Made by a program: the position numbers and the translations under genes. DNA of 64,000 nucleotides from Sporomusa malonica (GTDB lineage Bacteria > Bacillota > Negativicutes > Sporomusales > Sporomusaceae), in the NCBI RefSeq assembly GCF_900176355.1, contig NZ_FWXI01000027.1, positions 1 to 64,000 of the forward strand. Reading direction: 5' to 3'. This document shows positions 1-64,000 of this stretch, piece after piece. Under the pieces are notes generated by a model. The model saw only the letters and a list, made by a program, of their open reading frames with translations. It had not been told where the DNA came from and made no database searches. Each line of letters starts with the position of its first letter. Position 1 is the stretch's first letter.

Positions 1-1
1 C

Positions 2-77
<76 letters not shown>

Positions 78-82
78 TTAAA

Positions 83-157
83 GCGGAAGTAGCTCAGCGG
101 TAGAGCATCGCCTTGCCAAGGCGAGGGTCGCGAGTTCGAATCTCGTTTTCCGCTCCA
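83..157 (+). tRNA. tRNA-Gly (GCC)
   Basis: A cloverleaf with encoded CCA. The acceptor arm pairs 83-89 with 147-153, and the anticodon loop reads GCC in the expected place. It starts five bases after the tRNA-Phe CCA, so it is cotranscribed. Confidence 0.97.
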
Positions 158-164
158 TTCATGT

Positions 165-239
<75 letters not shown>

Positions 240-294
240 TGTTTTCTTATCATTGCTTGCATTGCAAGCTTGAATCTACTCAAGATTCACTTAT

Positions 295-383
295 GCCGGG
301 GTGGCGGAACTGGCAGACGCAACGGACTTAAAATCCGTCGGAAAGAAATTTCCGTACCGGTTCGATTCCGGTCCTCGGCACCA
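295..383 (+). tRNA. tRNA-Leu (UAA)
   Basis: A class II tRNA with a long variable arm and encoded CCA. The acceptor arm 295-301 pairs with 373-379, and the anticodon loop reads CTTAAAA, giving UAA. It is the last tRNA of the cluster and is followed directly by a terminator. Confidence 0.97.
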
Positions 384-392
384 GTATTTATA

Positions 393-421
393 AGACTTCG
401 CAGTCATTGCGAAGTCTTTTT
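393..421 (+). terminator. Rho-independent terminator of the tRNA cluster
   Basis: A ten-base-pair stem (393-402 with 408-417), a five-base loop and a run of T. It closes the tRNA transcript. Confidence 0.93.
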
Positions 422-424
422 CAT

Positions 425-640
425 GTGCGCCCAGCATGGTCGCTTACTTGTTGGTGAAAGTCCAATACGGGGGTGGATAGTGCCAACCGTTAGCCTAAGA
501 CAAGAATGTCGCCCGTGAGGGCACAATCGGAAGGAAGTCGGCGGCAAAGCTTCGGTCTGAGGAACACGAACTACATATAAGGCGTATGTCCGCTGGGCGA
601 GTTTTCATGGCAAATAAAAGCATCTGGCGGTTAATGAATA
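425..640 (+). mobile_element. Truncated group IIC intron, 5' (domain I) part
   Basis: The segment begins with GTGCGCCC and carries, in order, word after word of the 5' half of bacterial group IIC introns such as the Oceanobacillus iheyensis intron: GCATGG, GTGAAAGTCC, GTTAGCCTAA, GGAAGGAAG, CGGCAAA, CTTCGGTCTGAGGAACACG, then CATATAAGGC and GAGTTTTCAT. It starts only a few bases after the tRNA-Leu terminator, which is where IIC introns are known to insert. No reverse transcriptase/maturase ORF and no domain V hairpin follow before the next gene at 1021, so this is a dead 5' fragment. The 3' limit is approximate. The identification is from remembered family sequence, not a search. Confidence 0.8.
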
Positions 641-848
641 GAGGCTTAACTCTTGGCTCTGCCGAAGTTCTTCTAGTATTAGATATGGATATATCGGAGC
701 GGTCTCTGAGAAAATTTTAGCGCAATGCGTTCTATTGATTTAAAATCTGTGTTTTTGCCAATCCGATACGTGTCTTGAATATGTTGAGTTTATTATACTA
801 TGATGTTCAATTGAAATGGACAATTGCTTATTCGAGGAAAACATTTAT

Positions 849-877
849 TTGACAGAAAAAAATATTTGTAGTATAAT
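849..877 (+). promoter_or_regulatory. Consensus sigma-A promoter of the GH130 operon
   Basis: TTGACA at 849-854 and TATAAT at 872-877 are separated by exactly 17 bases. Both hexamers match consensus. It lies in the AT-rich stretch behind the intron remnant and points at the operon starting at 1021. Confidence 0.88.
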
Positions 878-885
878 AAGCTATA

Positions 886-990
886 AATTGTTAGAACCTA
901 CTAACAATTACTGATAACTCCATATTGTGTTTTAAACCGCCACGGGATATGGGAAATTGGGTGTGACGTATCACATTCGCCGGCACGAGC
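886..990 (+). other. Folded 5' leader of the GH130 operon
   Basis: The untranslated leader holds several inverted repeats. AATTGTTAG pairs with CTAACAATT just after the promoter. Further on, GGATAT near 945 can pair with ATATCC near 994, enclosing two smaller stems (GTGTGA/TCACAT-like and CGGC/GCCG). This could be a regulatory RNA or a protein-binding leader. No known riboswitch class was recognised. Confidence 0.4.
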
Positions 991-1020
991 CGAATATCCA
1001 AACGTAGGAGGTTTTTTTTT

Positions 1021-2028
1021 ATGGGCAAAAATAGATTTGAGACCAAGTTGAAAAACGAAAACAATACATATAAAGAGCTTTTTCTGAGAAATCCCCAGAA
1101 TCCCATTTTATCGGCCAAGGACTGGCCTTATCCCGTGAATACAGTATTCAACCCGGCGGCGACGATGTTTCATGGCAAGGTTTTGTTGCTTGCTCGCGTG
1201 GAAGACCGGCGGGGCTTCTCTCACTTTACTAAGGCGATTAGTGACGATGGCGTTGGCAACTGGCAGATTGATCAAATGCCGACGTTGGAACCCGATCCGG
1301 GAAATTATCCCGAGGAGCGGTGGGGGATTGAAGATCCTAGGATTACCTGGCTTGCTGAATTGGGTAAGTGGGCGATTACCTATACGGCCTATTCTCGCGG
1401 TGGACCACTTGTGGCGATGGTGCTGACCAATGATTTTATCCATTTTGAGCGGTTCGGACCGCTCATGCCGCCGGAAGATAAGGATGCCGCCCTCTTTCCG
1501 CGCAGGATAAACGGAAAATGGGCGCTTATCCATCGGCCGATTACCGCCAACTATGTACCTGGTGCGCACATCTGGTTGTCATCTTCCGAGGACTTCACCC
1601 ATTGGGGCGACCGGCAGGTGTTAATGCACGCCCGGCGGGGTGGTTGGTGGGATGGTGGGAAAGTTGGTCTTGCAGCACCGCCGATCGAAACCGCTGAAGG
1701 TTGGATACTGTTATACCACGGAGTGCGCCAAACGTGCTCTGGATCGCTTTACCGACTTGGACTGGCACTACTCGATTTGGATAATCCCATGAAGGTATTG
1801 CACCGGAGTGATGAATGGGTTTTTGGGCCGACCGAATGGTATGAACGGGAAGGGGACGTGGATGACGTGGTATTTCCAAGCGGGTGGGTGTTAGACGATA
1901 AGACCGGATTGTTGAAAATGTACTACGGTGGGGCTGATTCTTGTATTGCTTTGGCTACTGCTAGTGTCGGCGATTTGCTGGAATATATTAAAAGATGTCC
2001 GGAACCGTTGGATGAGGCACTTTATTAA
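1021..2028 (+). CDS. GH130-family mannoside phosphorylase
   Basis: A 335-residue protein of glycoside hydrolase family 130, which cleaves beta-mannosidic bonds, usually with phosphate to give mannose 1-phosphate. Family signatures seen are FNPAAT around residue 43, RVEDR at 59-63 and GIEDPR at 102-107, where the family keeps its catalytic acid and phosphate-binding region, and a five-bladed-propeller pattern of repeated Trp/Asp-rich strands. There is no signal peptide, so it is cytoplasmic. An AGGAGG ribosome site lies ten bases before the ATG. The neighbouring ManC makes GDP-mannose from mannose 1-phosphate, so phosphorolysis could feed activated mannose directly. Linkage specificity cannot be read from sequence. 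Confidence 0.88.
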   Translation: MGKNRFETKLKNENNTYKELFLRNPQNPILSAKDWPYPVNTVFNPAATMFHGKVLLLARVEDRRGFSHFTKAISDDGVGNWQIDQMPTLEPDPGNYPEERWGIEDPRITWLAELGKWAITYTAYSRGGPLVAMVLTNDFIHFERFGPLMPPEDKDAALFPRRINGKWALIHRPITANYVPGAHIWLSSSEDFTHWGDRQVLMHARRGGWWDGGKVGLAAPPIETAEGWILLYHGVRQTCSGSLYRLGLALLDLDNPMKVLHRSDEWVFGPTEWYEREGDVDDVVFPSGWVLDDKTGLLKMYYGGADSCIALATASVGDLLEYIKRCPEPLDEALY

Positions 2029-2116
2029 TATTGATTAGTCAAACCCGGGTGAGCCGGTAAGCTGCAGCTTAGAAACGCATAAAAAGGCTGCGGAAGAAAA
2101 GAAGGAGACCAAAAAG

Positions 2117-3367
2117 ATGATTGCAACAAATAAAATAAGAAATATTGCTTTTTTGAGTACCTATCCGCCACGGGAGTGTGGATTGGCTACATTTACGGAA
2201 GATCTAGTGAACGAAATTGATAAAATACCATTTATTCAACCAAGTGTTATTGCAGTGGTGGATAAGGAAGGATATACAAACTCCCAAGTAAAACGCAAAC
2301 TTAGTCAGCACGACCGTACGAGTTATCTGCTGACGGCACTATGGGCGAATGATAATGTGGATCTCTTAGTTATCGAGCATGAATATGGGATATTTGGCGG
2401 CGAATGTGGCGAATATATCCTTGATTTAGCCAAAAGACTGAAGATTCCTTTTATCGTCACGACACATACTGTGTTGTTAGAACCATCGCCCAAGCAACAG
2501 GCTGTCCTACGAGAATTAGGAAGGCTCAGCACCAAGGTAGTGACGATGGCTGAAAGTTCTATTCCCATATTGGCTGGGACATACGGTATTGAGTTAGAGA
2601 AACTCATCTTTATCCCTCACGGTGTTCCTAATATGCAAGTAGAATCGCGAGAAAAATTGAAAATCAATCACGGCTTACAGAACAAGCAAGTCATTAGCAG
2701 CTTTGGACTCATTAGCCCGGCCAAAGGCCTCGAGTATGGGATTGAAGCGGTGGCGAAAGTCGTACCGGATTATGAAAATCTGATGTATCTAATCCTTGGT
2801 AAGACGCATCCATGCGTCAAAGAAAGTATGGGCGAAAAATATAGACAGAGCCTGATGGATTTAGCGCAAAGCCTTGGGGTGCAGGATAATATCTGGTTTA
2901 TTGATAAGTACCTGACAAAGGAAGAAGTGATTACCCATCTTCATATGTCCGATATGTACTTGACACCGTATCTGTCGAAAGAGCAGGCGGTCAGCGGGAC
3001 GTTGGCATATGCCATGGGGTGTGGACGGGTTATTGTATCGACCCCATATCGTTATGCAGAGGAAATGCTGGGTGGCGGTCGTGGAATGCTTGGCAAATTC
3101 AGAGATTCCGACTCGATAGCATCGTGCATTCGATCAGTGCTCGCCAATCCAGTTCGGAAAAAAGAAATGGAGATGAAGACATTGGCAGTTGGCCGGACAA
3201 TGACATGGGCCAATGTAGCCGCTCAATATGCCGAACTAGGCATGCAGATCATTGATGACAGAGGAAATCGGACGAAAAATGATACCAGGCGACTTGTTCG
3301 CCCATCGATTCCAAACTCTCATCCCCATCTTGCTATAGTTAGTCGGAATGGAGTGAAGGTGGGATAA
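2117..3367 (+). CDS. GT4-family glycosyltransferase
   Basis: 416 residues with the two-Rossmann (GT-B) layout of family 4 glycosyltransferases. The N-terminal half opens with the pattern STYPPRECGLATF, which binds the acceptor side, and the C-terminal half carries the IPHGVP and SFGLISPAKGLE segments and a late glutamate pair around SGTLAYAMGCG and AEEM for the nucleotide sugar. With ManC in the operon, GDP-mannose is the likely donor (inference). It has a good GGAG site and ends in a TAATG overlap with the next gene, so the two are translationally coupled. It is predicted cytoplasmic or peripherally membrane-bound. Confidence 0.85.
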   Translation: MIATNKIRNIAFLSTYPPRECGLATFTEDLVNEIDKIPFIQPSVIAVVDKEGYTNSQVKRKLSQHDRTSYLLTALWANDNVDLLVIEHEYGIFGGECGEYILDLAKRLKIPFIVTTHTVLLEPSPKQQAVLRELGRLSTKVVTMAESSIPILAGTYGIELEKLIFIPHGVPNMQVESREKLKINHGLQNKQVISSFGLISPAKGLEYGIEAVAKVVPDYENLMYLILGKTHPCVKESMGEKYRQSLMDLAQSLGVQDNIWFIDKYLTKEEVITHLHMSDMYLTPYLSKEQAVSGTLAYAMGCGRVIVSTPYRYAEEMLGGGRGMLGKFRDSDSIASCIRSVLANPVRKKEMEMKTLAVGRTMTWANVAAQYAELGMQIIDDRGNRTKNDTRRLVRPSIPNSHPHLAIVSRNGVKVG

Positions 3368-4401
3368 TGACTCAATTAGGCAATGTCTTTGATGATGCAC
3401 ATATCTTTCGGATGACCGATGATACGGGTATGTTCCAACACACCCGTTACAATGTTCCTGATTTGGATAAGGGGTATACAACTGACGACAATGCCCGGGC
3501 ATTAATTATGGCGGTGATGCTTTATGAAAAGAAACGGCAGTCGAAATACCTTGCATTAGTCTATCATTACTTGGCATTCATCTTGTATGCCCAGAATGAA
3601 AGCGGCCATTTCCGGAATTTTATGACCTATGGCCGGCAATTCACAGAAACACAAGGATCTGAAGAATGTTTCGGCCGTTGTCTTTGGGCCTTAGGGTATA
3701 CGTTGGCTTCGACAGTGATGCCCGGTGGGGTAAAGGATGCATGTACTAGCGCAGTCAGTCGCGCATTGTCACGTATTTCTTCTCTCAAGTGCCTGCGGGG
3801 GCAGGCATATGCCCTGATCGGCCTGGGTTTTATTGATAGGACTGAGAGCAATAGCCTGATCCTCAGGCTCGCTGATTCCATCGCCGTTCGCTTTGAACAG
3901 TGTGCAGGGGAGGGCTGGTGCTGGTTTGAAGACAGCCTCTCGTACGATAATGCCGTACTGCCTTGGGCTATGTTCGTGGCTTCCCGCCAAACAGGGCAGG
4001 ACAGGTTTCTCTGTATAGCGCGCCAAAGCATGATGTTTCTTGATCAAGATGCCTTTCGTGACGGCTTTTTCCGGCCGGTGGGCTGTAGAGGGTGGTGGAT
4101 ACGGGGGGGTGAACCGGCATTATATGATCAGCAGCCTGTCGAGGCATCCATGTCCACGCTGGCTCATTTGGTTGCTCATAAGGTCACTGGCGATGAAGCC
4201 ATGCTGGTATTAGCCAGGCGGAGTTTTGCCTGGTATATGGGGGAGAACTCTTGCCGTGAAAGTCTGATTAACGCTGAAACTGGCGGTTGTTATGATGGTA
4301 TAATGGCTGATGGTCTGAACCGCAATCAAGGAGCTGAAAGTATTGTTGGCTATTGTATTGCCAGTCTGGCTTTGGACAATGCAGTTCCCTGCGACTTATG
4401 A
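3367..4401 (+). CDS. Alpha/alpha-barrel glycosidase-like protein linked to the GT4 gene
   Basis: A 344-residue protein rich in amphipathic helices with recurring motifs such as YTTDDNARAL, YDNAVLPWAMF and QPVEASMSTLAHLV, typical of (alpha/alpha)6 barrel proteins that accompany or are fused to GT4 enzymes in some bacteria. The exact reaction is not known to me. Its start overlaps the GT4 stop by one base, so the pair probably works together in building or trimming a mannose-containing glycan. It lacks a signal peptide. Confidence 0.6.
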   Translation: MTQLGNVFDDAHIFRMTDDTGMFQHTRYNVPDLDKGYTTDDNARALIMAVMLYEKKRQSKYLALVYHYLAFILYAQNESGHFRNFMTYGRQFTETQGSEECFGRCLWALGYTLASTVMPGGVKDACTSAVSRALSRISSLKCLRGQAYALIGLGFIDRTESNSLILRLADSIAVRFEQCAGEGWCWFEDSLSYDNAVLPWAMFVASRQTGQDRFLCIARQSMMFLDQDAFRDGFFRPVGCRGWWIRGGEPALYDQQPVEASMSTLAHLVAHKVTGDEAMLVLARRSFAWYMGENSCRESLINAETGGCYDGIMADGLNRNQGAESIVGYCIASLALDNAVPCDL

Positions 4402-4434
4402 TTTAATCAGTAAAAAAAGGAACGTGATTATCTT

Positions 4435-5817
4435 ATGAAAGTAATTATTCTCGCCGGTGGCGGAGGTAGTCGCCTGTTTCCTCTTTCGCGCACACTGTTT
4501 CCCAAACAGTTTTTAAAGTTGAATGGCGAAGAATCGTTGCTTGCCCAGACGATCGCCCGGTTTCTTCCCCTGGTAAAACCCGCTGACATGGTAGTGGTGA
4601 CTAATCAGGAATATGTTCATCTTGTACGAACAGAACTTATCGCCGCCAAGGCTCAGGGAGCCCATATCCTGCTGGAGCCGGTGGCGCGCAATACGGCCCC
4701 GGCGGTCGCATTTGCGGCAAAATACTGTCTGGAGCAACTGGGCTGTGAGCCTGATGAAATACTATATATAACGCCATCTGATCATATTATCCGCCCGATA
4801 GAGACATTTACGGCAAACGTTCGTCAGGTGATCGGGCTGGCGAAGTTGGGCAAGGTTGTGACCCTTGGCATACCGCCGAATCATCCGGAAACCGGTTATG
4901 GCTATATTCAAGTAGGCAAGCCTTTTGGTGGTGGTTTTGCCGTCCAGTCCTTCCGTGAAAAGCCGAATCAACAGACCGCAGAGGCGTACCTTGCTGCTGG
5001 CAGCTACTACTGGAATTCGGGTATGTTTGCATTTACTATACATTGTCTCATGGACGAATTACAGGCATATCAGCCAGCGATTTATGAATTGGCCGAAAGT
5101 AGTTTAGCTGAGATGACGGTGAATTTTACCCAAATGCCTAACATCTCGCTTGACTACGCGATCGCTGAAAAATCGGAAGAATTGGTGATGCTGCCGATTA
5201 CGGCGGAGTGGAATGATATCGGTTCATGGGATGCAATCTATGACGTACTGGATAAGGATGCGGACGGTAATGCCGTAAAAGGCGATTGTATGCCGATTGA
5301 ATGTTCAAATACGTTGATATTGGGACATAGCCGTCTTATTGCCGGTATCGGTCTTGAGGATATTCTGGTAGTAGAGACGGACGATGTCATCGTTGTTGCG
5401 AAAAAAGGCGAGTCCCAGAAGGTCAAGGATCTAGTGGGTGAGCTAAAGGCGAAGGGCCGGGTTGAGGCGGATGAACATACGACAGTTTATCGTCCTTGGG
5501 GATTCTATACAGTATTAGGTTCTGGACCAGGATATAAGATGAAGAAGATTGTCGTTAATTCAGGGGAAATTCTTAGCTTGCAGATGCATTATCACCGTAG
5601 TGAGCATTGGATTGTTATTGGCGGTACGGCAAAGGTAACTATTGGTGATACTGAACAAATGGTGCATGAGAATGAGAGTATTTTCGTGCCACAAACAACC
5701 AAGCACCGGCTTGAGAATCCCGGGAAATTGCCGCTGCAGATTATCGAAGTGCAGAACGGCAGCTATCTGGGTGAGGATGATATCGTCCGTTTTAACGATC
5801 GATACGGCAGGTCATGA
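4435..5817 (+). CDS. manC: Mannose-1-phosphate guanylyltransferase / mannose-6-phosphate isomerase
   Basis: A bifunctional type II enzyme of 460 residues. The N-terminal nucleotidyltransferase begins with the pyrophosphorylase signature GGGGSRLFPLSR and the FPKQF lysine motif at about residues 20-25. The C-terminal cupin carries RPWGFY, the metal-binding QMHYHRSEHW stretch and VPQTTKHR. It converts mannose 6-phosphate to fructose 6-phosphate and makes GDP-mannose from mannose 1-phosphate and GTP. It is the last gene of the operon, 33 bases after its neighbour, and closes the path from phosphorolysis to sugar donor. Confidence 0.93.
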   Translation: MKVIILAGGGGSRLFPLSRTLFPKQFLKLNGEESLLAQTIARFLPLVKPADMVVVTNQEYVHLVRTELIAAKAQGAHILLEPVARNTAPAVAFAAKYCLEQLGCEPDEILYITPSDHIIRPIETFTANVRQVIGLAKLGKVVTLGIPPNHPETGYGYIQVGKPFGGGFAVQSFREKPNQQTAEAYLAAGSYYWNSGMFAFTIHCLMDELQAYQPAIYELAESSLAEMTVNFTQMPNISLDYAIAEKSEELVMLPITAEWNDIGSWDAIYDVLDKDADGNAVKGDCMPIECSNTLILGHSRLIAGIGLEDILVVETDDVIVVAKKGESQKVKDLVGELKAKGRVEADEHTTVYRPWGFYTVLGSGPGYKMKKIVVNSGEILSLQMHYHRSEHWIVIGGTAKVTIGDTEQMVHENESIFVPQTTKHRLENPGKLPLQIIEVQNGSYLGEDDIVRFNDRYGRS

Positions 5818-5827
5818 TAGTAAGGGG

Positions 5828-5904
5828 CTGTGTGAAAATAAAATGGACCTATAGAATGGACACTTAATAGTCCAATGAGTCCTGACGACATTTTGATGAC
5901 ACAG
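5828..5904. repeat. Small inverted-repeat element after manC
   Basis: CTGTGT at 5828-5833 and ACACAG at 5899-5904 form the tips of an imperfect inverted repeat that continues inward through an AAAATG/CATTTT pair. An inner TGGAC/GTCCA pair is also visible. It may be a miniature element or a transcript-end structure; nothing in it codes. Confidence 0.35.
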
Positions 5905-6010
5905 TTAAATTTAATGCCATATTAGCACGGTTGTACTCAGTAGTATAGGCGAAGGAGGCCTCAACTGCTGAATACGGCATTTTTGAGGCGATTTCTCAAC
6001 AGAAAAAGCA

Positions 6011-6056
6011 ATAGGCACCTCTTAGGGATTAAAACCCTCGAGGTGCCTATATTTTT
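6011..6056. terminator. Bidirectional terminator between manC and the C69 pseudogene
   Basis: A perfect stem of at least ten pairs (6011-6020 with 6041-6050), an inner AGGG/CCCT pair and T-rich runs on both exits. It can end the plus-strand mannose operon and the minus-strand genes. The stop of the pseudogene frame lies inside the stem. Confidence 0.8.
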
Positions 6057-7394
6057 GCAACAACTTTATTTATCTGGCTTTCCATTGACTGTTTTGAACA
6101 GCGGCCTTTTTCAATATTTTCCAATGCCTTATCCCCGGCCTTTAGAGCACTGTCGCATTTATTGGCGACAAAATCATTGATCGCGGTTTGCGCTTCCATA
6201 TCATTGCCGGAATTTTTAAGGCTAATATACTGTTGCTCGAAAGCCGGCATATCTATTAATAGTTCTTTTTCATAGGAATCGAATGCAGCGCGAATACCTT
6301 CATGGTAAAGTTTATAGTAGCCAAAACTGCGCATAGCAATACTATGGAAAGCATACGCTGCCTCTGGTGTACTATATCTTGGATCTACCTTAGTAATTCC
6401 AACGTAAAAAGGTACATAGGTACTGTTGCAAGGCTGCATATAGCTATGAAGCATTAATCCTAGCTCATTAGGGACGTCGGGCCTGGATATCATCATTCCG
6501 GTAGAACTTGTTGCCCCCCAGCCTAAATCATGTTCACAAACCCCACGAATGTACATTGAGGTTTCAATCGTATCTTTCTTTGGCCATTCAGCCATCCACT
6601 CCCTATTATACCAGTCAACAACATCGCTGCTATAAAAGGGAACTTGATGCATATCTATTACTTTACCGCTTGGTAACTTATAAGTATCATAATGGTCGCG
6701 TGTAAATGGAATCAAAGTGCCAGCATCTATTTGCCCGGTTGCTTTTGCCAATAGCTCCATCGCTCTTTGGTAACGCATTTCCGTATTATACAGTTTTTCG
6801 ACTGCAGGACGCTTGGCAAAATTATCGTTATTATCAGGATATAACTCTAGCGTGCCGTATACGTTGCGGAAGTTTATTCTTTGCGTGCCTTCTTTGACCC
6901 ATTTCTGTTCAACCGCAAAAGATAATGCCGTTCCAAGACTGACCATACTTTTCTACCAGATTAGCAACAACATCCACACCTTCACGAGCTGTCTTGGCAC
7001 GTTCCAGAACTAAGCGCACTGATCCCCATGCCGTAACCCCAACGCCCAGCTGTACGGGAACCGGTGAATTTATAAGTTTCCGTCACTTGAGGAATATCAA
7101 TGTAAGCTGCTTGGTATACCTCATCTGAAGTATGGCGTGGCTTCTCTTGCAGACCAATTTCCGATAGAGTGGCGGCTGATTGGTCGCGGTTTTTAGAAAT
7201 TATAGTTCCTTTACCACTTTTGAGAGCAGAACCTTGGGCCATAAAGGTAGTGCATTCACCTTGAAAACCTGTATGACCGGAACGTTAAACAGAAAAAGAG
7301 GCCCTCTTATCTCCTGATTTGAAGTCACCTTGCTGGCTTTATTTTTATAGGAGGCTTTTGAATAGGCGAGTGCGACCAGAACAGTCAGTCGCAT
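6047..7394 (-). pseudogene. C69-family dipeptidase, disrupted
   Basis: Three pieces of one peptidase are spread over different frames. The first (from about 7394) looks like a signal peptide beginning MRLTVLVALA. The second holds the C69 start region GECTTF with the nucleophile cysteine and continues to GYGMG near 7015. There the text jumps to RLVLERAKTAREGVDVV in another frame, which in intact relatives lies far downstream, so an internal deletion is present. The third, the 299-codon frame 6047-6946, is the C-terminal half with YNREWMAEWPKKD-like text. Intact family members are about 500-600 residues. It lies one base behind the DUF364 gene on the same strand, so it was probably once cotranscribed. 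It is probably dead. Confidence 0.8.
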
Positions 7395-7428
7395 AGTGTT
7401 CAGGGGCCCTTCATAATGTCCATTCATT

Positions 7429-8160
7429 TCAGTGACCGCAAAAACAAACCCTGGGAAAATTAAATAATTTTGCTAGTCCTGCCGCAGTAACACCATAATA
7501 AATCACTGGCTTTCCTTGCTGCAGTTCGTGGTAGGTATCATTGACTAGGACACTTCCTGTAGAGAGAACAATATCTGCCCAGCGTGCGTGCTGGGAATTA
7601 AGAGCCGCATCCTCAATGCGAACCCCACAGCGAATTTGACCGATATTATCTGGATTAAGGTCGGTAACTTTAAGCTCAAAGGCGGCGTTATTTAAAGCTT
7701 CAATTAGGGCGGGCTGTAAACCAACGAAAGCGATTTTAGGACGACCATACTTTTTCTGAATATAAGCAGGCAGTTCCTGGGCGCAAAGGGCTGGCTCTTT
7801 ATCTTTACAGTGGACTGTTGCTTCAAGCTGTTGCAAACTGCGCATAATGGCGTTCAAGGTTGCAACGAACACTGCCCGACGGAAATTGGTGTCCAACGGC
7901 AGTTGTAGTACATCGCTCAATGTACCTTCGAAGTGTCCTGGCTGATCGGTAAAGGCTTGCCCGATACCATCGCGCAGGCGTGCTTCCATCATAACTTCCT
8001 TTCCGGTAAGGAGAGGGTAATCATCGCGATCTGGTTTTCCAATTGCTTCTTCGGGAGTGAGATCGCGTGCAGATACAATCATAACTTTTTCATTATACGC
8101 CCAGTTTTGGCTTTCAACTATTTGTGAGAGCTTTATTTTTGCTTCTTCCAACAGTGTCAT
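7429..8160 (-). CDS. DUF364 / heavy-metal-chelation-domain protein
   Basis: A 243-residue cytoplasmic protein resembling the DUF4213-DUF364 pair, a family with an enolase-like N-terminal part and a Rossmann-like C-terminal part proposed to bind metal or a metallocofactor. The C-terminal half shows the family run: KIAFVGLQPALIEAL, then VTDLNPDNIG, then DIVLSTGSVLVNDT and KPVIYYGVTAAGLA. The start is chosen by GGAG nine bases upstream. The function is unknown. DUF364 genes often sit near molybdenum or iron transport genes, which would fit this metal-rich region, but no partner is adjacent except the Mrp-like gene behind a terminator. Confidence 0.75.
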   Translation of the reverse strand: MTLLEEAKIKLSQIVESQNWAYNEKVMIVSARDLTPEEAIGKPDRDDYPLLTGKEVMMEARLRDGIGQAFTDQPGHFEGTLSDVLQLPLDTNFRRAVFVATLNAIMRSLQQLEATVHCKDKEPALCAQELPAYIQKKYGRPKIAFVGLQPALIEALNNAAFELKVTDLNPDNIGQIRCGVRIEDAALNSQHARWADIVLSTGSVLVNDTYHELQQGKPVIYYGVTAAGLAKLFNFPRVCFCGH

Positions 8161-8194
8161 ACCATGATGCTCCTTATTGATAATAAATTTATAG

Positions 8195-8244
8195 ATAAAG
8201 ACGCATCCAAGAGGAGATGAATTTTTCTTGAGATGCGTCTTTAT
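8195..8244. terminator. Terminator between the Mrp-like gene and the DUF364 gene
   Basis: A 13-base perfect stem (8195-8207 with 8232-8244) lies between two minus-strand genes. It separates the MinD/Mrp operon from the DUF364 gene. The T-tract is short. Confidence 0.65.
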
Positions 8245-8252
8245 TAGGTTAC

Positions 8253-9467
8253 TTAGTGACCGCCGCAGCCGTGACCGTGATGGTCGTGCTGTTCGTGGTC
8301 GCAGGTGTTTCCTGAATTGACAAGTTTGCCTTGTAAATATAGATCAACGAGGTTTTCAGGAGCATCACATGGTGCCCCGCATAAGATTTGTACGCCGCGT
8401 TCTTGTAAAATCGCCTGCGCTGCTTCGCCCATTCCGCCGACTAGGATGTCTGTGCATCCTTGATCGGCCACCCAATTTGGAATGACACCAGGGGCGTGGG
8501 GCGGCGGTGTCAGGGTCTCTTGTTCGACGATTTTGCCGTCATCTACAGTGAGGATGGCGAATTGTTCACAATGGCCAAAATGGGTGCAAAGTTTTCCTTG
8601 AACTACGGGAATTGCAATTTTCATAGTTTTGTCAACACCTTTCTGCTTATTAGGAAGCTGATGAATTAACTGATCAACAATATGCTGCATTTTCTCTTTA
8701 GTATGACTGGTTAAAGTGTCTATACTTTGGCCAGCATCACCAGCGGTGACTACGCCAGGGTCAATGGGCAGTTGTCCCAAGAAGGTAAGGTTATAATCAG
8801 CGGCTGTTTTTTTACCACCGCCGCTTTTGAATATTTCATGCATATTGCCGCAGGTGGGGCAGACAAAGCCACTCATATTTTCGATGATGCCTAAGATTGG
8901 CATCTTAACTGTTTGACAAAAATGAATGGATTTGCGTACGTCTGCTAAGGCAATTTCTTGTGGGGTTGTTACGATAACAGCCTGGCAACCGGTAACAGTT
9001 TGCGCTACTGTCAGTGGCTCGTCACCTGTTCCCGGGGGGCTGTCGATGATCAAAAAATCGAGTGTTCCCCAGTTAACATCTGATAAGAATTGGCGTATAA
9101 TGCCAATCTTTACTGGGCCACGCCATATTAGAGGAGCATCTGGTTGATCCAATAATCCCTGGATTGAGACTACTTTTAAATTTTCATCATATGGGTAGGG
9201 CTGGATTTTATTACCGATAGTGTTTAGCCGAAGGCCAGTAAGCCCTAAAAGCCCGGAAATACTGGGGCCGTGAACATCAACATCCAGTAGGCCAACCTGA
9301 TAGCCTTGATTGCTTAAAAAGACTGCGAGATTGGTGGCAACAGTGCTTTTTCCGACACCACCTTTGCCACTCATGACAACTATCTTGTATTTTACCTGTT
9401 GTAAAAAATGGTTGATTATCTGATTTTGCGCTTCTAACTCATGATCGCTATTTGTGCTACACGACAT
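8253..9467 (-). CDS. Mrp/NBP35 Fe-S carrier ATPase fused to a NifX-like domain
   Basis: 404 residues. Residues about 25-275 form a Mrp/NBP35 P-loop ATPase with the deviant Walker A GKGGVGKST and a CPTC pair that in the family bridges a transferable [4Fe-4S] cluster between two subunits. From about residue 281 a second module starts with MKIAIPVV, the dinitrogenase-cofactor (NifX/NafY) fold that holds Fe-Mo clusters. The tail is a metal-rich string of His, Cys and Gly ending HGHGCGGH. The start is supported by AAGGAGATG. It is last in the minus-strand operon from 11721, after two MinD-ferredoxin ATPases, pointing to Fe-S or mixed-metal cluster handling. The fusion point has an internal Met, so a split ancestor is likely. 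Confidence 0.9.
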   Translation of the reverse strand: MSCSTNSDHELEAQNQIINHFLQQVKYKIVVMSGKGGVGKSTVATNLAVFLSNQGYQVGLLDVDVHGPSISGLLGLTGLRLNTIGNKIQPYPYDENLKVVSIQGLLDQPDAPLIWRGPVKIGIIRQFLSDVNWGTLDFLIIDSPPGTGDEPLTVAQTVTGCQAVIVTTPQEIALADVRKSIHFCQTVKMPILGIIENMSGFVCPTCGNMHEIFKSGGGKKTAADYNLTFLGQLPIDPGVVTAGDAGQSIDTLTSHTKEKMQHIVDQLIHQLPNKQKGVDKTMKIAIPVVQGKLCTHFGHCEQFAILTVDDGKIVEQETLTPPPHAPGVIPNWVADQGCTDILVGGMGEAAQAILQERGVQILCGAPCDAPENLVDLYLQGKLVNSGNTCDHEQHDHHGHGCGGH

Positions 9468-9500
9468 TTAAAACATCTCCTTAAATTACCTTATTGGTGA

Positions 9501-9869
9501 TTATTTGCCATGTCCCATTGCCCCAGGGCTGTTAATTGAAGACAATTTGCCATCAAGGAAGGCTCTTAGTGCCTCATCTACAGTGCCGTTAAAATCACCG
9601 AAGGAATACATAGTGATGTTGGCGGCATCTAAAAGTTTAAAGGCTTTAGGGCCAACATGACCAGTTATCAGCACACTGGCTTCCGTTTTTTCCAGGGATT
9701 GCCCTGCTTGGATGCCAGCTCCGTGGGCAGCTTCGAGGTTTTGGGTGTTGGACAGAGAAGTCCAAGTGTCACTTTCTTGATCATAAAGGACGAAATAATC
9801 GGCTCGGCCAAAACGAGAATCGACTGCTGCGTTGCGATTCTGGCCGTGTGAAGTAATGGCAATTTTCAT
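9501..9869 (-). CDS. NifX/NifB-C-terminal-type cluster-binding protein
   Basis: A small protein of 122 residues made of a single dinitrogenase iron-molybdenum cofactor domain: it opens MKIAITSHGQ, then VDSRFGRADYF, with a GHVGPKAF loop. The family carries Fe-S or Fe-Mo clusters in transit. The second of two close ATGs was chosen, because GAGG lies nine bases from it and only three bases from the first. It sits between the MinD pair and the Mrp fusion, all on the minus strand. No nitrogenase gene is present, so its client is not FeMo-cofactor in any way this window can show. Confidence 0.85.
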   Translation of the reverse strand: MKIAITSHGQNRNAAVDSRFGRADYFVLYDQESDTWTSLSNTQNLEAAHGAGIQAGQSLEKTEASVLITGHVGPKAFKLLDAANITMYSFGDFNGTVDEALRAFLDGKLSSINSPGAMGHGK

Positions 9870-9955
9870 ATGCATTTTCCTCGCTTTCTATGGTTAATTT
9901 ATATAAATAATGTATTTAGTGTGCGTACTATTTGGCATGAATGAAAATTAGAAGA

Positions 9956-10873
9956 CTATCGAAATGGATTAAGTTTTCGCTGTAAATAACCAAGCTTACT
10001 TTCGGTAACCCGAACGTCTAAGTACTTGGCTAGGTTATGCCATAGGTTCGTCAGACTGTCTTTCACTTCAACATTTGGAATTTCCAACACGGTTTTACCG
10101 GACTGGACAGAGCAGCGAAATGCATCGCTGTAGGGAACTTGTCCGACGATAGGAAGAGCTTTGCTGTTGCACCAGGCTATTAGGTCTTTGGTATTTTCCG
10201 GGTGAAGGGTGCTTTTGTTAATGCATACAGCAAGAGGTAAGTTAAAATGAGTTACTAAATCAACCAAACGCATCAAATCATGCATGCTGGAGACAGAAGG
10301 TTCTACAACAGCCAATACTAAACTAGCACCTGATAATGCCGCAATAGCTGGGCAGCCAATGCCTGGCGGACCATCAGTAATAATCAGTGGTAAATGTTTG
10401 GCTGTGGCAATTTTTTTCGCTTCTTGTCGGACTTTACTGACAAGCTTACCTGAGTTTTCAATAGCTAAACCAAGTTCGGCGTGAATCAAGCAGCCAAAAC
10501 GTGTGTCAGATGAAAACCAGTTCCCAGCTCGTTTTTCTTGCATGCCAATAGCATGTTCAGGGCAGTTAAAGGCACATACACCACAACCCTCGCAGTTTAA
10601 CGGCGTGGTAATGACACCGTCGGCAATGGCTCCGAATCGGCATAAGGCGGTGCATTTGCCGCAGTGAGTGCAGACTGTTTTATTGATCTGTGGTTCAAAA
10701 CCAGCTTTGAATTCGTGGGTTTCGCGAATGACAGCACCGCTAATCAAATGGAAGTTGGCAGCATCCACATCGCAGTCTATCATAATTTTTTTATGTGCTA
10801 AAAAGGCGAGCGCGGCACTAATACTGGTTTTTCCGGTGCCACCTTTGCCGCTGACAATGACCAATTCCTTCAT
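9956..10873 (-). CDS. MinD-type ATPase with ferredoxin insert (downstream copy)
   Basis: A P-loop ATPase of about 305 residues with GKGGTGKTS near the N-terminus and, inserted after about residue 65, two [4Fe-4S] motifs (CTHCGKCTALC and CEGCGVCAFNC). The later DGPPGIGCP is the switch II region. Such pairs are common beside NifX and Mrp genes in anaerobes and are thought to move electrons or clusters in an ATP-dependent way. An ATG 36 bases upstream is in frame, but the start at 10873 gives a TAATG overlap with the preceding gene and a standard N-terminus, so it is preferred. Confidence 0.88.
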   Translation of the reverse strand: MKELVIVSGKGGTGKTSISAALAFLAHKKIMIDCDVDAANFHLISGAVIRETHEFKAGFEPQINKTVCTHCGKCTALCRFGAIADGVITTPLNCEGCGVCAFNCPEHAIGMQEKRAGNWFSSDTRFGCLIHAELGLAIENSGKLVSKVRQEAKKIATAKHLPLIITDGPPGIGCPAIAALSGASLVLAVVEPSVSSMHDLMRLVDLVTHFNLPLAVCINKSTLHPENTKDLIAWCNSKALPIVGQVPYSDAFRCSVQSGKTVLEIPNVEVKDSLTNLWHNLAKYLDVRVTESKLGYLQRKLNPFR

Positions 10874-11721
10874 TAGATTGCGCTCCTGTCCGGGATAATT
10901 TGATGCCAAATCCTAGCGGCAATGTCCTGAAATTCATTAGGAATGAGTCCTGCAGCATATTGCTTGGCAAAGGAAAGACTGTGAGGAATCTTAGCTAATA
11001 CAGGGATATGGCGGCTTTGGCATAAGGCTTCGATGCTATCATCACCAGTGCCTTGGTCACTTTTATTAATCACAACTCCTGTAGGTATATGTAACATTTG
11101 TGTAATATTCATGGCTAGTTCTAGGTCGTGCCTCCCAAAGAGAGTCGGCTCAGTCACTAGTATGCAAAAGTCGCTGTTTTTGACAGCAGTAACCATAGAA
11201 CAGGAAGTACCGGGTGGACAATCGAGCAAGACATCACCGTTAAGGTTAGTAGCAACTTGTTTGATTGTTTTAATGAGAGGCACAGCGCTGGGGGCGCCAA
11301 TCTTGAGAGTACCATTTAATAGGCGAATGCCAGGAGCAGTCGTGGACACTCCGTTGGTGACGATGCCAATAGGTTTTTGAGACTCGCTAATGGCACCATG
11401 CTGGCACGCGAGAATGCAGCCACCGCAACTATGGCATAACTCGTCAAATAACAGGGCTGTTTTACCAGAGATCGCAATGGCATTAAATAAGCAAACAGCT
11501 GAGCAAGCCCCGCAGCCATTACACAAGTCGGTGATAATGTGCGGTATCATAACGTTGATCTCGCGCCCCGCTTCTTGCCACTTAGGTTTTAAAAACAAAT
11601 GACAGTTCGGCTCTTCTACGTCGCAGTCGATCAGGGTTATATCCAAATGTGTAGCAGCGAGCAGTAGGGCCAAAGTGGTTTTTCCGGTTCCGCCTTTGCC
11701 GCTGGCAATGCTAATATGCAT
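10873..11721 (-). CDS. MinD-type ATPase with ferredoxin insert (upstream copy)
   Basis: About 282 residues, paralogous to the next gene, with GKGGTGKTT, two [4Fe-4S] motifs (CNGCGACSAVC and CHSCGGCILAC) and LLDCPPGTSC. A longer frame opens at 11781, but AAAGGAGG sits seven bases before the ATG at 11721 and MHISIASGKGG is the usual family beginning. It is the first ATPase of the operon. The two copies probably form a heterodimer (inference). Confidence 0.88.
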   Translation of the reverse strand: MHISIASGKGGTGKTTLALLLAATHLDITLIDCDVEEPNCHLFLKPKWQEAGREINVMIPHIITDLCNGCGACSAVCLFNAIAISGKTALLFDELCHSCGGCILACQHGAISESQKPIGIVTNGVSTTAPGIRLLNGTLKIGAPSAVPLIKTIKQVATNLNGDVLLDCPPGTSCSMVTAVKNSDFCILVTEPTLFGRHDLELAMNITQMLHIPTGVVINKSDQGTGDDSIEALCQSRHIPVLAKIPHSLSFAKQYAAGLIPNEFQDIAARIWHQIIPDRSAI

Positions 11722-11830
11722 CGGGTTCCTCCTTTCGTGTGGGTAATGAGGTGGGCTCATTCCACGCACCCTTTGGTCCATTACCTCATGGATCTATTCC
11801 ATCTCCTCTAGATATAGGAATCACCTCCTT

Positions 11831-11856
11831 TTATGAAAAATGAACTATATTTCAAA
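11831..11856. promoter_or_regulatory. Imperfect ATGAAA/TTTCA operator-like site
   Basis: TTATGAAA near 11831 and TATTTCA near 11848 face each other in front of the MinD operon. They repeat the half-site of the perfect palindrome at 11917-11954 and of the sites before the DUF134 gene, so a common regulator is likely. Confidence 0.5.
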
Positions 11857-11916
11857 ATCAAGATAAAAATATAGTTATGAAGCAGCGATGGATAGATATT
11901 GAGACCTCCTTTATCC

Positions 11917-11954
11917 TTGACTCAATTATGAAATATATTTCATAATTGAGTCAA
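11917..11954. promoter_or_regulatory. 38-base perfect palindrome between DUF134 and MinD genes
   Basis: Bases 11917-11935 are the exact reverse complement of 11936-11954, with the core ATGAAATATATTTCAT. It lies between the stop of the DUF134 gene and the MinD operon. It is AT-rich and lacks a T-run immediately after the stem, so a terminator role alone is not convincing. The same half-site recurs before both genes. Confidence 0.7.
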
Positions 11955-11960
11955 AAATTT

Positions 11961-12395
11961 TTAATCCTCATCACGGATGACAGTAGCGCTTTGGCAGGCA
12001 GGGCATATTAGATCATGGCAACGCTGTCCTGTACCGTGAGGTAAAGTCCACTTGTGACCGCAGGTCTGGCAAACAAAATGACGCAGACTAGTTTGACAAC
12101 GGTGTGCGACGCGGAAGTTACCACCATCAACCCGTAGGGCATAGCCTTGCCATAAAGCAGCAGCTATTTTTTGGTGTGCTTTATTTAGGATGCGGTGAAA
12201 GGTTGGGCGTGATACTCCCATGCGTTCAGCCGCAGCCGCCTGATCTAATAGCTCGATGTCTGCCAAGCGAATGGCTTCCATTTCTTCGATGTTTAATGTT
12301 ATTTCTTCAAGATCGCGCAAGGGAACCCCGGCGGGTTTATAGTGTGTAACAGGTGGTAGTTTTTCGACTTTACGTTCTTTAGGTGGGCGCCCCAT
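11961..12395 (-). CDS. DUF134 helix-turn-helix regulator with zinc ribbon
   Basis: 144 residues. It begins with the DUF134 hallmark GRPPKERKV, then a sigma-70 region 4-like helix-turn-helix (about residues 45-80: DQAAAAERMGVSRPTF), followed by a C-terminal ribbon with CQTCGHKW and CPAC pairs that may sense metal or redox state. DUF134 proteins are repeatedly found beside MinD/Mrp/NifX genes, as here. AAGGAGC lies just ahead of the start. Palindromic TTTCATAA sites in front of this gene and behind it suggest it regulates itself and the cluster (inference). Confidence 0.88.
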   Translation of the reverse strand: MGRPPKERKVEKLPPVTHYKPAGVPLRDLEEITLNIEEMEAIRLADIELLDQAAAAERMGVSRPTFHRILNKAHQKIAAALWQGYALRVDGGNFRVAHRCQTSLRHFVCQTCGHKWTLPHGTGQRCHDLICPACQSATVIRDED

Positions 12396-12410
12396 GGTGC
12401 TCCTTTCAAT

Positions 12411-12451
12411 TTATGAGCAATATTTCATAATGAATATACAACATTTCATAA
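12411..12451 (-). promoter_or_regulatory. Repeated TTTCATAA sites in the DUF134 promoter
   Basis: TATTTCATAA at 12421-12430, faced by TTATGA at 12411, and CATTTCATAA at 12442-12451 lie directly upstream of the DUF134 start. They match the half-site of the 38-base palindrome at the other end of the gene, as expected of an autoregulated gene. Confidence 0.6.
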
Positions 12452-12561
12452 AAAATGTCAAGGAAGTAGCCTGTAGGAGTTTAAGATATGCATTCCCCAT
12501 GTTCTTAAAATAATAATTATTGCGGTGCTAATACTAATACAGCAAATTCTAAGGGGGGCCT

Positions 12562-12717
12562 ATGCCCACAATGGCTAATTATCCATCTAATGAACAAATT
12601 GCTGAAATGGTAAAGCAGTTAACCCAGGCCCGCATTGAGAATTGGCTGGGTGAAGTTGTCGGACACTGGCGCTGGTGGATTCTTGTGACATTATTTAAGT
12701 TTGAAAGAATGAGGTAG
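12562..12717 (+). CDS. Small protein, possibly a truncated membrane protein
   Basis: A 51-residue frame starting MPTMANYPSNEQ with AAGGGGGG seven bases upstream, ending in a tryptophan-rich hydrophobic stretch (GHWRWWILVTLF) and an abrupt charged tail. The hydrophilic head followed by a W-rich membrane start looks like the beginning of a CBO0543-type multispanning protein, which would be longer, so this is probably a fragment. It is convergent with the histidine kinase gene, ten bases away. Confidence 0.4.
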   Translation: MPTMANYPSNEQIAEMVKQLTQARIENWLGEVVGHWRWWILVTLFKFERMR

Positions 12718-12727
12718 TTTTTATACT

Positions 12728-14170
12728 CTACACCGGTATAGCGACTCGGAAAGTAGTTCCTTCATTTTCGATGGACTGGGCAGTAATCGTACCATTGTGT
12801 CGATTAACGATACTAGCACATATTGCTAGGCCTAAACCTGTGCCATTATCTTTTGTTGTATAAAATGGATTAAAAATATCTTTTAGTATCTCCTGAGGAA
12901 TGCCGCAGCCAGTATCTGAAATAAGCAATATAATTTCCATACCGTTTAATTGTGTCTGTATGGTGAGAATACCACGTTTACTCATAGCTTCAATTGCGTT
13001 TCGGGAAAGATTTAGAACAAGTTGGATTATTTCTTTATCGTTTATGAGGCAATTGGGTATTCGGGAATCCAATTGAAATTTTAACTCTATTCCTTGTTTT
13101 AATGCCTGCGCAGATAATAATGGATATATTCCTTCAAGAAGGTGATTCAAATTACACAGTTTTTGTTGTGTAACTTTACTTTTTGCTAAGGAAAGGAAAT
13201 CAGAAATAATACCCTCAACCCTCGCTAGTTCCTCTAATATTAATCTATATTGATCTTGTGTAGTAGTTGTAAGTTCCTTTTTTTGAAAATATTGCAAAAA
13301 TCCTTTTATGACAGTTAAAGGATTTCTAACCTCATGAGCAACACCGGCTGCCATTTGAGAAACCAGATTAAGCCGATCTAGTTTTGCAATTTCTTCCATT
13401 GCTTTTTCCTTATCTTTATATAAGTTTAGTATTGTATTAAGGACAGGGATTAGCTGCGGAAATTCTACCAGCTTATTCGGATTATAACTTCCATTTTTAA
13501 CTTGATCAGCAAGTTCATGTAAAGCTTTCTCCATTCTCCCAAAAGCCCAGTGGATAATTAATAAGACACAAATCCATAGCAAAAAAATAAGACCTAAATA
13601 TTTAAGAATCAAAAAATAATACTGTCTGTTTAAGTCATCCATTTTGTAGTTTGCCCACACATGTCCGATCAGCTGCCCACCATAGTATAGTGGATAATTT
13701 ACTGCCATAAGCGGTTGCTCATCTCTAGTTACACCACTGTCTAAATATGCGATGTCCATTTTTTTTGTTTCATAAATTTTTAAAGATAACCGGTGAGCTT
13801 TGGCTCCGAGTATTTCAGAATTAAAAGGTGCAAGAGCGACGATGTTCAGTTCCGGGGAATAGTATCCCAAGCCAAAGGAGGGGTAATTCTTAGCAACTTC
13901 GTCAACAATTGGTTGAAGATGCCGATTTAATGCTTTTCTCTTTTCTTCACTGGGACTATATAACATATCATCTGATTTTAACAACTGTTCATACGATGCG
14001 GGAATTCTTTGTTCCAAAGTAGTGGCAGCAGTAATTAGTTCTTGCTTTACTGCATATTGCAAAAGGGTATAAGTTCTATTAGCATTAACGAAGGCCCATA
14101 AGATTAGCGGTATAGAGACAACAATTGATACAATAATATATGTTCTCCGGTGAATCGAAGTGGGTAACAT
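12728..14170 (-). CDS. Orphan membrane sensor histidine kinase
   Basis: 480 residues. A membrane helix at about 12-30, an extracytoplasmic sensor domain to about 185 with Cache/PAS-like features, and a second helix at about 187-208 lead to the kinase core. The H-box AHEVRNPLT holds the phosphorylated His; N-box NLSRNAIEAM, G1 DTGCGIP and G2 GTGLGLA are all intact. The short H-box type with VIKGFLQ is like Bacillus sporulation kinases. No response regulator lies next to it, so it may feed a distant regulator such as Spo0A (inference). The flanking genes give no hint of signal. Confidence 0.88.
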   Translation of the reverse strand: MLPTSIHRRTYIIVSIVVSIPLILWAFVNANRTYTLLQYAVKQELITAATTLEQRIPASYEQLLKSDDMLYSPSEEKRKALNRHLQPIVDEVAKNYPSFGLGYYSPELNIVALAPFNSEILGAKAHRLSLKIYETKKMDIAYLDSGVTRDEQPLMAVNYPLYYGGQLIGHVWANYKMDDLNRQYYFLILKYLGLIFLLWICVLLIIHWAFGRMEKALHELADQVKNGSYNPNKLVEFPQLIPVLNTILNLYKDKEKAMEEIAKLDRLNLVSQMAAGVAHEVRNPLTVIKGFLQYFQKKELTTTTQDQYRLILEELARVEGIISDFLSLAKSKVTQQKLCNLNHLLEGIYPLLSAQALKQGIELKFQLDSRIPNCLINDKEIIQLVLNLSRNAIEAMSKRGILTIQTQLNGMEIILLISDTGCGIPQEILKDIFNPFYTTKDNGTGLGLAICASIVNRHNGTITAQSIENEGTTFRVAIPV

Positions 14171-14343
14171 AGGATCCTCCTAGTAGTACTTAATTATTAC
14201 TAATTACCACATTTTACTAATAAACCCTTCTTTCGTTTTACATTTATTTCAAAAAATAGATAAAATTTGAAAATCGTATAGAGTATCTTCTTTAAGGGGT
14301 GGATTGTATAGCAAATAAAAACATAAGAACCCAGAAATACAAA

Positions 14344-14397
14344 AGTGGTACTGCTACAAGTATTAGGCAATCCTAATTACTTGTAAACAGTACCACT
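14344..14397 (-). terminator. Terminator downstream of thiC
   Basis: AGTGGTACTG at 14344 pairs with CAGTACCACT ending 14397, with a further ACAAGTA/TACTTGT inner stem. On the minus strand the stem is followed by a short T tract. It separates thiC from the histidine kinase gene. Confidence 0.75.
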
Positions 14398-14441
14398 CTT
14401 ACTAGGCAGTGTTTGTATGCGGTCACATATCCAACATATAG

Positions 14442-15740
14442 TTACATGATGCTCAAGTCTTCCCCATTAAGGATTTTCTTCATGTTCTTCATTGGGCACA
14501 TCTTACCGCACATAGTACAAGTATCATCACACTCAGGCTTAGACTCCTCACGGTATCTTTTTGCCTTTTCCGGGTCAATGGCTAGTTCAATCATGCGAGG
14601 AAAGTCTACATCGGCCCGGGCTGCACTCATTTGGTTATCCCAATCGCGAGCACCGGGGATTCCTTTAGCAAGGTCAGCTGCATGGGCTGCAATCCGGGTG
14701 GCGATGATTCCTTCTTTCATATCATCTAGGTTTGGCAAGCGAAGATGTTCAGCTGGTGTTACATAGCAGAGGAAGTCTGCACCGTTAGAAGCAGCTATAG
14801 CACCGCCGATAGCGCTGGTAATATGATCATAGCCAGGCGCAATATCGGTGACTAGTGGACCAAGTACATAAAATGGCGCGCCATGACACAGTCTTTTTTC
14901 TAACAACATATTGGCAGCAATTTCATTAATGGCCATATGACCAGGGCCTTCGATCATGACTTGCACATTTCTGGCCCAAGCGCGCTTAGTTAATTCACCC
15001 ATGGTAATAAGTTCCTCAATTTGTGCCGGATCGGTTGAGTCGTGGATAGAACCAGGACGACAGGCATCGCCTAAACTTATTGTCACATCATATTTTTCAC
15101 AGATATCCAGTAATCTATCATAATACTGATAAAACGGGTTCTCCTGGTGATTTAGTTCCATCCAGGCAAATAGTATTGAGCCACCCCGGGACACAATATT
15201 GGTGAGCCGGGTGTTATTTTTGATTCGTTCAGCTGTTTTCTGGTTCATAGCACAATGAACGGTCATGAAGTCGACACCATCTTCAGCATGTCTTTCGACA
15301 ACTGAAAAAAACTCATCAACTGTAATATCTTTTAAATCCTTATCAAGCATGCCCACGGCATCATACATCGGTACGGTACCAATCATTATCGGTGACATTT
15401 CGATGAGACTTCGCCGAAAATCCCTGGTTTTCCCATAACAGCTCAAGTCCATAATGGCTTCAGCTTTTAGGTCAATGGCTCTTTTGGCCTTTTCTAACTC
15501 AAGCTCGATATCATAGCAGTCTTTTGACACACCTAAATTAACATTGACTTTGGTACGGAGTTTTTCGCCAACCCCTTTAGGACTGAGGCTGGTGTGATGG
15601 CGGTTTGCCGGGATGACAATCCTGCCGCTTGCCACTAGTTCGCGCAGCAACTCAAGGCCGATGTTTTCCTCCCTGGCTACGATACGCATTTGTTCAGTAA
15701 TAATGCCTCGTTTGGCAGCATCCATTTGTGTAGTGTACAT
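14442..15740 (-). CDS. thiC: Phosphomethylpyrimidine synthase ThiC
   Basis: A radical SAM enzyme of 432 residues that rearranges 5-aminoimidazole ribotide into the hydroxymethylpyrimidine phosphate of thiamine. The order of conserved text is as in clostridial Thi[11 protein letters not shown]-like text, [15 protein letters not shown], and [11 protein letters not shown]. The cluster cysteines sit at the C-terminus in CTMCGKMC. The length fits the short bacterial form without the plant-type N-terminal extension. A TPP riboswitch lies upstream. Confidence 0.96.
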
Positions 15741-15819
15741 TAATATTTCCCCTTCCTTTTAATTATATTTTAGCTATAGGCAAGGGGGTACACACCGGCA
15801 AGCTCTAAGATTATTTGAA

Positions 15820-15902
15820 AAAAGCTTTCCTACGGTGGTACTAACCACATCAGGTTCAAGGGTTGGATTTTAATCCTCTCAGCCGTTTGGCACCCCTAGC
15901 TA
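15820..15902 (-). promoter_or_regulatory. TPP (thiamine) riboswitch of thiC
   Basis: Read on the minus strand, the block begins GGGGTGCC, continues GGCTGAGAGG, then ACCCTTGAACCTGAT, and ends CGTAGGAAAGC: the THI-box order of the TPP aptamer. It lies about 80 bases before the thiC start, so thiamine pyrophosphate should repress thiC. Whether control is by transcription or translation is not settled here. Confidence 0.95.
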
Positions 15903-15948
15903 TAACTAATTAACATTGGTGAAGCTGTTTAATAGACAATACACTCAG

Positions 15949-18900
15949 CTACGCTTTTGCAGCTTTTAAGAGTTCAATTAATAGGTCGCCTGTTTGCACA
16001 GGGTCCTGTGGTTTTACATAGAGTTCTTTTATTATGCCGTCAAATGGCGCTTGAATGGTTGTTTCCATTTTCATAGCTTCAGTAACTACTAAGTGTTCGC
16101 CCTTTTTAACATAATCTCCTTTTTCGACCATAACTTTTACAACTTTTCCTGTCATAGAAGCGCCGAGATGATTAGAATTGTCCTTTTCAGCTTTAATACG
16201 GGAAATGATCACTCTCTTAATATTTTTGTCTTTGACCGCAACCTCACGCGGTAAGCCATTAAGTTCAAAGTTGACGACCCGGGTGCCATCTGGAAGCGGG
16301 TCATCAATAGAAATAAGTTTAACTACAAGGGTTTTTCCCTCTTCAATGTCAACTCTGATTTCTTCCCTGAGTTTTAGGCCGTGGAAAAAGGTAGGTGTAT
16401 TTAGAATAGACACATCACCATTGGAATTAACGAAGTTTGCCCAATCGAGAAATACTTTCGGATACAGCGAGTAAGCCAGTATGTCACAGGTAGTTACAGG
16501 GCGCTGCAGTGTGTCTGCCAGAGTATCACGGATTTCAGCAAAGTTAGCTGCCTCCAGTAGTTCACCAGGGCGTTTTCTCAATGGTTTTTTTCCTTTTAGA
16601 ATAATGCGCTGCAATTCTTTCGGGAAGCCCTGGTAAGGCTGGCCGATTTGTCCGGAAAAAAACTCAACGACAGAGTTAGGGAAGTCCAAGGTATCTCCCA
16701 TTTCATAGATGTCGTCTTCTGTCAGGTTGTTTTCGACCATGAACAAGGCCATATCGCCCACGATTTTGGAAGAGGGCGTTACCTTGACAATATCGCCAAA
16801 CATATCATTTACCTGACGGTACATTTCTTTGACTTTATCCCACTGGCTTTCGAGCCCTAGTGATTTGGCTTGCTGCCTTAGATTACTATATTGCCCGCCA
16901 GGCATTTCGTGCTGATACACCTCAGCATTGGGGAAGAAGAGACTGCTCTCAAAATCCTTATAGTAGGCGCGTACATCTTCCCAGTAATGGGATAATTCGT
17001 TTAGTTTACGGATGTCCGCTTTAGGCTGTCGCGCATGGCCTTGCAAAGCATAATAGAGGGAATTTCCACTTGGCTGTGACGACATCCCAGACAAAGCGGC
17101 GATTGCTGTGTCGACAATGTCTACGCCGGCATCAATGGCCCGAGCGTATGAATAGATGCCATTGCCACTGGTATCGTGCATATGCAGGTGGATGGGGAGT
17201 TCTACAGTCTCTTTAAGCGCTGATATAAGTCTATATGCTGCCTCTGGCTTAAGCAAACCGGCCATATCTTTGATGCACAGGATATGGGCGCCAGCTTGCT
17301 CTATTTCTTTTGCCATATTCACATAATATTTTAAATCATATTTTGTGCGGGCAGGATCAAGGATATCACCTGCATAGCATATAGCAACTTCAGCTACCTT
17401 ACCAGAGCGCCGTACGGCGTCAATTGATACAGTCATACCGGCAAGCCAGTTTAAGCTATCGAAGATGCGAAAAACGTCGATACCGGCCTCGGCGGCCTGT
17501 GCTATGAAGGCGCGGATTACGTTATCCGGATAACTGGTATAGCCTACGGCATTGGAACCACGCAGCAGCATTTGAAATAAAAGATTGGGAGTCTGTTTTC
17601 TCAGGTCCGAAAGGCGCTGCCAGGGATCCTCTTTTAGGAATCTATAGGCGACATCAAACGTAGCGCCGCCCCACATCTCCAGTGAGAACAGATTAGGCAG
17701 CATATGGGCGGTAGGGGAAATCACATTTACCATATCATGTGTTCGCATCCGCGTAGCCAGGAGGGATTGATGGGCATCGCGCAGCGTGGTATCTGTCAAT
17801 AAAACCTCTTTTTGTTCCTTAATCCAGGCTACCAGGCCATCCGGCCCACGCTGATCGAGGATTTGTTTGGTACCGTCGGGCAATGGGCCTGCTGGCACTT
17901 GCGGGAGTCTAACTGGTGGAAAACTAGGTTTGGGGCGTTTGTCGAGTCCTTCAAAGCCATTAATAGTAATTTCAGCTAAGTAATTAAGCAGTTTAGTTCC
18001 CCTGTCCTGAGGCTGGGAGAATACGAAAAGTTCGGGAGATGTGTCGATAAAGGTGGTGAAATAGTTACCGCTGAGGAAGTCCTCATGGTTAACTACGTTA
18101 TAGAGGAAGGGTATGTTAGATTTTATACCGCGGATGCGGAATTCATTGAGGCAGCGCTTCATTTTAGCAATAGAGCTTTTATGCGTGAGGCCCCAGGTAG
18201 AGACCTTGACAAGCAGCGAATCATAATAAGGTGTGATGACCGAACCAGCATACGCATTACCGGCGTCAAGCCGTACGCCAAAGCCGCCGCCGCTGCGGTA
18301 TGCCGTTATTTTTCCTGTATCAGGCATGAAGTGGTTCGCTGGATCTTCAGTGGTTACCCGGCATTGAATGGCGTGACCATTGCAGGTAATGCATTCCTGG
18401 TTAGCAATACCAATATTGTCATCACTCAGGGGTGCACCATCGGCAATATGCAGTTGGGCTTGAACAATATCGATCCCTGTAATCATTTCGGTAATAGTGT
18501 GCTCTACCTGAATACGAGGATTAACTTCAATGAAATAAAACTGCTGATCAGGTGTTACTAAAAATTCAACAGTACCAGCACTCACATAGCCGACAGCCTT
18601 CATCAATTTGACTGCCGCATTGCAGATCTCATGCCGGAGTTCTTCTGATAGTGAGATACTAGGCGCAATCTCGATCACCTTCTGGTGGCGGCGTTGAACA
18701 GAACAGTCTCTTTCATACAAATGTACGACATTACCATACTGGTCGCCGATGATTTGCACCTCGATATGTTTCGGGTCTTCGAGGAGGCGCTCAAGATAGA
18801 TTTGGTCATCGCCAAAAGATGCCTTAGCTTCTGATTTGGCGCGATGATAGGACTCTTCTATGGAGGCTGCAGTGCGGACAATACGCATGCCCCGGCCACC

Positions 18901-19401
18901 GCCGCCTAAAATGGCCTTAATGATGAATGGATACCCATAGCGCTTAGCGAAAGCTTTGACATCTTCCACATTAGCTACAGGTCCATTGCTGCCTGGTATG
19001 ACCGGTAACCCTGCAGCCACAGCCTGAGCGCGGGCATTGATTTTATCGCCAAACATGGATAAATGCTCAATTTCCGGGCCAATAAAGAGTATGCCTTCTT
19101 CTTTACAGCGTTTGGCAAGATTAATGTTTTCAGATAAAAAACCGTAACCTGGGTGAATGGCATCGACATCACGTTTTTTTGCTATGCGAAGAATGGCTTC
19201 AATATCCAGATAAGCGTCAACAGGGCTTTTCTCTTCGCCTACCAGATACGCTTCATCGGCTTTATAGCGGTGTAATGAGAAAATATCTTCTTTGGAATAG
19301 ATTGCAATTGTGCGTATTCCTAACTCATTACAGGCCCGAATGACCCGGATAGCAATTTCGCCACGATTGGCAACCAGCACCGTCTGAATTTTGTTCATCA
19401 T
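15949..19401 (-). CDS. pyc: Pyruvate carboxylase
   Basis: A full-length, single-chain enzyme of 1150 residues that makes oxaloacetate from pyruvate, bicarbonate and ATP. The order is biotin carboxylase (about 1-455, opening KIQTVLVANRGEIAIR, with GGGGRGMR and EVNPRIQVEHTITE), carboxyltransferase (about 535-830, TLRDAHQSLLATRMR), a tetramerisation and linker region, and a C-terminal biotin carrier domain with EAMKMET, where the lysine carries biotin. The start follows GGAGGGG. A single-gene anaplerotic step with no operon partners, flanked by thiamine genes on both sides, it replenishes oxaloacetate. Confidence 0.97.
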   Translation of the reverse strand: MMNKIQTVLVANRGEIAIRVIRACNELGIRTIAIYSKEDIFSLHRYKADEAYLVGEEKSPVDAYLDIEAILRIAKKRDVDAIHPGYGFLSENINLAKRCKEEGILFIGPEIEHLSMFGDKINARAQAVAAGLPVIPGSNGPVANVEDVKAFAKRYGYPFIIKAILGGGGRGMRIVRTAASIEESYHRAKSEAKASFGDDQIYLERLLEDPKHIEVQIIGDQYGNVVHLYERDCSVQRRHQKVIEIAPSISLSEELRHEICNAAVKLMKAVGYVSAGTVEFLVTPDQQFYFIEVNPRIQVEHTITEMITGIDIVQAQLHIADGAPLSDDNIGIANQECITCNGHAIQCRVTTEDPANHFMPDTGKITAYRSGGGFGVRLDAGNAYAGSVITPYYDSLLVKVSTWGLTHKSSIAKMKRCLNEFRIRGIKSNIPFLYNVVNHEDFLSGNYFTTFIDTSPELFVFSQPQDRGTKLLNYLAEITINGFEGLDKRPKPSFPPVRLPQVPAGPLPDGTKQILDQRGPDGLVAWIKEQKEVLLTDTTLRDAHQSLLATRMRTHDMVNVISPTAHMLPNLFSLEMWGGATFDVAYRFLKEDPWQRLSDLRKQTPNLLFQMLLRGSNAVGYTSYPDNVIRAFIAQAAEAGIDVFRIFDSLNWLAGMTVSIDAVRRSGKVAEVAICYAGDILDPARTKYDLKYYVNMAKEIEQAGAHILCIKDMAGLLKPEAAYRLISALKETVELPIHLHMHDTSGNGIYSYARAIDAGVDIVDTAIAALSGMSSQPSGNSLYYALQGHARQPKADIRKLNELSHYWEDVRAYYKDFESSLFFPNAEVYQHEMPGGQYSNLRQQAKSLGLESQWDKVKEMYRQVNDMFGDIVKVTPSSKIVGDMALFMVENNLTEDDIYEMGDTLDFPNSVVEFFSGQIGQPYQGFPKELQRIILKGKKPLRKRPGELLEAANFAEIRDTLADTLQRPVTTCDILAYSLYPKVFLDWANFVNSNGDVSILNTPTFFHGLKLREEIRVDIEEGKTLVVKLISIDDPLPDGTRVVNFELNGLPREVAVKDKNIKRVIISRIKAEKDNSNHLGASMTGKVVKVMVEKGDYVKKGEHLVVTEAMKMETTIQAPFDGIIKELYVKPQDPVQTGDLLIELLKAAKA

Positions 19402-19452
19402 AATTCCCCTCCAAAAGCAAACAATAGTGCAATATTAAAATACAACTGTAAT

Positions 19453-19465
19453 TGGTAATTTACCA
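19453..19465. promoter_or_regulatory. Palindrome TGGTAATTTACCA upstream of pyc
   Basis: A perfect 13-base palindrome about 55 bases upstream of the pyc start and 200 before thiM. It may be an operator for either direction. No protein is assigned. Confidence 0.35.
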
Positions 19466-19625
19466 CTGATTTACAAAAAGCACAAGATACTTTATGAAAA
19501 ATAGTAAAAGTATAACATTTGAAAAAAAGGTCGTATTTTTGTAAAGATGAAGGTAAGTCCGTTGGCCGTACAGGCAGGAAGTCGCTTCAATAGGGAGAAT
19601 AATATGGAAGTAAACGCTGAAAATC

Positions 19626-19654
19626 ATTGCAGCAACCATTGCAGCAACCATTGC
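19626..19654 (+). repeat. Tandem 12-base repeat ahead of thiM
   Basis: ATTGCAGCAACC occurs twice in a row (19626-19649) and a third, partial copy starts at 19650. The repeat ends next to the GGAGGG ribosome site of thiM, so slippage here could alter the distance to the upstream signals. Confidence 0.7.
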
Positions 19655-19668
19655 GGAGGGATACGAGG

Positions 19669-20493
19669 TTGGATATATTATATGAAGTTGCAGATAGTCT
19701 TCGGCTACTAAGGGAAAAAAGGCCACTTATCCACCACATCACAAACTATGTTACTATAAATGACTGTGCCAACGTCACGCTGGGTATTGGTGCGTCCCCA
19801 GTTATGGCTGAAGATGTTGATGAAGTAGAAGAGATGGTTTCTTTCGCTTCGGGTTTGGTATTAAATATGGGGATGCCAAACCCAAGAAAACTAGAAGCAA
19901 TGATCGTTGCTGGCAAACAAGCTGCTCACATGGGGATTCCTATTGTTTTTGATCCTGTTGGCGTTGGTGCTACCAGGCTGCGAATTGACGCGGCAAACCG
20001 AATCCTCGATGAGCTTCAAGTATCTGTGATACGCGGCAACCTAGCGGAAATCAAAGCCTTGACAGGGCTAAGAGGCGACATTAAAGGTGTTGACTCAATG
20101 GAGCAAGAGGAATACAGCTGGGATATTGTCCAGAGGCTGTCAGCAAGAGTAGGCTGTGTAGTTGCTGTAACAGGTAAAACTGATGTTGTTGCCAGCAGCA
20201 GCCATGTTTGCAGCATCCATAACGGTCATGCCATGTTAGCCGGAATTACGGGGACCGGGTGTATGACAACCTCGTTGATCGCTTGTTTTTGCAGTGTGAC
20301 AAAGGATTCGTTTGTTGGTACCGTCGCCGGGATTGCAACAATGGGTATCGCGGGAGAGCTTGCCCAGAGAAGCTTGAAAGACCATGAAGGGTTAGGAACT
20401 TTCCGGGTGCGGCTTTTTGATGCGATAGCTACTATGAACCCGGAAACGCTGATTCAGATGATACGATCAGATTATTTGACAATAAGGAGTTAG
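19669..20493 (+). CDS. thiM: Hydroxyethylthiazole kinase ThiM
   Basis: A salvage enzyme that phosphorylates the thiazole alcohol of thiamine with ATP. Family marks are HHITNYVTINDCAN, the Gly-rich GASPVM, FDPVGVGATR and the ITGTGCM anion-hole region with its catalytic cysteine. The frame is open from a TTG at 19627, but GGAGGG at 19655-19660 sits eight bases before the TTG at 19669, giving 274 residues, close to the family's usual length. That start is preferred. It is followed seven bases later by thiW. No TPP motif is seen in front. Confidence 0.92.
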   Translation: MDILYEVADSLRLLREKRPLIHHITNYVTINDCANVTLGIGASPVMAEDVDEVEEMVSFASGLVLNMGMPNPRKLEAMIVAGKQAAHMGIPIVFDPVGVGATRLRIDAANRILDELQVSVIRGNLAEIKALTGLRGDIKGVDSMEQEEYSWDIVQRLSARVGCVVAVTGKTDVVASSSHVCSIHNGHAMLAGITGTGCMTTSLIACFCSVTKDSFVGTVAGIATMGIAGELAQRSLKDHEGLGTFRVRLFDAIATMNPETLIQMIRSDYLTIRS

Positions 20494-20500
20494 GTGAACT

Positions 20501-21001
20501 ATGCAAATAAGAAAATTGGCATATACTGCGATTTTTATGGCTATCGGTGTTCTTTCTGCCCACTTGGTTTATATCCCGGTCGGCATTGCCAAATGTTTTC
20601 CTTTACAGCATGTGATCAATATATTGCTTGCAGTACTTTTGGGAACCCGCTATTCTGTTAGTGCTGCCTTTGGTATATCACTTTTGCGCAACGTTTTGGG
20701 AACAGGATCTCTTTTAGCCTTTCCCGGGAGTATGGTGGGTGCAGCGCTTGCTGGGTTCTTATATAAAAAGACCAATAGCATCTGGGGGGCCATTGCCGGT
20801 GAGGTTATCGGCACTGGTGTCATTGGCGCCTTACTGGCATATCCTGTTGCGAAATATTTTATCGGCTCACCAGTCGGGGCATTCTTCTTTGTTATTCCGT
20901 TTATGGTTAGTACTGCCGGAGGCAGTATTATTGCCTATTTACTATACAAAACCTCCATTCCCGCAATTCTTTATGAAAAGATTAATGTTGGTGGAAGATA
21001 A
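20501..21001 (+). CDS. thiW: ThiW thiazole uptake component
   Basis: A 166-residue integral membrane protein of the ThiW family, the substrate-binding S component of an energy-coupling factor transporter for the thiazole moiety of thiamine. Four to six hydrophobic segments are visible; VGIAKCFPLQHVINIL and LAFPGSMVGA are typical. It starts seven bases behind thiM and should act with it: uptake followed by phosphorylation. The shared energising ECF module is not in this window. Confidence 0.9.
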   Translation: MQIRKLAYTAIFMAIGVLSAHLVYIPVGIAKCFPLQHVINILLAVLLGTRYSVSAAFGISLLRNVLGTGSLLAFPGSMVGAALAGFLYKKTNSIWGAIAGEVIGTGVIGALLAYPVAKYFIGSPVGAFFFVIPFMVSTAGGSIIAYLLYKTSIPAILYEKINVGGR

Positions 21002-21104
21002 TGCTTGATAAATATTTCTAATTTATGGTAATAAATCCAAAGGATGCAGGATTTTAACATTTAGCAACGAATACTTTAATGTAGATAAAATTGAATAGTT
21101 AGTA

Positions 21105-21251
21105 ACTCCGAATTTGGCAGTCTAATGGAAACTACGGCAGCCAAATCGATGGGTTTACCGGGAAATTGGTAAGCCTCCCGTTGCGGAAAGGAGTCAGTGC
21201 TATCTTTTATTGAGGCAGAGCGCTCATCCTTTTGGCGTGCTCTGTTTTTTT
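21105..21251 (+). ncRNA. Structured leader with terminator, upstream of the sigma-54 activator
   Basis: Within the 328-base gap 21002-21329. ACTCC at 21105-21109 pairs with GGAGT at 21190-21194 and encloses Gly-rich hairpin text (ACGGCAGCC, GGGTTTACCGGGAAATTGG, CCTCCCG/CGGAAAGG). A separate terminator (21216-21251: CAGAGC/GCTCTG, then seven T) follows. The aptamer-plus-terminator arrangement is that of a riboswitch. Molybdenum-cofactor control is plausible because the regulator and operon behind it concern a molybdenum enzyme, but the class could not be confirmed from memory. Confidence 0.5.
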
Positions 21252-21329
21252 ATTGCAGTCGATTTACTCTATTTTGGTTTCAGAGGCATACCTTGCGTTG
21301 AGTAAAAATCGAGAACAGGCAGGTGACTT

Positions 21330-23360
21330 ATGTCGGTTTACGCTGAAAAAACTATTGATGGTACTTCGGTTGAATGGCGAAGATTTACAGCCACGTTAAC
21401 CCTCACAGACAAAAATAGCAATTATTCTATCAGAACGGAAGTGCTCAATTCATGGATGAGGTGCCGCCAAGCCAGGGTTAATCCTAATAATGACAATATT
21501 CATCACAGCCTTGAAAATACCAGCCTTCAGGTTATGCTGAGACAAAACCGGGAGCTTATTACCGTAGCTAAACCGTTTATGGACAATTTATACCGGATTG
21601 TCGCAGGCTCTGGTTTTGTGGTAGCGCTAACTGATGTGCGTGGCTATATTATGGAGATATTTGGAGACGAAAATACATTAACTAACCCTATGACTGTCAG
21701 TTTTTTTCAGGGAGCAAACTGGAGTGAAACGGAAGCCGGTACCAACGCAATAGGTACGGCTCTAGTTATCCAGAAACCGATACAGGTATCAGGTTCTGAA
21801 CACTACTGCCGCAAGCACCACTGCCTGACCTGCTCTGCAGCTCCCATTCTTGACTCAAAAGGTAGGGTTATAGGGATTTTGGACGTTTCCGGAGAATCGA
21901 CTGCTGCTCATCTTCATACACTGGGGATGGTGGTGGCTGCTGCTGAAGCGATTACGGCTCAACTGGGGATTCGGAAGAAGAATAATGAATTAAGTGTAAT
22001 TAATAATCGTCTGACAAATATTTTTAACACCATGTCTGACGGCGTCATTATGATTGACAGAAATGGTGTAATTAGTGAACTAAACCCTGTTGCAAAAGAA
22101 ATATTAGGCTTTGGTTTGAGCTCGCCTGAAGCCAAACAGGGAGTGCAAGTAGAAAGTATTCTAGGGGCTAAGAGTTTCATCAGAAGAATGTTAAAGTGCA
22201 ATGAATCCTGCACAGATGTTGAACTTATGCTAGACACCAGCCAGGGCTTGAGTCATTGTCTGGCCTCTGGCGAACCGGTTACTGATGAGCAAGGTACAGT
22301 GATTGGCGGCGTTATTATCCTGCGGCCAATCAAGCAAATTCAAAAATTAGTAAATAGGTTCAGCGGTCACTATGGAACGTTACAATTCAGCAATATTATC
22401 GGTGAGAGCAAAGAGATTCTTGAAGCCATCCGGGTTGCTTCTCTCGCTGCAACGACCATGTCTAATGTACTGCTCCAGGGGGAAAGCGGTACCGGTAAGG
22501 AGATTTTCGCCCAGGCTATTCATAATCGAAGTGAGCGCCGGTCCGGACCTTTTATTGCAGTAAACTGCGGGGCAATACCAAGGGAACTTATTGGGAGTGA
22601 ACTCTTCGGTTATGTGGATGGAGCTTTCACTGGAGCCAAGCGAGGTGGAAAACCAGGGAAATTTGAGCTTGCTACCGGCGGTACGCTATTTTTAGATGAA
22701 ATTGGTGATATGCCACTTGAGCAGCAAGTAGCGCTCCTACGGGTCTTACAGGAGAGGAATGTAAACAGAATTGGCTGTGATAAGGTAATTCCTGTTGATG
22801 TCAGGGTGATTTGCGCTACCAATAAATGCTTAATGAAAGAAGTAGAGAAGGGTACTTTCCGGAAAGATCTATATTATCGGCTGGATGTTATATCCATCAC
22901 AATACCGCCGTTGCGAGAACGCTCAGAGGATATCATATCATTATTTAATTATTTTCTAGAAAAGCTGGATAAGAATTGTCGGAGTTTTCAGGTTAATTCC
23001 GAGGTGATAGAACGAATCGTAAGGTATAACTGGCCTGGCAATGTACGTGAGCTTCAAAACGTGGTGGAACGAATTGTTAGCCTGACCGAAGGACAAACAG
23101 TAACATTAGCCAATCTCCCCAAAGAAATAAGTAATTGGCAGCCGGCTAATACTAGTGAAGGATATCCTCTTACTAAGAATAATTTGGAATCATCAGGCGG
23201 GAGGGCGCAGCGACGCCGCTTGGTGGAGGAGAGCGAAAGACAGGAAATTATTGACTTTCTATCCAAGCATAGGGGGAATGTTAGTCTGACAGCTAGAAAT
23301 ATGGGTATTTCCCGTAATACTTTATATCGGAAGATGAAGCAGTATGCGATAGACGATTAG
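21330..23360 (+). CDS. Sigma-54 activator of the AcoR type
   Basis: 676 residues. An N-terminal GAF-type sensor (about 40-215, with the cysteine-rich HYCRKHHCLTC) is followed by a PAS domain (about 225-330), a sigma-54 AAA+ domain (about 345-580: GESGTGKE Walker A, GAFTGAKRGG for sigma-54 contact, GGTLFLDEIGD Walker B) and a C-terminal Fis-type helix-turn-helix ending NTLYRKMKQY. It should open RNA polymerase at -24/-12 promoters. One lies at 23570-23585, just behind it and before the molybdoenzyme operon, so that is the probable target. The cysteines in the sensor may bind metal or respond to redox state. Confidence 0.92.
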   Translation: MSVYAEKTIDGTSVEWRRFTATLTLTDKNSNYSIRTEVLNSWMRCRQARVNPNNDNIHHSLENTSLQVMLRQNRELITVAKPFMDNLYRIVAGSGFVVALTDVRGYIMEIFGDENTLTNPMTVSFFQGANWSETEAGTNAIGTALVIQKPIQVSGSEHYCRKHHCLTCSAAPILDSKGRVIGILDVSGESTAAHLHTLGMVVAAAEAITAQLGIRKKNNELSVINNRLTNIFNTMSDGVIMIDRNGVISELNPVAKEILGFGLSSPEAKQGVQVESILGAKSFIRRMLKCNESCTDVELMLDTSQGLSHCLASGEPVTDEQGTVIGGVIILRPIKQIQKLVNRFSGHYGTLQFSNIIGESKEILEAIRVASLAATTMSNVLLQGESGTGKEIFAQAIHNRSERRSGPFIAVNCGAIPRELIGSELFGYVDGAFTGAKRGGKPGKFELATGGTLFLDEIGDMPLEQQVALLRVLQERNVNRIGCDKVIPVDVRVICATNKCLMKEVEKGTFRKDLYYRLDVISITIPPLRERSEDIISLFNYFLEKLDKNCRSFQVNSEVIERIVRYNWPGNVRELQNVVERIVSLTEGQTVTLANLPKEISNWQPANTSEGYPLTKNNLESSGGRAQRRRLVEESERQEIIDFLSKHRGNVSLTARNMGISRNTLYRKMKQYAIDD

Positions 23361-23428
23361 TAGATAAGTGTACCACAATGTCATTTTTGTGTGACACTTG
23401 TGACACACATGGAACAATAGAATTGGTA

Positions 23429-23550
23429 AGCCAACTGTCTAATAGTAAGCTGGTTAGAGACTCCAATGAGATCCCGTGCCCATGCCTGTTGGCCTGAAAG
23501 TGGGGTTTGTCTTCAATCCGAGCCAACTGTCAATAAAAGTTGGCTTTTTT
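23429..23550 (+). ncRNA. Attenuator-type leader with two competing stems, upstream of the MoeA-like gene
   Basis: AGCCAACT occurs twice, at 23429-23436 and 23521-23528. Both copies can pair with the single AGTTGGCT at 23538-23545, which is followed by TTTTT. Pairing with the near copy makes a terminator; pairing with the far copy closes a large folded domain (containing GACTCC, CCCATGCC, GGCCTGAAAGTGGGG and a GTCT pair) and would also end in the T-run. The text between the copies looks like an aptamer. Class unassigned. Confidence 0.5.
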
Positions 23551-23569
23551 GTTTTTAGTGTCCAATAAT

Positions 23570-23585
23570 TGGCATGGAACTTGCG
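23570..23585 (+). promoter_or_regulatory. Sigma-54 (-24/-12) promoter of the molybdoenzyme operon
   Basis: TGGCATG then GAAC then TTGCG gives GG and GC separated by ten bases, as required at -24 and -12. It lies about 75 bases before the first gene of the molybdoenzyme operon, behind the terminator of the leader, and next to the gene for a sigma-54 activator. Confidence 0.8.
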
Positions 23586-23658
23586 ATTTATTACTTTCAA
23601 TTAAGTATATTAATGAAGCTAGCCATATAGCTTTATTTGCAGTTAGGGAGGGCGGTTA

Positions 23659-24684
23659 ATGCGAGCAGTTTCAGTATATGAAGCAGAAGGCATGGTCCTT
23701 TGCCACGATGTAACAGAAATCATTCCTGGTAAGTGTAAAGGAAGAGCGTTTAAAAAAGGACACGTTATCCGAAAAGAAGACATCTCCAGATTGCTAAACA
23801 TCGGTAAAGAACATATTTACGTGTGGGAAATAAACGAACAAACAATTCATGAAAATAATGCAGCAGAAAGATTGGCACATGCAGTAGCTGGATCCGGACT
23901 GGTATTTGCCAATGCTGCAGAAGGCAAAGTCGAATTAAGTGCCGCCAAAAGCGGCTTGTTAAAAATTAATACCGAGGCTCTCGAAAGAATAAACGACATT
24001 GAGCAGATTGCAGTGGCCACCTTGCATTCTAACCAGATGGTAGACATGGGCAGAAAGGTTGCAGGCTGCAAAATTATTCCCCTGGTAATTGAGACAAAAA
24101 AGATCCAACTAATTGAAGAGATATGTGCTGCTTATTATCCGGTGGTGGAGCTTAAACAACTGAATCCGTATAAGGTAGGGGTGGTAACTACCGGCAGCGA
24201 GGTTTACCATGGCCGTATCCAAGATTGTTTTGGGCCTGTGCTGAAAGATAAGTTTGAGCGTTTAGGCAGCTCCATCTTACGTCAAATCTTTGTTCCTGAT
24301 GATATTTCCATGATTAGTGAAGCAATCCATAGTTTACTTATGGAAGGCGCCGATATGATTGTTACTACAGGCGGCATGTCTGTTGACCCTGACGACGTAA
24401 CCCCTTCCGGTATCCGGGCAGCTGGCGGCCGGATAGTGACATATGGAGCGCCGACTTTACCAGGAGCTATGTTTATGCTTGCTTATTTTGGGCAAGTTCC
24501 GGTGCTAGGTCTGCCTGGGTGTGTAATGTATCATAAGAGTACTATATTTGACCTGGTTGTACCACGCATATTGGCCGGCGAGGAACTGTCCCGTAAAGAT
24601 ATCATACGGCTTGGTCATGGTGGGTTGTGCCTGGTATGCGAAGAATGCCGTTATCCAGAATGTGGGTTTGGAAAAGGTATATAA
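23659..24684 (+). CDS. MoeA-like molybdopterin-binding protein
   Basis: 341 residues sharing the molybdopterin-binding fold of MoeA/MogA: GVVTTGSEVYHG at about 175, IVTTGGMSVDPDDVTPSG at about 235 and VLGLPGCVMYHKST near 285. The N-terminal part is shorter than in full MoeA, and the C-terminus carries a cluster of cysteines (CLVCEECRYPEC) absent from ordinary MoeA, possibly an Fe-S or zinc site. It is the first gene of the sigma-54 operon, directly before the molybdenum enzyme, so it probably inserts or modifies the cofactor of that enzyme specifically. AGGGAGGG supports the start. Confidence 0.85.
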   Translation: MRAVSVYEAEGMVLCHDVTEIIPGKCKGRAFKKGHVIRKEDISRLLNIGKEHIYVWEINEQTIHENNAAERLAHAVAGSGLVFANAAEGKVELSAAKSGLLKINTEALERINDIEQIAVATLHSNQMVDMGRKVAGCKIIPLVIETKKIQLIEEICAAYYPVVELKQLNPYKVGVVTTGSEVYHGRIQDCFGPVLKDKFERLGSSILRQIFVPDDISMISEAIHSLLMEGADMIVTTGGMSVDPDDVTPSGIRAAGGRIVTYGAPTLPGAMFMLAYFGQVPVLGLPGCVMYHKSTIFDLVVPRILAGEELSRKDIIRLGHGGLCLVCEECRYPECGFGKGI

Positions 24685-24772
24685 TAATCTGGTTTAGGAA
24701 GTCACGTGTATTTCGGGGATATGTCAATCCCCTGAGATATAAGAACATTCATAAAGGAGAGAGAGAAAACAG

Positions 24773-27502
24773 ATGCAAAAGAAGATTCTGAACATCAATG
24801 GCCTTCCCAGAACGTTAATTGTTGACCCTGAAGTCAGTCTGGCAAGCGTGCTTCGCGAACAACTTCTCCTGACCGGCTGTAAGGTTGGCTGTAATCAAGG
24901 TCAATGCGGCACTTGTTCTATTATCATGGATGGCAGAGTTGTAAGGTCTTGTGTTGTGAAAATGAAGAGGGTGCCTGATCAAGCTGTTATAACCACCATC
25001 GAAGGTCTTGCTACACCCGACAATCTTCATCCGCTGCAAGTAGCCTGGATGGCATACGGTTGCGCCCAATGCGGTTTCTGCAGTCCTGGCTTTATTCTGT
25101 CGGCAAAGGTTTTGCTTGACGAGAATCCCAATCCAACCAGAGAAGAGGTTCGCGAATGGTTCCAGAAGAACCGTAATGCATGCCGTTGTACCGGTTATCA
25201 GCCGTTAGTTGATGCTGTTATGGCAGCAGCTAAAGTTGTTCGCGGTGAAATGCGTAAAGAAGATCTGTTATTTAAGCCTGTTGGCAACAAGATCTATGGA
25301 ACAACCTATCATCGTCCGTCTGCTTTGCAAAAAGTTACCGGTACCTGGGACTACGGTGCCGATGTCAACCTGCAAATGCCTAAAGGTACCTTACGTCTGG
25401 CCTTGGTTCAAGCGGAAGTCTCCCATGCTAATATTAAGGGGATTGATACTTCTGCAGCCGAAAAAATGCCTGGCGTTTACAAAGTAGTTACTCATAAAGA
25501 CGTTAAAGGTAAAAACCGGATTACAGGTCTAATCACCTTCCCAAGTAATAAAGGCGACGGCTGGGATCGCCCGATCCTTAATGATGAGAAAGTATTCCAG
25601 TTTGGAGACGCTATCGCTATTGTTGCCGCCGATACTGTAGAGCATGCTAAAGCAGCTGCTGCCGCAGTTAAGGTTGACCTGGAAGTATTGCCAGCTTACA
25701 TGAGCGCTCCTGCTGCCATGGCTCCGGATGCTATTGAAATTCATCCTGGCACCCCTAATATTTACTATGAACAAGGCGTTGTAAAAGGTGAAGACACTAA
25801 GCCGTTCATGGCAGACCCCAATATTGTTACTGCAGAAGCTGAGACCTACTGCAGCCGTCAGCCGCACCTTCCGCTCGAGCCTGATACCGGCTGCGCCTAT
25901 ATGGATGAAGAAGGCCGTCTGACTATTCATTCCAAGAGTATTGCCCTTCACCTGCATCATGCCATGATTGCTCCCGGCATCGGCATTGAGCCGGAAAAGC
26001 TGCGTCTTGTTGCTAACCCGACCGGCGCTACCTTTGGCTACAAGTTCAGTCCGACCAACGAAGCATTGCTCGGCGTTGCTTGCGTAGCTTGCGATGGCAA
26101 GCCTGTTTCTCTTGACTTCACCATGTATCAGCAAATTACGTATACTGGTAAGCGTTCACCTGCCCTTGTAAAATGCAAGCTCGCCGCCGATAAAACAGGT
26201 AAATTGGTAGCAATGGAAACCGACTGGTGGCTTGACCATGGTCCGTACAGTGAATTTGGTGACCTCAACACTGTACGTCAAGGTCAGTTTACTGGTGCAG
26301 GTTATAATATTCCGAACATTCGCGGAAAAGGCCGCACTGTTTGCACTAACCATGCTTGGGGCTCAGCCTTCCGCGCTTATGGCTCGCCTAAAGCCTTCCT
26401 GTCTTCAGAAATCGCTATCGACATTTTGGCCGAAAAACTTGGCATGGATCCATTTGATCTGCGTTATAAGAATATCTACCGTCCCGGTTCTACCACTCCT
26501 ACCGGCCAGGTACCGGAAGTATTCTGTTTAGAAGAAATGATGGATATACTCCGTCCGTTGTACGAAGAAGCTAAAAAGCGTTGTAAAGAACTCTCAACCC
26601 CTGAAAAGAAACGTGGCGTTGGTTTGGGAGTCGGTATGTATGGCTGCGGTCTTGACGGCCCTGACGGTTCTGTATGCTGGGTTGAACTTAACAAAGATGG
26701 TACTGTAAGTATTGGCGACTCCTGGCAAGATCATGGTCAAGGTGCCGATCTTGCAACTTTGACCCACGCTCATGAAACCCTCCGTCAGATGGGTATTGCG
26801 CCAGAACAAATCAAGCTTGTTATGAATGACACGGCCTTTACACCTGCTAGCGGTCCGTCCGGCGGCAGCCGCCAAAACGTTATGACTGGTAACGCCATTC
26901 GCGTTGGTTGCGAAATGCTTGTGAACGCAATGCGTAAAGCTGACGGAACCTTCCGTACTTATGACGAAATGGTCGCTGAGAACATCCCCGTTCATTACGA
27001 AGGTAAATGGGCTGCCTCCATGTGCACTGACTGCAGTCCTGAAACCTGCCAAGGCGACCCATTCTGCTGCTATGTATACGAACTCTTTATGCCTGAAGTT
27101 GAAGTTGATATGAAGACCGGTAAAGCAACAGTAGTTGATTTTACTACTGTTATTGATTGCGGTACAATTACCAATAAGCAAACTACTGATGGGCAAGTAT
27201 ATGGCGGTCTGGCCCAAGGTATTGGTCTTGCTCTTACTGAAGACTTTGAAGATCTCAAAAAGCATACCAGTTTAGTTGGATGCGGCCTGCCGTTTATCAA
27301 AGACGTTCCTGATAACATGAAAATCATCTATGTCCAGACCCCGCGTGAACATGGCCCGTATGGTGCTTCCGGCATAGGAGAAGGCCCTCTGACCTCTCCA
27401 CATCCTGCTATTCTTAATGCTATCTACAACGCTTGCGGCGCTCGGGTGCAGTCAGTACCTGCACTGCCTGAAAAAATTCTGGCAGCTATGCCAAAAAAAT
27501 AA
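24773..27502 (+). CDS. mop: Molybdenum aldehyde oxidoreductase, Mop type
   Basis: A fused-chain molybdenum hydroxylase of 909 residues. Residues 40, 45, 48 and 60 are the cysteines of the plant-type [2Fe-2S] cluster and 100, 103, 137 and 139 those of the second cluster: as I recall, the same positions as in the 907-residue Desulfovibrio gigas aldehyde oxidoreductase. The catalytic Glu sits near residue 870 in GASGIGEGPL. There is no FAD domain, so electrons leave to another carrier, perhaps the flavoprotein encoded next. It should oxidise an aldehyde or a heterocycle; the substrate is not readable. It has its own AAGGAG site. Codon use is richer in GC-ending codons than its neighbours, suggesting high expression. 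Confidence 0.93.
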   Translation: MQKKILNINGLPRTLIVDPEVSLASVLREQLLLTGCKVGCNQGQCGTCSIIMDGRVVRSCVVKMKRVPDQAVITTIEGLATPDNLHPLQVAWMAYGCAQCGFCSPGFILSAKVLLDENPNPTREEVREWFQKNRNACRCTGYQPLVDAVMAAAKVVRGEMRKEDLLFKPVGNKIYGTTYHRPSALQKVTGTWDYGADVNLQMPKGTLRLALVQAEVSHANIKGIDTSAAEKMPGVYKVVTHKDVKGKNRITGLITFPSNKGDGWDRPILNDEKVFQFGDAIAIVAADTVEHAKAAAAAVKVDLEVLPAYMSAPAAMAPDAIEIHPGTPNIYYEQGVVKGEDTKPFMADPNIVTAEAETYCSRQPHLPLEPDTGCAYMDEEGRLTIHSKSIALHLHHAMIAPGIGIEPEKLRLVANPTGATFGYKFSPTNEALLGVACVACDGKPVSLDFTMYQQITYTGKRSPALVKCKLAADKTGKLVAMETDWWLDHGPYSEFGDLNTVRQGQFTGAGYNIPNIRGKGRTVCTNHAWGSAFRAYGSPKAFLSSEIAIDILAEKLGMDPFDLRYKNIYRPGSTTPTGQVPEVFCLEEMMDILRPLYEEAKKRCKELSTPEKKRGVGLGVGMYGCGLDGPDGSVCWVELNKDGTVSIGDSWQDHGQGADLATLTHAHETLRQMGIAPEQIKLVMNDTAFTPASGPSGGSRQNVMTGNAIRVGCEMLVNAMRKADGTFRTYDEMVAENIPVHYEGKWAASMCTDCSPETCQGDPFCCYVYELFMPEVEVDMKTGKATVVDFTTVIDCGTITNKQTTDGQVYGGLAQGIGLALTEDFEDLKKHTSLVGCGLPFIKDVPDNMKIIYVQTPREHGPYGASGIGEGPLTSPHPAILNAIYNACGARVQSVPALPEKILAAMPKK

Positions 27503-27567
27503 TTTCATCACTGGGAAGTATATAGTTGATTGATAACCAACAATATCTATGAGTTTTAAGTAAGCAG

Positions 27568-27617
27568 CCTAAAACGAACTGGGAAGCCAAGCCGGTTTTC
27601 CGTTCGTTTTAGGTTTC
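27568..27617 (+). terminator. Hairpin terminator after the aldehyde oxidoreductase
   Basis: CCTAAAACGAAC at 27568 pairs perfectly with GTTCGTTTTAGG ending 27613, followed by a short T/C tail. It may partly end transcription between the enzyme gene and its accessory genes, so that the enzyme is made in excess. Confidence 0.7.
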
Positions 27618-27659
27618 CCCTATATGTAAGAAACTTTAATTATTTATCCGATGACTAAC

Positions 27660-27759
27660 CCGCTCTAAGACTCCCGCCCTCTAAAGGCGGGAGTAAGAGC
27701 GGCTAAGTCCCTGGATAAGGTCGACTAAACTTCAGATGGGGTTAAAACCCCACCTGAAG
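27660..27759. repeat. Two tandem hairpins in the gap before the accessory genes
   Basis: 27660-27702 folds into a long stem (CCGCTCT..GACTCCCGCC with GGCGGGAGT..GAGCGG) and 27730-27759 into a second (CTTCAG.TGGGG with CCCCA.CTGAAG). Both are preceded or followed by CTAAG/CTAAGTC text. They occupy most of the 301-base gap 27503-27803. They resemble ends of a repeated mobile element or an intergenic RNA; nothing codes here. Confidence 0.6.
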
Positions 27760-27803
27760 CTAAGTCTCTCTTTATTAAAAATTAAAGGAAACGAGAGAAT
27801 AGT

Positions 27804-30134
27804 ATGGATCAAAAATTATTGCGTGAACGGGAAGCAAAATGCGTCCAAGATAATCCGCCAGGCTGCACTGCCGGGTGTCCGGTCCATGTTGATGTCCGGG
27901 GCATGATCGCTGCTGTTCGTAAAGGTGACTTCGCGTCAGGCTTTGCTTTGTTTAACAGAATGGTTCCTTTTACGGGAATTATTAGCAGGATTTGCGACCA
28001 ACCCTGCCGGCAAGGTTGCAAACGAAACGAGCTTGATGAGCCTATTTATATTAGTGCCATAGAAAAAATATGTGTTGATAATAATTCATCTGCACCCAAA
28101 ATGGCGATTCCACCACTAAAAAGTCAAAAGGTAGCAGTAGTGGGAGCAGGTTTGAGCGGTTTGACTGCGGCAGTAGAGCTTACCCGCAAAGGGTACAAGG
28201 TGGTAATTTTTGAAGCAACCGACCGTTTAGGGGGAAGTATCTGGGATATTCCGGAAAACCAGTTGCCCCGGCAATTGATCCACAACGATTTTCAAATTAT
28301 AGAAAAATTATCTTTAGAAATACATTATAAAACAGTAATAGGCAACAACACCGACGCAACTATGACATTTGTCAACCTATGCGAGAATTTTGACGCTGTC
28401 TATCTGAGCGCAGGCTGCAAGAATACAAATTCTCGGGACTTTGGACTTGCAGTAGATGAAAGTGAGAAGCTGGTAATTGATTCTTTCACTTTGGCGACAA
28501 GTCATCCCAAGGTCTTTGCTGGTGGCAGTTTGCATTTGGGCTGCGAAGGCAGATCCCCAATCTTATCGATTGCTGATGGGAAAATTGCCGCAAATTCGAT
28601 TGACCGGCATTTGCAAAATGTTTCACTTACTGCTAATAGACAAGCGGCAGGACCATATAAGACAACTCTTTATACCAATATTGCCGGTGTTAAACCACAA
28701 CCTATGGTAAAAGCTGCAGACTCTTTTAACCGCTATACTGAAGAAGAGGCTTTACAGGAAGCTAACCGTTGTTTGGCCTGTGAGTGCCTTGAGTGCGCGA
28801 AAGCTTGTGAATATCTTGCTCATTTCCGTGGTTATTCCAAAAAGTGCGCACGCGAAATCTATAACAATTTGTCAATTGTAATGGGTATTCACCATGCCAA
28901 CAAGTTGATAAATTCATGTAGTCTATGTGGACTTTGTGAACATGTGTGTCCTGGGAAGTTGAGTATGGCCGAAATTTGCCAGGAGGCGAGGAATATGATG
29001 GTGCAAAAGGGTAAAATGCCGCCTTCGGCGCATGATTTTGCACTGCGGGATATGCAGTTCAGTAATGGCGATGATTTTGCTCTTAATCGCCATCAGCCTG
29101 GGTTTGCGTCCAGTGAATGGGTATTCTATCCCGGTTGTCAGCTTGCTGCATCCTCACCACAATATGTAAAGAAAATTTATGAATTTCTGCGTAAACAGCT
29201 CGAGGGCGGCGTAGGGCTAATGCTGGGGTGCTGCGGAGCTCCGGCCAACTGGGCTGGGCAAGAAGTTTTATTTCAGGAAACAATGAAAAATATGGAATGT
29301 AACTGGAGAGAACTAGGAAGTCCTAAGATAATTACCGCTTGTCCGACATGTTTTAGTATGTTTAATCATAATATTTCTGATATGTCTGTGGAGAATTTAT
29401 GGACATTATTAGAGCGTACCGGTTTGCCTGACAGGGTTTGGCAGGCAGCTACTCCACAAAAACTGGCTATTCATGACAGTTGTACTACAAGATATGAGCC
29501 ACAGCTGCATGAGAGTGTTCGAAATATTTTAAACAAGCTGAACGTTGAAATTGAAGAATTGCCTTTTAATCGTGACAGTACAGTATGTTGCGGCTATGGA
29601 GGCTTGATGATTTATGCCAACAAGGAAGTTGCGCATAAAATAATAAACAGACGTATTGGGGAAAGCGAAACAGACTATCTTGCCTATTGTGCAATGTGTC
29701 GTGATAATTTTGCCAGTCAGGGCAAGCGCGTGTACCATTTGTTGGATTTAATCTTTGGATCTGGCGAGGACAATTTAGCAGATCAAGAAGGGCCAGGTTA
29801 TTCTCAGCGCCAAGAAAACCGGGCGAAATTGAAGACAATGCTGCTGCGTGAAGTGTGGGGTGAGGCTGTGGATGAGCCACAAGTTAATATCAAAGTCATT
29901 ATTCCGGAAAGTGTAAGACGTATTATGGATGACAGGCGGATTCTTGTCGATGACGTTACTAAAGTTATTGCCTACGCTGAAAGCACTGGTAACAAATTGA
30001 AACAAGATGAGAGCGGTCATTACATTGCGTATTTCCAACCTGTCAGTGTAACATATTGGGTGGAGTATTCGCCACAAGGAAATGAATTTGTTGTCTATAA
30101 TGCTTATTGCCATAGATTGGAAATTACCGGATAA
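27804..30134 (+). CDS. Multidomain Fe-S flavoprotein with HdrB-like CCG domains
   Basis: 776 residues. In order: a glutamate-synthase-type N-terminal Fe-S region (CTAGCPVHVD, CDQPCRQGC), an FAD-binding Rossmann fold (VVGAGLSGLTAA), a ferredoxin part (CLACECLECAKAC, CSLCGLCEHVC), then a heterodisulfide-reductase HdrB-like pair of CCG domains (GCCGAPANW, CPTCFSMF, CCGYGGLM, CAMCRDNF) that would hold a noncubane cluster, and about 80 residues at the C-terminus I do not recognise. It probably passes electrons from the aldehyde oxidoreductase to a disulfide or low-potential partner. Such dicluster flavoproteins recur beside Mop genes in Desulfovibrio. It is cytoplasmic. Confidence 0.85.
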   Translation: MDQKLLREREAKCVQDNPPGCTAGCPVHVDVRGMIAAVRKGDFASGFALFNRMVPFTGIISRICDQPCRQGCKRNELDEPIYISAIEKICVDNNSSAPKMAIPPLKSQKVAVVGAGLSGLTAAVELTRKGYKVVIFEATDRLGGSIWDIPENQLPRQLIHNDFQIIEKLSLEIHYKTVIGNNTDATMTFVNLCENFDAVYLSAGCKNTNSRDFGLAVDESEKLVIDSFTLATSHPKVFAGGSLHLGCEGRSPILSIADGKIAANSIDRHLQNVSLTANRQAAGPYKTTLYTNIAGVKPQPMVKAADSFNRYTEEEALQEANRCLACECLECAKACEYLAHFRGYSKKCAREIYNNLSIVMGIHHANKLINSCSLCGLCEHVCPGKLSMAEICQEARNMMVQKGKMPPSAHDFALRDMQFSNGDDFALNRHQPGFASSEWVFYPGCQLAASSPQYVKKIYEFLRKQLEGGVGLMLGCCGAPANWAGQEVLFQETMKNMECNWRELGSPKIITACPTCFSMFNHNISDMSVENLWTLLERTGLPDRVWQAATPQKLAIHDSCTTRYEPQLHESVRNILNKLNVEIEELPFNRDSTVCCGYGGLMIYANKEVAHKIINRRIGESETDYLAYCAMCRDNFASQGKRVYHLLDLIFGSGEDNLADQEGPGYSQRQENRAKLKTMLLREVWGEAVDEPQVNIKVIIPESVRRIMDDRRILVDDVTKVIAYAESTGNKLKQDESGHYIAYFQPVSVTYWVEYSPQGNEFVVYNAYCHRLEITG

Positions 30135-30146
30135 CGGGGGAGACAA

Positions 30147-30356
30147 ATGAGCAAAGAGGTAACTCAACAACAATTGAATATTGTTTGCGTTAAGTGCGGC
30201 ATTAAACTTACGCTGGGTAAGGTAACTTTATCATATCTTGGCAGCAGTTTTCCAGTTGAGCTTTACAAATGTTCTGCGTGCGGTTTAGTCTACATTCCGG
30301 AAGAACTGGCTAATGGCAAAATGCAGCAGGTGGAGGCGGCATTGGAGGATAAATGA
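30147..30356 (+). CDS. Small two-CxxC redox or metal protein
   Basis: 69 residues with CVKCG at residues 14-18 and CSACG at about 43-47, spaced like a zinc ribbon or rubredoxin-like site. It resembles the tiny DVU_1557-type protein encoded beside the Desulfovibrio Mop cluster. Its last codons overlap the next gene in ATGA. It may be a redox partner of the flavoprotein upstream. Confidence 0.75.
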   Translation: MSKEVTQQQLNIVCVKCGIKLTLGKVTLSYLGSSFPVELYKCSACGLVYIPEELANGKMQQVEAALEDK

Positions 30357-31033
30357 TAACAGACGGAGTCATACGCCCTGGTGGAGTGGTGCTGACTAAA
30401 CGGTTGCTTGACTATTGCGCCTTCCCGCCACTTGCCAAGATAGTTGATGTCGGTTGTGGTACCGGAATTACAGTGGAATATTTGCGCGATGTCCATGGGT
30501 TAAATGTAGTAGGTGTTGATTTGTCGGAGGAGCGCCTCAGGCAAGGGCGGGAGCGTTCAGCCGATTTGGATTTAGTTCAGGCGCCGGGGGAAGATATGCC
30601 ATTTACCGACGCTTCGGTAGACGGTGTTTTAGCTGAATGCAGTTTGTCGGTTATGCAGGATATCAGCAAGGCTTTAGCTGAATTTTGTCGTATACTTACT
30701 CCTGGGGGGAAATTGGCTTTAACTGATATTTATGTTCGGAACGTGGGGGATACCTCACAAGTCGGCAATATGCCGGACTCAGGCTGTATATCCGGTTATC
30801 TCACTCATGGCAGCTTGACTAAGATGTTAAAGGAGAAAGGTTTTAAGATTATTGCATGGGAAGACCAATCTGATTTTTTGCGGGAGTTTGTTGCTTGCTT
30901 CATTATGGAGTATGGCTCAGTTGAGAAGCTTTGGCAATGTTTATCTACAAGAATCAATGACAGGCAAATATGTGAGCCAACACCAAAAACGACCAAGCTC
31001 GGTTATTTTTTGCTTGTTGCCGAAAAGAGCTAA
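30353..31033 (+). CDS. trsM: Class I SAM methyltransferase, TrsM-like
   Basis: 226 residues with the motif I VDVGCGTGIT, an acidic motif II (VVGVDLSEE) and a motif near ALTDIYV, all of the Rossmann methyltransferases that use S-adenosylmethionine. It resembles the DVU_1556 family in the same gene neighbourhood. Its substrate is unknown; in this cluster a cofactor, a small metabolite or a partner protein are all possible. It is coupled to the gene before by a four-base ATGA overlap. Confidence 0.82.
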   Translation: MITDGVIRPGGVVLTKRLLDYCAFPPLAKIVDVGCGTGITVEYLRDVHGLNVVGVDLSEERLRQGRERSADLDLVQAPGEDMPFTDASVDGVLAECSLSVMQDISKALAEFCRILTPGGKLALTDIYVRNVGDTSQVGNMPDSGCISGYLTHGSLTKMLKEKGFKIIAWEDQSDFLREFVACFIMEYGSVEKLWQCLSTRINDRQICEPTPKTTKLGYFLLVAEKS

Positions 31034-31051
31034 ACGAAAGGATGATTTGCA

Positions 31052-31222
31052 TTGGAGAATAAGACATGTCCACGTTGCGCGAGTGAGATGACTGAAGTCC
31101 CGCTGTACCAATGCTGTAGATGTTTTTCCATATATTGTAAAAATTGTGAAAATACCAATGAAGGTCGGGTTTGTCCGAAGTGCAAGATGGGTTCACGATT
31201 GATACTTTCATCAAAAAAATAA
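31052..31222 (+). CDS. Very small cysteine-rich zinc-ribbon protein
   Basis: A 56-residue frame starting at TTG with GAAAGGATG eight bases upstream, nine cysteines in all: TCPRC, QCCRC, YCKNC and VCPKC, a treble-clef or paired zinc-ribbon pattern. The four pairs are regularly spaced and the frame fills the gap between two operon genes, so it is very probably real although small and not ATG-started. The function is unknown; a metal carrier or partner of the radical SAM protein are guesses. Confidence 0.7.
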   Translation: MENKTCPRCASEMTEVPLYQCCRCFSIYCKNCENTNEGRVCPKCKMGSRLILSSKK

Positions 31223-31265
31223 CGGTATAACGATCAATATTACTTATCATTTGGAGGCTGGAACA

Positions 31266-31523
31266 ATGAATGGGCAATCAGATTCTATTGACATAATTGA
31301 AGCAGATTCAATTATTGTTGAAGTTATCGATAAACACACAGGAGAAATATTTAGAAGAAACTTGCCGGTAAATTACTTGGAGACTGATAATGGGATAATA
31401 TTATCTGGTGAAGCAATGGACGGTAGTCCATCACAGATTAACTTCTTATCCGAAGCCGCCCTCACAAAAATAAATGAGCTGCTTGGTAAAGGACCGGACT
31501 CTCCCCGCTGTAATCACGAATAA
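31266..31523 (+). CDS. Uncharacterised 85-residue protein of the Mop cluster
   Basis: Begins MNGQSDSIDI with TTGGAGGC eight bases upstream; an in-frame TTG at 31251 is possible but weaker. The fold appears to be mixed beta strands and one helix, with no cysteines until the end (a lone C near the C-terminus). No family recognised. It sits between the zinc-ribbon gene and the first XdhC gene, with no sign of its own promoter. Confidence 0.6.
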   Translation: MNGQSDSIDIIEADSIIVEVIDKHTGEIFRRNLPVNYLETDNGIILSGEAMDGSPSQINFLSEAALTKINELLGKGPDSPRCNHE

Positions 31524-31561
31524 ATACTTGTGCAGTTAATTTGTTATGAGGGGGAGCTAGA

Positions 31562-32332
31562 GTGATATTTAATAAGCTGCTGCCGGTTATGGATAGTGGA
31601 GGTACAGTGGATATAGTGACTGTTATTGACAGTAGTCCGGATAACTGTAACCACATTGGACAAATGCTGCTTATTCATACGAATGGAAGGCTAGATGGTT
31701 GCCAGCTCGATAATTTTGTTAGTGAAAAAATACTGGATATAGTACGGAATACAGTATGGACAAAACCAACGACAATTTGGATTGAAGATCAGGCCGGCGG
31801 TAAGTATCGGTTTTTTTGGGATAGAATTGTGAATAAATTTCGCGCGATAGTGCTTGGCGGCGGACATATTAGCCAGCCTCTGGTGCAAATGTTGTCATTA
31901 TTAGATTTTGAAGTGACGGTTATTGATGATCGCCCCGAATTCGCCAATCAGGCCAGATTTCCCGGAGTATACCGAGTTATTTGCACTAGTTTCCAGCCGG
32001 TATTGAAGGACCTGACTGTAGACAATGATACTGCCATCGTTATCGTAACCCGTGGGCACAGGTATGACATGGATTGTTTGCGCGCTACCATGCGGAGCAA
32101 TGCCCGCTACTTGGGGATGATCGGGAGTCGAAGGCGGATCAGAGAGATTGTAAATCTCCTACAGGATGAAGGTGCACCAGAAGGGCTTGAAAGGCGGCTT
32201 AGAGCTCCGATTGGGTTAGACATCAAAGCAGAAACGCCTGCTGAGATAGCCGTAAGTATTGCTGCTGAAGTGGTTTCGGTTTTTCGGGGTGGTTCTGGCT
32301 GCCCGCTGAGTGGGCATAAGGAGGTATTCTGA
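31562..32332 (+). CDS. XdhC-type protein, Rossmann part
   Basis: 256 residues. The C-terminal half is the XdhC NAD-binding-type fold with VLGGGHISQPL, DDRPEFANQARFP, VIVTRGHRYD, YLGMIGSRRR and APIGLDIKAETPAEIAVSI. The first 100 residues do not match the usual CoxI N-terminal domain; that domain is encoded by the next gene instead. XdhC proteins bind molybdenum cofactor and help sulfurate and insert it. It begins with GTG after a GGGGGAG site and overlaps the next gene by one base. Confidence 0.87.
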   Translation: MIFNKLLPVMDSGGTVDIVTVIDSSPDNCNHIGQMLLIHTNGRLDGCQLDNFVSEKILDIVRNTVWTKPTTIWIEDQAGGKYRFFWDRIVNKFRAIVLGGGHISQPLVQMLSLLDFEVTVIDDRPEFANQARFPGVYRVICTSFQPVLKDLTVDNDTAIVIVTRGHRYDMDCLRATMRSNARYLGMIGSRRRIREIVNLLQDEGAPEGLERRLRAPIGLDIKAETPAEIAVSIAAEVVSVFRGGSGCPLSGHKEVF

Positions 32333-32643
32333 TGGATCGGACAATGGTAAACATCATTTGCGAAAAGCAAAAAAACGGAGAAAAAGCCGCTCTGGTTACT
32401 ATTGTTGAAACACGCGGCTCTACACCCCGCAAGGCAGGAAGCAAAATGCTGATCTCACCTGATGGTAAAGCTTTCGGGACGATTGGGGGCGGTTGTGGTG
32501 AAGCGGAAGTTAGACGTCAGGCTTTAACCGCACTTGACGAAAACCGGTCCAGGTTATACACGGTGACGATGTTAAACGAAGTGGCTGCCGATGAAGGAAT
32601 GGTCTGTGGCGGTATCATGGAGGTATTTATCCAGATCATCTAA
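32332..32643 (+). CDS. Stand-alone XdhC/CoxI N-terminal domain
   Basis: 103 residues with IVETRGSTPRKAGSKML and TIGGGCGEAEVRRQA, the pattern of the N-terminal domain of XdhC, ending MVCGGIMEVFIQI. The Rossmann half is missing because it is supplied by the gene just before, with the two halves in reversed order and coupled by TGATG. Together they would rebuild one XdhC. Cofactor binding is the likely role. Confidence 0.85.
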   Translation: MDRTMVNIICEKQKNGEKAALVTIVETRGSTPRKAGSKMLISPDGKAFGTIGGGCGEAEVRRQALTALDENRSRLYTVTMLNEVAADEGMVCGGIMEVFIQII

Positions 32644-32687
32644 TTTGAGAGTTGCTGTTCCATGATTTATGGGAAAGGCGGGAGAGT

Positions 32688-33134
32688 ATGACAGATGCGT
32701 TTATGAAGATGGTAGAGCTATCACAAGCAGGCTTTTATTGCAGCCAGATAATTCTCATCATCGGGCTGGAGGCTCAAGGCAAAGAAAATCCTGATGTTGT
32801 ACGGGCTATGTCCGGTCTGGTCGGGGGAATGGGCTTCTGCGGTAAAACCTGTGGCGCTTTAACCGGTGGAGCATGTCTTATCGGTCTCTATGCCGGCAAG
32901 GGAACCGTCGAAGAAATGGAGGACAGCCGCGTTAACGACATGATCAGGGAACTTGTCGGATGGTTTGAAGAAGAGGCTGTTTCCCAGTATGGGGGAATTG
33001 CCTGTGATGATATTTTGGAGAAGAATCCGATGAACCGGATGGCGAGGTGTCCGCAGCTTACCATTAAGACACTTGGAAAAGTTCAGGAAATTCTATCTGC
33101 CAATGGATACGAGCTCACTGGCCAATTCGATTAG
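32688..33134 (+). CDS. C_GCAxxG_C_C family redox protein
   Basis: 148 residues after choosing the ATG at 32688 (GGGAGAG just ahead; the longer frame from 32652 has no ribosome site). The cysteine pattern CGKTCGALTGGACLIG near the middle, an earlier Cys around residue 18 and later Cys in ACDDIL and RCPQL match the C_GCAxxG_C_C family, small helical proteins thought to bind an Fe-S cluster or another metal. It resembles the DVU_1555 protein next to the Desulfovibrio Mop genes. Confidence 0.82.
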   Translation: MTDAFMKMVELSQAGFYCSQIILIIGLEAQGKENPDVVRAMSGLVGGMGFCGKTCGALTGGACLIGLYAGKGTVEEMEDSRVNDMIRELVGWFEEEAVSQYGGIACDDILEKNPMNRMARCPQLTIKTLGKVQEILSANGYELTGQFD

Positions 33135-33172
33135 TCACACTTCAAACGTTGGCAAGTAGAGGAGGGGTATAC

Positions 33173-34234
33173 ATGAAAGGGTTTTATCAAAACGTAGTTG
33201 ACCTACTTTCTTGTGGCGAGAGTATTGTATTGGCTACTATCTTTCACAGTGCGGGATCAGCTCCGCGCTCGGCTGGGGCAAAGATGGTCATACGTGCTGA
33301 TGGTTCTATAATTGGAACGGTTGGCGGAGGACGCTTGGAAGCTGATACTATTGGGCTAGCGAAAAAAGTTATGGAAAGTCGGCAATCTGTAATACAGGCG
33401 TTCGACTTGACTGGGACAGATGCTGCCGGGGTTGGAATGATTTGCGGTGGGGCAGGCGAAATCCTCCTGGATTATATCGACGCTGGCGATGATGAAAACC
33501 GTAAAGTGTTTGAAGCAATTATCGCAAATATGGATAAAGCGCAAAAGGCTTGGCTGATAACTGAATTAGCTGAAGAACCGGTGGAAGGAAAAATGCGGCA
33601 GCAATGTCTGGTTAAACACGATGGAACGGTAATCGGCAGTTTTCACTGCGAGCCAGAGTTTATGGCAAAGCTGTCATCTGGTCCGGCTAAGATTTCGATC
33701 CATGCTGACATTAAGGATGGTCGTCGCTTTATCGTGGAACCTATCAGAACCACAGGTGTAGTATACTTGTTCGGAGCAGGCCATGTTTCGCAACAAATTG
33801 CGCGACTTACTGATATGGTGGGTTTTAATACAATAGTGCTGGATGATCGTCCGGCGTTTGCCAATAAGGAGCGGTTTCCCAAGGCGGAAACTGTTGTTAT
33901 CGATACCTTTCAGCCTCTCCCGGAACTGGTTATCAATAAAGACAGTTATCTTGTCATTGTGACAAGAGGACATCTTCATGACAGCATTGTGCTGGAACAG
34001 GCTCTCCGGACAAGTGCCGGATACATTGGTATGATCGGCAGCAAAAAGAAACGGGATAAACTGTTTAAGTCTCTTGAGGCCCAGGGATTCAGCAAGGAGG
34101 ACCTAAAACGGGTATATTCCCCGATTGGTATTGACATTTATGCCGAGACACCGGAAGAAATAGCAGTAAGCATTGTGGCTGAGTTGATCAAAGCCAGAGC
34201 GGAGCGGGAAAGATGTGTAACTGTAGAAAGATAG
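33173..34234 (+). CDS. Full-length XdhC-family molybdoenzyme maturation protein
   Basis: 353 residues holding both parts in the usual order: the CoxI N-terminal domain (HSAGSAPRSAGAKMV, GTVGGGRLEAD, GMICGGAGEILLDY) and the Rossmann half (LFGAGHVSQQIA, LDDRPAFANKERFP, IVTRGHLHD, YIGMIGSKKKR, SPIGIDIYAETPEEIAVSI). AGAGGAGG precedes the ATG at 33173. It is the third XdhC-type gene of the cluster; paralogues may serve sulfuration, insertion or a different enzyme. Its end overlaps the next gene by 22 bases. Confidence 0.9.
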   Translation: MKGFYQNVVDLLSCGESIVLATIFHSAGSAPRSAGAKMVIRADGSIIGTVGGGRLEADTIGLAKKVMESRQSVIQAFDLTGTDAAGVGMICGGAGEILLDYIDAGDDENRKVFEAIIANMDKAQKAWLITELAEEPVEGKMRQQCLVKHDGTVIGSFHCEPEFMAKLSSGPAKISIHADIKDGRRFIVEPIRTTGVVYLFGAGHVSQQIARLTDMVGFNTIVLDDRPAFANKERFPKAETVVIDTFQPLPELVINKDSYLVIVTRGHLHDSIVLEQALRTSAGYIGMIGSKKKRDKLFKSLEAQGFSKEDLKRVYSPIGIDIYAETPEEIAVSIVAELIKARAERERCVTVER

Positions 34235-35334
34235 CAGGGTTAATTGTTGCCGCAGGATATTCATCACGGATGGGCGCATTCAAACCGCTGTTGCCATTAG
34301 GCGGTAAAACGGTGATCGAAACAGCAGTAGACAGTTTGCGTCATGGAGGAGTAACTGATGTAAGGGTGGTGGTCGGTCATCGGGCTGAAGACCTCTATCC
34401 CTTATTGGAACGGTTGAATGTTTGCGTTATTGAGAACCCGCGGTATGCTGAGGGCATGTTTTCTTCTGTTGTTGCCGGTCTTAATACCCTTGCCGGTGAA
34501 GCTGAGGCATTCTTCCTACTGCCTGGCGATACGCCGTTAATAAGAAAACGCAGTATTAAAGATATGTTGCGGGAATACCGCAAAACCGGTGCAGCCGTGG
34601 TTTACCCAGTTTTCCATGACCATAGGGGCCATCCGCCGCTTATTAGTGCTAGGTGTTTTGAAAGCATCCTCAGCGGCAATAGCGCTGGCGGTCTGCGAGA
34701 TATTCTGGATCGATTTGCCGCTGATAGCGTAGAGGTTGAACTAGCAGATCAGGGTGTATTGCTTGATATAGATACAATTGAAGATTATCGGAAACTTTCG
34801 GATTTTTATGCGCAGCGGGAGATTCCGACTTATGACGAATGTCTTGCCATATTACATAAGCATAGGGTTGACAGTAGAGTATCACGGCATGGGCAGGTTG
34901 TTGCAGATGTGGGCCGCAGTATGGCAGGTCTACTTAATGGCGTAGGTTTAAATCTCAATGTTGATTTGGTTATCGCCGGGGGACTTGTACATGATCTGGC
35001 AAAGGGTAAGCCAAACCATCCCAAGCGAGGCGGGCGGATGATCAATTGTATGGGTTTTTCAGCATTGTCGGGTATTGTAGCTTCTCATATGGATATGGAG
35101 TTTGCGGCAGACTATGTCGTTGATGAGGCAGCTATTGTGTTCCTTGCTGACAAGTTAGTTCAGGGTGACAGGCTGGTAACTCTTGCTGAACGGTTTGGCC
35201 CAGCATTAAACAAGTTTTCGAGCAGTCCTGAAATTATTGATTCGGTTTTGCGAAGAATGCGGACAGCAGAAGCCATTAGCGATCGAGTATTGGGTCTTTT
35301 GGGAATCAGTAGCTTTGACGAAATGGCATTATAA
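34213..35334 (+). CDS. MobA-like nucleotidyltransferase fused to an HD domain
   Basis: 373 residues. Residues about 8-195 are a MobA/MocA nucleotidyltransferase (LIVAAGYSSRMGAFKPLL, LLPGDTPLI), the type that adds CMP or GMP to molybdopterin. From about residue 225 an HD phosphohydrolase follows, with AGGLVHDLAKG carrying the metal-binding HD. It resembles the DVU_1551 NTP transferase. Molybdopterin cytosine dinucleotide, the cofactor of Mop enzymes, would be a fitting product; the HD part might hydrolyse a nucleotide or a cofactor intermediate (inference). Confidence 0.88.
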   Translation: MCNCRKIAGLIVAAGYSSRMGAFKPLLPLGGKTVIETAVDSLRHGGVTDVRVVVGHRAEDLYPLLERLNVCVIENPRYAEGMFSSVVAGLNTLAGEAEAFFLLPGDTPLIRKRSIKDMLREYRKTGAAVVYPVFHDHRGHPPLISARCFESILSGNSAGGLRDILDRFAADSVEVELADQGVLLDIDTIEDYRKLSDFYAQREIPTYDECLAILHKHRVDSRVSRHGQVVADVGRSMAGLLNGVGLNLNVDLVIAGGLVHDLAKGKPNHPKRGGRMINCMGFSALSGIVASHMDMEFAADYVVDEAAIVFLADKLVQGDRLVTLAERFGPALNKFSSSPEIIDSVLRRMRTAEAISDRVLGLLGISSFDEMAL

Positions 35335-35349
35335 TAGGGGGCGAGGTCT

Positions 35350-36483
35350 ATGAAGCCAGTTTATTTGAATAATGCCGCGACTTCATGGCCAAAGAAAGGG
35401 CAGGTGGGCGGTACCGTTGCTGCTTACATTGACGGACTTCCCTGCCATGCCGGACGTTCGGGTTTTAGCGGGTGGGATGTTACGGGACAATGCCGGGGGT
35501 TATTGGCTGGCTTGCTTCAGGTAAAGAATCCCAACCAGATTGTTTTGTGTTCTAATGCTACCTACGCCTTAAATATCGCTCTACATGGCATACACTGGCA
35601 GAGTGGAGCAGCAGTAGTAACTACTGCTGCTGAGCATAATTCTGTCCTGCGCCCGTTGCATTATCTGTCAAAAACCAAGGGGATATCCATTCATGAGGTT
35701 TCCGTTGATAGAATGGGGCGGGTCATCCTAGATGAATGGGAAGCCGCCATACAGCAATTTAAGCCCCAACTGGTTGTGTTTACTCACGCATCTAATGTTA
35801 CCGGTGCGGTTAATGATGCGGCGAGGCTCGGCGAGATAGCCAAACAGGCAGGTGCCATTACTCTCTTGGACGCATCACAGAGTTTGGGCATTATTCCTGT
35901 CTTACCTGAAGTATGGGGTTTTGATATGGTGGCTTTTACCGGGCATAAGTATCTGTTAGGCCCGACTGGTACGGGAGGACTATATATAGCCCCCGGATTA
36001 GACTTAGAGCCGGTGTGGGTAGGCGGAACTGGGATACAAAGTGACCTTGACGAAATGCCGCCAGATATGCCTAGCCGTTTCGAAGCCGGCACCCCTAATG
36101 ACCCCGCGTTTGCCGGTTTGGCTGCTGCTGTGACCTGGGCAAATGATCATGGTCTTGACAGCACTGAGTTACAGAGCAAGATCGAGAGGTTAGCAGCAGG
36201 CTTGGCTGCAGCAGGAGCAGACGTTATCTTTGTGGCCCCCCCGAGGACTCCAGTTGTTTCTTTTACGCTAAGGGACTGGGATGTAGGAGACGTTGGCGAA
36301 GTGCTGCACAAAAGTTTTGGTATAATCTGTCGGACCGGACTCCATTGTGCGCCGCGAATTCATTCCTACCTTGGAAGCTATCCTGCTGGTACGGTGCGGT
36401 TCAGTTTATCCCGTTTTACTACATATGAAGAAATTGACTATTGCTTAAGGGCTGTAGGCGAGATGATGCATGAAACAGGTTGA
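35350..36483 (+). CDS. Class V aminotransferase of the cysteine desulfurase family
   Basis: 377 residues with the PLP-binding lysine in FTGHKYLLGP (about Lys200), the aspartate of LLDASQSLG and the TAAEHNS histidine stretch of the family. A late cysteine in CRTGLHCAP lies where desulfurases keep the persulfide-forming Cys. It may supply sulfur to the molybdenum cofactor (sulfurated Mo is needed by Mop-type enzymes). Sulfur transfer is inferred from the family and neighbours. AGGGGGCGAGG is just ahead of the start; the end overlaps the next gene by 14 bases. Confidence 0.87.
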   Translation: MKPVYLNNAATSWPKKGQVGGTVAAYIDGLPCHAGRSGFSGWDVTGQCRGLLAGLLQVKNPNQIVLCSNATYALNIALHGIHWQSGAAVVTTAAEHNSVLRPLHYLSKTKGISIHEVSVDRMGRVILDEWEAAIQQFKPQLVVFTHASNVTGAVNDAARLGEIAKQAGAITLLDASQSLGIIPVLPEVWGFDMVAFTGHKYLLGPTGTGGLYIAPGLDLEPVWVGGTGIQSDLDEMPPDMPSRFEAGTPNDPAFAGLAAAVTWANDHGLDSTELQSKIERLAAGLAAAGADVIFVAPPRTPVVSFTLRDWDVGDVGEVLHKSFGIICRTGLHCAPRIHSYLGSYPAGTVRFSLSRFTTYEEIDYCLRAVGEMMHETG

Positions 36484-36784
36484 ATGGAAAAAGGTTGAAA
36501 ATTGCTTTAGCGGCACTAATGTATATGAATACCGTTTGCCTATTAAGGCCGATGAGGGATTTATTAATCACTTTTGCACAATTGGTTCGGTCAAATATTT
36601 TCGGAATTTTCCGCGACCATTTTTTAAGGCCGACCTTGCTGACGGTATAACGCTAAAAGGAGTTATTGCTGATTCTGTAATTAAAGTCAGCTTTCCTGAT
36701 CAAGATCCGCTAGGCTGCAAGCAAAAATTTGAGTGGCTCTTGGAAGAATTGATCAAACAACATGAGACTGGCGGGGAGCGATAA
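36470..36784 (+). CDS. Uncharacterised 104-residue protein
   Basis: Starts inside the end of the desulfurase homologue (14-base overlap) and ends eight bases before the radical SAM gene, so it is translationally coupled. A mixed alpha/beta protein with two cysteines (FCTIG, LGCKQ), no transmembrane part. No family recognised. It may be a partner or chaperone of one of its neighbours. Confidence 0.6.
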   Translation: MKQVEWKKVENCFSGTNVYEYRLPIKADEGFINHFCTIGSVKYFRNFPRPFFKADLADGITLKGVIADSVIKVSFPDQDPLGCKQKFEWLLEELIKQHETGGER

Positions 36785-36792
36785 ATTTTAAC

Positions 36793-38181
36793 ATGGATGA
36801 TATCCGAGAACAAGAAGAAGTGGTACTTTCTATAACCCAAAGTGTCTGTCCTGAATGTCTGCAACGCATTCCAGCTCAACGCGTGGCACGGGGTGACGAT
36901 GTGTTTTTAAAAAAATGCTGCCCAGAGCATGGTGAGTATCAAGTACGCATCTGGCAGGGGGAAGCTGCCTACCTAAACTGGAATAGTCCCCAAATCCCGT
37001 CTTCGCCGGCAGTCTGTGCCACCGAAAAAGACCGGGGGTGCCCCTTTGACTGCGGCTTATGCCCAGATCACCGCCAGCAGACGTGCTGTGTGCTGTTGGA
37101 AGTGACAAACAAATGCAACTTGCAGTGCCCTGTCTGTTTTGCCGCATCGTTACTGGACGAGCAGGAACAACCGGACCTTGCGGTCATTGAGGGCTGGTAC
37201 CGTATGCTGATGAATAGTGGTGGGCCCTACAATATTCAATTGTCAGGCGGTGAGCCAACTGTTCGTGATGATTTGCCAGAGATTATCTCAATGGGCAAAA
37301 GGCTGGGATTTGATTTTTTTCAGGTTAATACCAATGGCTTGCGACTTGCAACTGATGACGAGTATGTTGGCAGGCTGAAAGCAGCAGGACTAAATTGTGT
37401 ATTCCTGCAGTTTGATGGGATGAACGACAACGTCTATACCAAGCTGCGCGGGCGGGCGCTGCTTGACATCAAGAAGCAGGTACTAGAGGTCTGCGCTGCC
37501 CATGATATTGGTGTAGTGCTTGTACCGACTTTGGTGCCTGGGGTAAACGATGAGCATATTGGTGATATTTTGAAGTTTGCCATCAGCAGGATGCCGACCG
37601 TGAGGGGAGTCCACTTTCAGCCGATCAGCTACTTTGGGAGATACCCAGAAGCCCCGGTAGATGCTGATCGTATAACCCTTCCTGAGGTTATTCGGGAGAT
37701 TGAGAAACAGACTGGTGGGCAGATGAAAGCAGAGCACTTTCGCCCACCAGGTGGTGAACATGCCCATTGTTCATTTCATGGTAATTTTGCCCTTATGCCT
37801 GATGGCGATTTAAAACCTCTTCTGCCGCAAAGTACAGGTACCTGTTGCTGTACCCCTACAACTGGGGGAGCTAAGCGTGCCCGGCAGTTTGTTGCCAGGC
37901 AATGGTCGTCTGCCACCACGGCAGCATCTCGCAGCAACCAACCACGCAGTTCTGAAGGCGCCACTGGCAGCCTGACTAGTCTGGATGAGTTTTTGGAACG
38001 AGTAAGTACCTATAAGCTTGCTGTGTCAGGTATGGCTTTTCAGGATGCCTGGACCTTGGATTTGGATCGGCTAAAGCAGTGCTTTATTCATGTGGTAAGC
38101 CCAGAGGGCCGGTTGGTTCCTTTTTGCGCCTATAACCTGACAGACCGTCAGGGACGGGCTCTGTACCGGAGGGGGTTATGA
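36793..38181 (+). CDS. trsS: Radical SAM protein of the TrsS type
   Basis: 462 residues. The radical SAM cluster motif CNLQCPVC sits at residues 108-115 (Cys108, Cys112, Cys115), followed by QLSGGEPTVRDD, the SAM-binding GGEP. The N-terminal 90 residues have further cysteines (CPEC, KCC, CPFDCGLC), and the C-terminal third has HCSFHGN, TCCCTP and VPFCAYN. The arrangement matches the TrsS proteins found with Mop clusters, some of which contain selenocysteine; here no in-frame stop is seen, so this copy is a cysteine form. Its reaction is unknown. It overlaps the next gene by four bases. Confidence 0.85.
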   Translation: MDDIREQEEVVLSITQSVCPECLQRIPAQRVARGDDVFLKKCCPEHGEYQVRIWQGEAAYLNWNSPQIPSSPAVCATEKDRGCPFDCGLCPDHRQQTCCVLLEVTNKCNLQCPVCFAASLLDEQEQPDLAVIEGWYRMLMNSGGPYNIQLSGGEPTVRDDLPEIISMGKRLGFDFFQVNTNGLRLATDDEYVGRLKAAGLNCVFLQFDGMNDNVYTKLRGRALLDIKKQVLEVCAAHDIGVVLVPTLVPGVNDEHIGDILKFAISRMPTVRGVHFQPISYFGRYPEAPVDADRITLPEVIREIEKQTGGQMKAEHFRPPGGEHAHCSFHGNFALMPDGDLKPLLPQSTGTCCCTPTTGGAKRARQFVARQWSSATTAASRSNQPRSSEGATGSLTSLDEFLERVSTYKLAVSGMAFQDAWTLDLDRLKQCFIHVVSPEGRLVPFCAYNLTDRQGRALYRRGL

Positions 38182-39530
38182 CAACTGATGTGCGGATAAC
38201 GCCACTAGACGCTTGGATTGCTGGGAAAATGGGAACAGCAGGTGGCCGGGTGACAAGGGAACAGATCAACTGTTACCAGTTAATTCGATTAAATGAAACA
38301 ATAAGCAGAGCGCGGAGCTTGAGTCCTTTCTACAGGAAGCATTTAGCCGGTATGGGGTTAAATGGTCTTACACGATTAGAACAGATTGCGGAATATCCCT
38401 TGACTACCGCAGCTGACGTGACTGCACACGCTTTGCAGATGGTATGTGTCTCGCAGAGCCAAATTAATCGGGTGGTGACCCTGAATACTTCAGGCACTAG
38501 CGGGAACCCGAAACGCATTTACTTTAGCCCTTTTGATCAGGAGCTGACAATAGATTTTTTTCAGTGTGGCATGTCAACCTTAGTTGGTCCAGGAGATAAG
38601 GCGCTTATTTTGCTGCCAGGTGAGCGTCCTGGCAGTGTGGGTGATCTATTGCTGCAGGCATTGTTGCGCCTTGGTGTTTTGCCCACTTATTACGGTCTTG
38701 TTGAGAACGTGCCGAAGGCCGTCCTGAGAATGTGTCAGGTAAAGGCAAACTGCTTGGTAGGTGTACCGGTACAAGTACTGGCAATGGCCCGCTATTGGGA
38801 AAAATGGGGCGGGAGTGAATGGGCGCCACGGTGTGCACTATTAAGTACCGACCACATCCCGGCAGCCATTACGCGCGAACTCAAGCGGATCTGGAATTGT
38901 GAAGTGTATGAACATTATGGAATGACAGAGATGGGATTAGGCGGGGGGCTGGAATGTGCCGCACATGAAGGCTGTCATATGCGGGAAGCTGATCTATATT
39001 TCGAAATTGTTGATCCGGTTTCTGCGCAGCCACTGCCAGACGGCGAGTATGGAGAGGTGGTTTTTACTACTTTAACAAGGCAAGGAATGCCACTGATTCG
39101 CTATCGAACTGGTGATATTTCGAGATTTATCGTGAATCAATGCCAGTGCGGCAGTATACTACGGCGTCTTGAACGGGTAAGGAGCCGGAAAGATGGAACA
39201 GTCTGTTTCGGGGAAGGCTGGGAGTTTACAATAGCAGATCTCGATGAAGTCCTCTTTGCCTTGCCTGAGGTCACTAATTTCACCGCTGAGGTTAACTATG
39301 GCGAAATTACAAAATTGAAATTAGTTATAGTCGTGCTAGCTGATGGTCAACCTCCAGACCAACCTTTTGCCTTAAGTGCTCTACGACAATTGCCTGCAAT
39401 CCAAGCGGCAGAGCAAGCCGGGAAGCTGATGGTAGAGGTAGAGTTTGTCCGCAATTTGACTTTATCTCCCGCAAAAAGAAGCATCCGTGTAACTGGTCTG
39501 GCGAGGGAGGGTGTGGGGAGTGCGGTATAA
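38178..39530 (+). CDS. Phenylacetate-CoA ligase-like AMP-forming enzyme
   Basis: 450 residues of the PaaK-like ANL superfamily: TLNTSGTSGNPKRIYFS (adenylate-binding loop), EHYGMTEMGLGGG, and the YRTGDIS motif. The late CoA-transfer domain carries the usual Leu-rich helix and ends SPAKRSIRV. It would activate a carboxylate as the AMP ester and CoA thioester. It matches the DVU_1553-type ligase. A carboxylic acid made by the aldehyde oxidoreductase is the obvious candidate substrate (inference), but modification of a cofactor is also possible. Confidence 0.83.
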   Translation: MTTDVRITPLDAWIAGKMGTAGGRVTREQINCYQLIRLNETISRARSLSPFYRKHLAGMGLNGLTRLEQIAEYPLTTAADVTAHALQMVCVSQSQINRVVTLNTSGTSGNPKRIYFSPFDQELTIDFFQCGMSTLVGPGDKALILLPGERPGSVGDLLLQALLRLGVLPTYYGLVENVPKAVLRMCQVKANCLVGVPVQVLAMARYWEKWGGSEWAPRCALLSTDHIPAAITRELKRIWNCEVYEHYGMTEMGLGGGLECAAHEGCHMREADLYFEIVDPVSAQPLPDGEYGEVVFTTLTRQGMPLIRYRTGDISRFIVNQCQCGSILRRLERVRSRKDGTVCFGEGWEFTIADLDEVLFALPEVTNFTAEVNYGEITKLKLVIVVLADGQPPDQPFALSALRQLPAIQAAEQAGKLMVEVEFVRNLTLSPAKRSIRVTGLAREGVGSAV

Positions 39531-40155
39531 TGCGAAGGAAAAAGTTATATATCTAATTCGTCATGGTAGTATAGAAATGGAGAATAGCGAGCGGCGGTAT
39601 ATCGGGCAAATTGATCTGCCTTTGTCAGACGAGGGTGTGAGGCAAGCTCGCTTGCTACAAGCAGAACTTGGGGGGGAAGATATTTCGAGTGTCTTTTGCA
39701 GTGATCTGATACGCTCTGTGGATACTGCGAGGATTATTTCTGCAAGCTGGGACACAGAATTAGTAATTAGGCGCGATCTTCGGGAAATTAATATGGGTGA
39801 TTGGGAGGGAAAAACTTTTCGGGAAATTGCGACATGCCATCCCGAAGAGTATGCAAAGCGGGGGAGTAATATCATCAGTTACCGTGCCCCGGGCGCTGAG
39901 AGTTTCGAAGAATGCATGTCCAGGGGTATTGCGGCATTCTCTGATATAGCCGATTCTACTGAAGGAAATATTCTTATTGTGGGTCATGCGGGGATTAACA
40001 GACTACTATTATGTCATATTCTTGGTATGCCTCTTGAAAATCTTTTCCGTATCTCTCAGGGGTATGGGTGTATTAACATATTGGCAGTTAGCGGCGGGCA
40101 ATATTGCGTTAAGTTGTTAAATGGGCTTGTATATGCACCGCGGAAAGAAGTCTGA
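39520..40155 (+). CDS. Histidine-phosphatase family protein (CobC/PGM-like)
   Basis: About 211 residues with the catalytic LIRHGSIEMENS stretch near the N-terminus (His of RHG), a VFCSDLIRSVDTA arginine patch and the second catalytic His in IVGHAGINR. The family removes phosphate from small molecules, for example the alpha-ribazole phosphate of B12 assembly. Start choice: GTG at 39520 with GGGAGG upstream, also overlapping the ligase gene by 11 bases; the frame opens from 39511. It is the last gene of the accessory operon. Confidence 0.82.
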   Translation: MRYNAKEKVIYLIRHGSIEMENSERRYIGQIDLPLSDEGVRQARLLQAELGGEDISSVFCSDLIRSVDTARIISASWDTELVIRRDLREINMGDWEGKTFREIATCHPEEYAKRGSNIISYRAPGAESFEECMSRGIAAFSDIADSTEGNILIVGHAGINRLLLCHILGMPLENLFRISQGYGCINILAVSGGQYCVKLLNGLVYAPRKEV

Positions 40156-40161
40156 TGACCT

Positions 40162-40202
40162 AAAAACAAAAGCCAGCGGAAAAACCGCTGGCTTTTGTTT
40201 TA
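40162..40202. terminator. Bidirectional terminator between the Mop operon and the HTH-PBP gene
   Basis: AAAACAAAAGCCAGCGG pairs with CCGCTGGCTTTTGTTTT around an A-rich loop, with T-runs on both strands. It closes the operon and the convergent regulator gene. Confidence 0.93.
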
Positions 40203-41120
40203 GGTCTGGCCCATGATCTGACCGGTGTGGGTAATGTCGTATCCTCCCATACCTGCTATCTGCTCGCGGAAAGCTGCTGAACGGATAATGGCTAATAAGG
40301 TTTGGAAATGCGGCTTGTCCGCGTCCTCCTTGCGGATAACCAAATCATATCTTTCTTTTCTAAGCGGAATAAAGTCGATGTTAGCATTTTGCAGAGCTAC
40401 TTTCTCAATACCTAATCCGACATCGGCCTCACCACGCGCAACAGTGCTGGCAATTGTGAGATGACTTGTCTCTTCGCGGGTATAGCCATTAATCAAGGCG
40501 GAATTAAGATCCAGTTTTCGTAGTTGCTCATCAAGTAATACTCTGGCACCTGAACCGCGTTCCCTGTTAATGAGTCGTAACTCAGGTTTGGCTAAATCAT
40601 TCCAGTCGGTAATATCTAACGGATTATTTTTAGCGACATAAAATCCTGCAGTGCGATAGACAAGGTTGATAAGCAGCGCTCTATGGCCTGGTAACAGACT
40701 GCGAACATATGGAACATTGTACGTATCGGTGTCGCCATCCCAAAGATGTGCAGTTGCTACATTGGCGTTGCCTCGGTAGAGAGCAGTCAATCCGTCCATG
40801 CTGCCAGTATAGTTACGCAGAACGCTGATGTGTGGGAGCTCTTTTTCAAGATGCCTGGTGAGAATATCAAGAACAGTATCCTGTCCGCAGATGATAAAGC
40901 CACTATGACGGGGGGCTTCAGCCGGAGCGGAGGGCTGCGATATATTAGTCCCTTTTGATTTCTGAATATACATATCAAGATCAGGTGCCTCGACACGGAC
41001 TTTGCGTCCGATATGGTAAGCTGCCAAGTCACCGCGTTTGATCATTTCATAAACTGTGAATTTGGAAATCTTTAAAATTTTTGCTACTTCTTCTGGTGTA
41101 TAGGAAGCGTTTTCGCTCAT
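40200..41120 (-). CDS. HTH plus periplasmic-binding-like regulator, divergent from modA
   Basis: 306 residues. The first 55 are an excisionase/MerR-type DNA-binding domain (YTPEEVAKILKISKFTVYEM). The rest is a type 2 periplasmic-binding-like domain (about 75-300) kept in the cytoplasm as a sensor, with NVATAHLWDG, INRERGSGARVLLDEQ and ADVGLGIE. Proteins of this shape beside modA are thought to sense molybdate, tungstate or a cofactor form and to set molybdenum uptake. It is divergent from modA with about 320 bases between, an arrangement that favours control of that promoter. AATTCCTCC is the complement of its ribosome site. Confidence 0.85.
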   Translation of the reverse strand: MSENASYTPEEVAKILKISKFTVYEMIKRGDLAAYHIGRKVRVEAPDLDMYIQKSKGTNISQPSAPAEAPRHSGFIICGQDTVLDILTRHLEKELPHISVLRNYTGSMDGLTALYRGNANVATAHLWDGDTDTYNVPYVRSLLPGHRALLINLVYRTAGFYVAKNNPLDITDWNDLAKPELRLINRERGSGARVLLDEQLRKLDLNSALINGYTREETSHLTIASTVARGEADVGLGIEKVALQNANIDFIPLRKERYDLVIRKEDADKPHFQTLLAIIRSAAFREQIAGMGGYDITHTGQIMGQT

Positions 41121-41443
41121 AATTCCTCCAAAATTTTTAATAAATTTTCAAATATCCTCTTGCTAATATAATACAATGGATACTATAATAACACCATAGG
41201 TATTTTATATTTAGTTTTGTTCTGTTATGTTAGTTTTTGATTGATATATAACCAGAAGACTTTGTCGTTTGTACTAACTGTCGCTGCAATTTTATGTAAT
41301 AGAGAACAATGCTGTTCAGCTAATGTAGTTATGTTTAATTATGTTAGTTCTTTTTGTTTTAAGGAGGGTTGTGATGTTGTTATGCAGGTCCTGGTAATTA
41401 TGATGTGTAATAATGAAATCAGTATGCTGAGGAGGAGACCGGA
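41121..41443. promoter_or_regulatory. AT-rich regulatory gap between the HTH-PBP gene and modA
   Basis: A 323-base intergenic region without a coding frame. TTATGTTAGTT-like words recur at about 41224 and 41340, and a further AATGTAGTTATG is close to the second, so repeated operator sites are likely. The GGAGGAG site of modA is at the end. No clear promoter hexamers could be fixed. Confidence 0.45.
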
Positions 41444-42277
41444 ATGAAAAAAATCGACAGGTTTAATAAGAAAGCATTGTTATTTTTTGTGGTGGTTTTG
41501 ATTCTTGCAATTAATTTCGTTGCTGGCTGCGGTAGTACAAGCCAGGCACCCCAAACGCCGCCGGCGACTGCACAACAGCAGCCTGTTGAACTTACTATAT
41601 CGGCTGCAGTTAGCCTTAAGGATGCTCTGACCGAAATTCAAAATAAATATCAGGCCAAAAACCCTAATGTTAAGCTAGTGTACAATCTTGGTGCCTCTGG
41701 TTCTCTCCAGAAACAAATTGAGCAGGGTGCCCCAGCAGATATCTTTATCTCTGCCGCTCCCAAACAAATGGATGAGCTTGAAGCTAAGAACCTGATCAAT
41801 AAGGCTACCCGCAAAAATCTGGTAGAAAATAAGCTTGTCGTTGTGGTGCCCAAGGAATCAAAAATTGAGATCACTAACTTTGCGGACTTGGCTAAAGACA
41901 GTGTGCAAAAACTAGCCTTAGGTGAGACTGCAACTGTTCCGGCCGGGCAGTACGCCCAAGAAGCCTTGAATAAGCTTGGTGCATGGGATAAGGTTAAGGA
42001 TAAGGTTGTTTTTGCGAAAGATGTCCGCACCGTACTTGCTTACGCTGAAACAGGAAATGTCGATGCCGGTATAGTATATAAAACTGATGCCTTATCCAGT
42101 GAAAAAGTCAAAATAACAGCAACAGCTCCAGAAGGTTCCCATAAGCCTGTCGTTTATCCGGCTGCCCTGCTAGCGGCTACTAAACAACCGAAAGCAGCTG
42201 AAGAGTTCTTGGCCTATCTCTATAGCAGTGAAAGCAAAGCTGTCTTTGAAAAATATGGCTTTGCAATGGGGAAATAA
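41444..42277 (+). CDS. modA: Molybdate-binding lipoprotein ModA
   Basis: 277 residues. A charged start and hydrophobic run end at the lipobox VAGC (Cys29), so the protein is lipid-anchored outside the cytoplasmic membrane. The mature part has the ModA signatures ISAAVSLKDAL, NLGASGSLQKQIEQGAPADIF and LGETATVPAGQYA. It binds molybdate (or tungstate) and delivers it to ModBC. First gene of modABC, with a GGAGGAG site. Confidence 0.95.
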   Translation: MKKIDRFNKKALLFFVVVLILAINFVAGCGSTSQAPQTPPATAQQQPVELTISAAVSLKDALTEIQNKYQAKNPNVKLVYNLGASGSLQKQIEQGAPADIFISAAPKQMDELEAKNLINKATRKNLVENKLVVVVPKESKIEITNFADLAKDSVQKLALGETATVPAGQYAQEALNKLGAWDKVKDKVVFAKDVRTVLAYAETGNVDAGIVYKTDALSSEKVKITATAPEGSHKPVVYPAALLAATKQPKAAEEFLAYLYSSESKAVFEKYGFAMGK

Positions 42278-42361
42278 GGGGCAATATTATATTATATCAT
42301 CGCGGTCTGCAGGATTTAGGTGTGAATGCCGGAGGCAGGCGTGTACAAAGGTGGAACTTAG

Positions 42362-43048
42362 ATGATTGACTGGCAACCGGTTATACTTTCTATTAAGGTG
42401 GCATTCATGTCACTGGTGCTTGTATCAATATCCGGTATATCCCTCGCTTACCTCATGAGATACAGGGAATTTTCCGGAAAAGCAGTAATTGAAGCAGTGC
42501 TTATCATGCCATTAGTGTTACCTCCGGTTGTCACTGGATTTTTATTGCTGCTGCTGATTGGCAGGCAGGGGCCTTTAGGACGCTTGCTTAGCGAAACCCT
42601 CCATACACAAATTATCTTTACACCTTATGCGGCTATTCTTGCCGGAGCGGTGGTGGCTTTTCCACTTATGTATCAAAGTGCAAAGGCGGCTTTTCAGGGG
42701 GTGGACGTAACTCTTGAGGATGCAGCCAGAACTCTTGGCGCTAATGAATGGAGAGTGTTTTGGACGGTTACTATCCCGTTGGCTTGGCCAGGTCTAGTCG
42801 CCGGCTTGGTACTTTCTTTTTCACGGGCACTTGGTGAGTTTGGCGCCACCATTATGGTGGCGGGTAATATTCCAGGTAAGACACAGACACTGCCGCTTGC
42901 CATTTATTTCGCGGCTGAGTCCAATGACCTGACCCAGGCAGGTATATATGTGCTTATAATTAGTGCAATTACGTTTTCTGCAATATATGGGCTAAATATC
43001 TGGACTAAATCTCGGGGCGGAGCTTGGCCCACTAAGGGGTTGTTCTAA
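42362..43048 (+). CDS. modB: Molybdate ABC transporter permease ModB
   Basis: 228 residues with five hydrophobic spans and the EAA loop (EDAARTLGANEWRVF, followed by PLAWPGLVAG) that contacts the ATPase. The N-terminal SIKVAFMSLVLVSISGISLAY is typical of ModB. It forms the membrane channel. The 84-base gap after modA is unusual for the operon, and the stop abuts modC. Confidence 0.94.
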   Translation: MIDWQPVILSIKVAFMSLVLVSISGISLAYLMRYREFSGKAVIEAVLIMPLVLPPVVTGFLLLLLIGRQGPLGRLLSETLHTQIIFTPYAAILAGAVVAFPLMYQSAKAAFQGVDVTLEDAARTLGANEWRVFWTVTIPLAWPGLVAGLVLSFSRALGEFGATIMVAGNIPGKTQTLPLAIYFAAESNDLTQAGIYVLIISAITFSAIYGLNIWTKSRGGAWPTKGLF

Positions 43049-43690
43049 TTGCTTTGTGTGGATATTAAGAAAAAATTGCCGGAATTCACTTTAGACATGC
43101 AATTCTCGGTTGAAAATAATATTGTCGTGCTATTTGGCCCCTCTGGTTGTGGTAAGACGACAACACTTCGCTGTATTGCTGGATTAATCAAGCCAGATGA
43201 TGGGAAGATTGTTAACAATGGGCATACGTTCTTTTCGGCAGAGGAAAAGACCATTGTTCCTCCCCATCGCCGTAAGGTAGGCTATATGTTTCAGGAATTT
43301 GCCTTGTTTCCGCACATGAATGTGAGACAGAATATCTTGTATGGAGTTAAACGACGCGATCAAAGTGCAGAAGCTCTCTATAAAAGACTTCTAGGCCTAC
43401 TGAAGATCGAACACTTGGCTGACCGTTTTACTGATAAACTGTCAGGTGGTGAGAAGCAGAGAGTGGCATTGGCTCGCGCGCTGATGGCAGAACCAGAAAT
43501 CCTGCTTTTGGATGAACCGCTATCTGCGCTTGATAGTAATACTCGCTTCGAATTACAGGCAGAGCTAAAGCGGATGCAGAACCTATGGAAGATCCCATTT
43601 ATACTTGTTACTCATGACCCGGAAGAGGCACGGTGTTTGGGTGACAAAGTGCTTTTCATCGAGAAAGGCAGGCAAGTAAGCAACTTTTAA
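43049..43690 (+). CDS. modC: Molybdate ABC transporter ATPase ModC (short form)
   Basis: 213 residues with Walker A GPSGCGKTT, signature LSGGEKQR, Walker B ILLLDEPLSALD and switch His. The C-terminal TOBE (molybdate-binding) domains of full-length ModC (about 350 residues) are absent, so allosteric feedback by bound molybdate would be missing unless another protein supplies it; the divergent HTH-PBP gene is a candidate. The likely start is the TTG directly after the modB stop. Confidence 0.92.
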   Translation: MLCVDIKKKLPEFTLDMQFSVENNIVVLFGPSGCGKTTTLRCIAGLIKPDDGKIVNNGHTFFSAEEKTIVPPHRRKVGYMFQEFALFPHMNVRQNILYGVKRRDQSAEALYKRLLGLLKIEHLADRFTDKLSGGEKQRVALARALMAEPEILLLDEPLSALDSNTRFELQAELKRMQNLWKIPFILVTHDPEEARCLGDKVLFIEKGRQVSNF

Positions 43691-43730
43691 AGGATGTTCC
43701 TTGAAAACTGCACAGGAGAAAGCAAAAGTG

Positions 43731-43762
43731 AATCCTCCAGTAATTATGGGGGATTTTTTATT
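43731..43762 (+). terminator. Terminator after modC
   Basis: AATCCTCC at 43731-43738 pairs with GGGGGATT at 43748-43755 and is followed by seven T. It ends the modABC transcript. Confidence 0.9.
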
Positions 43763-43810
43763 TTTTAAACTCCGTCCTAATTCACAGAAAAAATAGTAAT
43801 TTTATGAAAA

Positions 43811-43844
43811 CTTGCTTGACAAGCAAGTTGTTCAAAGACATACT
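43811..43844 (+). promoter_or_regulatory. Promoter with palindromic -35 region before the GlpP-type gene
   Basis: TTGACA at 43816-43821 and CATACT at 43839-43844, 17 bases apart. The 17-base palindrome CTTGCTTG-A-CAAGCAAG (43811-43827) covers the -35 box, the classical place for a repressor. The long leader behind (to 44089) has a hairpin near 44008-44034 (CGTCT/AGACG) and no coding frame. Confidence 0.6.
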
Positions 43845-44089
43845 GAAGGTTAAGCTGAGATAATTTCTTGTCCTGTTAGAAAGTATAACTTTCCGTCTGG
43901 ATAAGGGTAACATCGGCTTCCGCTTTCGCCAGAGGCTCGGCGCAAGCCGTGTTTTCTTTATGATGATTTCGGAAAAGTGGGGGGCTTTTGCTGTATCGTA
44001 ATAATGAAAGATACGGCGTCTCAACAGACGATATCGAGCAGTGCACTAGTAGGGGAGATTGGGAAAAGTTATAGGTTGGAGGTTTCTTT

Positions 44090-44656
44090 ATGAGCAGCAA
44101 CTTACAAGCCATATTGGAAGATAATCCGGTTATCGCCGGGATAAAAAACGATGCCGGTTTAGAGGCGGTATTGGCTTCCGATTGTAAAATCGTTTTCATA
44201 TTATACGGGAATATCTTGAACATTGGTGACATTGTAAAGAAAATAAAAGCCAGTGGAAAAATGTCTTTTATTAATGTGGATCTGCTTGAGGGGTTTTCTC
44301 ACAAAGAGATTGTCGTTCAATACCTGAAAGAACACACGAAAGCCGATGGCATTCTCAGCTCTAAAGCATCCATGATCCGAGCTGCGAGGTTACAAGGATT
44401 TTACACCATTCACCGCTTCTTTTTAATTGATTCCTTTTCTTTTCATAATCTGGACAAGCAAATTGAAATCTCGCAACCTGACTGCATCGAAATTTTGCCG
44501 GGGTGTATGCCAAAAGTAATTTCCTGGGTAATTGAGAAATTTGACCTACCTGTCATTGCGGGTGGCTTAGTTTGTGAAAAAGACGATGTGGTTGCCGCAC
44601 TGAAAGCCGGTGCTGTCGCCATTTCTTCGACCAACACAACGGTATGGAGTGTGTAG
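44090..44656 (+). CDS. GlpP-type antiterminator protein
   Basis: 188 residues of the GlpP family, which sense glycerol 3-phosphate in Bacillus and prevent termination in the leader of glp genes. Family marks: PVIAGIKND, IVFILYGNI, FINVDLLEGFS, DGILSSKASMIRAA, QPDCIEILPGCMPKVI, PVIAGGLVCEKDDVV. The E. coli relative is YgcP, encoded by the ygc cluster whose other genes follow here. A terminator-type hairpin in the leader behind it (44783-44834) is the probable target. GGTTGGAGG precedes the start. Confidence 0.9.
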   Translation: MSSNLQAILEDNPVIAGIKNDAGLEAVLASDCKIVFILYGNILNIGDIVKKIKASGKMSFINVDLLEGFSHKEIVVQYLKEHTKADGILSSKASMIRAARLQGFYTIHRFFLIDSFSFHNLDKQIEISQPDCIEILPGCMPKVISWVIEKFDLPVIAGGLVCEKDDVVAALKAGAVAISSTNTTVWSV

Positions 44657-44736
44657 GATAAGGGCCCCGGAAAAGTGTGGGTTTACGCTTGGATGGGGCG
44701 GTCATTTAAAGAATATTTGGAAATGAACAAAAAGTC

Positions 44737-44765
44737 TTGACATTTTGTTAGGCTGTTTATATACT
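44737..44765 (+). promoter_or_regulatory. Sigma-A promoter of the SDR operon
   Basis: TTGACA at 44737-44742 and TATACT at 44760-44765 with a 17-base spacer, near consensus. It lies behind the GlpP-type gene and before the leader terminator. Confidence 0.85.
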
Positions 44766-44782
44766 TAAAGCAATTACTAGAG

Positions 44783-44834
44783 TACAGAGGATAGTAATTT
44801 CCGCAAGGGAATATACTGTCCTCTGTATTTTTTT
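44783..44834 (+). terminator. Leader terminator, probable antitermination site
   Basis: TACAGAGG at 44783-44790 pairs with CCTCTGTA at 44820-44827 with a further ATAGTA/TATACT-like extension and a GCAA loop region, followed by T7. It stands between the promoter and the first gene of the operon, so it would stop transcription unless the GlpP-type protein acts. That the protein is the agent is inference. Confidence 0.85.
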
Positions 44835-44930
44835 ATGCAAACTATATTCTGCAAATAAATTCCGTCCAAAAATTCCTTTGCGGCGAGAGAGATAAAAAAG
44901 GGTTTAAAGTAAAAAGGAGGCAATAAGATC

Positions 44931-45707
44931 ATGAGTATTGTGGATTTTTCAATGGATTATTTTTCGCTGAAAGGAAAAAATGCGATTGTCACCGGGGGAA
45001 ACACCGGACTGGGGCAGGCCTTTGCTTTGGCATTGGCGAAAGCCGGGGCTAACCTTCTGATTCCAAGCTTTATGGAAGACGACGGTACAATAAAAACACT
45101 GATCGAAAATGAAGGCGTAAAAATGGAGTTCATGAAAATAGACATTACTGAGGCGGGGGCAGCTAAGAAAATCATTGACCACTGCGTCGATACGTTCGGC
45201 TCTATTGATATTTTGGTCAATAGTGCCGGCATTTGTAAGCTCGCTACCGTACTGGAATTTGGCAGACAAGAGTGGGATCCCATGATTGATGTAAATCTAA
45301 CAGCTGCTTTTGAATTAAGTCATGAAGCGGCGAAGCGAATGATCCCCCAAAAAAGCGGCAAGATCATCAACATTTGTTCCCTGTTTTCCTTTCTGGGAGG
45401 GCAATGGTCGCCGGCTTACGCCGCGACAAAACACGCGTTGGCCGGATTTACCAAAGCGTATTGTGACGAACTGGGACAATACAACATTCAAGTCAACGGG
45501 ATTGCACCGGGATATTATGCAACAGATATTACAAAACAGACTAGAAGCAATCCGGAAACCAACCAAAGGGTATTGGATCATATCCCGGCAAATCGATGGG
45601 GTGAAACACTGGATTTGATGGGGACGACGGTCTTTTTGGCCAGTAAAGCTTCGGACTATGTTAATGGCCATTTACTGGTGGTGGATGGCGGATACTTAGT
45701 CAGATAA
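44931..45707 (+). CDS. SDR oxidoreductase (YgcW-like)
   Basis: 258 residues, classical short-chain dehydrogenase: TGGNTGLGQAF (cofactor glycine loop), NSAGI, and the catalytic Ser and YAATK (Tyr-Lys). The C-terminal VDGGYLVR end is common. It resembles gluconate 5-dehydrogenase-type and E. coli YgcW enzymes that oxidise a sugar-like alcohol. Gene order and antitermination link it to the Etf and FAD-oxidase genes below. Confidence 0.88.
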   Translation: MSIVDFSMDYFSLKGKNAIVTGGNTGLGQAFALALAKAGANLLIPSFMEDDGTIKTLIENEGVKMEFMKIDITEAGAAKKIIDHCVDTFGSIDILVNSAGICKLATVLEFGRQEWDPMIDVNLTAAFELSHEAAKRMIPQKSGKIINICSLFSFLGGQWSPAYAATKHALAGFTKAYCDELGQYNIQVNGIAPGYYATDITKQTRSNPETNQRVLDHIPANRWGETLDLMGTTVFLASKASDYVNGHLLVVDGGYLVR

Positions 45708-45773
45708 CTTGGAGTTAACAGTAAAGAACCGGTTTAAAAATAAAGTTAGTTTATATAGAGGAGCAGGATTGTA

Positions 45774-47222
45774 ATGAAAATTACGCGGGAACAGATCATT
45801 AAAAGCCTAAATGACATTGTGGGAGACGAACGCGTCATTACCGATGAGCAAGTTTTAAAAACCAGCAGCATTGATCGCTTCCGAAAGTATGAAGACATCT
45901 GCGGCGTATACACCCAACCGATTCCAGCAGCAGTCGTTAAGGTCAAGAATACTGAACAAATAGCCAAAGTATTAAAGTTCATGAATGAAAATAAATTGAA
46001 TGTTGTACCTAGGACCGGAGCGTCAGCTACTGAAGGCGGATTGGAAACTGCCGTGGAAAACTCGGTGGTTATTGATGGATCAGACATGAACGAAATCGTA
46101 AACATTGATCCCTATAATATGCTGATAACCGCTCAATGCGGGGTTTCCCTGCAAACCCTTGAAGATAGGTTGCGTGAACAGGGATATACAACAGGTCATT
46201 CTCCTCAATCAAAACCATTGGCGCAAATGGGGGGCTTAGTGGCAACCCGTAGCATTGGACAGTTCTCTACTCTCTATGGCGGGATTGAAGATATGGTTGT
46301 TGGCTTGGAAGCCGTGTTTCCCAATGGTGAAATCACAAGAATCAAGAATGTGCCCCGACGTGCCGCCGGCCCTGATATCCGCCATGTCATCATCGGGAGC
46401 GAAGGTGCCCTGTGCTTTATCACGGAAGTCACTGTCAAAATATTTAAGTACATGCCGGAAAACAATCTCTTCTATGGATATACGCTTGACAATATGAAGA
46501 CAGGATTTGAAATACTGCGGCAAGTCATGGTGGAAGGCTACAAACCATCCATCGCCCGTTTGTATGACGTGGAAGACGGAGCTTTTCATTTTTCTCATTT
46601 TGCCGAAGATAAATGTGTATTGATATTCATGGCTGAAGGGCCGCGCGGAATTGCAGAAGTGACTGGCAAAGCGATTGAGGAGATTGTTGCCAAATATTCG
46701 GAATGCACCAAAGTCGACAGCAAATTGATTGAATGCTGGTTCGCGCATCTGAATTGGGGACCTGACAAAATTGCTCAGGAAAGAATTGAAATCATGGAAA
46801 CCCACAATATCGGGTTCACAACAGAAGTATCGGGATGTTGGGGAGTAATCAACGAGATCTATGAAAACTGCGTGCAAAGAATCCGGGCGGAGGCGCCGGA
46901 CATCACCATGGTAGGCGGACATTCCTCGCACAGTTATTTGAATGGGACAAATATGTATTTCGTTTACTACTATAATATTGTAGATTGCAAACCGGAGGAG
47001 GAAGTGACGAAATACCACAATCCCATCAATCAGATTATCGTTGAAGAAACCGTCCGGCTGGGCGGCTCAATCGTTCATCATCATGGCATAGGAAAAGCGA
47101 GAGCACCCTGGATTAAGGACGAATATCAATCATCCTATTATATCCTTGAAACATTGAAGCAAGCGTTTGATCCTAATGGAATTATGAATGCGGGCACCAT
47201 TATTCCTCTAAATGCAAAATAG
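45774..47222 (+). CDS. FAD-linked oxidase of the GlcD/AGPS type (YgcU-like)
   Basis: 482 residues with the PCMH FAD-binding fold (NVVPRTGASATEGGLE; GLVATRSIGQFSTLYGG) and a C-terminal FAD-oxidase part whose IVHHHGIGKARAPW closes like alkyl-dihydroxyacetone-phosphate synthases and E. coli YgcU. It oxidises a hydroxy compound or hydroxyacid and passes electrons to an Etf. The adjacent EtfBA are the natural partner, perhaps as a bifurcating complex. GAGGAG supports the start. Substrate unknown. Confidence 0.87.
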   Translation: MKITREQIIKSLNDIVGDERVITDEQVLKTSSIDRFRKYEDICGVYTQPIPAAVVKVKNTEQIAKVLKFMNENKLNVVPRTGASATEGGLETAVENSVVIDGSDMNEIVNIDPYNMLITAQCGVSLQTLEDRLREQGYTTGHSPQSKPLAQMGGLVATRSIGQFSTLYGGIEDMVVGLEAVFPNGEITRIKNVPRRAAGPDIRHVIIGSEGALCFITEVTVKIFKYMPENNLFYGYTLDNMKTGFEILRQVMVEGYKPSIARLYDVEDGAFHFSHFAEDKCVLIFMAEGPRGIAEVTGKAIEEIVAKYSECTKVDSKLIECWFAHLNWGPDKIAQERIEIMETHNIGFTTEVSGCWGVINEIYENCVQRIRAEAPDITMVGGHSSHSYLNGTNMYFVYYYNIVDCKPEEEVTKYHNPINQIIVEETVRLGGSIVHHHGIGKARAPWIKDEYQSSYYILETLKQAFDPNGIMNAGTIIPLNAK

Positions 47223-47223
47223 C

Positions 47224-48045
47224 ATGGATATCCTGGTTTGTTTCAAAGTGGTGCCTGATTTGGACATGATGTCTGCGGGGGACTGGGTAGTAACTGGTCA
47301 CTCGCAGGTGGATACGGGCTTTGTGCCAACCATACTCAATCCTTATGATGAGAGTGCTCTTGAATTGGGTCTAAAGCTCAAAGATTGCAGCAATGGGAAT
47401 CAGGTGGATTTGAAATTGACCGCCTTAACTATTGGCACAAATCGATCCCATAAGGTGCTGAAAAACTTGATAGCGTTAAAGTATGATCATGGCGTAAGGG
47501 TGGACTGCGGCCTTGATCTTCGGTTTAATGCCTCAGCTGTTGCTGCAGTGATTCATCAATATATGAAAAATAAAAGCAATCATCAGGTGCTTCTTTGCGG
47601 GAGTCAGAGCAATGAAGGGGATAATGGAAAAACCCCGCTATTAGTGGCAGAAAGGCTGGGGGTTCCTTGTATCACCGCCGTAATCAATGTCAAGTTGTCA
47701 GAACAACAGGGATGCTTGGATGTTACCTCCACGATTGATGACTGGGTGATTGCGCAGACGGTTAAGCCGCCCGTTGTATTGGTAGTGGGAAATGCTCCGA
47801 ATACCTATATCAGAGTTCCCACCCTGAAGGACAAAATGAATTCTTCCCACAAGGAAGTGGAAGTGTACTCTCTTAAGGATTTTGGCATGGAAGAACAGGC
47901 GCTTGAAGTGGCAAATGACGTTGAAATCATTGAACTGTTCCAGGAACGGCAGGAGCGAAGTGGCGTGTTCATCCAAGGCCGGACTTCAGCGGAAAAAGCA
48001 GATGTGTTCTATGAAGAATACTTAATGAAGCGAGTCAAGACATGA
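47224..48045 (+). CDS. etfB: Electron transfer flavoprotein beta subunit (YgcR-like)
   Basis: About 273 residues of the EtfB family: opening MDILVCFKVVPD, nucleotide-binding GSQSNEGDNGKTP. An ATG four codons upstream (47212) is in frame and overlaps the FAD oxidase stop; neither has a ribosome site, so coupled translation is likely. Its end overlaps the alpha subunit gene by four bases. Confidence 0.9.
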   Translation: MDILVCFKVVPDLDMMSAGDWVVTGHSQVDTGFVPTILNPYDESALELGLKLKDCSNGNQVDLKLTALTIGTNRSHKVLKNLIALKYDHGVRVDCGLDLRFNASAVAAVIHQYMKNKSNHQVLLCGSQSNEGDNGKTPLLVAERLGVPCITAVINVKLSEQQGCLDVTSTIDDWVIAQTVKPPVVLVVGNAPNTYIRVPTLKDKMNSSHKEVEVYSLKDFGMEEQALEVANDVEIIELFQERQERSGVFIQGRTSAEKADVFYEEYLMKRVKT

Positions 48046-48998
48046 AAACGGCGATTGTATTTAGCGGCAGCCTGCAATCCATTATCAGGCAAGCAGCGGA
48101 ATTAAACGGTTATATCAGCCGAAACCTTTCCTACACTGAGGAAATGGAAGCCTGGATTGTATCGGCTCAAGAGATTGATGTAAAAACCATTGGCTTTTCA
48201 CATCAGATTACGTGTGTAAAGTTAGCAAGAGTTCGAACCAATCATGTGGCCGAAGAATATCTGGAAGCGATAACCAAGATATATGAATGTACCAAGCCGC
48301 AAATCCTGGTATTTGGCAGTGACTGGTTTGCCTCGAGTCTGGCGGTGCGAACCGCCTATCGGTTAAAAGGCGCTTCGTGCATAGGTGTAAAAAGCAGCCA
48401 GGATGATGACGGGTGTCTTTTGGTTGAAAAGGCGGTTTATTCCAATCACCTGACGGCAAAATTGCGAATTAGAAGCAGTCCGTTCTGCCTTTCGATTGCA
48501 AAAGGGTTTAAAGAAAAACCGGAATTGGCGGCGGAGCCACCAGAAGTGGAAAGGTTTGCACTTGGCTCTTCGCTCCGCACAGATTGGCTGCTAGGGTATC
48601 GGTGCGAGCAGACGGAAACCCCTGAGGGGTTAACTACGGCCAAAATCGTTATTGCCGTAGGCAAAGGTGTTGGCAGCAAGGAACAAATCCCATTGCTGGA
48701 AGAACTGACAAAACATTTAGGGGGAGAGCTGGGGGCAAGCCGTCCTGTTGTCATGAATGCCTGGCTGGGCATGGATCGTCTTATTGGCGCATCAGGGTCG
48801 ATTCTCTCACCGGAGGTATGTATTGTAATCGGTGCTTCGGGAGCGGCGGCATTTACTGTGGGGATAGAAAAAAGTAAGCTCATTGTCGCCGTGAATCATG
48901 ATGAGAAAGCACCAATATTCAAAATGGCGGATGTGGCGATTTGCGTTGATTATCAGGAATTTGTCGATGAACTGATCAAACGCTTACACGCAGAATAA
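48042..48998 (+). CDS. etfA: Electron transfer flavoprotein alpha subunit (YgcQ-like)
   Basis: 318 residues. The C-terminal half carries the FAD-binding text of EtfA (ASRPVVMNAWLG, GASGSILSPEVCIVIGASGA, IEKSKLIVAVNHDEKAPIF). With EtfB it forms the heterodimer that takes electrons from the FAD oxidases. No ferredoxin domain is fused. Confidence 0.9.
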   Translation: MKTAIVFSGSLQSIIRQAAELNGYISRNLSYTEEMEAWIVSAQEIDVKTIGFSHQITCVKLARVRTNHVAEEYLEAITKIYECTKPQILVFGSDWFASSLAVRTAYRLKGASCIGVKSSQDDDGCLLVEKAVYSNHLTAKLRIRSSPFCLSIAKGFKEKPELAAEPPEVERFALGSSLRTDWLLGYRCEQTETPEGLTTAKIVIAVGKGVGSKEQIPLLEELTKHLGGELGASRPVVMNAWLGMDRLIGASGSILSPEVCIVIGASGAAAFTVGIEKSKLIVAVNHDEKAPIFKMADVAICVDYQEFVDELIKRLHAE

Positions 48999-49013
48999 TA
49001 GAGTGGTGATACG

Positions 49014-50552
49014 ATGACGACAGAAGGCATTCAGCCCTTCGAGGCAAGATTTGAAGACTATCTGGGTGATGAGTCCAAAATGACAGGGCAAGCGGTCAGT
49101 ATTTCTTTTCCAGAAACCCAAGAGGCTGTTAGGGCGATCGTCCGGGAAATGGCAGGCAATTCCATACCCATCACCGTACAAGGCGGTAAAACCGGTATTT
49201 GCGGTGGAGCGGTACCGTTGTCCGGGCATATCCTGAATTTGTCTTGCATGAATAGAATCCTGGGTCTTCGCAAAACCGGCGGAGAATATTTTCTTAGAGT
49301 ACAGGCTGGAGTACGGCTAGACGAATTAAAAAAGCAGCTTTATAAAAAAAGCTTTGAAACACAAGGCTGGGATGAAGAATCATTAGCAGCACTGGCGGCG
49401 TTTAAGCAGGATAATGCCTATTTTTGGCCGCCGGAGCCGACAGAGACTTCGGCAACCATTGGGGGTATTCTCGCAACAAATGCCCAAGGAATATGCGGGT
49501 ATCTGTACGGGGACACAAGGCAATACGTGGAGGAAATAGTCCTGATTGATGGCCGGGGCAGTGCAATTACTGTACCCAGAGGGGAGCACAAGATCCATGA
49601 TCCAGAGTGGATATTACCAGCTTCTGAATCCTTTGCAGTGAATCCAGAGCTTTTGAAATTGCCGCAGGATGCTGATAGGATAGACCTTTATCTGGGCAGT
49701 GAGGGCATGTACGGAATTATTGTCGAGGCCACACTGCGCTTGACGAAACGTCCCCGGGAGATATGGGGCGTGGGATTCTTTGCTGAATTACAGGATAACC
49801 TTTTCCGGTTCGCGGAAGAATTGAGGCGTGCAGTCTATAAAGAAGGAACGGCTGCCATTGCCGCCATTGAATATATGGATAAGACGACCCTGGATCATAT
49901 CCGGGAATTGAAGAAAGTCGCTGCCAAGCTGCAGGGGCTGCCGCCAGTCGATGAAAAGTACGCTGGGATGATCTATATCGAACTCCATGGGGAACAGGAG
50001 GGCGATATTGAAACGATTGCGGAAAGACTGATGGAGTTAGCGGGTAAATGTGGTTGTGATGAAGAGTTCACCTGGGCCTTATCTGGGGCACAAGACATTG
50101 AAAAAATGAGGGCTTATCGGCATGCCGCTCCGGAGTCAATTAATATAGCATTGGAGAAAGCGAGACGATTGGATCCGAAAATCACGAAGCTATCTACCGA
50201 TATTACGATGTCAAAACAGAATTTCGGTGATCTCCTTACTCTGTATCAACAAGACGCAAAGGACTGCGGGGTCGAATTTGCCATATTCGGACATGTGGCC
50301 GGCAATCATGTGCACGTAAACTTTCTTCCGAAAAACTATGAGGAATATCTCGCCGGTAAAAAGCTCATTGAGAAGTGGACCATCTGCTCCGCCTGGGACG
50401 GGGGCGTTGTTTTCAGCGAACATGGTGTAGGTAAACTAAAAAAAGAATTATTTCAATTGGTAACCGATCATAAGGTCTTAAGTCATATTCGCAAGATCAA
50501 AAACGCAATGGACCCGACAAATGTGCTGAATGCGGGCAATTGGTTTGATTAG
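49014..50552 (+). CDS. Second FAD-linked oxidase of the GlcD type
   Basis: 512 residues. PCMH-type domain with VQGGKTGICGGAVPLSG and SATIGGILATNAQG, and the FAD-oxidase C-terminal region with FGHVAGNHVHVNFLP (the metal/histidine stretch) and VFSEHGVGKLKK. It is a paralogue of the first GlcD gene but closer to D-lactate and glycolate dehydrogenases. Two FAD oxidases around one Etf suggests two different hydroxy substrates, or successive steps, delivering electrons to the same carrier (inference). Confidence 0.87.
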   Translation: MTTEGIQPFEARFEDYLGDESKMTGQAVSISFPETQEAVRAIVREMAGNSIPITVQGGKTGICGGAVPLSGHILNLSCMNRILGLRKTGGEYFLRVQAGVRLDELKKQLYKKSFETQGWDEESLAALAAFKQDNAYFWPPEPTETSATIGGILATNAQGICGYLYGDTRQYVEEIVLIDGRGSAITVPRGEHKIHDPEWILPASESFAVNPELLKLPQDADRIDLYLGSEGMYGIIVEATLRLTKRPREIWGVGFFAELQDNLFRFAEELRRAVYKEGTAAIAAIEYMDKTTLDHIRELKKVAAKLQGLPPVDEKYAGMIYIELHGEQEGDIETIAERLMELAGKCGCDEEFTWALSGAQDIEKMRAYRHAAPESINIALEKARRLDPKITKLSTDITMSKQNFGDLLTLYQQDAKDCGVEFAIFGHVAGNHVHVNFLPKNYEEYLAGKKLIEKWTICSAWDGGVVFSEHGVGKLKKELFQLVTDHKVLSHIRKIKNAMDPTNVLNAGNWFD

Positions 50553-50616
50553 GTATCGGTATGTAAGGTGCAAAAAGACAGTTGTGACTTTAGATAGAAG
50601 GGCGGAAGCTAAGATA

Positions 50617-52050
50617 ATGAAAAAGAAGTACATCATCGGCATCGATGGAGGGTCGCAAAGTTCCAAGGTGATCATTTTCGATCTGGAAGGGAATATTGTT
50701 TGCGAAGGTAAGCAAAATTTGCAACCCATGAGTTTGCCCGCGCCGGGCATTGTAGAACATCCGGATGATGATTTGTGGGATTCAATTGTCGTTGCAAGCA
50801 AGCAGGCGATGAGTCGCTTTTCCGGAAACAAGGAAGACATTATTGGCATAGGTCTGTGCACGATTCGTTTTTGCCGGGTGTTACTAAAAGAGGATGGCAC
50901 CTTGGCTTCGCCCGCGATGAGCTGGATGGATGAAAGAGTGTCCAGACCCTATGAGCATATTAATCCTTTAGTTAAGTATGTTACCACTACGTCAGGCTAT
51001 ATAACTCATCGCTTAACTGGGGAATTCCATGATACGGCTGGCAATTATCAAGGGCAATGGCCTATTGATACCGATACCTGGCAATGGAGTGAAGATCCCG
51101 AAGTCATAAGGAAGATGAATATTCCCCGGGGAATGCTATTTCAGCTAAAGATGCCGGGAACCATTTTGGGTCAAATGACAGAAAAAGCAGCGCAGATCAC
51201 TGGTCTTCCCGCTGGCATTCCGGTAGTCGCAACGGCTAATGACAAAGCAGTTGAGGCCTTAGGTGCCGGGTCACTGGCGGAAAATACGGCGCTTATTTCT
51301 TTGGGTACGTATATTGCCTCGATGGTGCACGGTCATGAAAACCCGAAGGATACAATGCATTTTTGGACGAACTTTGCCTCAATTCCCCATCGTTATCTCT
51401 ATGAAAGCTATGGTATTCGCAGAGGAATGTGGACCGTCAGCTGGTTTAAAAATCTTTTGGGCGATGATATCTCAATAAAAGCGGCAGCACTCAAGATTAC
51501 AGAAGAAGAATACTTGAATCAGGAAGCACAAAAAATTCCTGCAGGCAGTGAGGGGTTAATGACGGTCTTGGACTGGTTGGCACCTGTTCATGAGCCGTAT
51601 AAAAAAGGGTTGATGATTGGTTTTGATGCCCGCCATGGTGGTGCACATATGTATCGGTCCATTTTAGAAGCTATCGCATTAACCATGAAAAATCGTGCAG
51701 ATGCGATGTGTGCGGAATTATGTATCAAACTGGATCATATCATTATTTCCGGCGGCGGTTCTAATAGCAGTTTGTTCATGCAGATCTTTGCCGATGTTTT
51801 TGGAATTCCGGCTTCCAGAAACATAGTAAACGGCTCAGCCAGCTTAGGTTCGGCTATTTGCGCGGCCGTTGCGGTGGGCGCGTATGATCAGTATCAAACA
51901 GCCACTGAAAAAATGGTGAAGATCAGGGATACCTTCCAACCTGATAAAACAAACACAGACCTCTATAAAAGAATGAACGACGAGGTATACAAGCATATTA
52001 CCGCTTATACTGATGAGGTATTAAAGAAATCCTACCCGATTTTTCGTTAA
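50617..52050 (+). CDS. FGGY-family kinase (YgcE-like)
   Basis: 477 residues after choosing the ATG at 50617, because the family starts KYIIGIDGGSQSSKV; the frame is open from 50530. Domain marks: ATP-binding IDGGSQSSK, AMSWMDERVSRP, the middle ALGAGSLAENTALISLGTY and late ISGGGSNSSLFMQIFADV. The FGGY family phosphorylates polyols and sugars (glycerol, xylulose and others). It has the E. coli YgcE relative in the ygc cluster. Phosphorylation after the SDR step is a plausible order. Confidence 0.87.
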   Translation: MKKKYIIGIDGGSQSSKVIIFDLEGNIVCEGKQNLQPMSLPAPGIVEHPDDDLWDSIVVASKQAMSRFSGNKEDIIGIGLCTIRFCRVLLKEDGTLASPAMSWMDERVSRPYEHINPLVKYVTTTSGYITHRLTGEFHDTAGNYQGQWPIDTDTWQWSEDPEVIRKMNIPRGMLFQLKMPGTILGQMTEKAAQITGLPAGIPVVATANDKAVEALGAGSLAENTALISLGTYIASMVHGHENPKDTMHFWTNFASIPHRYLYESYGIRRGMWTVSWFKNLLGDDISIKAAALKITEEEYLNQEAQKIPAGSEGLMTVLDWLAPVHEPYKKGLMIGFDARHGGAHMYRSILEAIALTMKNRADAMCAELCIKLDHIIISGGGSNSSLFMQIFADVFGIPASRNIVNGSASLGSAICAAVAVGAYDQYQTATEKMVKIRDTFQPDKTNTDLYKRMNDEVYKHITAYTDEVLKKSYPIFR

Positions 52051-52163
52051 TCAAAATAGGCAGTGCGCTGAAGCTGTTATGTGATGAATATTTTGAAATA
52101 AGTCTGCTAGTTCATTGAAACAATATGTCATGTGTTTGCAGGACAAAAAGGGGAGGAAATATA

Positions 52164-53783
52164 ATGGGAAACATCAGACCACTTGCGTTTTGGCCTCCAG
52201 TAATTCTTTTTATTGCTGCATGCGCGTACAACTTCGTTGACAAAGCCGGTTTTGGTAAAATGATCAATGAATCAAACAAATGGTTAATGAGCAATTTTGC
52301 CTGGGCTTTTTGCTTAGGTGTTTTGGTAATGCTTGGTGTCATCATTTTCGTTATGTGTTCCAAGTTCGGTGATGTGAGAATCGGCGGAAAAGATGCCGCT
52401 CCGATGCTTGACGACTGGCGTTATTTTTCTATAACCTTGACCAGCATCATTGCCATCGGTATTTTGTTTTGGGCTACAGCAGAGCCGCTGTACCATCTAA
52501 CAGATCCACCGAAGTCTCTCAATATTGCGAAGAATAGTCCGGAAGCGGCAGTATTTGCCATGTCGACACTGTTCATACATTGGGGATTCCTCCCTCTGGC
52601 AATCTATGCCGTACCTTCCATAATGTTTGCTTTCGCCTACTATAACATGAAAAAGCCTTACAGTCTTGGTTCAACCCTCACCCCTGTCTTTGGCGACAAG
52701 GTGCTCGGCAAATGGGCGCAGGGAATTGACGCAGTCTGTATGTATGCATTGATCGCCGGTATGGCGGCTTGCCTGGGCGCAGGAGTTCTATCAATCGCAG
52801 GCGGACTCAACAAACTCACGGGAGTCCAGACTGGTGCGTTCCTCTGGGCAGTAGTTGATGCCGCAGTAGTTTTGACCTTCGTGCTATCTTCGATTACCGG
52901 TCTTTTCAACGGAATCAAAAGGCTATCGGAAATTAACTCCATCGTGTTCTTTGCCATGGCGATATTCGTATTTGTCCTTGGCCCGACCGCATTTATGCTA
53001 AATCTTGGCGTGGAAGCATTTGCTAATCATTTGCAGACCTTCTTTGCCAAAGCGGCATTTACAGGTGCAGCAGCAGGCGACCCCTGGGCGGGCTGGTGGA
53101 CCATATTCTACTGGTGCAACTGGCTGGCATGGGCGCCGGTATCGGGGATGTTCCTGGGCAAGATTTCCTATGGGCATACCATTAGAAAGGCTCTGACTGT
53201 TCAGTTTATCCTTCCGGCCTTGTTTGACATCTTATGGATGGTCATATTTGGCGGAGCCGCCATATATAGCGAACTTCACGGCGGCAAGCTGATGGAAGCC
53301 ATGGCTAAGGGGACCGAGTTTTCGGTGTACGCTTTTCTGGATCAATACCCTCTTGCTTTGATTACTACGACCATATTCGTATTTTGCATGTTCTTGTCGT
53401 ATGTAACAGGTTCTGACGCTTACACAACGACTCTTGGCGGTATGAGCACGACTGGTATTTCTCCTGCCGACCCGGAACCGTCCATGAGCATTAAAGTTGT
53501 CTGGGGCGTAATCATCGGAGTTGTGACATATGTGATGATCTCTACTGCAGGTGTGGATGGAATCAAGATGTTGTCTAACCTTGGCGGTGGACCGGCACTG
53601 ATTCTTGAACTGCTGATCAGTTACGGTCTGGTAAAGGTTGCCCTTAACCCGAGCTATTACGATACCTTCAAAAATGACTATCATGCCGATGGAAGTCCGA
53701 TCAAATCGAAAACCAAGAAGGCACTGATGTCTGAAGAAGCGGTCATTGAGGCGTATCATGGCAAACCGACAATTAAAGGATAA
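52164..53783 (+). CDS. BCCT-family transporter
   Basis: About 539 residues with twelve membrane spans, starting at the ATG with GGGGAGG upstream (the open frame begins at 52125). Family marks: RYFSITLTSIIAIGILFWATAEP, ASGLVMYGYGNW-like regions replaced here by WTIFYWCNWLAWAPVSGMFLGK, and VTGSDAYTTTLGGM. The tryptophan box of this family coordinates quaternary ammonium groups. It imports betaine, choline, carnitine or a similar compound, and replaces the MFS transporter found in the E. coli ygc cluster. That makes a quaternary ammonium or zwitterionic substrate likely (inference). Confidence 0.88.
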   Translation: MGNIRPLAFWPPVILFIAACAYNFVDKAGFGKMINESNKWLMSNFAWAFCLGVLVMLGVIIFVMCSKFGDVRIGGKDAAPMLDDWRYFSITLTSIIAIGILFWATAEPLYHLTDPPKSLNIAKNSPEAAVFAMSTLFIHWGFLPLAIYAVPSIMFAFAYYNMKKPYSLGSTLTPVFGDKVLGKWAQGIDAVCMYALIAGMAACLGAGVLSIAGGLNKLTGVQTGAFLWAVVDAAVVLTFVLSSITGLFNGIKRLSEINSIVFFAMAIFVFVLGPTAFMLNLGVEAFANHLQTFFAKAAFTGAAAGDPWAGWWTIFYWCNWLAWAPVSGMFLGKISYGHTIRKALTVQFILPALFDILWMVIFGGAAIYSELHGGKLMEAMAKGTEFSVYAFLDQYPLALITTTIFVFCMFLSYVTGSDAYTTTLGGMSTTGISPADPEPSMSIKVVWGVIIGVVTYVMISTAGVDGIKMLSNLGGGPALILELLISYGLVKVALNPSYYDTFKNDYHADGSPIKSKTKKALMSEEAVIEAYHGKPTIKG

Positions 53784-53872
53784 GTAAAAGCCGGTTGATG
53801 TACATCGAGGACGCCTCCCTTGCCCACAATAGTCCATGAAAAATAATCTTAATTTCACTGTGTGTAATATGT

Positions 53873-53910
53873 AACGGCGGCACCACGGTCAATTCCGGGG
53901 TGTCGCCGTT
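53873..53910. terminator. GC-rich hairpin after the transporter gene
   Basis: AACGGCGGCACC at 53873 pairs with GGTGTCGCCGTT ending 53910 around a short loop. No T-run follows, so it may be a weak terminator or an RNA-stability hairpin. The rest of the gap to 54051 shows no gene. Confidence 0.55.
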
Positions 53911-54051
53911 GGTGCGGACTTGGCAGCAAAAAACATTATACTATGGAGGATAATTTAGCAACGATCTAGTATTTATTAACAGGCGTTACAATGAGGCAAC
54001 TTTCGGATGTAATACTATAATGTAAGGTATCTAGAAAGAGGGGCGGACTGT

Positions 54052-55503
54052 GTGAAGGAATCTAAGAATGTGTCAACTGATACTAGCCAGCTGAGCAAAG
54101 AAACATTATTAAAAATTCTAGATAATTCTTATGATGCTATTTTTGCGACTGATGGAAAAGGTGTGACCATTTATGCAAACAAAGCCTGTGAAAAGTATTT
54201 TGGGATCAAACCAAGCGATGTTATTGGCATAGATTCATGGCAATTTATGGAGAAGGTAGGTTGTTATCCACCGACTGCCCCTATTACACTTCATAGCAGG
54301 GATAAACATACACTCGAACAAACGACGCGGACTGGTGCCAAAATGTTGGTAACCAATAACCCTATCTATGATCAGGGTGGAAACATTGAATTATTGGTAC
54401 AGAACTGCCGGGATGTCAAACAATTAGAAGATACAAAGCGGGATTTAGAACAGACAAAAGAATTACTGGCGCGGATGCAAGACGAGGTTGTGGCCTTAAG
54501 AAAAAAGGAACTTCGGAATGTTACGCTAGTGGCTAACAGCAGCCAAATGCAAGAATTGCTGCAATTGGTAGATAGAGTGGCTGCTGTAGATATTAATATT
54601 TTAATATTGGGCGAAACAGGAACAGGTAAGAGTGCCCTTGCCAAGCATATCCATAAGAGTAGTTCACGGAAAGATGGCCCATTTATTAGTATCAATTGTG
54701 CGGCCATTCCGGATGAACTGATCGAGTCTGAGTTGTTTGGGTATATGGCAGGAGCTTTTACCGGTGCACTGCAAAAGGGTAAGACAGGCCTTGTTGAACT
54801 AGCTGACGGGGGCACATTGTTTTTGGATGAAATAGCGGAATTGCCACTGCGTCTGCAGGGGAAGATTTTGAGTGTTATCCAGGAAAGACGCTTTATTCCT
54901 GTCGGAGGTCGTCAAGAGAAAGAGACAGATTGCCGGATAATTTCGGCTACAAATAGAAATATTGAAGATATGATAGAGCAGGGAAGCTTTCGCGAAGATC
55001 TATATTATCGGCTTAATGTTATTGAAATGGAATTACGGCCGCTGCGTGAGCGGCCTGATGATACCATGGCGCTTATCTATTACTTTTTAAATCAATTTAA
55101 CAAAAAATATAAGAAGGAACATAGCATATCTCCGGAGTGCCGGGATATTTTGCTTGATTATTCATGGCCGGGAAATATTAGGGAACTTGAAAATATGATT
55201 GAGCGACTTGTCGTGGTTGTTGAGGATTCTGTCATTAATGTTTGTCATTTACCTAAAGTCTTTTCTGAGGCATTTTCAAAAAAAATACAGCTATTAGAAG
55301 TGGCTGAACCGCAAGCAAGTGCATTAGATACGGCCGTTATTCAGGTGGAACGTAAAATGGTTGTAGAAGCGTTCCGTAAATACGGCAGCTCCCGTAAGGT
55401 TGCGCATGCACTTAATATCAGCCAGAGCAGAGCCCACAGGCTGATTGAAAAATATTGTAATTATAGTGAAACTATCTCTAATAGCCAAGGTATTCACGAT
55501 TAA
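54052..55503 (+). CDS. Sigma-54 activator with PAS domain
   Basis: 483 residues. A PAS sensor (about 15-130, with NSYDAIFATDGKGV), a coiled-coil linker (about 125-155), the AAA+ domain (GETGTGKSALA Walker A, AGAFTGALQKGK for sigma-54 contact, GGTLFLDEIAELP Walker B) and a C-terminal helix-turn-helix (RKVAHALNISQSRAHRLIEKY). It starts at GTG after GGGGCGG. The only -24/-12 promoter in the neighbourhood is at 55698-55713, before the corrinoid-protein operon, so that operon is the expected target. A methylated substrate may be the PAS ligand (inference). Confidence 0.9.
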   Translation: MKESKNVSTDTSQLSKETLLKILDNSYDAIFATDGKGVTIYANKACEKYFGIKPSDVIGIDSWQFMEKVGCYPPTAPITLHSRDKHTLEQTTRTGAKMLVTNNPIYDQGGNIELLVQNCRDVKQLEDTKRDLEQTKELLARMQDEVVALRKKELRNVTLVANSSQMQELLQLVDRVAAVDINILILGETGTGKSALAKHIHKSSSRKDGPFISINCAAIPDELIESELFGYMAGAFTGALQKGKTGLVELADGGTLFLDEIAELPLRLQGKILSVIQERRFIPVGGRQEKETDCRIISATNRNIEDMIEQGSFREDLYYRLNVIEMELRPLRERPDDTMALIYYFLNQFNKKYKKEHSISPECRDILLDYSWPGNIRELENMIERLVVVVEDSVINVCHLPKVFSEAFSKKIQLLEVAEPQASALDTAVIQVERKMVVEAFRKYGSSRKVAHALNISQSRAHRLIEKYCNYSETISNSQGIHD

Positions 55504-55625
55504 GTGTGAAGCGTAAATGAATCGGTCTGGTTTCGAATATGAATCAAAATCGTTAGGAAATACATCGATTAAACAGAATATCTCAGTAGGCTATTATCTG
55601 AATCTTAATAATAGTAGGTTGAATG

Positions 55626-55662
55626 AATGCTAAGAAACCAAGGGGTTTCCTAGCATTTTTCT
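55626..55662 (+). terminator. Terminator after the sigma-54 activator
   Basis: AATGCTAAGAAACC pairs with GGTTTCCTAGCATT around a short loop, followed by a T-rich tract. It separates the activator gene from the promoter of the next operon. Confidence 0.9.
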
Positions 55663-55697
55663 TTTTCTCCCTTTTTTTTCTGCTTAATTATTAAAAG

Positions 55698-55713
55698 TGG
55701 CACGGATCATGCA
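55698..55713 (+). promoter_or_regulatory. Sigma-54 (-24/-12) promoter of the corrinoid operon
   Basis: TGGCACG, GATC, ATGCA: GG and GC with ten bases between them, and TGGCAC matches the -24 consensus. It sits about 155 bases before the corrinoid protein gene and next to the gene for a sigma-54 activator. Confidence 0.88.
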
Positions 55714-55867
55714 TTAGTAATAGACATCAGGAATTAATAAAACCATTATTTTTCAGAGTATAACTCTTTTGTATTCTTGGAGGTGGTAAGCCTAGTTTGT
55801 AGCAGACCAGTTGACTAGAAGCTTTTTAAATTAAGATGTTACGATGAAATAAGAGGAGGTAGTTGGT

Positions 55868-56506
55868 ATGAGTGATTTAAAAAAAATAGCAGAAGCAGTA
55901 TTTGAGGGTGATTATGAAACTGTTCATGATCTTACCCAACAAGCGATAGATGGTGGCGTGCCTGCTATGGAAATTGTGAGCAATGGCTTGCTGGCAGGTA
56001 TGGATATTGTAGCACCTAAGTTCAAATCTGGAGAAATGTTTATTCCAGAGGTTATGATGTCAGCTAAAGCGTTAGCAGAAGGCCTGAAATTGGTAAAACC
56101 GTTACTTTCGACAGACGAATCGGACGGAATGGCTACTTTCTTGATGGCCACGGTAAAAGGAGACTTGCATGACATCGGCAAGAACCTGGTTGTCATGATT
56201 ATGGAAAGCGGCGGATTCAATGTAGTTGATTTGGGGATTGACGTGTCGCCAGAACAGTTTGTTGAAGGCATTAAAAAACATAAGCCGCAAATTGTCGGTA
56301 TGTGTGCTTTGTTAACAACCACCATGATGGCCATGAAGGAAACAATTGATGCCATTACTGAAGCGGGGCTAAGGGATAGCGTGAAGATTTTGGTTGGCGG
56401 TGCGCCGCTGTATCCTGAGTTCGCTGAAAAGATTGGTGCTGACGGTTATTGTGTTGATGCAGTTGCCTGCAAGGAAATGGCTGCGGCACTGGTGGCAAAA
56501 AAGTAA
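55868..56506 (+). CDS. Corrinoid protein (MtgC/MttC-like)
   Basis: 212 residues. The N-terminal part is the helical cap domain (about 1-85) and the C-terminal part the B12-binding fold with DLHDIGKNLV, whose His is the lower ligand of cobalt. GGAPLYPEFAEKIGADGY is the later cobalamin-contact text. It carries the methyl group between the MttB-type enzyme and the MtgA-type enzyme encoded here. AGAGGAGG precedes the start. Confidence 0.94.
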   Translation: MSDLKKIAEAVFEGDYETVHDLTQQAIDGGVPAMEIVSNGLLAGMDIVAPKFKSGEMFIPEVMMSAKALAEGLKLVKPLLSTDESDGMATFLMATVKGDLHDIGKNLVVMIMESGGFNVVDLGIDVSPEQFVEGIKKHKPQIVGMCALLTTTMMAMKETIDAITEAGLRDSVKILVGGAPLYPEFAEKIGADGYCVDAVACKEMAAALVAKK

Positions 56507-56521
56507 ACTGGGGGAATAGCG

Positions 56522-57322
56522 TTGGTAATCGTAGGCGAATTAATTAATACCAGCCGTAAGGCCATTGGAGAAGCAGTAGAAAAGAGAGACGCCCAGTATA
56601 TCCAGCAAGTAGCGATAGAACAGGCCGAAGCTGGTGCAAGTTATATTGATGTTAACTGTGGTAATAAGGTGTTTGAAGAGCTTGAGAACATGAGGTGGCT
56701 GGTAAATACCATTCAGGAAGTTGTACAAGTCCCATTATGTATTGACAGTCCTAATCCAGAAGCTTTAGAAGCCGGGCTTGCTTTGGTCAAGCACGGGACA
56801 CCCATGATTAATTCCATCACAGATGAAGGACCACGCTTTGATGCCGTCCTCCCATTGGTGCAAAAATATAAAGCCAAGATCGTAGCTTTGTGCATGGATG
56901 ATCAGGGTATGCCTGATACAGCGGATGACCGTTTACGGGTCGTAAAAAACCTCTATGCGAAATTGACAGCGGCTGGCGTCAAGGATGAGGACATCTATTT
57001 TGATCCCCTGGTCAAGCCTGTTAGTAGTGTGGGGACAGCCGGTGTGGAAGTGCTGGAAACTATAAGAATGATCAAACAGCAGTATCCGGGAGTTCACTTT
57101 ATGTGCGGACTCAGTAATGTGTCTTACGGATTACCAAATCGTAAATACCTAAACCGGTTGTTTGTATCCCAAACTATGGCGGCCGGTATGGATGGATATA
57201 TTCTGAATCCAACTGACAAGGGTATGATGGGCCTTATTTACGCAGCGAAAACACTGCTGGGGCAGGATGACTATTGTATGGGCTATATCAAAGCCCACCG
57301 CAAAGGGTTCTATCCGGAATAG
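56522..57322 (+). CDS. Methyltetrahydrofolate:corrinoid methyltransferase (MtgA/AcsE-like)
   Basis: 266 residues of the pterin-binding TIM-barrel family: VIVGELINTSRKAI, YIDVNCGN, PLCIDSPNPEALEAGL, YFDPLVKPVSS and FMCGLSNVSYGLPNRKYLN. It passes the methyl group from the corrinoid protein to tetrahydrofolate, feeding the Wood-Ljungdahl pathway. It starts at TTG after GGGGG and follows the corrinoid gene by 15 bases. Confidence 0.93.
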   Translation: MVIVGELINTSRKAIGEAVEKRDAQYIQQVAIEQAEAGASYIDVNCGNKVFEELENMRWLVNTIQEVVQVPLCIDSPNPEALEAGLALVKHGTPMINSITDEGPRFDAVLPLVQKYKAKIVALCMDDQGMPDTADDRLRVVKNLYAKLTAAGVKDEDIYFDPLVKPVSSVGTAGVEVLETIRMIKQQYPGVHFMCGLSNVSYGLPNRKYLNRLFVSQTMAAGMDGYILNPTDKGMMGLIYAAKTLLGQDDYCMGYIKAHRKGFYPE

Positions 57323-57368
57323 TCGTAAAAATAAAAATATTTAACAATTATTGAGGGGGAAATAACAA

Positions 57369-58586
57369 ATGGAAAATATGGAGTATTTAAAAGAAAAGCC
57401 GATAGCGGTACTTGGTGCCGGCGCTGTAGGTAAAGCCATTGCAGGGGATTGTGCCTTAGGTGGAGCCAAAGTTCGTATTTGCGATCTGCCGCCGTTTGCT
57501 GAAAAAACTTTATTCGGAATTAAAGAATCAGGAATTAAATTCTTCGGCGACCAACTGAATCTGTATGGTTTTGAGCGGAACGGTAATGCGCAAATGGAGC
57601 TGGTTACTACTGATGTAGCTGAGGCTGTGAAGGGGGCAGGGCTGGTAGTGGTAGCTACTCCCTGTGCAGGACATGTACCATTTTTCAAAAAGTTAATACC
57701 AGCTCTGGAAGATGGTATGGTAATCCACATTTTCCCTGACAACTATGGTTCTTTGATTTTGAGAAAAATGATGCGGGAAGCAGGCTGCACCAAGAAGGTT
57801 ATTATCGGCGGGTGGTCTAGCTCTACCTATGGCAGCCGCGTAGAAATTAAGGGCGGAGTCATTCTTCCTAAGATTCGTGTTTATTACCGGGCAATCACTT
57901 TAAGGGGAGCAGCTCTGCCAGCTTGTGATACTGAAGCATTCCTTGAAAGCTCAAAATATCTGCCATCAATGGATGCTGTAACAAAGGGCCAGGGCGCAGT
58001 TGCCGGCGATACCGTAATGGATACCGGTTTTAGTAATGTTAATCCAGTACTTCACTGCCCGGGAACTATCTTAGGCGTAGGCGTTATGGAAAACTTTGGC
58101 GTGATTTTTGGAGAGGACAAATACAAATATAGTATTTACTCCCATGCTTATTGTCCGTCGATTTCTGAGGTACAATACTCCTTCTATAAAGAGGAATGCA
58201 ACTTGGCTGAAGCTATGGGTGTTGGGATTCAGCCGTACAAGAAGGAACAATTCTTCTCCCGGGAAAATGTGTTAGGGGCAGAATATATGGGTGAGGATTA
58301 TGTTATTCCGTTTGAGCAACAAGATCCGATTCAGTTTGGCACCGGCCCGTTTACCATGGAAAACAGATATATTACTGAAGATATTCCTGTAGGCTGCCAT
58401 GTGTATCATGAGCTCGGTAAAAAGTTCGGTGTCAAAACCCCGGTAATTGATTCGATGATTAATCTTGCATCAGCAATATTGAACAGAGATTTCTATCAAC
58501 TAGGCTACACACTGGATTATCTGGGTATCGGCCATATGAACAAAGAAGAAATGAACGCTTATCTGCGTGAAGGCGTTTGCAAATAA
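57369..58586 (+). CDS. Octopine/nopaline dehydrogenase-family NAD(P) oxidoreductase
   Basis: 405 residues. Rossmann start IAVLGAGAVGKAIAGD, VVVATPCAGHVPFFKKLIP, and a helical C-terminal substrate domain with GCHVYHELGKKFGVKTPVIDSMI. The family includes opine dehydrogenases and some that reduce 2-oxo acids such as ketopantoate. Which it is cannot be told from the sequence. In this operon with PanB, activity on ketopantoate or pantoate is a real possibility; opine oxidation is another. Confidence 0.78.
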   Translation: MENMEYLKEKPIAVLGAGAVGKAIAGDCALGGAKVRICDLPPFAEKTLFGIKESGIKFFGDQLNLYGFERNGNAQMELVTTDVAEAVKGAGLVVVATPCAGHVPFFKKLIPALEDGMVIHIFPDNYGSLILRKMMREAGCTKKVIIGGWSSSTYGSRVEIKGGVILPKIRVYYRAITLRGAALPACDTEAFLESSKYLPSMDAVTKGQGAVAGDTVMDTGFSNVNPVLHCPGTILGVGVMENFGVIFGEDKYKYSIYSHAYCPSISEVQYSFYKEECNLAEAMGVGIQPYKKEQFFSRENVLGAEYMGEDYVIPFEQQDPIQFGTGPFTMENRYITEDIPVGCHVYHELGKKFGVKTPVIDSMINLASAILNRDFYQLGYTLDYLGIGHMNKEEMNAYLREGVCK

Positions 58587-58641
58587 GAATAGGGCTCAAT
58601 GCGACTTTGGCACCAGCGGGAAAGGAAAGTGAGAATAACAT

Positions 58642-60066
58642 ATGGCAACGCCAATCAAACGGAACATTAATTTTTCCGTACTAAACCAAGAAAAGATTGA
58701 TAAAATCCATGAGAAAAGCATGTATATCATGGAAAATATCGGAATGAAAGTAACCGGTGAACGTGCCGTAAAGCTTTTGTTAGATAACGGTGCGACCCTG
58801 GGCGATGACGGTCTAATTCGCATTACGCGCACGATGGTTGACAAGGCGCTCAAAAGCGCTCCCAAAGAAATAACACTATATACACGTGATGGGCAGCCGG
58901 CCATGGTAATCAATAGTGAAAACCAGGTGTATTTCGGAACACATTCAGATCAACTGGAAATTGTCGACCCCTTTACAAACACAGTACGTCAATTTCTAAA
59001 AAAAGATATCCAAACAATGTGTAAGGTTGCCGACTATCTGCCTAATATCTATTTTGTTTTATCGGTAGGCATGACGGCAGATGTTGACCCTAAAGTACAG
59101 ACACAAAGCACATTTATCGAAACAGTAAAAAACTTTAGCAAAACTATTAATTTCTCTACCAATGATATAGAATCCCTTCAGGACATCATCGACATTGCCG
59201 CTGATATAGCAGGCGGCCTCGATAAGCTGCAGGAAAAACCCTTTATTTTCAATTATTGTGAGCCGATACCACCGCTGACTCACCCACTGGAAAGCACAGA
59301 GAAAATATATATCAGCGCAGAAAATCGCATACCCTTTGTGTATATGCCCTACTGCATGATGGGTGGTACGTCACCTATGAGCAAGGCGGCAACGCTGGCA
59401 CAGTGTAATGCTGAAGCTTTGGCCGGGTTAGTTCTGACTCAATTAGTTAGCGAAGGAGCTCCATTCATTTATGGCGCAATGCCGTCTGTGTTTGATATGC
59501 GGACCAGTATTGGTAGTTACGCGGCCCCTGAGTTCCACCTTAATATTGCTGCTATGGCGGACTTAGTGGCATATTATGGGCTGCCTTTCTATGGCACAGC
59601 AGGTTGCTCTGACGCTAAGGTCATCGATGAGCAAGCTGTAGCGGAAGCCAGCGTCGAAATATTTTCCACTATGCTAAGTAAAGCCAATATCATTCATGAT
59701 GTGGGTGTAATGGATCATTGCAAGAGTGTGTCACCTGAATTAGTAGTTTTGGCTAACGAAATTATTGAAGGCTTAAAGCACTATACCGCAGGCATCGAGG
59801 TAGCAGATGAGGATTTTGCTATTGACGTAATTGAAAAGGTAGGACCTGGCGGACATTACCTGGGAGAGACTCACACTAACAAAAATTTCCGTAAGGTTTG
59901 GTATCCCAGCCTATTCAGCAGAAAGATGAATAACGAAGACTTCTCTGAAGTAAGTGGAAAGATTAAGGTGAAAATTGCAGACATTCTGAAAGAACATGAG
60001 GTTCCCAAACTCGATGACTCAATATTAGAGAAGTTGGCGAAATGGGAGCAGAAGCTCGGATTATAA
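58642..60066 (+). CDS. MttB-family methyltransferase, non-pyrrolysine
   Basis: 474 residues with the MttB fold and the usual text (NFSVLNQEKIDKIHEKSM, TRDGQPAMVINSENQ, MMGGTSPMSKAATLAQ, FYGTAGCSDAKVIDEQAV). Pyrrolysine-bearing trimethylamine enzymes carry an in-frame amber codon; here the frame is complete without it, as in MtgB, MtcB and related enzymes that demethylate quaternary amines. It transfers a methyl from the substrate (perhaps a betaine type compound) to the corrinoid protein. AAGGAAAGTGAG lies before the start. Confidence 0.93.
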   Translation: MATPIKRNINFSVLNQEKIDKIHEKSMYIMENIGMKVTGERAVKLLLDNGATLGDDGLIRITRTMVDKALKSAPKEITLYTRDGQPAMVINSENQVYFGTHSDQLEIVDPFTNTVRQFLKKDIQTMCKVADYLPNIYFVLSVGMTADVDPKVQTQSTFIETVKNFSKTINFSTNDIESLQDIIDIAADIAGGLDKLQEKPFIFNYCEPIPPLTHPLESTEKIYISAENRIPFVYMPYCMMGGTSPMSKAATLAQCNAEALAGLVLTQLVSEGAPFIYGAMPSVFDMRTSIGSYAAPEFHLNIAAMADLVAYYGLPFYGTAGCSDAKVIDEQAVAEASVEIFSTMLSKANIIHDVGVMDHCKSVSPELVVLANEIIEGLKHYTAGIEVADEDFAIDVIEKVGPGGHYLGETHTNKNFRKVWYPSLFSRKMNNEDFSEVSGKIKVKIADILKEHEVPKLDDSILEKLAKWEQKLGL

Positions 60067-60080
60067 GAAAACATGTAGTC

Positions 60081-60173
60081 CTGTGGGGTAACGGTATTTT
60101 AACCAGGATTTAGTCCAAGCACCTTGGCAACGGAAGTCAAGTTTCTAGCTAAATCCTGGTACAAACTCCACAG
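60081..60173 (+). other. Nested inverted repeats between the MttB-like and racemase genes
   Basis: CTGTGG (60081-60086) pairs with CCACAG (60168-60173), inside it ACCAGGATTTAG (60102-60113) pairs with CTAAATCCTGGT (60149-60160), and inside that CCAAG (60115-60119) pairs with CTTGG (60123-60127). This multi-level fold has no T-run, so it looks like an RNA processing or stability structure or a regulatory RNA rather than a simple terminator. Confidence 0.6.
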
Positions 60174-60225
60174 ATCCGACTACCAAATCTGTAGGTAATG
60201 TTTAGCAGAGGAGGCATATTCGGAG

Positions 60226-61017
60226 ATGATTTTTTGGCAAAACCGTGATTTTGGCATCAATCATATTAAAACCCGCAAAAACCATGTGTGTTACGGCATG
60301 GGTTTAGGAATTGTCCTGTTGAATGACGCCTATCCCGGATTTCCCGGAGATGTGCGCAATGCCAGTGCTTTTCCCTATCCAATACAATATGAGATTGCAG
60401 AAGGTGTAACCAACAAAACGTTGGTATATGATAAGAATCCGGCACAATGCCGCGAGTCTGTAGTAGCAGCAGCAAGAAAGCTAGAGCGGCTGGGCTGCAG
60501 GGCAATCGCAGCAGAGTGCGGTTACTTTGCCTTCTTTCAGAAAGACGTAGCTGCAGCAGTAGATGTACCGGTGTTCATGTCTAGCTTGTTACAGGTTCCT
60601 TTTATTCAACAGGTGATAAGTCCGAATAAAATGGTCGGCATAATTTGTGCCCAAAAACAGTTTTTAAGCGAAGACCATCTAAAGAATGTGGGGATTACTC
60701 CAGGCAGTAACTACATAATTGCCGGAGCCCAGGACGAATATGGCTGCTCAGAGTTTGACAACTTGTGGAATCCACTGAAACGGCCTGATTGTCCGGAAGC
60801 ATACTACGAGCAAGCTGAAGAGCAGATGGTCTTTACAGCCAAAGAGTTTATCAAAGCAAACCCTAACATTGGAGCAATTATGCTGGAATGTACAGGAATG
60901 CAGCCTTTTGCCCGGGCGATACAGCGTGAAGTTGATCTACCGGTATATAGTTGGGGGACACTCCTTGATTATGCGTATTCTGTAGTAGCTCACCGGGATT
61001 ATTACGGTCATGTTTAA
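60226..61017 (+). CDS. Aspartate/glutamate/hydantoin racemase-family protein
   Basis: 263 residues of the two-cysteine racemase fold: the pair of catalytic cysteines in AAECGYFAF and MLECTGMQPF, and VGIICAQKQFL between. Such enzymes invert a carbon next to a carboxylate in amino acids or hydantoins, or isomerise maleate. It is unlike classic glutamate racemases in length and ends. GAGGAGG is twelve bases upstream. In this operon it may act on the demethylated product (inference). Confidence 0.8.
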   Translation: MIFWQNRDFGINHIKTRKNHVCYGMGLGIVLLNDAYPGFPGDVRNASAFPYPIQYEIAEGVTNKTLVYDKNPAQCRESVVAAARKLERLGCRAIAAECGYFAFFQKDVAAAVDVPVFMSSLLQVPFIQQVISPNKMVGIICAQKQFLSEDHLKNVGITPGSNYIIAGAQDEYGCSEFDNLWNPLKRPDCPEAYYEQAEEQMVFTAKEFIKANPNIGAIMLECTGMQPFARAIQREVDLPVYSWGTLLDYAYSVVAHRDYYGHV

Positions 61018-61107
61018 TTAGGTAATGAATAAGTAGAAGGCAACATAGGTCTGATAATTTTCAGAATTATATAGAATTAATAAGACGATAAAACGGGAGG
61101 AATATGG

Positions 61108-61959
61108 ATGACCAGAGCGAAAGTAACAATTCCTTATCTTATGGAGAAGAAAGCTAAAAAAGAGCAAATCACCATGATCACCGGTTATGATTACCCAATG
61201 GCTCTTTTAGAAGAAAAAGCCGGCATTGATATTATTTTGTGTGGCGATTCCCTGGGCATGACAGTATATGGTTTTGATGGAACATTACCAGTAACGATGG
61301 ATATGATGATTGTTCATGCGGCAGCTGTAAAACGTGGTGCGCCCAACGCCTTTGTCATTGGTGATATGCCGTTTTTATCTTATCAAGTATCACCGCAAGA
61401 GGCCGTTCGGAATGCAGGTCGTTTTATGAAAGAAGCTAATGTTGACTGTATCAAATTGGAGGGCGGAATAGCCATGGCAGAGGCTGTAAGGGCTATTGTT
61501 AACGCCGGTATTCCTGTTATGGGTCACTTGGGGCTCACGCCGCAATCCACATCTGCACTGGGTGGCTTCAAAGCCCAAGGTCGTTCGGCTGAAGCGGCTT
61601 ACCGTATTATTGAAGATGCTGCAGCTTTAGAAGCTGCCGGTGTGTGCTCAATTCTGCTGGAAGCTATCCCGCCTGAAGTTGCTAAGATCATAACAGAAAA
61701 AAGCAAAGTGCCAATCATCAGCATTGGTGCAGGTATCCATTGCGATGGACAGCTTTTGATCGTACATGATATGCTTGGCTTCTTTGATCGCTTTGTGCCT
61801 AAATTTGTAAAAAAGTATGCTAATCTAAACGCCTCCATTTTGGAAGCCTTGAACCAATATAAAGAAGAAGTCGAAAAAGGCGCGTTTCCAGCGAAGGAAC
61901 ATTGCTATGGCATGCCGGAAGAAGAACTAAACAAGCTTAAAGACATGGTGGAAGCGTAA
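61108..61959 (+). CDS. panB: Ketopantoate hydroxymethyltransferase PanB
   Basis: 283 residues with the PanB core: ITMITGYDYPMA, ILCGDSLGM (metal-binding Asp), FVIGDMPFLSY, CIKLEGG, GHLGLTPQS and VHDMLGF. It uses 5,10-methylenetetrahydrofolate to add hydroxymethyl to 3-methyl-2-oxobutanoate. No panC or panD is nearby. Its place after the corrinoid and MtgA genes, both tetrahydrofolate-linked, suggests it works in a dedicated operon rather than as the housekeeping copy (inference). AAACGGGAGG precedes the start. Confidence 0.92.
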   Translation: MTRAKVTIPYLMEKKAKKEQITMITGYDYPMALLEEKAGIDIILCGDSLGMTVYGFDGTLPVTMDMMIVHAAAVKRGAPNAFVIGDMPFLSYQVSPQEAVRNAGRFMKEANVDCIKLEGGIAMAEAVRAIVNAGIPVMGHLGLTPQSTSALGGFKAQGRSAEAAYRIIEDAAALEAAGVCSILLEAIPPEVAKIITEKSKVPIISIGAGIHCDGQLLIVHDMLGFFDRFVPKFVKKYANLNASILEALNQYKEEVEKGAFPAKEHCYGMPEEELNKLKDMVEA

Positions 61960-62028
61960 TTTGAAGGATGAATATGACTCACACCTAATAATATAGGTCA
62001 GTGTAATGCATTGATAATAACTAAAAGT

Positions 62029-62077
62029 TAGCCTGGATTTTACTGAATATTCTAGTAAAATCCGGGAGGCTATTTTT
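62029..62077 (+). terminator. Terminator after panB
   Basis: TAGCCT at 62029-62034 pairs with AGGCTA at 62067-62072, continuing inward through GGATTTTACT/AGTAAAATCC, and is followed by TTTTT. It ends the corrinoid operon. Confidence 0.93.
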
Positions 62078-62121
62078 GTTGGTTAAAGCATTTCATGCCA
62101 ATTTGTAGTGAGGTGTCTTTC

Positions 62122-64000
62122 ATGGCAAAGTGGAGTAATAATTATTCTAGTATGCGCAGTAAGCTGATCGTGATTTTTCTATTGTTAATTATCGTGCCAA
62201 TTGCAATAATTGGCTTTGTTGTTTTGAATTTTACCGAAAACAAAACTAAACAAGATTTTATTACGTCTTCGACAAAAGAAATGATCCAGGTTAATAATAC
62301 GATTAATACATTTTTTGAGGCAGTAAATGAAAACTGTAATTATTTAGCAACTCATCCTGCAGTTACCAGGGCTGATGAATCGATACGATCATATAGAGAT
62401 AAAGAAAAACCTACGGTGAATTCACTTGCGCAAAGCGTAGGAATAGAACAAGATATTTATAATATGTATGAACAATTCGCTAAAACTCATCCCAAATTTG
62501 CTTATGTCTATATGGCTACTAAGCATAAAGGCTATATTCAATGGCCTGTGGCGGAAATTCCCGCAAAGTATGACCCCAGTAACCGGCCATATTACCAGAC
62601 TGCAATGGCTAATAGCGGTAAAGTAGCCAGAAGTAATCCTTATAGTTTCAATCAACAATATTACATAAGTACAGTCAAGACGATTACTAACTCTTCAGGT
62701 GAGATTATCGGGGTTCAGGGTCTTGATGTAAGTCTTGATGGCTTAACCGGGGAAATAAAAAATATCAGGATTGGTGAAAATGGCTATGTTATTTTAGCTG
62801 ACAATGAAGGCACCATTGTGGCAGATCCCCGTACACCTGACAATAATTCTAAAAAGCTTGCGGATATTTCAGCATTTGCTAAACTAGCGAAAATGAATTC
62901 CGGTCCTGCAGAGATTAGTATAGCTGGATCAGATTATCTTGCAAACGTCTATACATCGCCAGAAACAAATTGGAGACTGATTTCTCTTATACCTGCTGCC
63001 GAGGTGGCGGCAAGTTATAACAAAATTAATAAGACTTTAGTAATTGTAGCAATAATGTGTTTTGTTATTGGATTGGTTGTAGCAGTAGTAGTGGCTCGTT
63101 CTATCACTAAGCCTATGGTGGCATTGTCAATGGTTGCGCAGCGTGTTGCTGATGGTGATTTGCTTGCAGAGGTTCAGCAGCGTGGTACTAAGGATGAAGT
63201 GGGTATTTTAGAGAGCAGCATTGCTCAGATGATTCAAAATCTGCGGGAGATGATTGGCAAAACGGCCCGTACTGCCGAACAATTGGCCGCTTCAGCACAG
63301 CAGCTTACTGCCAGTGCTGACCAGTCGGCTCAAACTGTCAATCAAGTTGCCAGTTCAATTACAGATGTGACAAAAGGCATGGAGGCGCAATTGGCTGTAG
63401 CGAACGATACGTTCGCGGTAGTAGAACAGATGTCAATGAGTATCAAGCAAGTTGCGGGCAATGCTAACGCAGTTGCTGAGGAGTCAGTTAATGCGACTAA
63501 CAAGGCGACCGATGGTGGCAAGACTGTAGAAAAAGCAATTACCCAAATGAAGGCCATCGAACAATCAGTCCAAGCAGTTGCTGAAGCTGTTACTAAGCTG
63601 AGTGATCAGTCTAAAGAAATAGGGCAGATCGTAGATACCATTTCAGGTATTGCCGGACAGACAAATTTGCTCGCTTTGAATGCTGCGATTGAGGCAGCTC
63701 GTGCAGGTGAACAAGGGCGGGGATTTGCCGTTGTTGCCGAAGAGGTTCGTAAATTGGCTGAACAGTCTCAAGAAGCTGCTCGTAAGATTGGTACAATGAT
63801 TGGTCAAATTCAGGGCGATACGGTGAGGGTAGTGGAAGTAATGAATGATGGGGCCAGGGAAGTTCGGCTGGGAACTGAAGTAATTAATACCGCCGGTGAA
63901 ACCTTTATGGAAATTACGACGCAGGTTACTCACGTATCTGACCAAGTCAAGGCTATATCTGCGGCAATTGAGCAAATGGCAGCTGGCAGCCAGCAGATTG
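62122..64000 (+). CDS. Methyl-accepting chemotaxis protein (partial at window edge)
   Basis: At least 626 residues, running off the window. A membrane helix at about 13-36 is followed by an extracellular dCache sensor (about 40-285, with [17 protein letters not shown] and DPSNRPYY, the usual Cache pocket text), a second helix near 297-320, HAMP ([21 protein letters not shown]) and the signalling coiled coil with [20 protein letters not shown]. The methylation and hairpin tip are included, but the C-terminus is not. GAGGTG precedes the ATG at 62122. The sensor domain fits an amino-acid- or carboxylate-binding receptor, but its ligand is not defined. Confidence 0.93.

Follow-up and report, generated by a model that had tools for sequence, protein, structure and literature searches.

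The genes that surround the aldehyde oxidoreductase Mop in the window, the whole stretch of 64,000 nucleotides that was analysed, form a conserved set that, as far as sequence can tell, resembles the components of a small-molecule pathway not yet described. Three of them, encoding a radical SAM protein (TrsS), a methyltransferase and a PaaK-like ligase, form a trio that may make a small redox coenzyme by radical bond formation similar to that of tetraether synthase (Tes), with the HdrB-type protein DIC coupling this coenzyme to Mop; a probability of roughly 0.4 is assigned to this reading. If the trio does make a coenzyme, sulfate reducers, acetogens, gut Bacillota and perhaps some archaea would have a new carrier in common, and a further reaction would be added to the Tes fold. 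The D. gigas Mop gene shares a near-obligate module with an HdrB-type protein and a radical SAM enzyme of the Tes type, a setting that would raise anew the question of the true cellular role of Mop.

Gene content of the locus

In this Sporomusa-like acetogen, an ORF reading of the window recovers all the genes named in a preliminary description of this DNA as intact ORFs between 23659 and 40155, on the plus strand. Profile searches place 9 of the 15 proteins over an NCBIfam cut-off; the MoeA-like protein, both halves of a split XdhC, the desulfurase, a 104-aa protein and the phosphatase are over none. The preliminary description was right that the cluster exceeds an ordinary Mop maturation set, but its gene list missed DIC (27804-30134) and a phosphatase (39511-40155), and its three XdhC proteins, although of the XdhC type, are really one full XdhC plus one split into two genes. 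By predicted function, the locus holds three gene sets: MCD-cofactor maturation (MoeA-like, XdhC, MobA-HD), Mop partners (DIC, DVU1557, C_GCAxxG) and the trio.

Within the maturation set, the MoeA-like protein (23659-24684; Pfam PF00994, 90 bits; NCBIfam matches only below cut-off) has a MoCF_biosynth domain at residues 174-304, an N-terminal part without a match and a Cys-rich C-terminal tail ending in PECGFGKGI. Its gene is present in 17 of 49 loci that combine Mop and TrsS. Besides the full-length XdhC (33149-34234; NF045664, 438 bits, cut-off 350), there is the split copy with its halves in reversed order: the C-terminal half with the Rossmann domain (31562-32332; NF045664 positions 175-343, 189 bits; PF13478) precedes the N-terminal half (32332-32643; positions 2-100, 95 bits; PF02625), both scores being below cut-off. 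The MobA/MocA-like nucleotidyltransferase fused to HD (34213-35334; NF045665, 435 bits, cut-off 315) matches Pfam NTP_transf_3 and HD, and reaches 151 bits for MocA (TIGR03310), under the cut-off of 186.

Mop itself, a molybdopterin-dependent aldehyde oxidoreductase (24773-27502), scores 1638 bits for NF045668 (cut-off 1100). Its partners are DIC (NF045663, 1046 bits, cut-off 530), of which residues 691-776 (29874-30131) form the DIC-C domain; the small DVU1557-type protein, which has two CxxC pairs (30147-30356; NF045645, 96 bits, cut-off 60; Pfam DUF7479, 97 bits); and the DVU1555-type C_GCAxxG_C_C protein (32652-33134; NF045669, 178 bits, cut-off 103). The trio consists of the DVU1556-type methyltransferase (30353-31033; NF045667, 238 bits, cut-off 155; Pfam Methyltransf_11), TrsS (36793-38181; NF045646, 698 bits, cut-off 490) and the DVU1553-type, PaaK-like adenylate-forming ligase (38178-39530; NF045666, 471 bits, cut-off 300). 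The remaining genes encode a cysteine desulfurase family protein (35350-36483; TIGR01977, 325 bits, under the cut-off of 377), the 104-aa protein (36470-36784), which contains three Cys and has zero matches in NCBIfam and Pfam, and a CobC-like histidine phosphatase (PF00300, 187 bits; TIGR03162, 159.5 bits, under the cut-off of 162.9).

The DVU_1551-1559 Mop cluster of Desulfovibrio, which gives the NCBIfam families their names, shares its Mop, DIC, DVU1557, DVU1556, DVU1555, XdhC, DVU1553 and DVU1551 members with the window, all over cut-off. The window cluster differs from it in the split and reversed second XdhC and in the inserted desulfurase and 104-aa protein, and its gene order is unlike that of the D. 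gigas cluster. A candidate sigma-54 promoter at 23570-23585 has two mismatches and was rejected, as the window count of such sites (25 vs 21.6 expected) is not over chance.

Conservation with and without Mop

Conservation was assessed in 49 loci in which Mop and TrsS lie at most 10 kb apart, the families being called by purpose-made profiles. DIC is present in all 49, DVU1557 in 47, C_GCAxxG in 46, and the methyltransferase and the ligase in 44 each. Since the core set recurs beside Mop in Bacillota, Thermodesulfobacteriota, Chloroflexota, Myxococcota and Pseudomonadota, this clustering is not due to chance. The phosphatase is found in 24/49 loci; the desulfurase and the 104-aa protein, listed earlier as cluster members, do stand at the locus but are accessory, with 5 and 4 of the 49. 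Extra conserved neighbours, among them components of ABC transporters and a sigma-54 regulator, were scanned and none names a product, and a literature search on the cluster and its proteins, made mostly without subscription papers, found no function for the trio.

Within the window's phylum, TrsS is encoded in 11 of 149 genomes, one copy lying at a contig edge and the other 10 scoring over cut-off, and 3 further genomes have distant relatives only. All 11 also encode the methyltransferase, and all have Mop, which is over cut-off in 10 and an edge fragment in 1. The window genome has a single TrsS over cut-off, and genome G076 combines TrsS, methyltransferase and Mop with no ligase over cut-off. 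In the Desulfovibrio family, 157 of 247 genomes have both Mop and TrsS, 8 Mop only, 10 TrsS only and 72 neither (Fisher p 1e-41). The proposed tie of the trio to Mop is thus borne out as strong co-occurrence in both genome sets, but not as exclusivity. A second TrsS branch (archaea, Chloroflexota and others) belongs to genomes without detectable Mop: TrsS tracks Mop, yet 10 of the 22 genomes searched have TrsS where Mop was not found (7 with no match, 3 with weaker relatives only), several of them incomplete MAGs. The occurrence of these genes without Mop, named beforehand as counting against the preliminary description, therefore holds for part of the family.

TrsS and the ligase, sometimes with the full trio, occur where Mop was not found. 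The 10 TrsS loci from genomes lacking detectable Mop hold the ligase in 9 cases, DIC-C (here a free-standing small protein) in 8, the methyltransferase in 4 and the whole trio in 4. Locus L062 encodes a NuoF-like protein plus a CCG protein, and locus L081 has only a 126-aa ORF with one CCG motif in the fetched stretch; a double-CCG protein was seen in none of the fetched stretches of the four archaeal loci or of L085 and L102.

Of the 22 genomes in which Mop matched more than once, 8 supplied ten secondary Mops, fetched with about 6 to 8 kb on each side, and all 10 stand without the module nearby; one TrsS serves several Mops per genome. The window genome's second Mop has DIC, DVU1557 and C_GCAxxG beside it, with the trio absent, and FAD enzymes and a transporter of the betaine type adjoin it as well. 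Since solitary Mops without a nearby DIC exist, not every Mop requires DIC at its side.

Relation of the proteins to known families

TrsS is homologous over near-full length to Tes / GDGT-MAS (MJ0619, PDB 7tol; 398 bits for profile A1), and the window TrsS scores 366 bits for the Tes family NF045702, under its cut-off of 450. Compared with the metal ligands and mechanism of Tes given in excerpts of PMC9433317, TrsS retains the rubredoxin site CX2CX20CX2H, the N-terminal cluster C-C-C-H, the radical SAM motif CX3CX2C and the labile Met at the C-terminal cluster. Residues C19, C22, C43, H46, C87, C108, C112 and C115 are found in 84/84 alignment rows and C83 in 83/84; among rows with a residue at the position, C90 and H93 are found in 83/83 and M414 (Tes M439) in 77/77. 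For the C-terminal cluster the excerpts name no Cys ligands; C326, C430 and C445, which each fall opposite a Cys of Tes in the alignment, are taken as such by assumption.

TrsS also departs from Tes: it has a further invariant residue, Cys98, and TrsS of the Mop branch adds a CC motif (352-353), a Cys pair present in 65 and 66 of 71 Mop-branch rows vs 1/13 other rows. Segment 345-405, which is assumed to contain the lipid-pocket helices, has a hydrophobic fraction of 0.41 in Tes vs at most 0.26 in 82 TrsS, and membrane-lipid coupling by TrsS is disfavoured by this polar segment. Pterin methylation as a class D radical SAM enzyme, hinted at by the Pfam zinc-ribbon name HMPTM, was rejected, the class being a misannotation according to excerpts of PMC9692996. 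No selenocysteine TrsS was found among 79 TrsS domains in TGA-containing frames: by alignment coordinates, 4/79 were flagged, and in 4/4 the TGA precedes the start of the zinc ribbon or follows the end. The window TrsS is read from one uninterrupted frame and carries Cys in its CC motif.

The layout of the window DIC, according to Pfam and motif searches, is Fer4_20, an FAD Rossmann part without an NAD(P) motif, a Fer4_17 dicluster, two HdrB-type CCG motifs (residues 445 and 560) and DIC-C. The repeated C-x-CC-x-CxxC motif is shared with HdrB-type CCG proteins, from which DIC differs in being joined to DIC-C and to a shortened flavoprotein part resembling GltD; two such motifs, of the non-cubane cluster type, are present in 51/51 DIC proteins above 680 aa. 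In a test using one motif plus Pfam coverage on these 51 proteins, the NAD(P) motif occurs in 0/47 Mop-linked DIC vs 2/4 others; of the latter four, L030 begins at a contig end, so that a Mop may lie off-contig, and L064 is long with the motif missing. The FAD motif was matched in 14/47 Mop-linked DIC, the strict GxGxxG pattern being too narrow for use, and Pfam detects no FAD part in the D. gigas DIC.

The DIC-C domain has a predicted RelE/ParE/HigB-like fold (AF2 pLDDT 91), though all matches are weak (Foldseek best E 0.05, none <0.001) and DIC-C sits in a metabolic protein; one member also resembles DUF4258 weakly (E 0.009, 16.7 bits vs a cut-off of 25). Domain arrangements vary: an archaeal protein joins DIC-C to DVU1557 (weak, E 0.014), and in G273 DVU1557 is fused to DIC (74 bits, cut-off 60).

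The window ligase matches PDB 4r1l at 129 bits and has the adenylation motifs TSGTSGNPKR, YGMTEMG and RYRTGD. Purpose-made patterns for these motifs are matched family-wide by 40, 50 and 55 of 66 ligases, and that of the methyltransferase by 49/59; given these counts, some members of both families may be degenerate. Two patterns were left unused, that for ligase motif A10 being too loose and that for C_GCAxxG matching 4/56.

Proposed function and competing explanations

In the mechanism proposed, the ligase would adenylate a carboxylate, TrsS would form an sp3 C-C (or C-S) bond via the Tes mechanism, in which a sulfide of the C-terminal [4Fe-4S] cluster, capped by Met, carries the alkyl radical, and tailoring by the methyltransferase would give a small diffusible redox coenzyme. 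DIC, with both HdrB-type motifs intact, would swap electrons with the coenzyme in one direction or the other. Against this count the solitary Mops, the loci in whose fetched stretches no double-CCG protein was seen, G076 with no ligase over cut-off, and the occurrence of HdrB-type sites in proteins acting on other substrates. At Mop, aldehyde electrons would arrive via Mop, for which reason the NAD(P) part of DIC would have been lost; NAD(P)H could be the partner at some loci of the Mop-less branch, where DIC has retained its NAD(P) motif or a NuoF-like protein occurs. The most far-reaching reading, which is rather unlikely, is that anaerobes possess a small and so far undescribed redox coenzyme made by Tes-type radical C-C coupling, adenylation and methylation. 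DIC would link it to the oxidation of aldehydes by Mop or, in some organisms without Mop, to NAD(P)H, and in its logic the arrangement would be the bacterial equivalent of the coenzyme M/coenzyme B heterodisulfide system.

Maturases are common among radical SAM proteins, and TrsS might likewise be a protein-modifying enzyme whose target residue lies in DIC, C_GCAxxG or Mop, with DIC-C and DVU1557 serving for recognition. The single TrsS per genome for several Mops would suit this, as would DIC-C beside TrsS in 8/10 Mop-less loci and the free DIC-C and DVU1557 that adjoin TrsS, without DIC, at the G076 locus. The ligase and a methyltransferase of the small-molecule type are odd company for a maturase, however, DIC-C has five nearly invariant columns but no invariant one, and excerpts of the D. 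gigas structure paper mention no modified residue (PMC10223205), all of which makes maturation unlikely. It is decidedly unlikely that the real substrate or product of Mop is an aldehyde or acid made or consumed by the trio: such ligases use carboxylates, Mop yields them and TrsS tracks Mop in genomes, but the module is missing near 10/10 secondary Mops fetched, the window genome's second Mop has transporter and FAD-enzyme neighbours of its own, and TrsS with the ligase is present where Mop was not found. The unusual carboxylate product suggested in the preliminary description, if specific to Mop, is disfavoured by the same secondary Mops.

Electrons could also flow the other way, Mop and DIC feeding low-potential aldehyde electrons to TrsS. 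The acid/aldehyde couple has a very low potential, and the NAD(P) motif is missing from the Mop-linked DIC; the solitary Mops and the native purification of Mop fit poorly with a feed to a biosynthetic enzyme, and so does its detection in a D. vulgaris proteome (excerpts of PMC10920352), leaving this flow improbable. The modified molybdenum cofactor envisaged by the preliminary description has in its favour the radical SAM protein, methyltransferase and ligase adjoining Mop and the extra Cys pair of Mop-branch TrsS. It must now be regarded as highly improbable in any stable form, because the D. gigas Mop, identical to PDB 1sij at 411/411 residues and encoded inside the same cluster, has ordinary MCD with well-defined pterin rings at 1.28 A (excerpts of PMC10223205); TrsS where Mop was not found, and the withdrawn class D pterin-methylase precedent (excerpts of PMC9692996), also speak against it. 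The crystallised D. gigas enzyme (PDB 1sij, 1vlb) has the same core neighbours as the window Mop, a homologue (1321 bits vs PDB 1dgj, 1314 vs 1sij) with MCD as its putative cofactor. The D. gigas enzyme gave the first crystal structure of the xanthine-oxidase family. Counting against the coenzyme reading, Mop has centres of its own, and participation of a small flavodoxin in its electron transfer has been described (excerpts of PMC10223205).

Gene content and conserved core of the cluster

The cluster spans 23659-40155 on the + strand, and the protein types recognised there in the preliminary description were borne out by NCBIfam and Pfam scans, which added DIC (27804-30134, +), a flavoprotein with HdrB-type CCG motifs (NF045663), and a histidine phosphatase (39511-40155, +). 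XdhC-type genes are indeed present, but the three counted earlier are really one whole XdhC and one split in two: the second, at 31562-32643, consists of two abutting genes in reversed order, C-half then N-half, and our own profiles detected the same reversed pair in Sporomusa sp. KB1 (L024). This strain (77%) and S. acidovorans (73%) carry the closest named relatives of TrsS, the Tes-type radical SAM protein (NF045646), among the matches listed, and on that ground the source is regarded as an acetogen akin to Sporomusa. The MoeA-like protein (23659-24684) has a Cys-rich C-terminal tail with PxCxFGK near the very end, and about a dozen relatives end comparably. Many matching families bear names that refer to the neighbourhood (DVU_1551, 1553, 1555, 1556, 1557, 'near Sec', 'XdhC_rel_AOR'), so database curators had probably seen this cluster before. 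The literature searched yielded no function for the trio of TrsS, DVU1556-type methyltransferase and PaaK-like ligase; TrsS figures among the selenoproteins in a review of 2026 (PMC13188914).

Named genomes were scanned once with A1, a profile of 12 aligned TrsS sequences; of 568 confirmed matches, the best 80 were taken as loci. Mop, the molybdopterin-dependent aldehyde oxidoreductase (NF045668), lay with TrsS inside the fetched flank in 49 of these 80. By our own profiles, these 49 loci contained DIC (49), the small CxxC protein DVU1557 (47), C_GCAxxG (46), methyltransferase (44), ligase (44), MobA-HD (36), XdhC (24 and 10 with two profiles), phosphatase (24), MoeA-like protein (17), desulfurase (5) and a 104-aa protein (4). 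On these counts, the core comprises Mop, DIC, DVU1557, methyltransferase, C_GCAxxG, TrsS and ligase; the desulfurase and the 104-aa protein count as accessory.

Association of the trio with Mop

Among 149 genomes from the same phylum as the window, 10 had TrsS over its cut-off, and an eleventh (G072, 469.5 bits) had it at the edge of a contig. Mop occurred in all 11, over cut-off except in G076, where it is an edge fragment; all 11 also had a methyltransferase over cut-off, which no other genome of the set possessed. Full-length DIC was present in 10 of the 11 and nowhere else, G076 having only free DIC-C, the C-terminal domain of DIC; three other genomes held partial relatives, two of them counted over cut-off. 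The ligase was over cut-off in eight TrsS genomes, just below in two and at generic PaaK level in G076. Mop edge fragments without TrsS were seen in G083 (over cut-off), which encodes a distant TrsS-like protein (332 bits), and G073 (below cut-off). TrsS was absent from the fifteen genomes of this set whose Mop-like enzymes were all weaker matches (507 to 758 bits), and two genomes without Mop gave distant TrsS-like matches (G105, 313 bits; G124, 356 bits).

The Desulfovibrio family was represented by 247 genomes, and the first count was 157 with both genes, 8 with Mop only, 10 with TrsS only and 72 with neither (Fisher p 1.3e-41). When the eight Mop-only genomes were re-checked, TrsS adjoined Mop in G273 and G285; it was not found in G297 and G309, where the contig edge is reached at or just past Mop, nor in G200, G225, G351 and G359, which remain Mop-only. 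Re-checking the 10 TrsS-only genomes revealed Mop over cut-off in three, fragments read as Mop in G335, G288 and G367, a weaker relative in G346 (268 bits) and no Mop in G174, G394 and G415. After reconciliation, both genes are present in 165 genomes, Mop alone in 6, TrsS alone in 4 and neither in 72, the last as first counted.

Of the best 80 of 568 matches, 31 loci had no Mop in the flank, and 22 of the 31 genomes were searched for it: nine held Mop over cut-off elsewhere, one scored 1099.7 of 1100 and two had fragments read as Mop. No Mop was found in the other 10: three are from Chloroflexota, one is a deltaproteobacterial MAG, four are archaeal, and two are Bacillota MAGs that carry TrsS in tandem. 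Of these, seven gave no Mop match at E 1e-100 and three only weaker relatives (799, 476 and 429 bits). Since several of these genomes are small, incomplete MAGs, Mop may have been missed in some. Three TrsS proteins from Mop-less loci were scanned; with scores of 533 to 595 bits, all lie above the family's cut-off. In a tree of 88 rows, 12 Mop-less rows and the extra TrsS copy of locus L099 formed one group of 13, opposed by 71 rows with Mop at the locus (50), elsewhere in the genome (12) or not tested for (9); the separating branches had moderate support (87/91 and 81/76). Ligase was present in 9 of 10 Mop-less loci, DIC-C in 8 and methyltransferase in 4. Double-CCG proteins occurred in L062, L064 and L066 and next to the additional TrsS copy in L099, and a URO-D-type gene lay ahead in all four archaeal loci (one of the four scanned). 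The tandem TrsS genes are those of L085 and L102, where Mop was not detected; in L085 they are accompanied by a ligase and a lipoate-ligase-like gene. The preliminary description asked whether these genes occur only with Mop: in one branch the trio is tied to Mop, and in another it is present, at least partly, where no Mop was found.

More than one Mop match was found in 22 genomes, most of which carry the trio once. Eight of these genomes supplied ten secondary Mops, none of which had DIC, DVU1557, methyltransferase, C_GCAxxG, TrsS or ligase within about 6 to 8 kb per side; three stood beside a whole or partial MoeA-like gene. The second Mop of the window genome (L165, on another contig) adjoins DIC, DVU1557 and C_GCAxxG without the trio, has a BCCT transporter, two FAD enzymes and a sigma-54 activator as neighbours, and perhaps acts on a different aldehyde. 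Desulfosporosinus fructosivorans has a separate TrsS, DIC, methyltransferase and ligase in each of its two Mop clusters (L032, L038).

TrsS and its partner proteins

Among solved structures, Tes (7tol) is the relative of TrsS with by far the highest score (398 bits with the best stretch of A1; the next, 62). The Tes metal ligands, as named in passages of PMC9433317, are matched in TrsS by C19, C22, C43, H46, C87, C108, C112 and C115 (84/84 rows), C83 (83/84), and C90 and H93 (83/83 rows with a residue there); M414, corresponding to the labile M439 of Tes, is present in 77/77 such rows. C326 (83/83), C430 and C445 (both 79/79) fall on cysteines of Tes in the alignment and probably coordinate the C-terminal cluster. 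We infer that TrsS would perform a Tes-like radical bond formation. One segment, assumed to hold the lipid-pocket helices of Tes, has a hydrophobic fraction of 0.41 there and of no more than 0.26 in TrsS (n=82), where it is polar; the predicted substrate is probably smaller or more polar than that of Tes. Unlike the ligands, C98 occurs in TrsS alone (84/84 rows), and a Cys pair at 352-353 distinguishes Mop-associated TrsS (65/71 and 66/71) from the other group (1/13). The AF2 model of TrsS has a pLDDT of 86.

Two HdrB-type motifs were found in all 51 DIC proteins over 680 aa; an NAD(P) motif was found in 0 of 47 Mop-linked DIC vs 2 of 4 others. Pfam coverage of Pyr_redox_2 is half in the window DIC, none in that of D. 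gigas and full in L066. For DIC-C (AF2 pLDDT 91), the folds nearest to the prediction are RelE/ParE/HigB, no match falling under E 0.001. DIC-C is joined to DVU1557 in an archaeal protein (weak match), and the G273 DIC likewise includes DVU1557, with a score over cut-off; the two therefore probably act together. In the window, DIC-C (29874-30131), with this predicted fold and DUF4258-like, adjoins the small CxxC protein (30147-30356). Such a pairing resembles the layout of some toxin-antitoxin pairs, and by analogy an arrangement of that type has apparently been recruited into metabolism. Adenylation motifs were seen in the ligase.

Possible product of the trio

A trio that would synthesise a small, shared redox coenzyme fits the findings best: one branch links it to Mop, another has at least parts of it where Mop was not found, most genomes with several Mops carry it once, and it goes with an HdrB-type protein. 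Among the alternatives, a role in protein maturation ranks first, followed by a substrate pathway and then by electron supply to TrsS.

A modified molybdenum cofactor, as the preliminary description had proposed, ranks last. Genome G188 encodes a protein that agrees at 411/411 residues with PDB 1sij, the Mop of D. gigas, and the gene order at its locus is MoeA-like, Mop, DIC, DVU1557, methyltransferase, C_GCAxxG, TrsS, ligase, XdhC and phosphatase. According to passages of PMC10223205, the D. gigas enzyme carries MCD, its pterin rings are defined by a 1.28 A structure, and the ligand is oxo, not sulfido. Since a Mop from this same kind of locus holds MCD, a stably bound modified cofactor is unlikely; a labile one may still occur.

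Around the cluster, an HTH_17 + PBP_like protein (40200-41120, -), possibly a molybdate-linked regulator, separates the cluster from the modABC molybdate transport genes (41444-43690, +). Upstream lies a sigma-54-dependent regulator (21330-23360), DhaR/PrdR-like below cut-offs; similar proteins were grouped in eight other loci, and the one scanned (L042) is a sigma-54 activator. The ThiM hydroxyethylthiazole kinase at 19627-20493 has no relation to the cluster.
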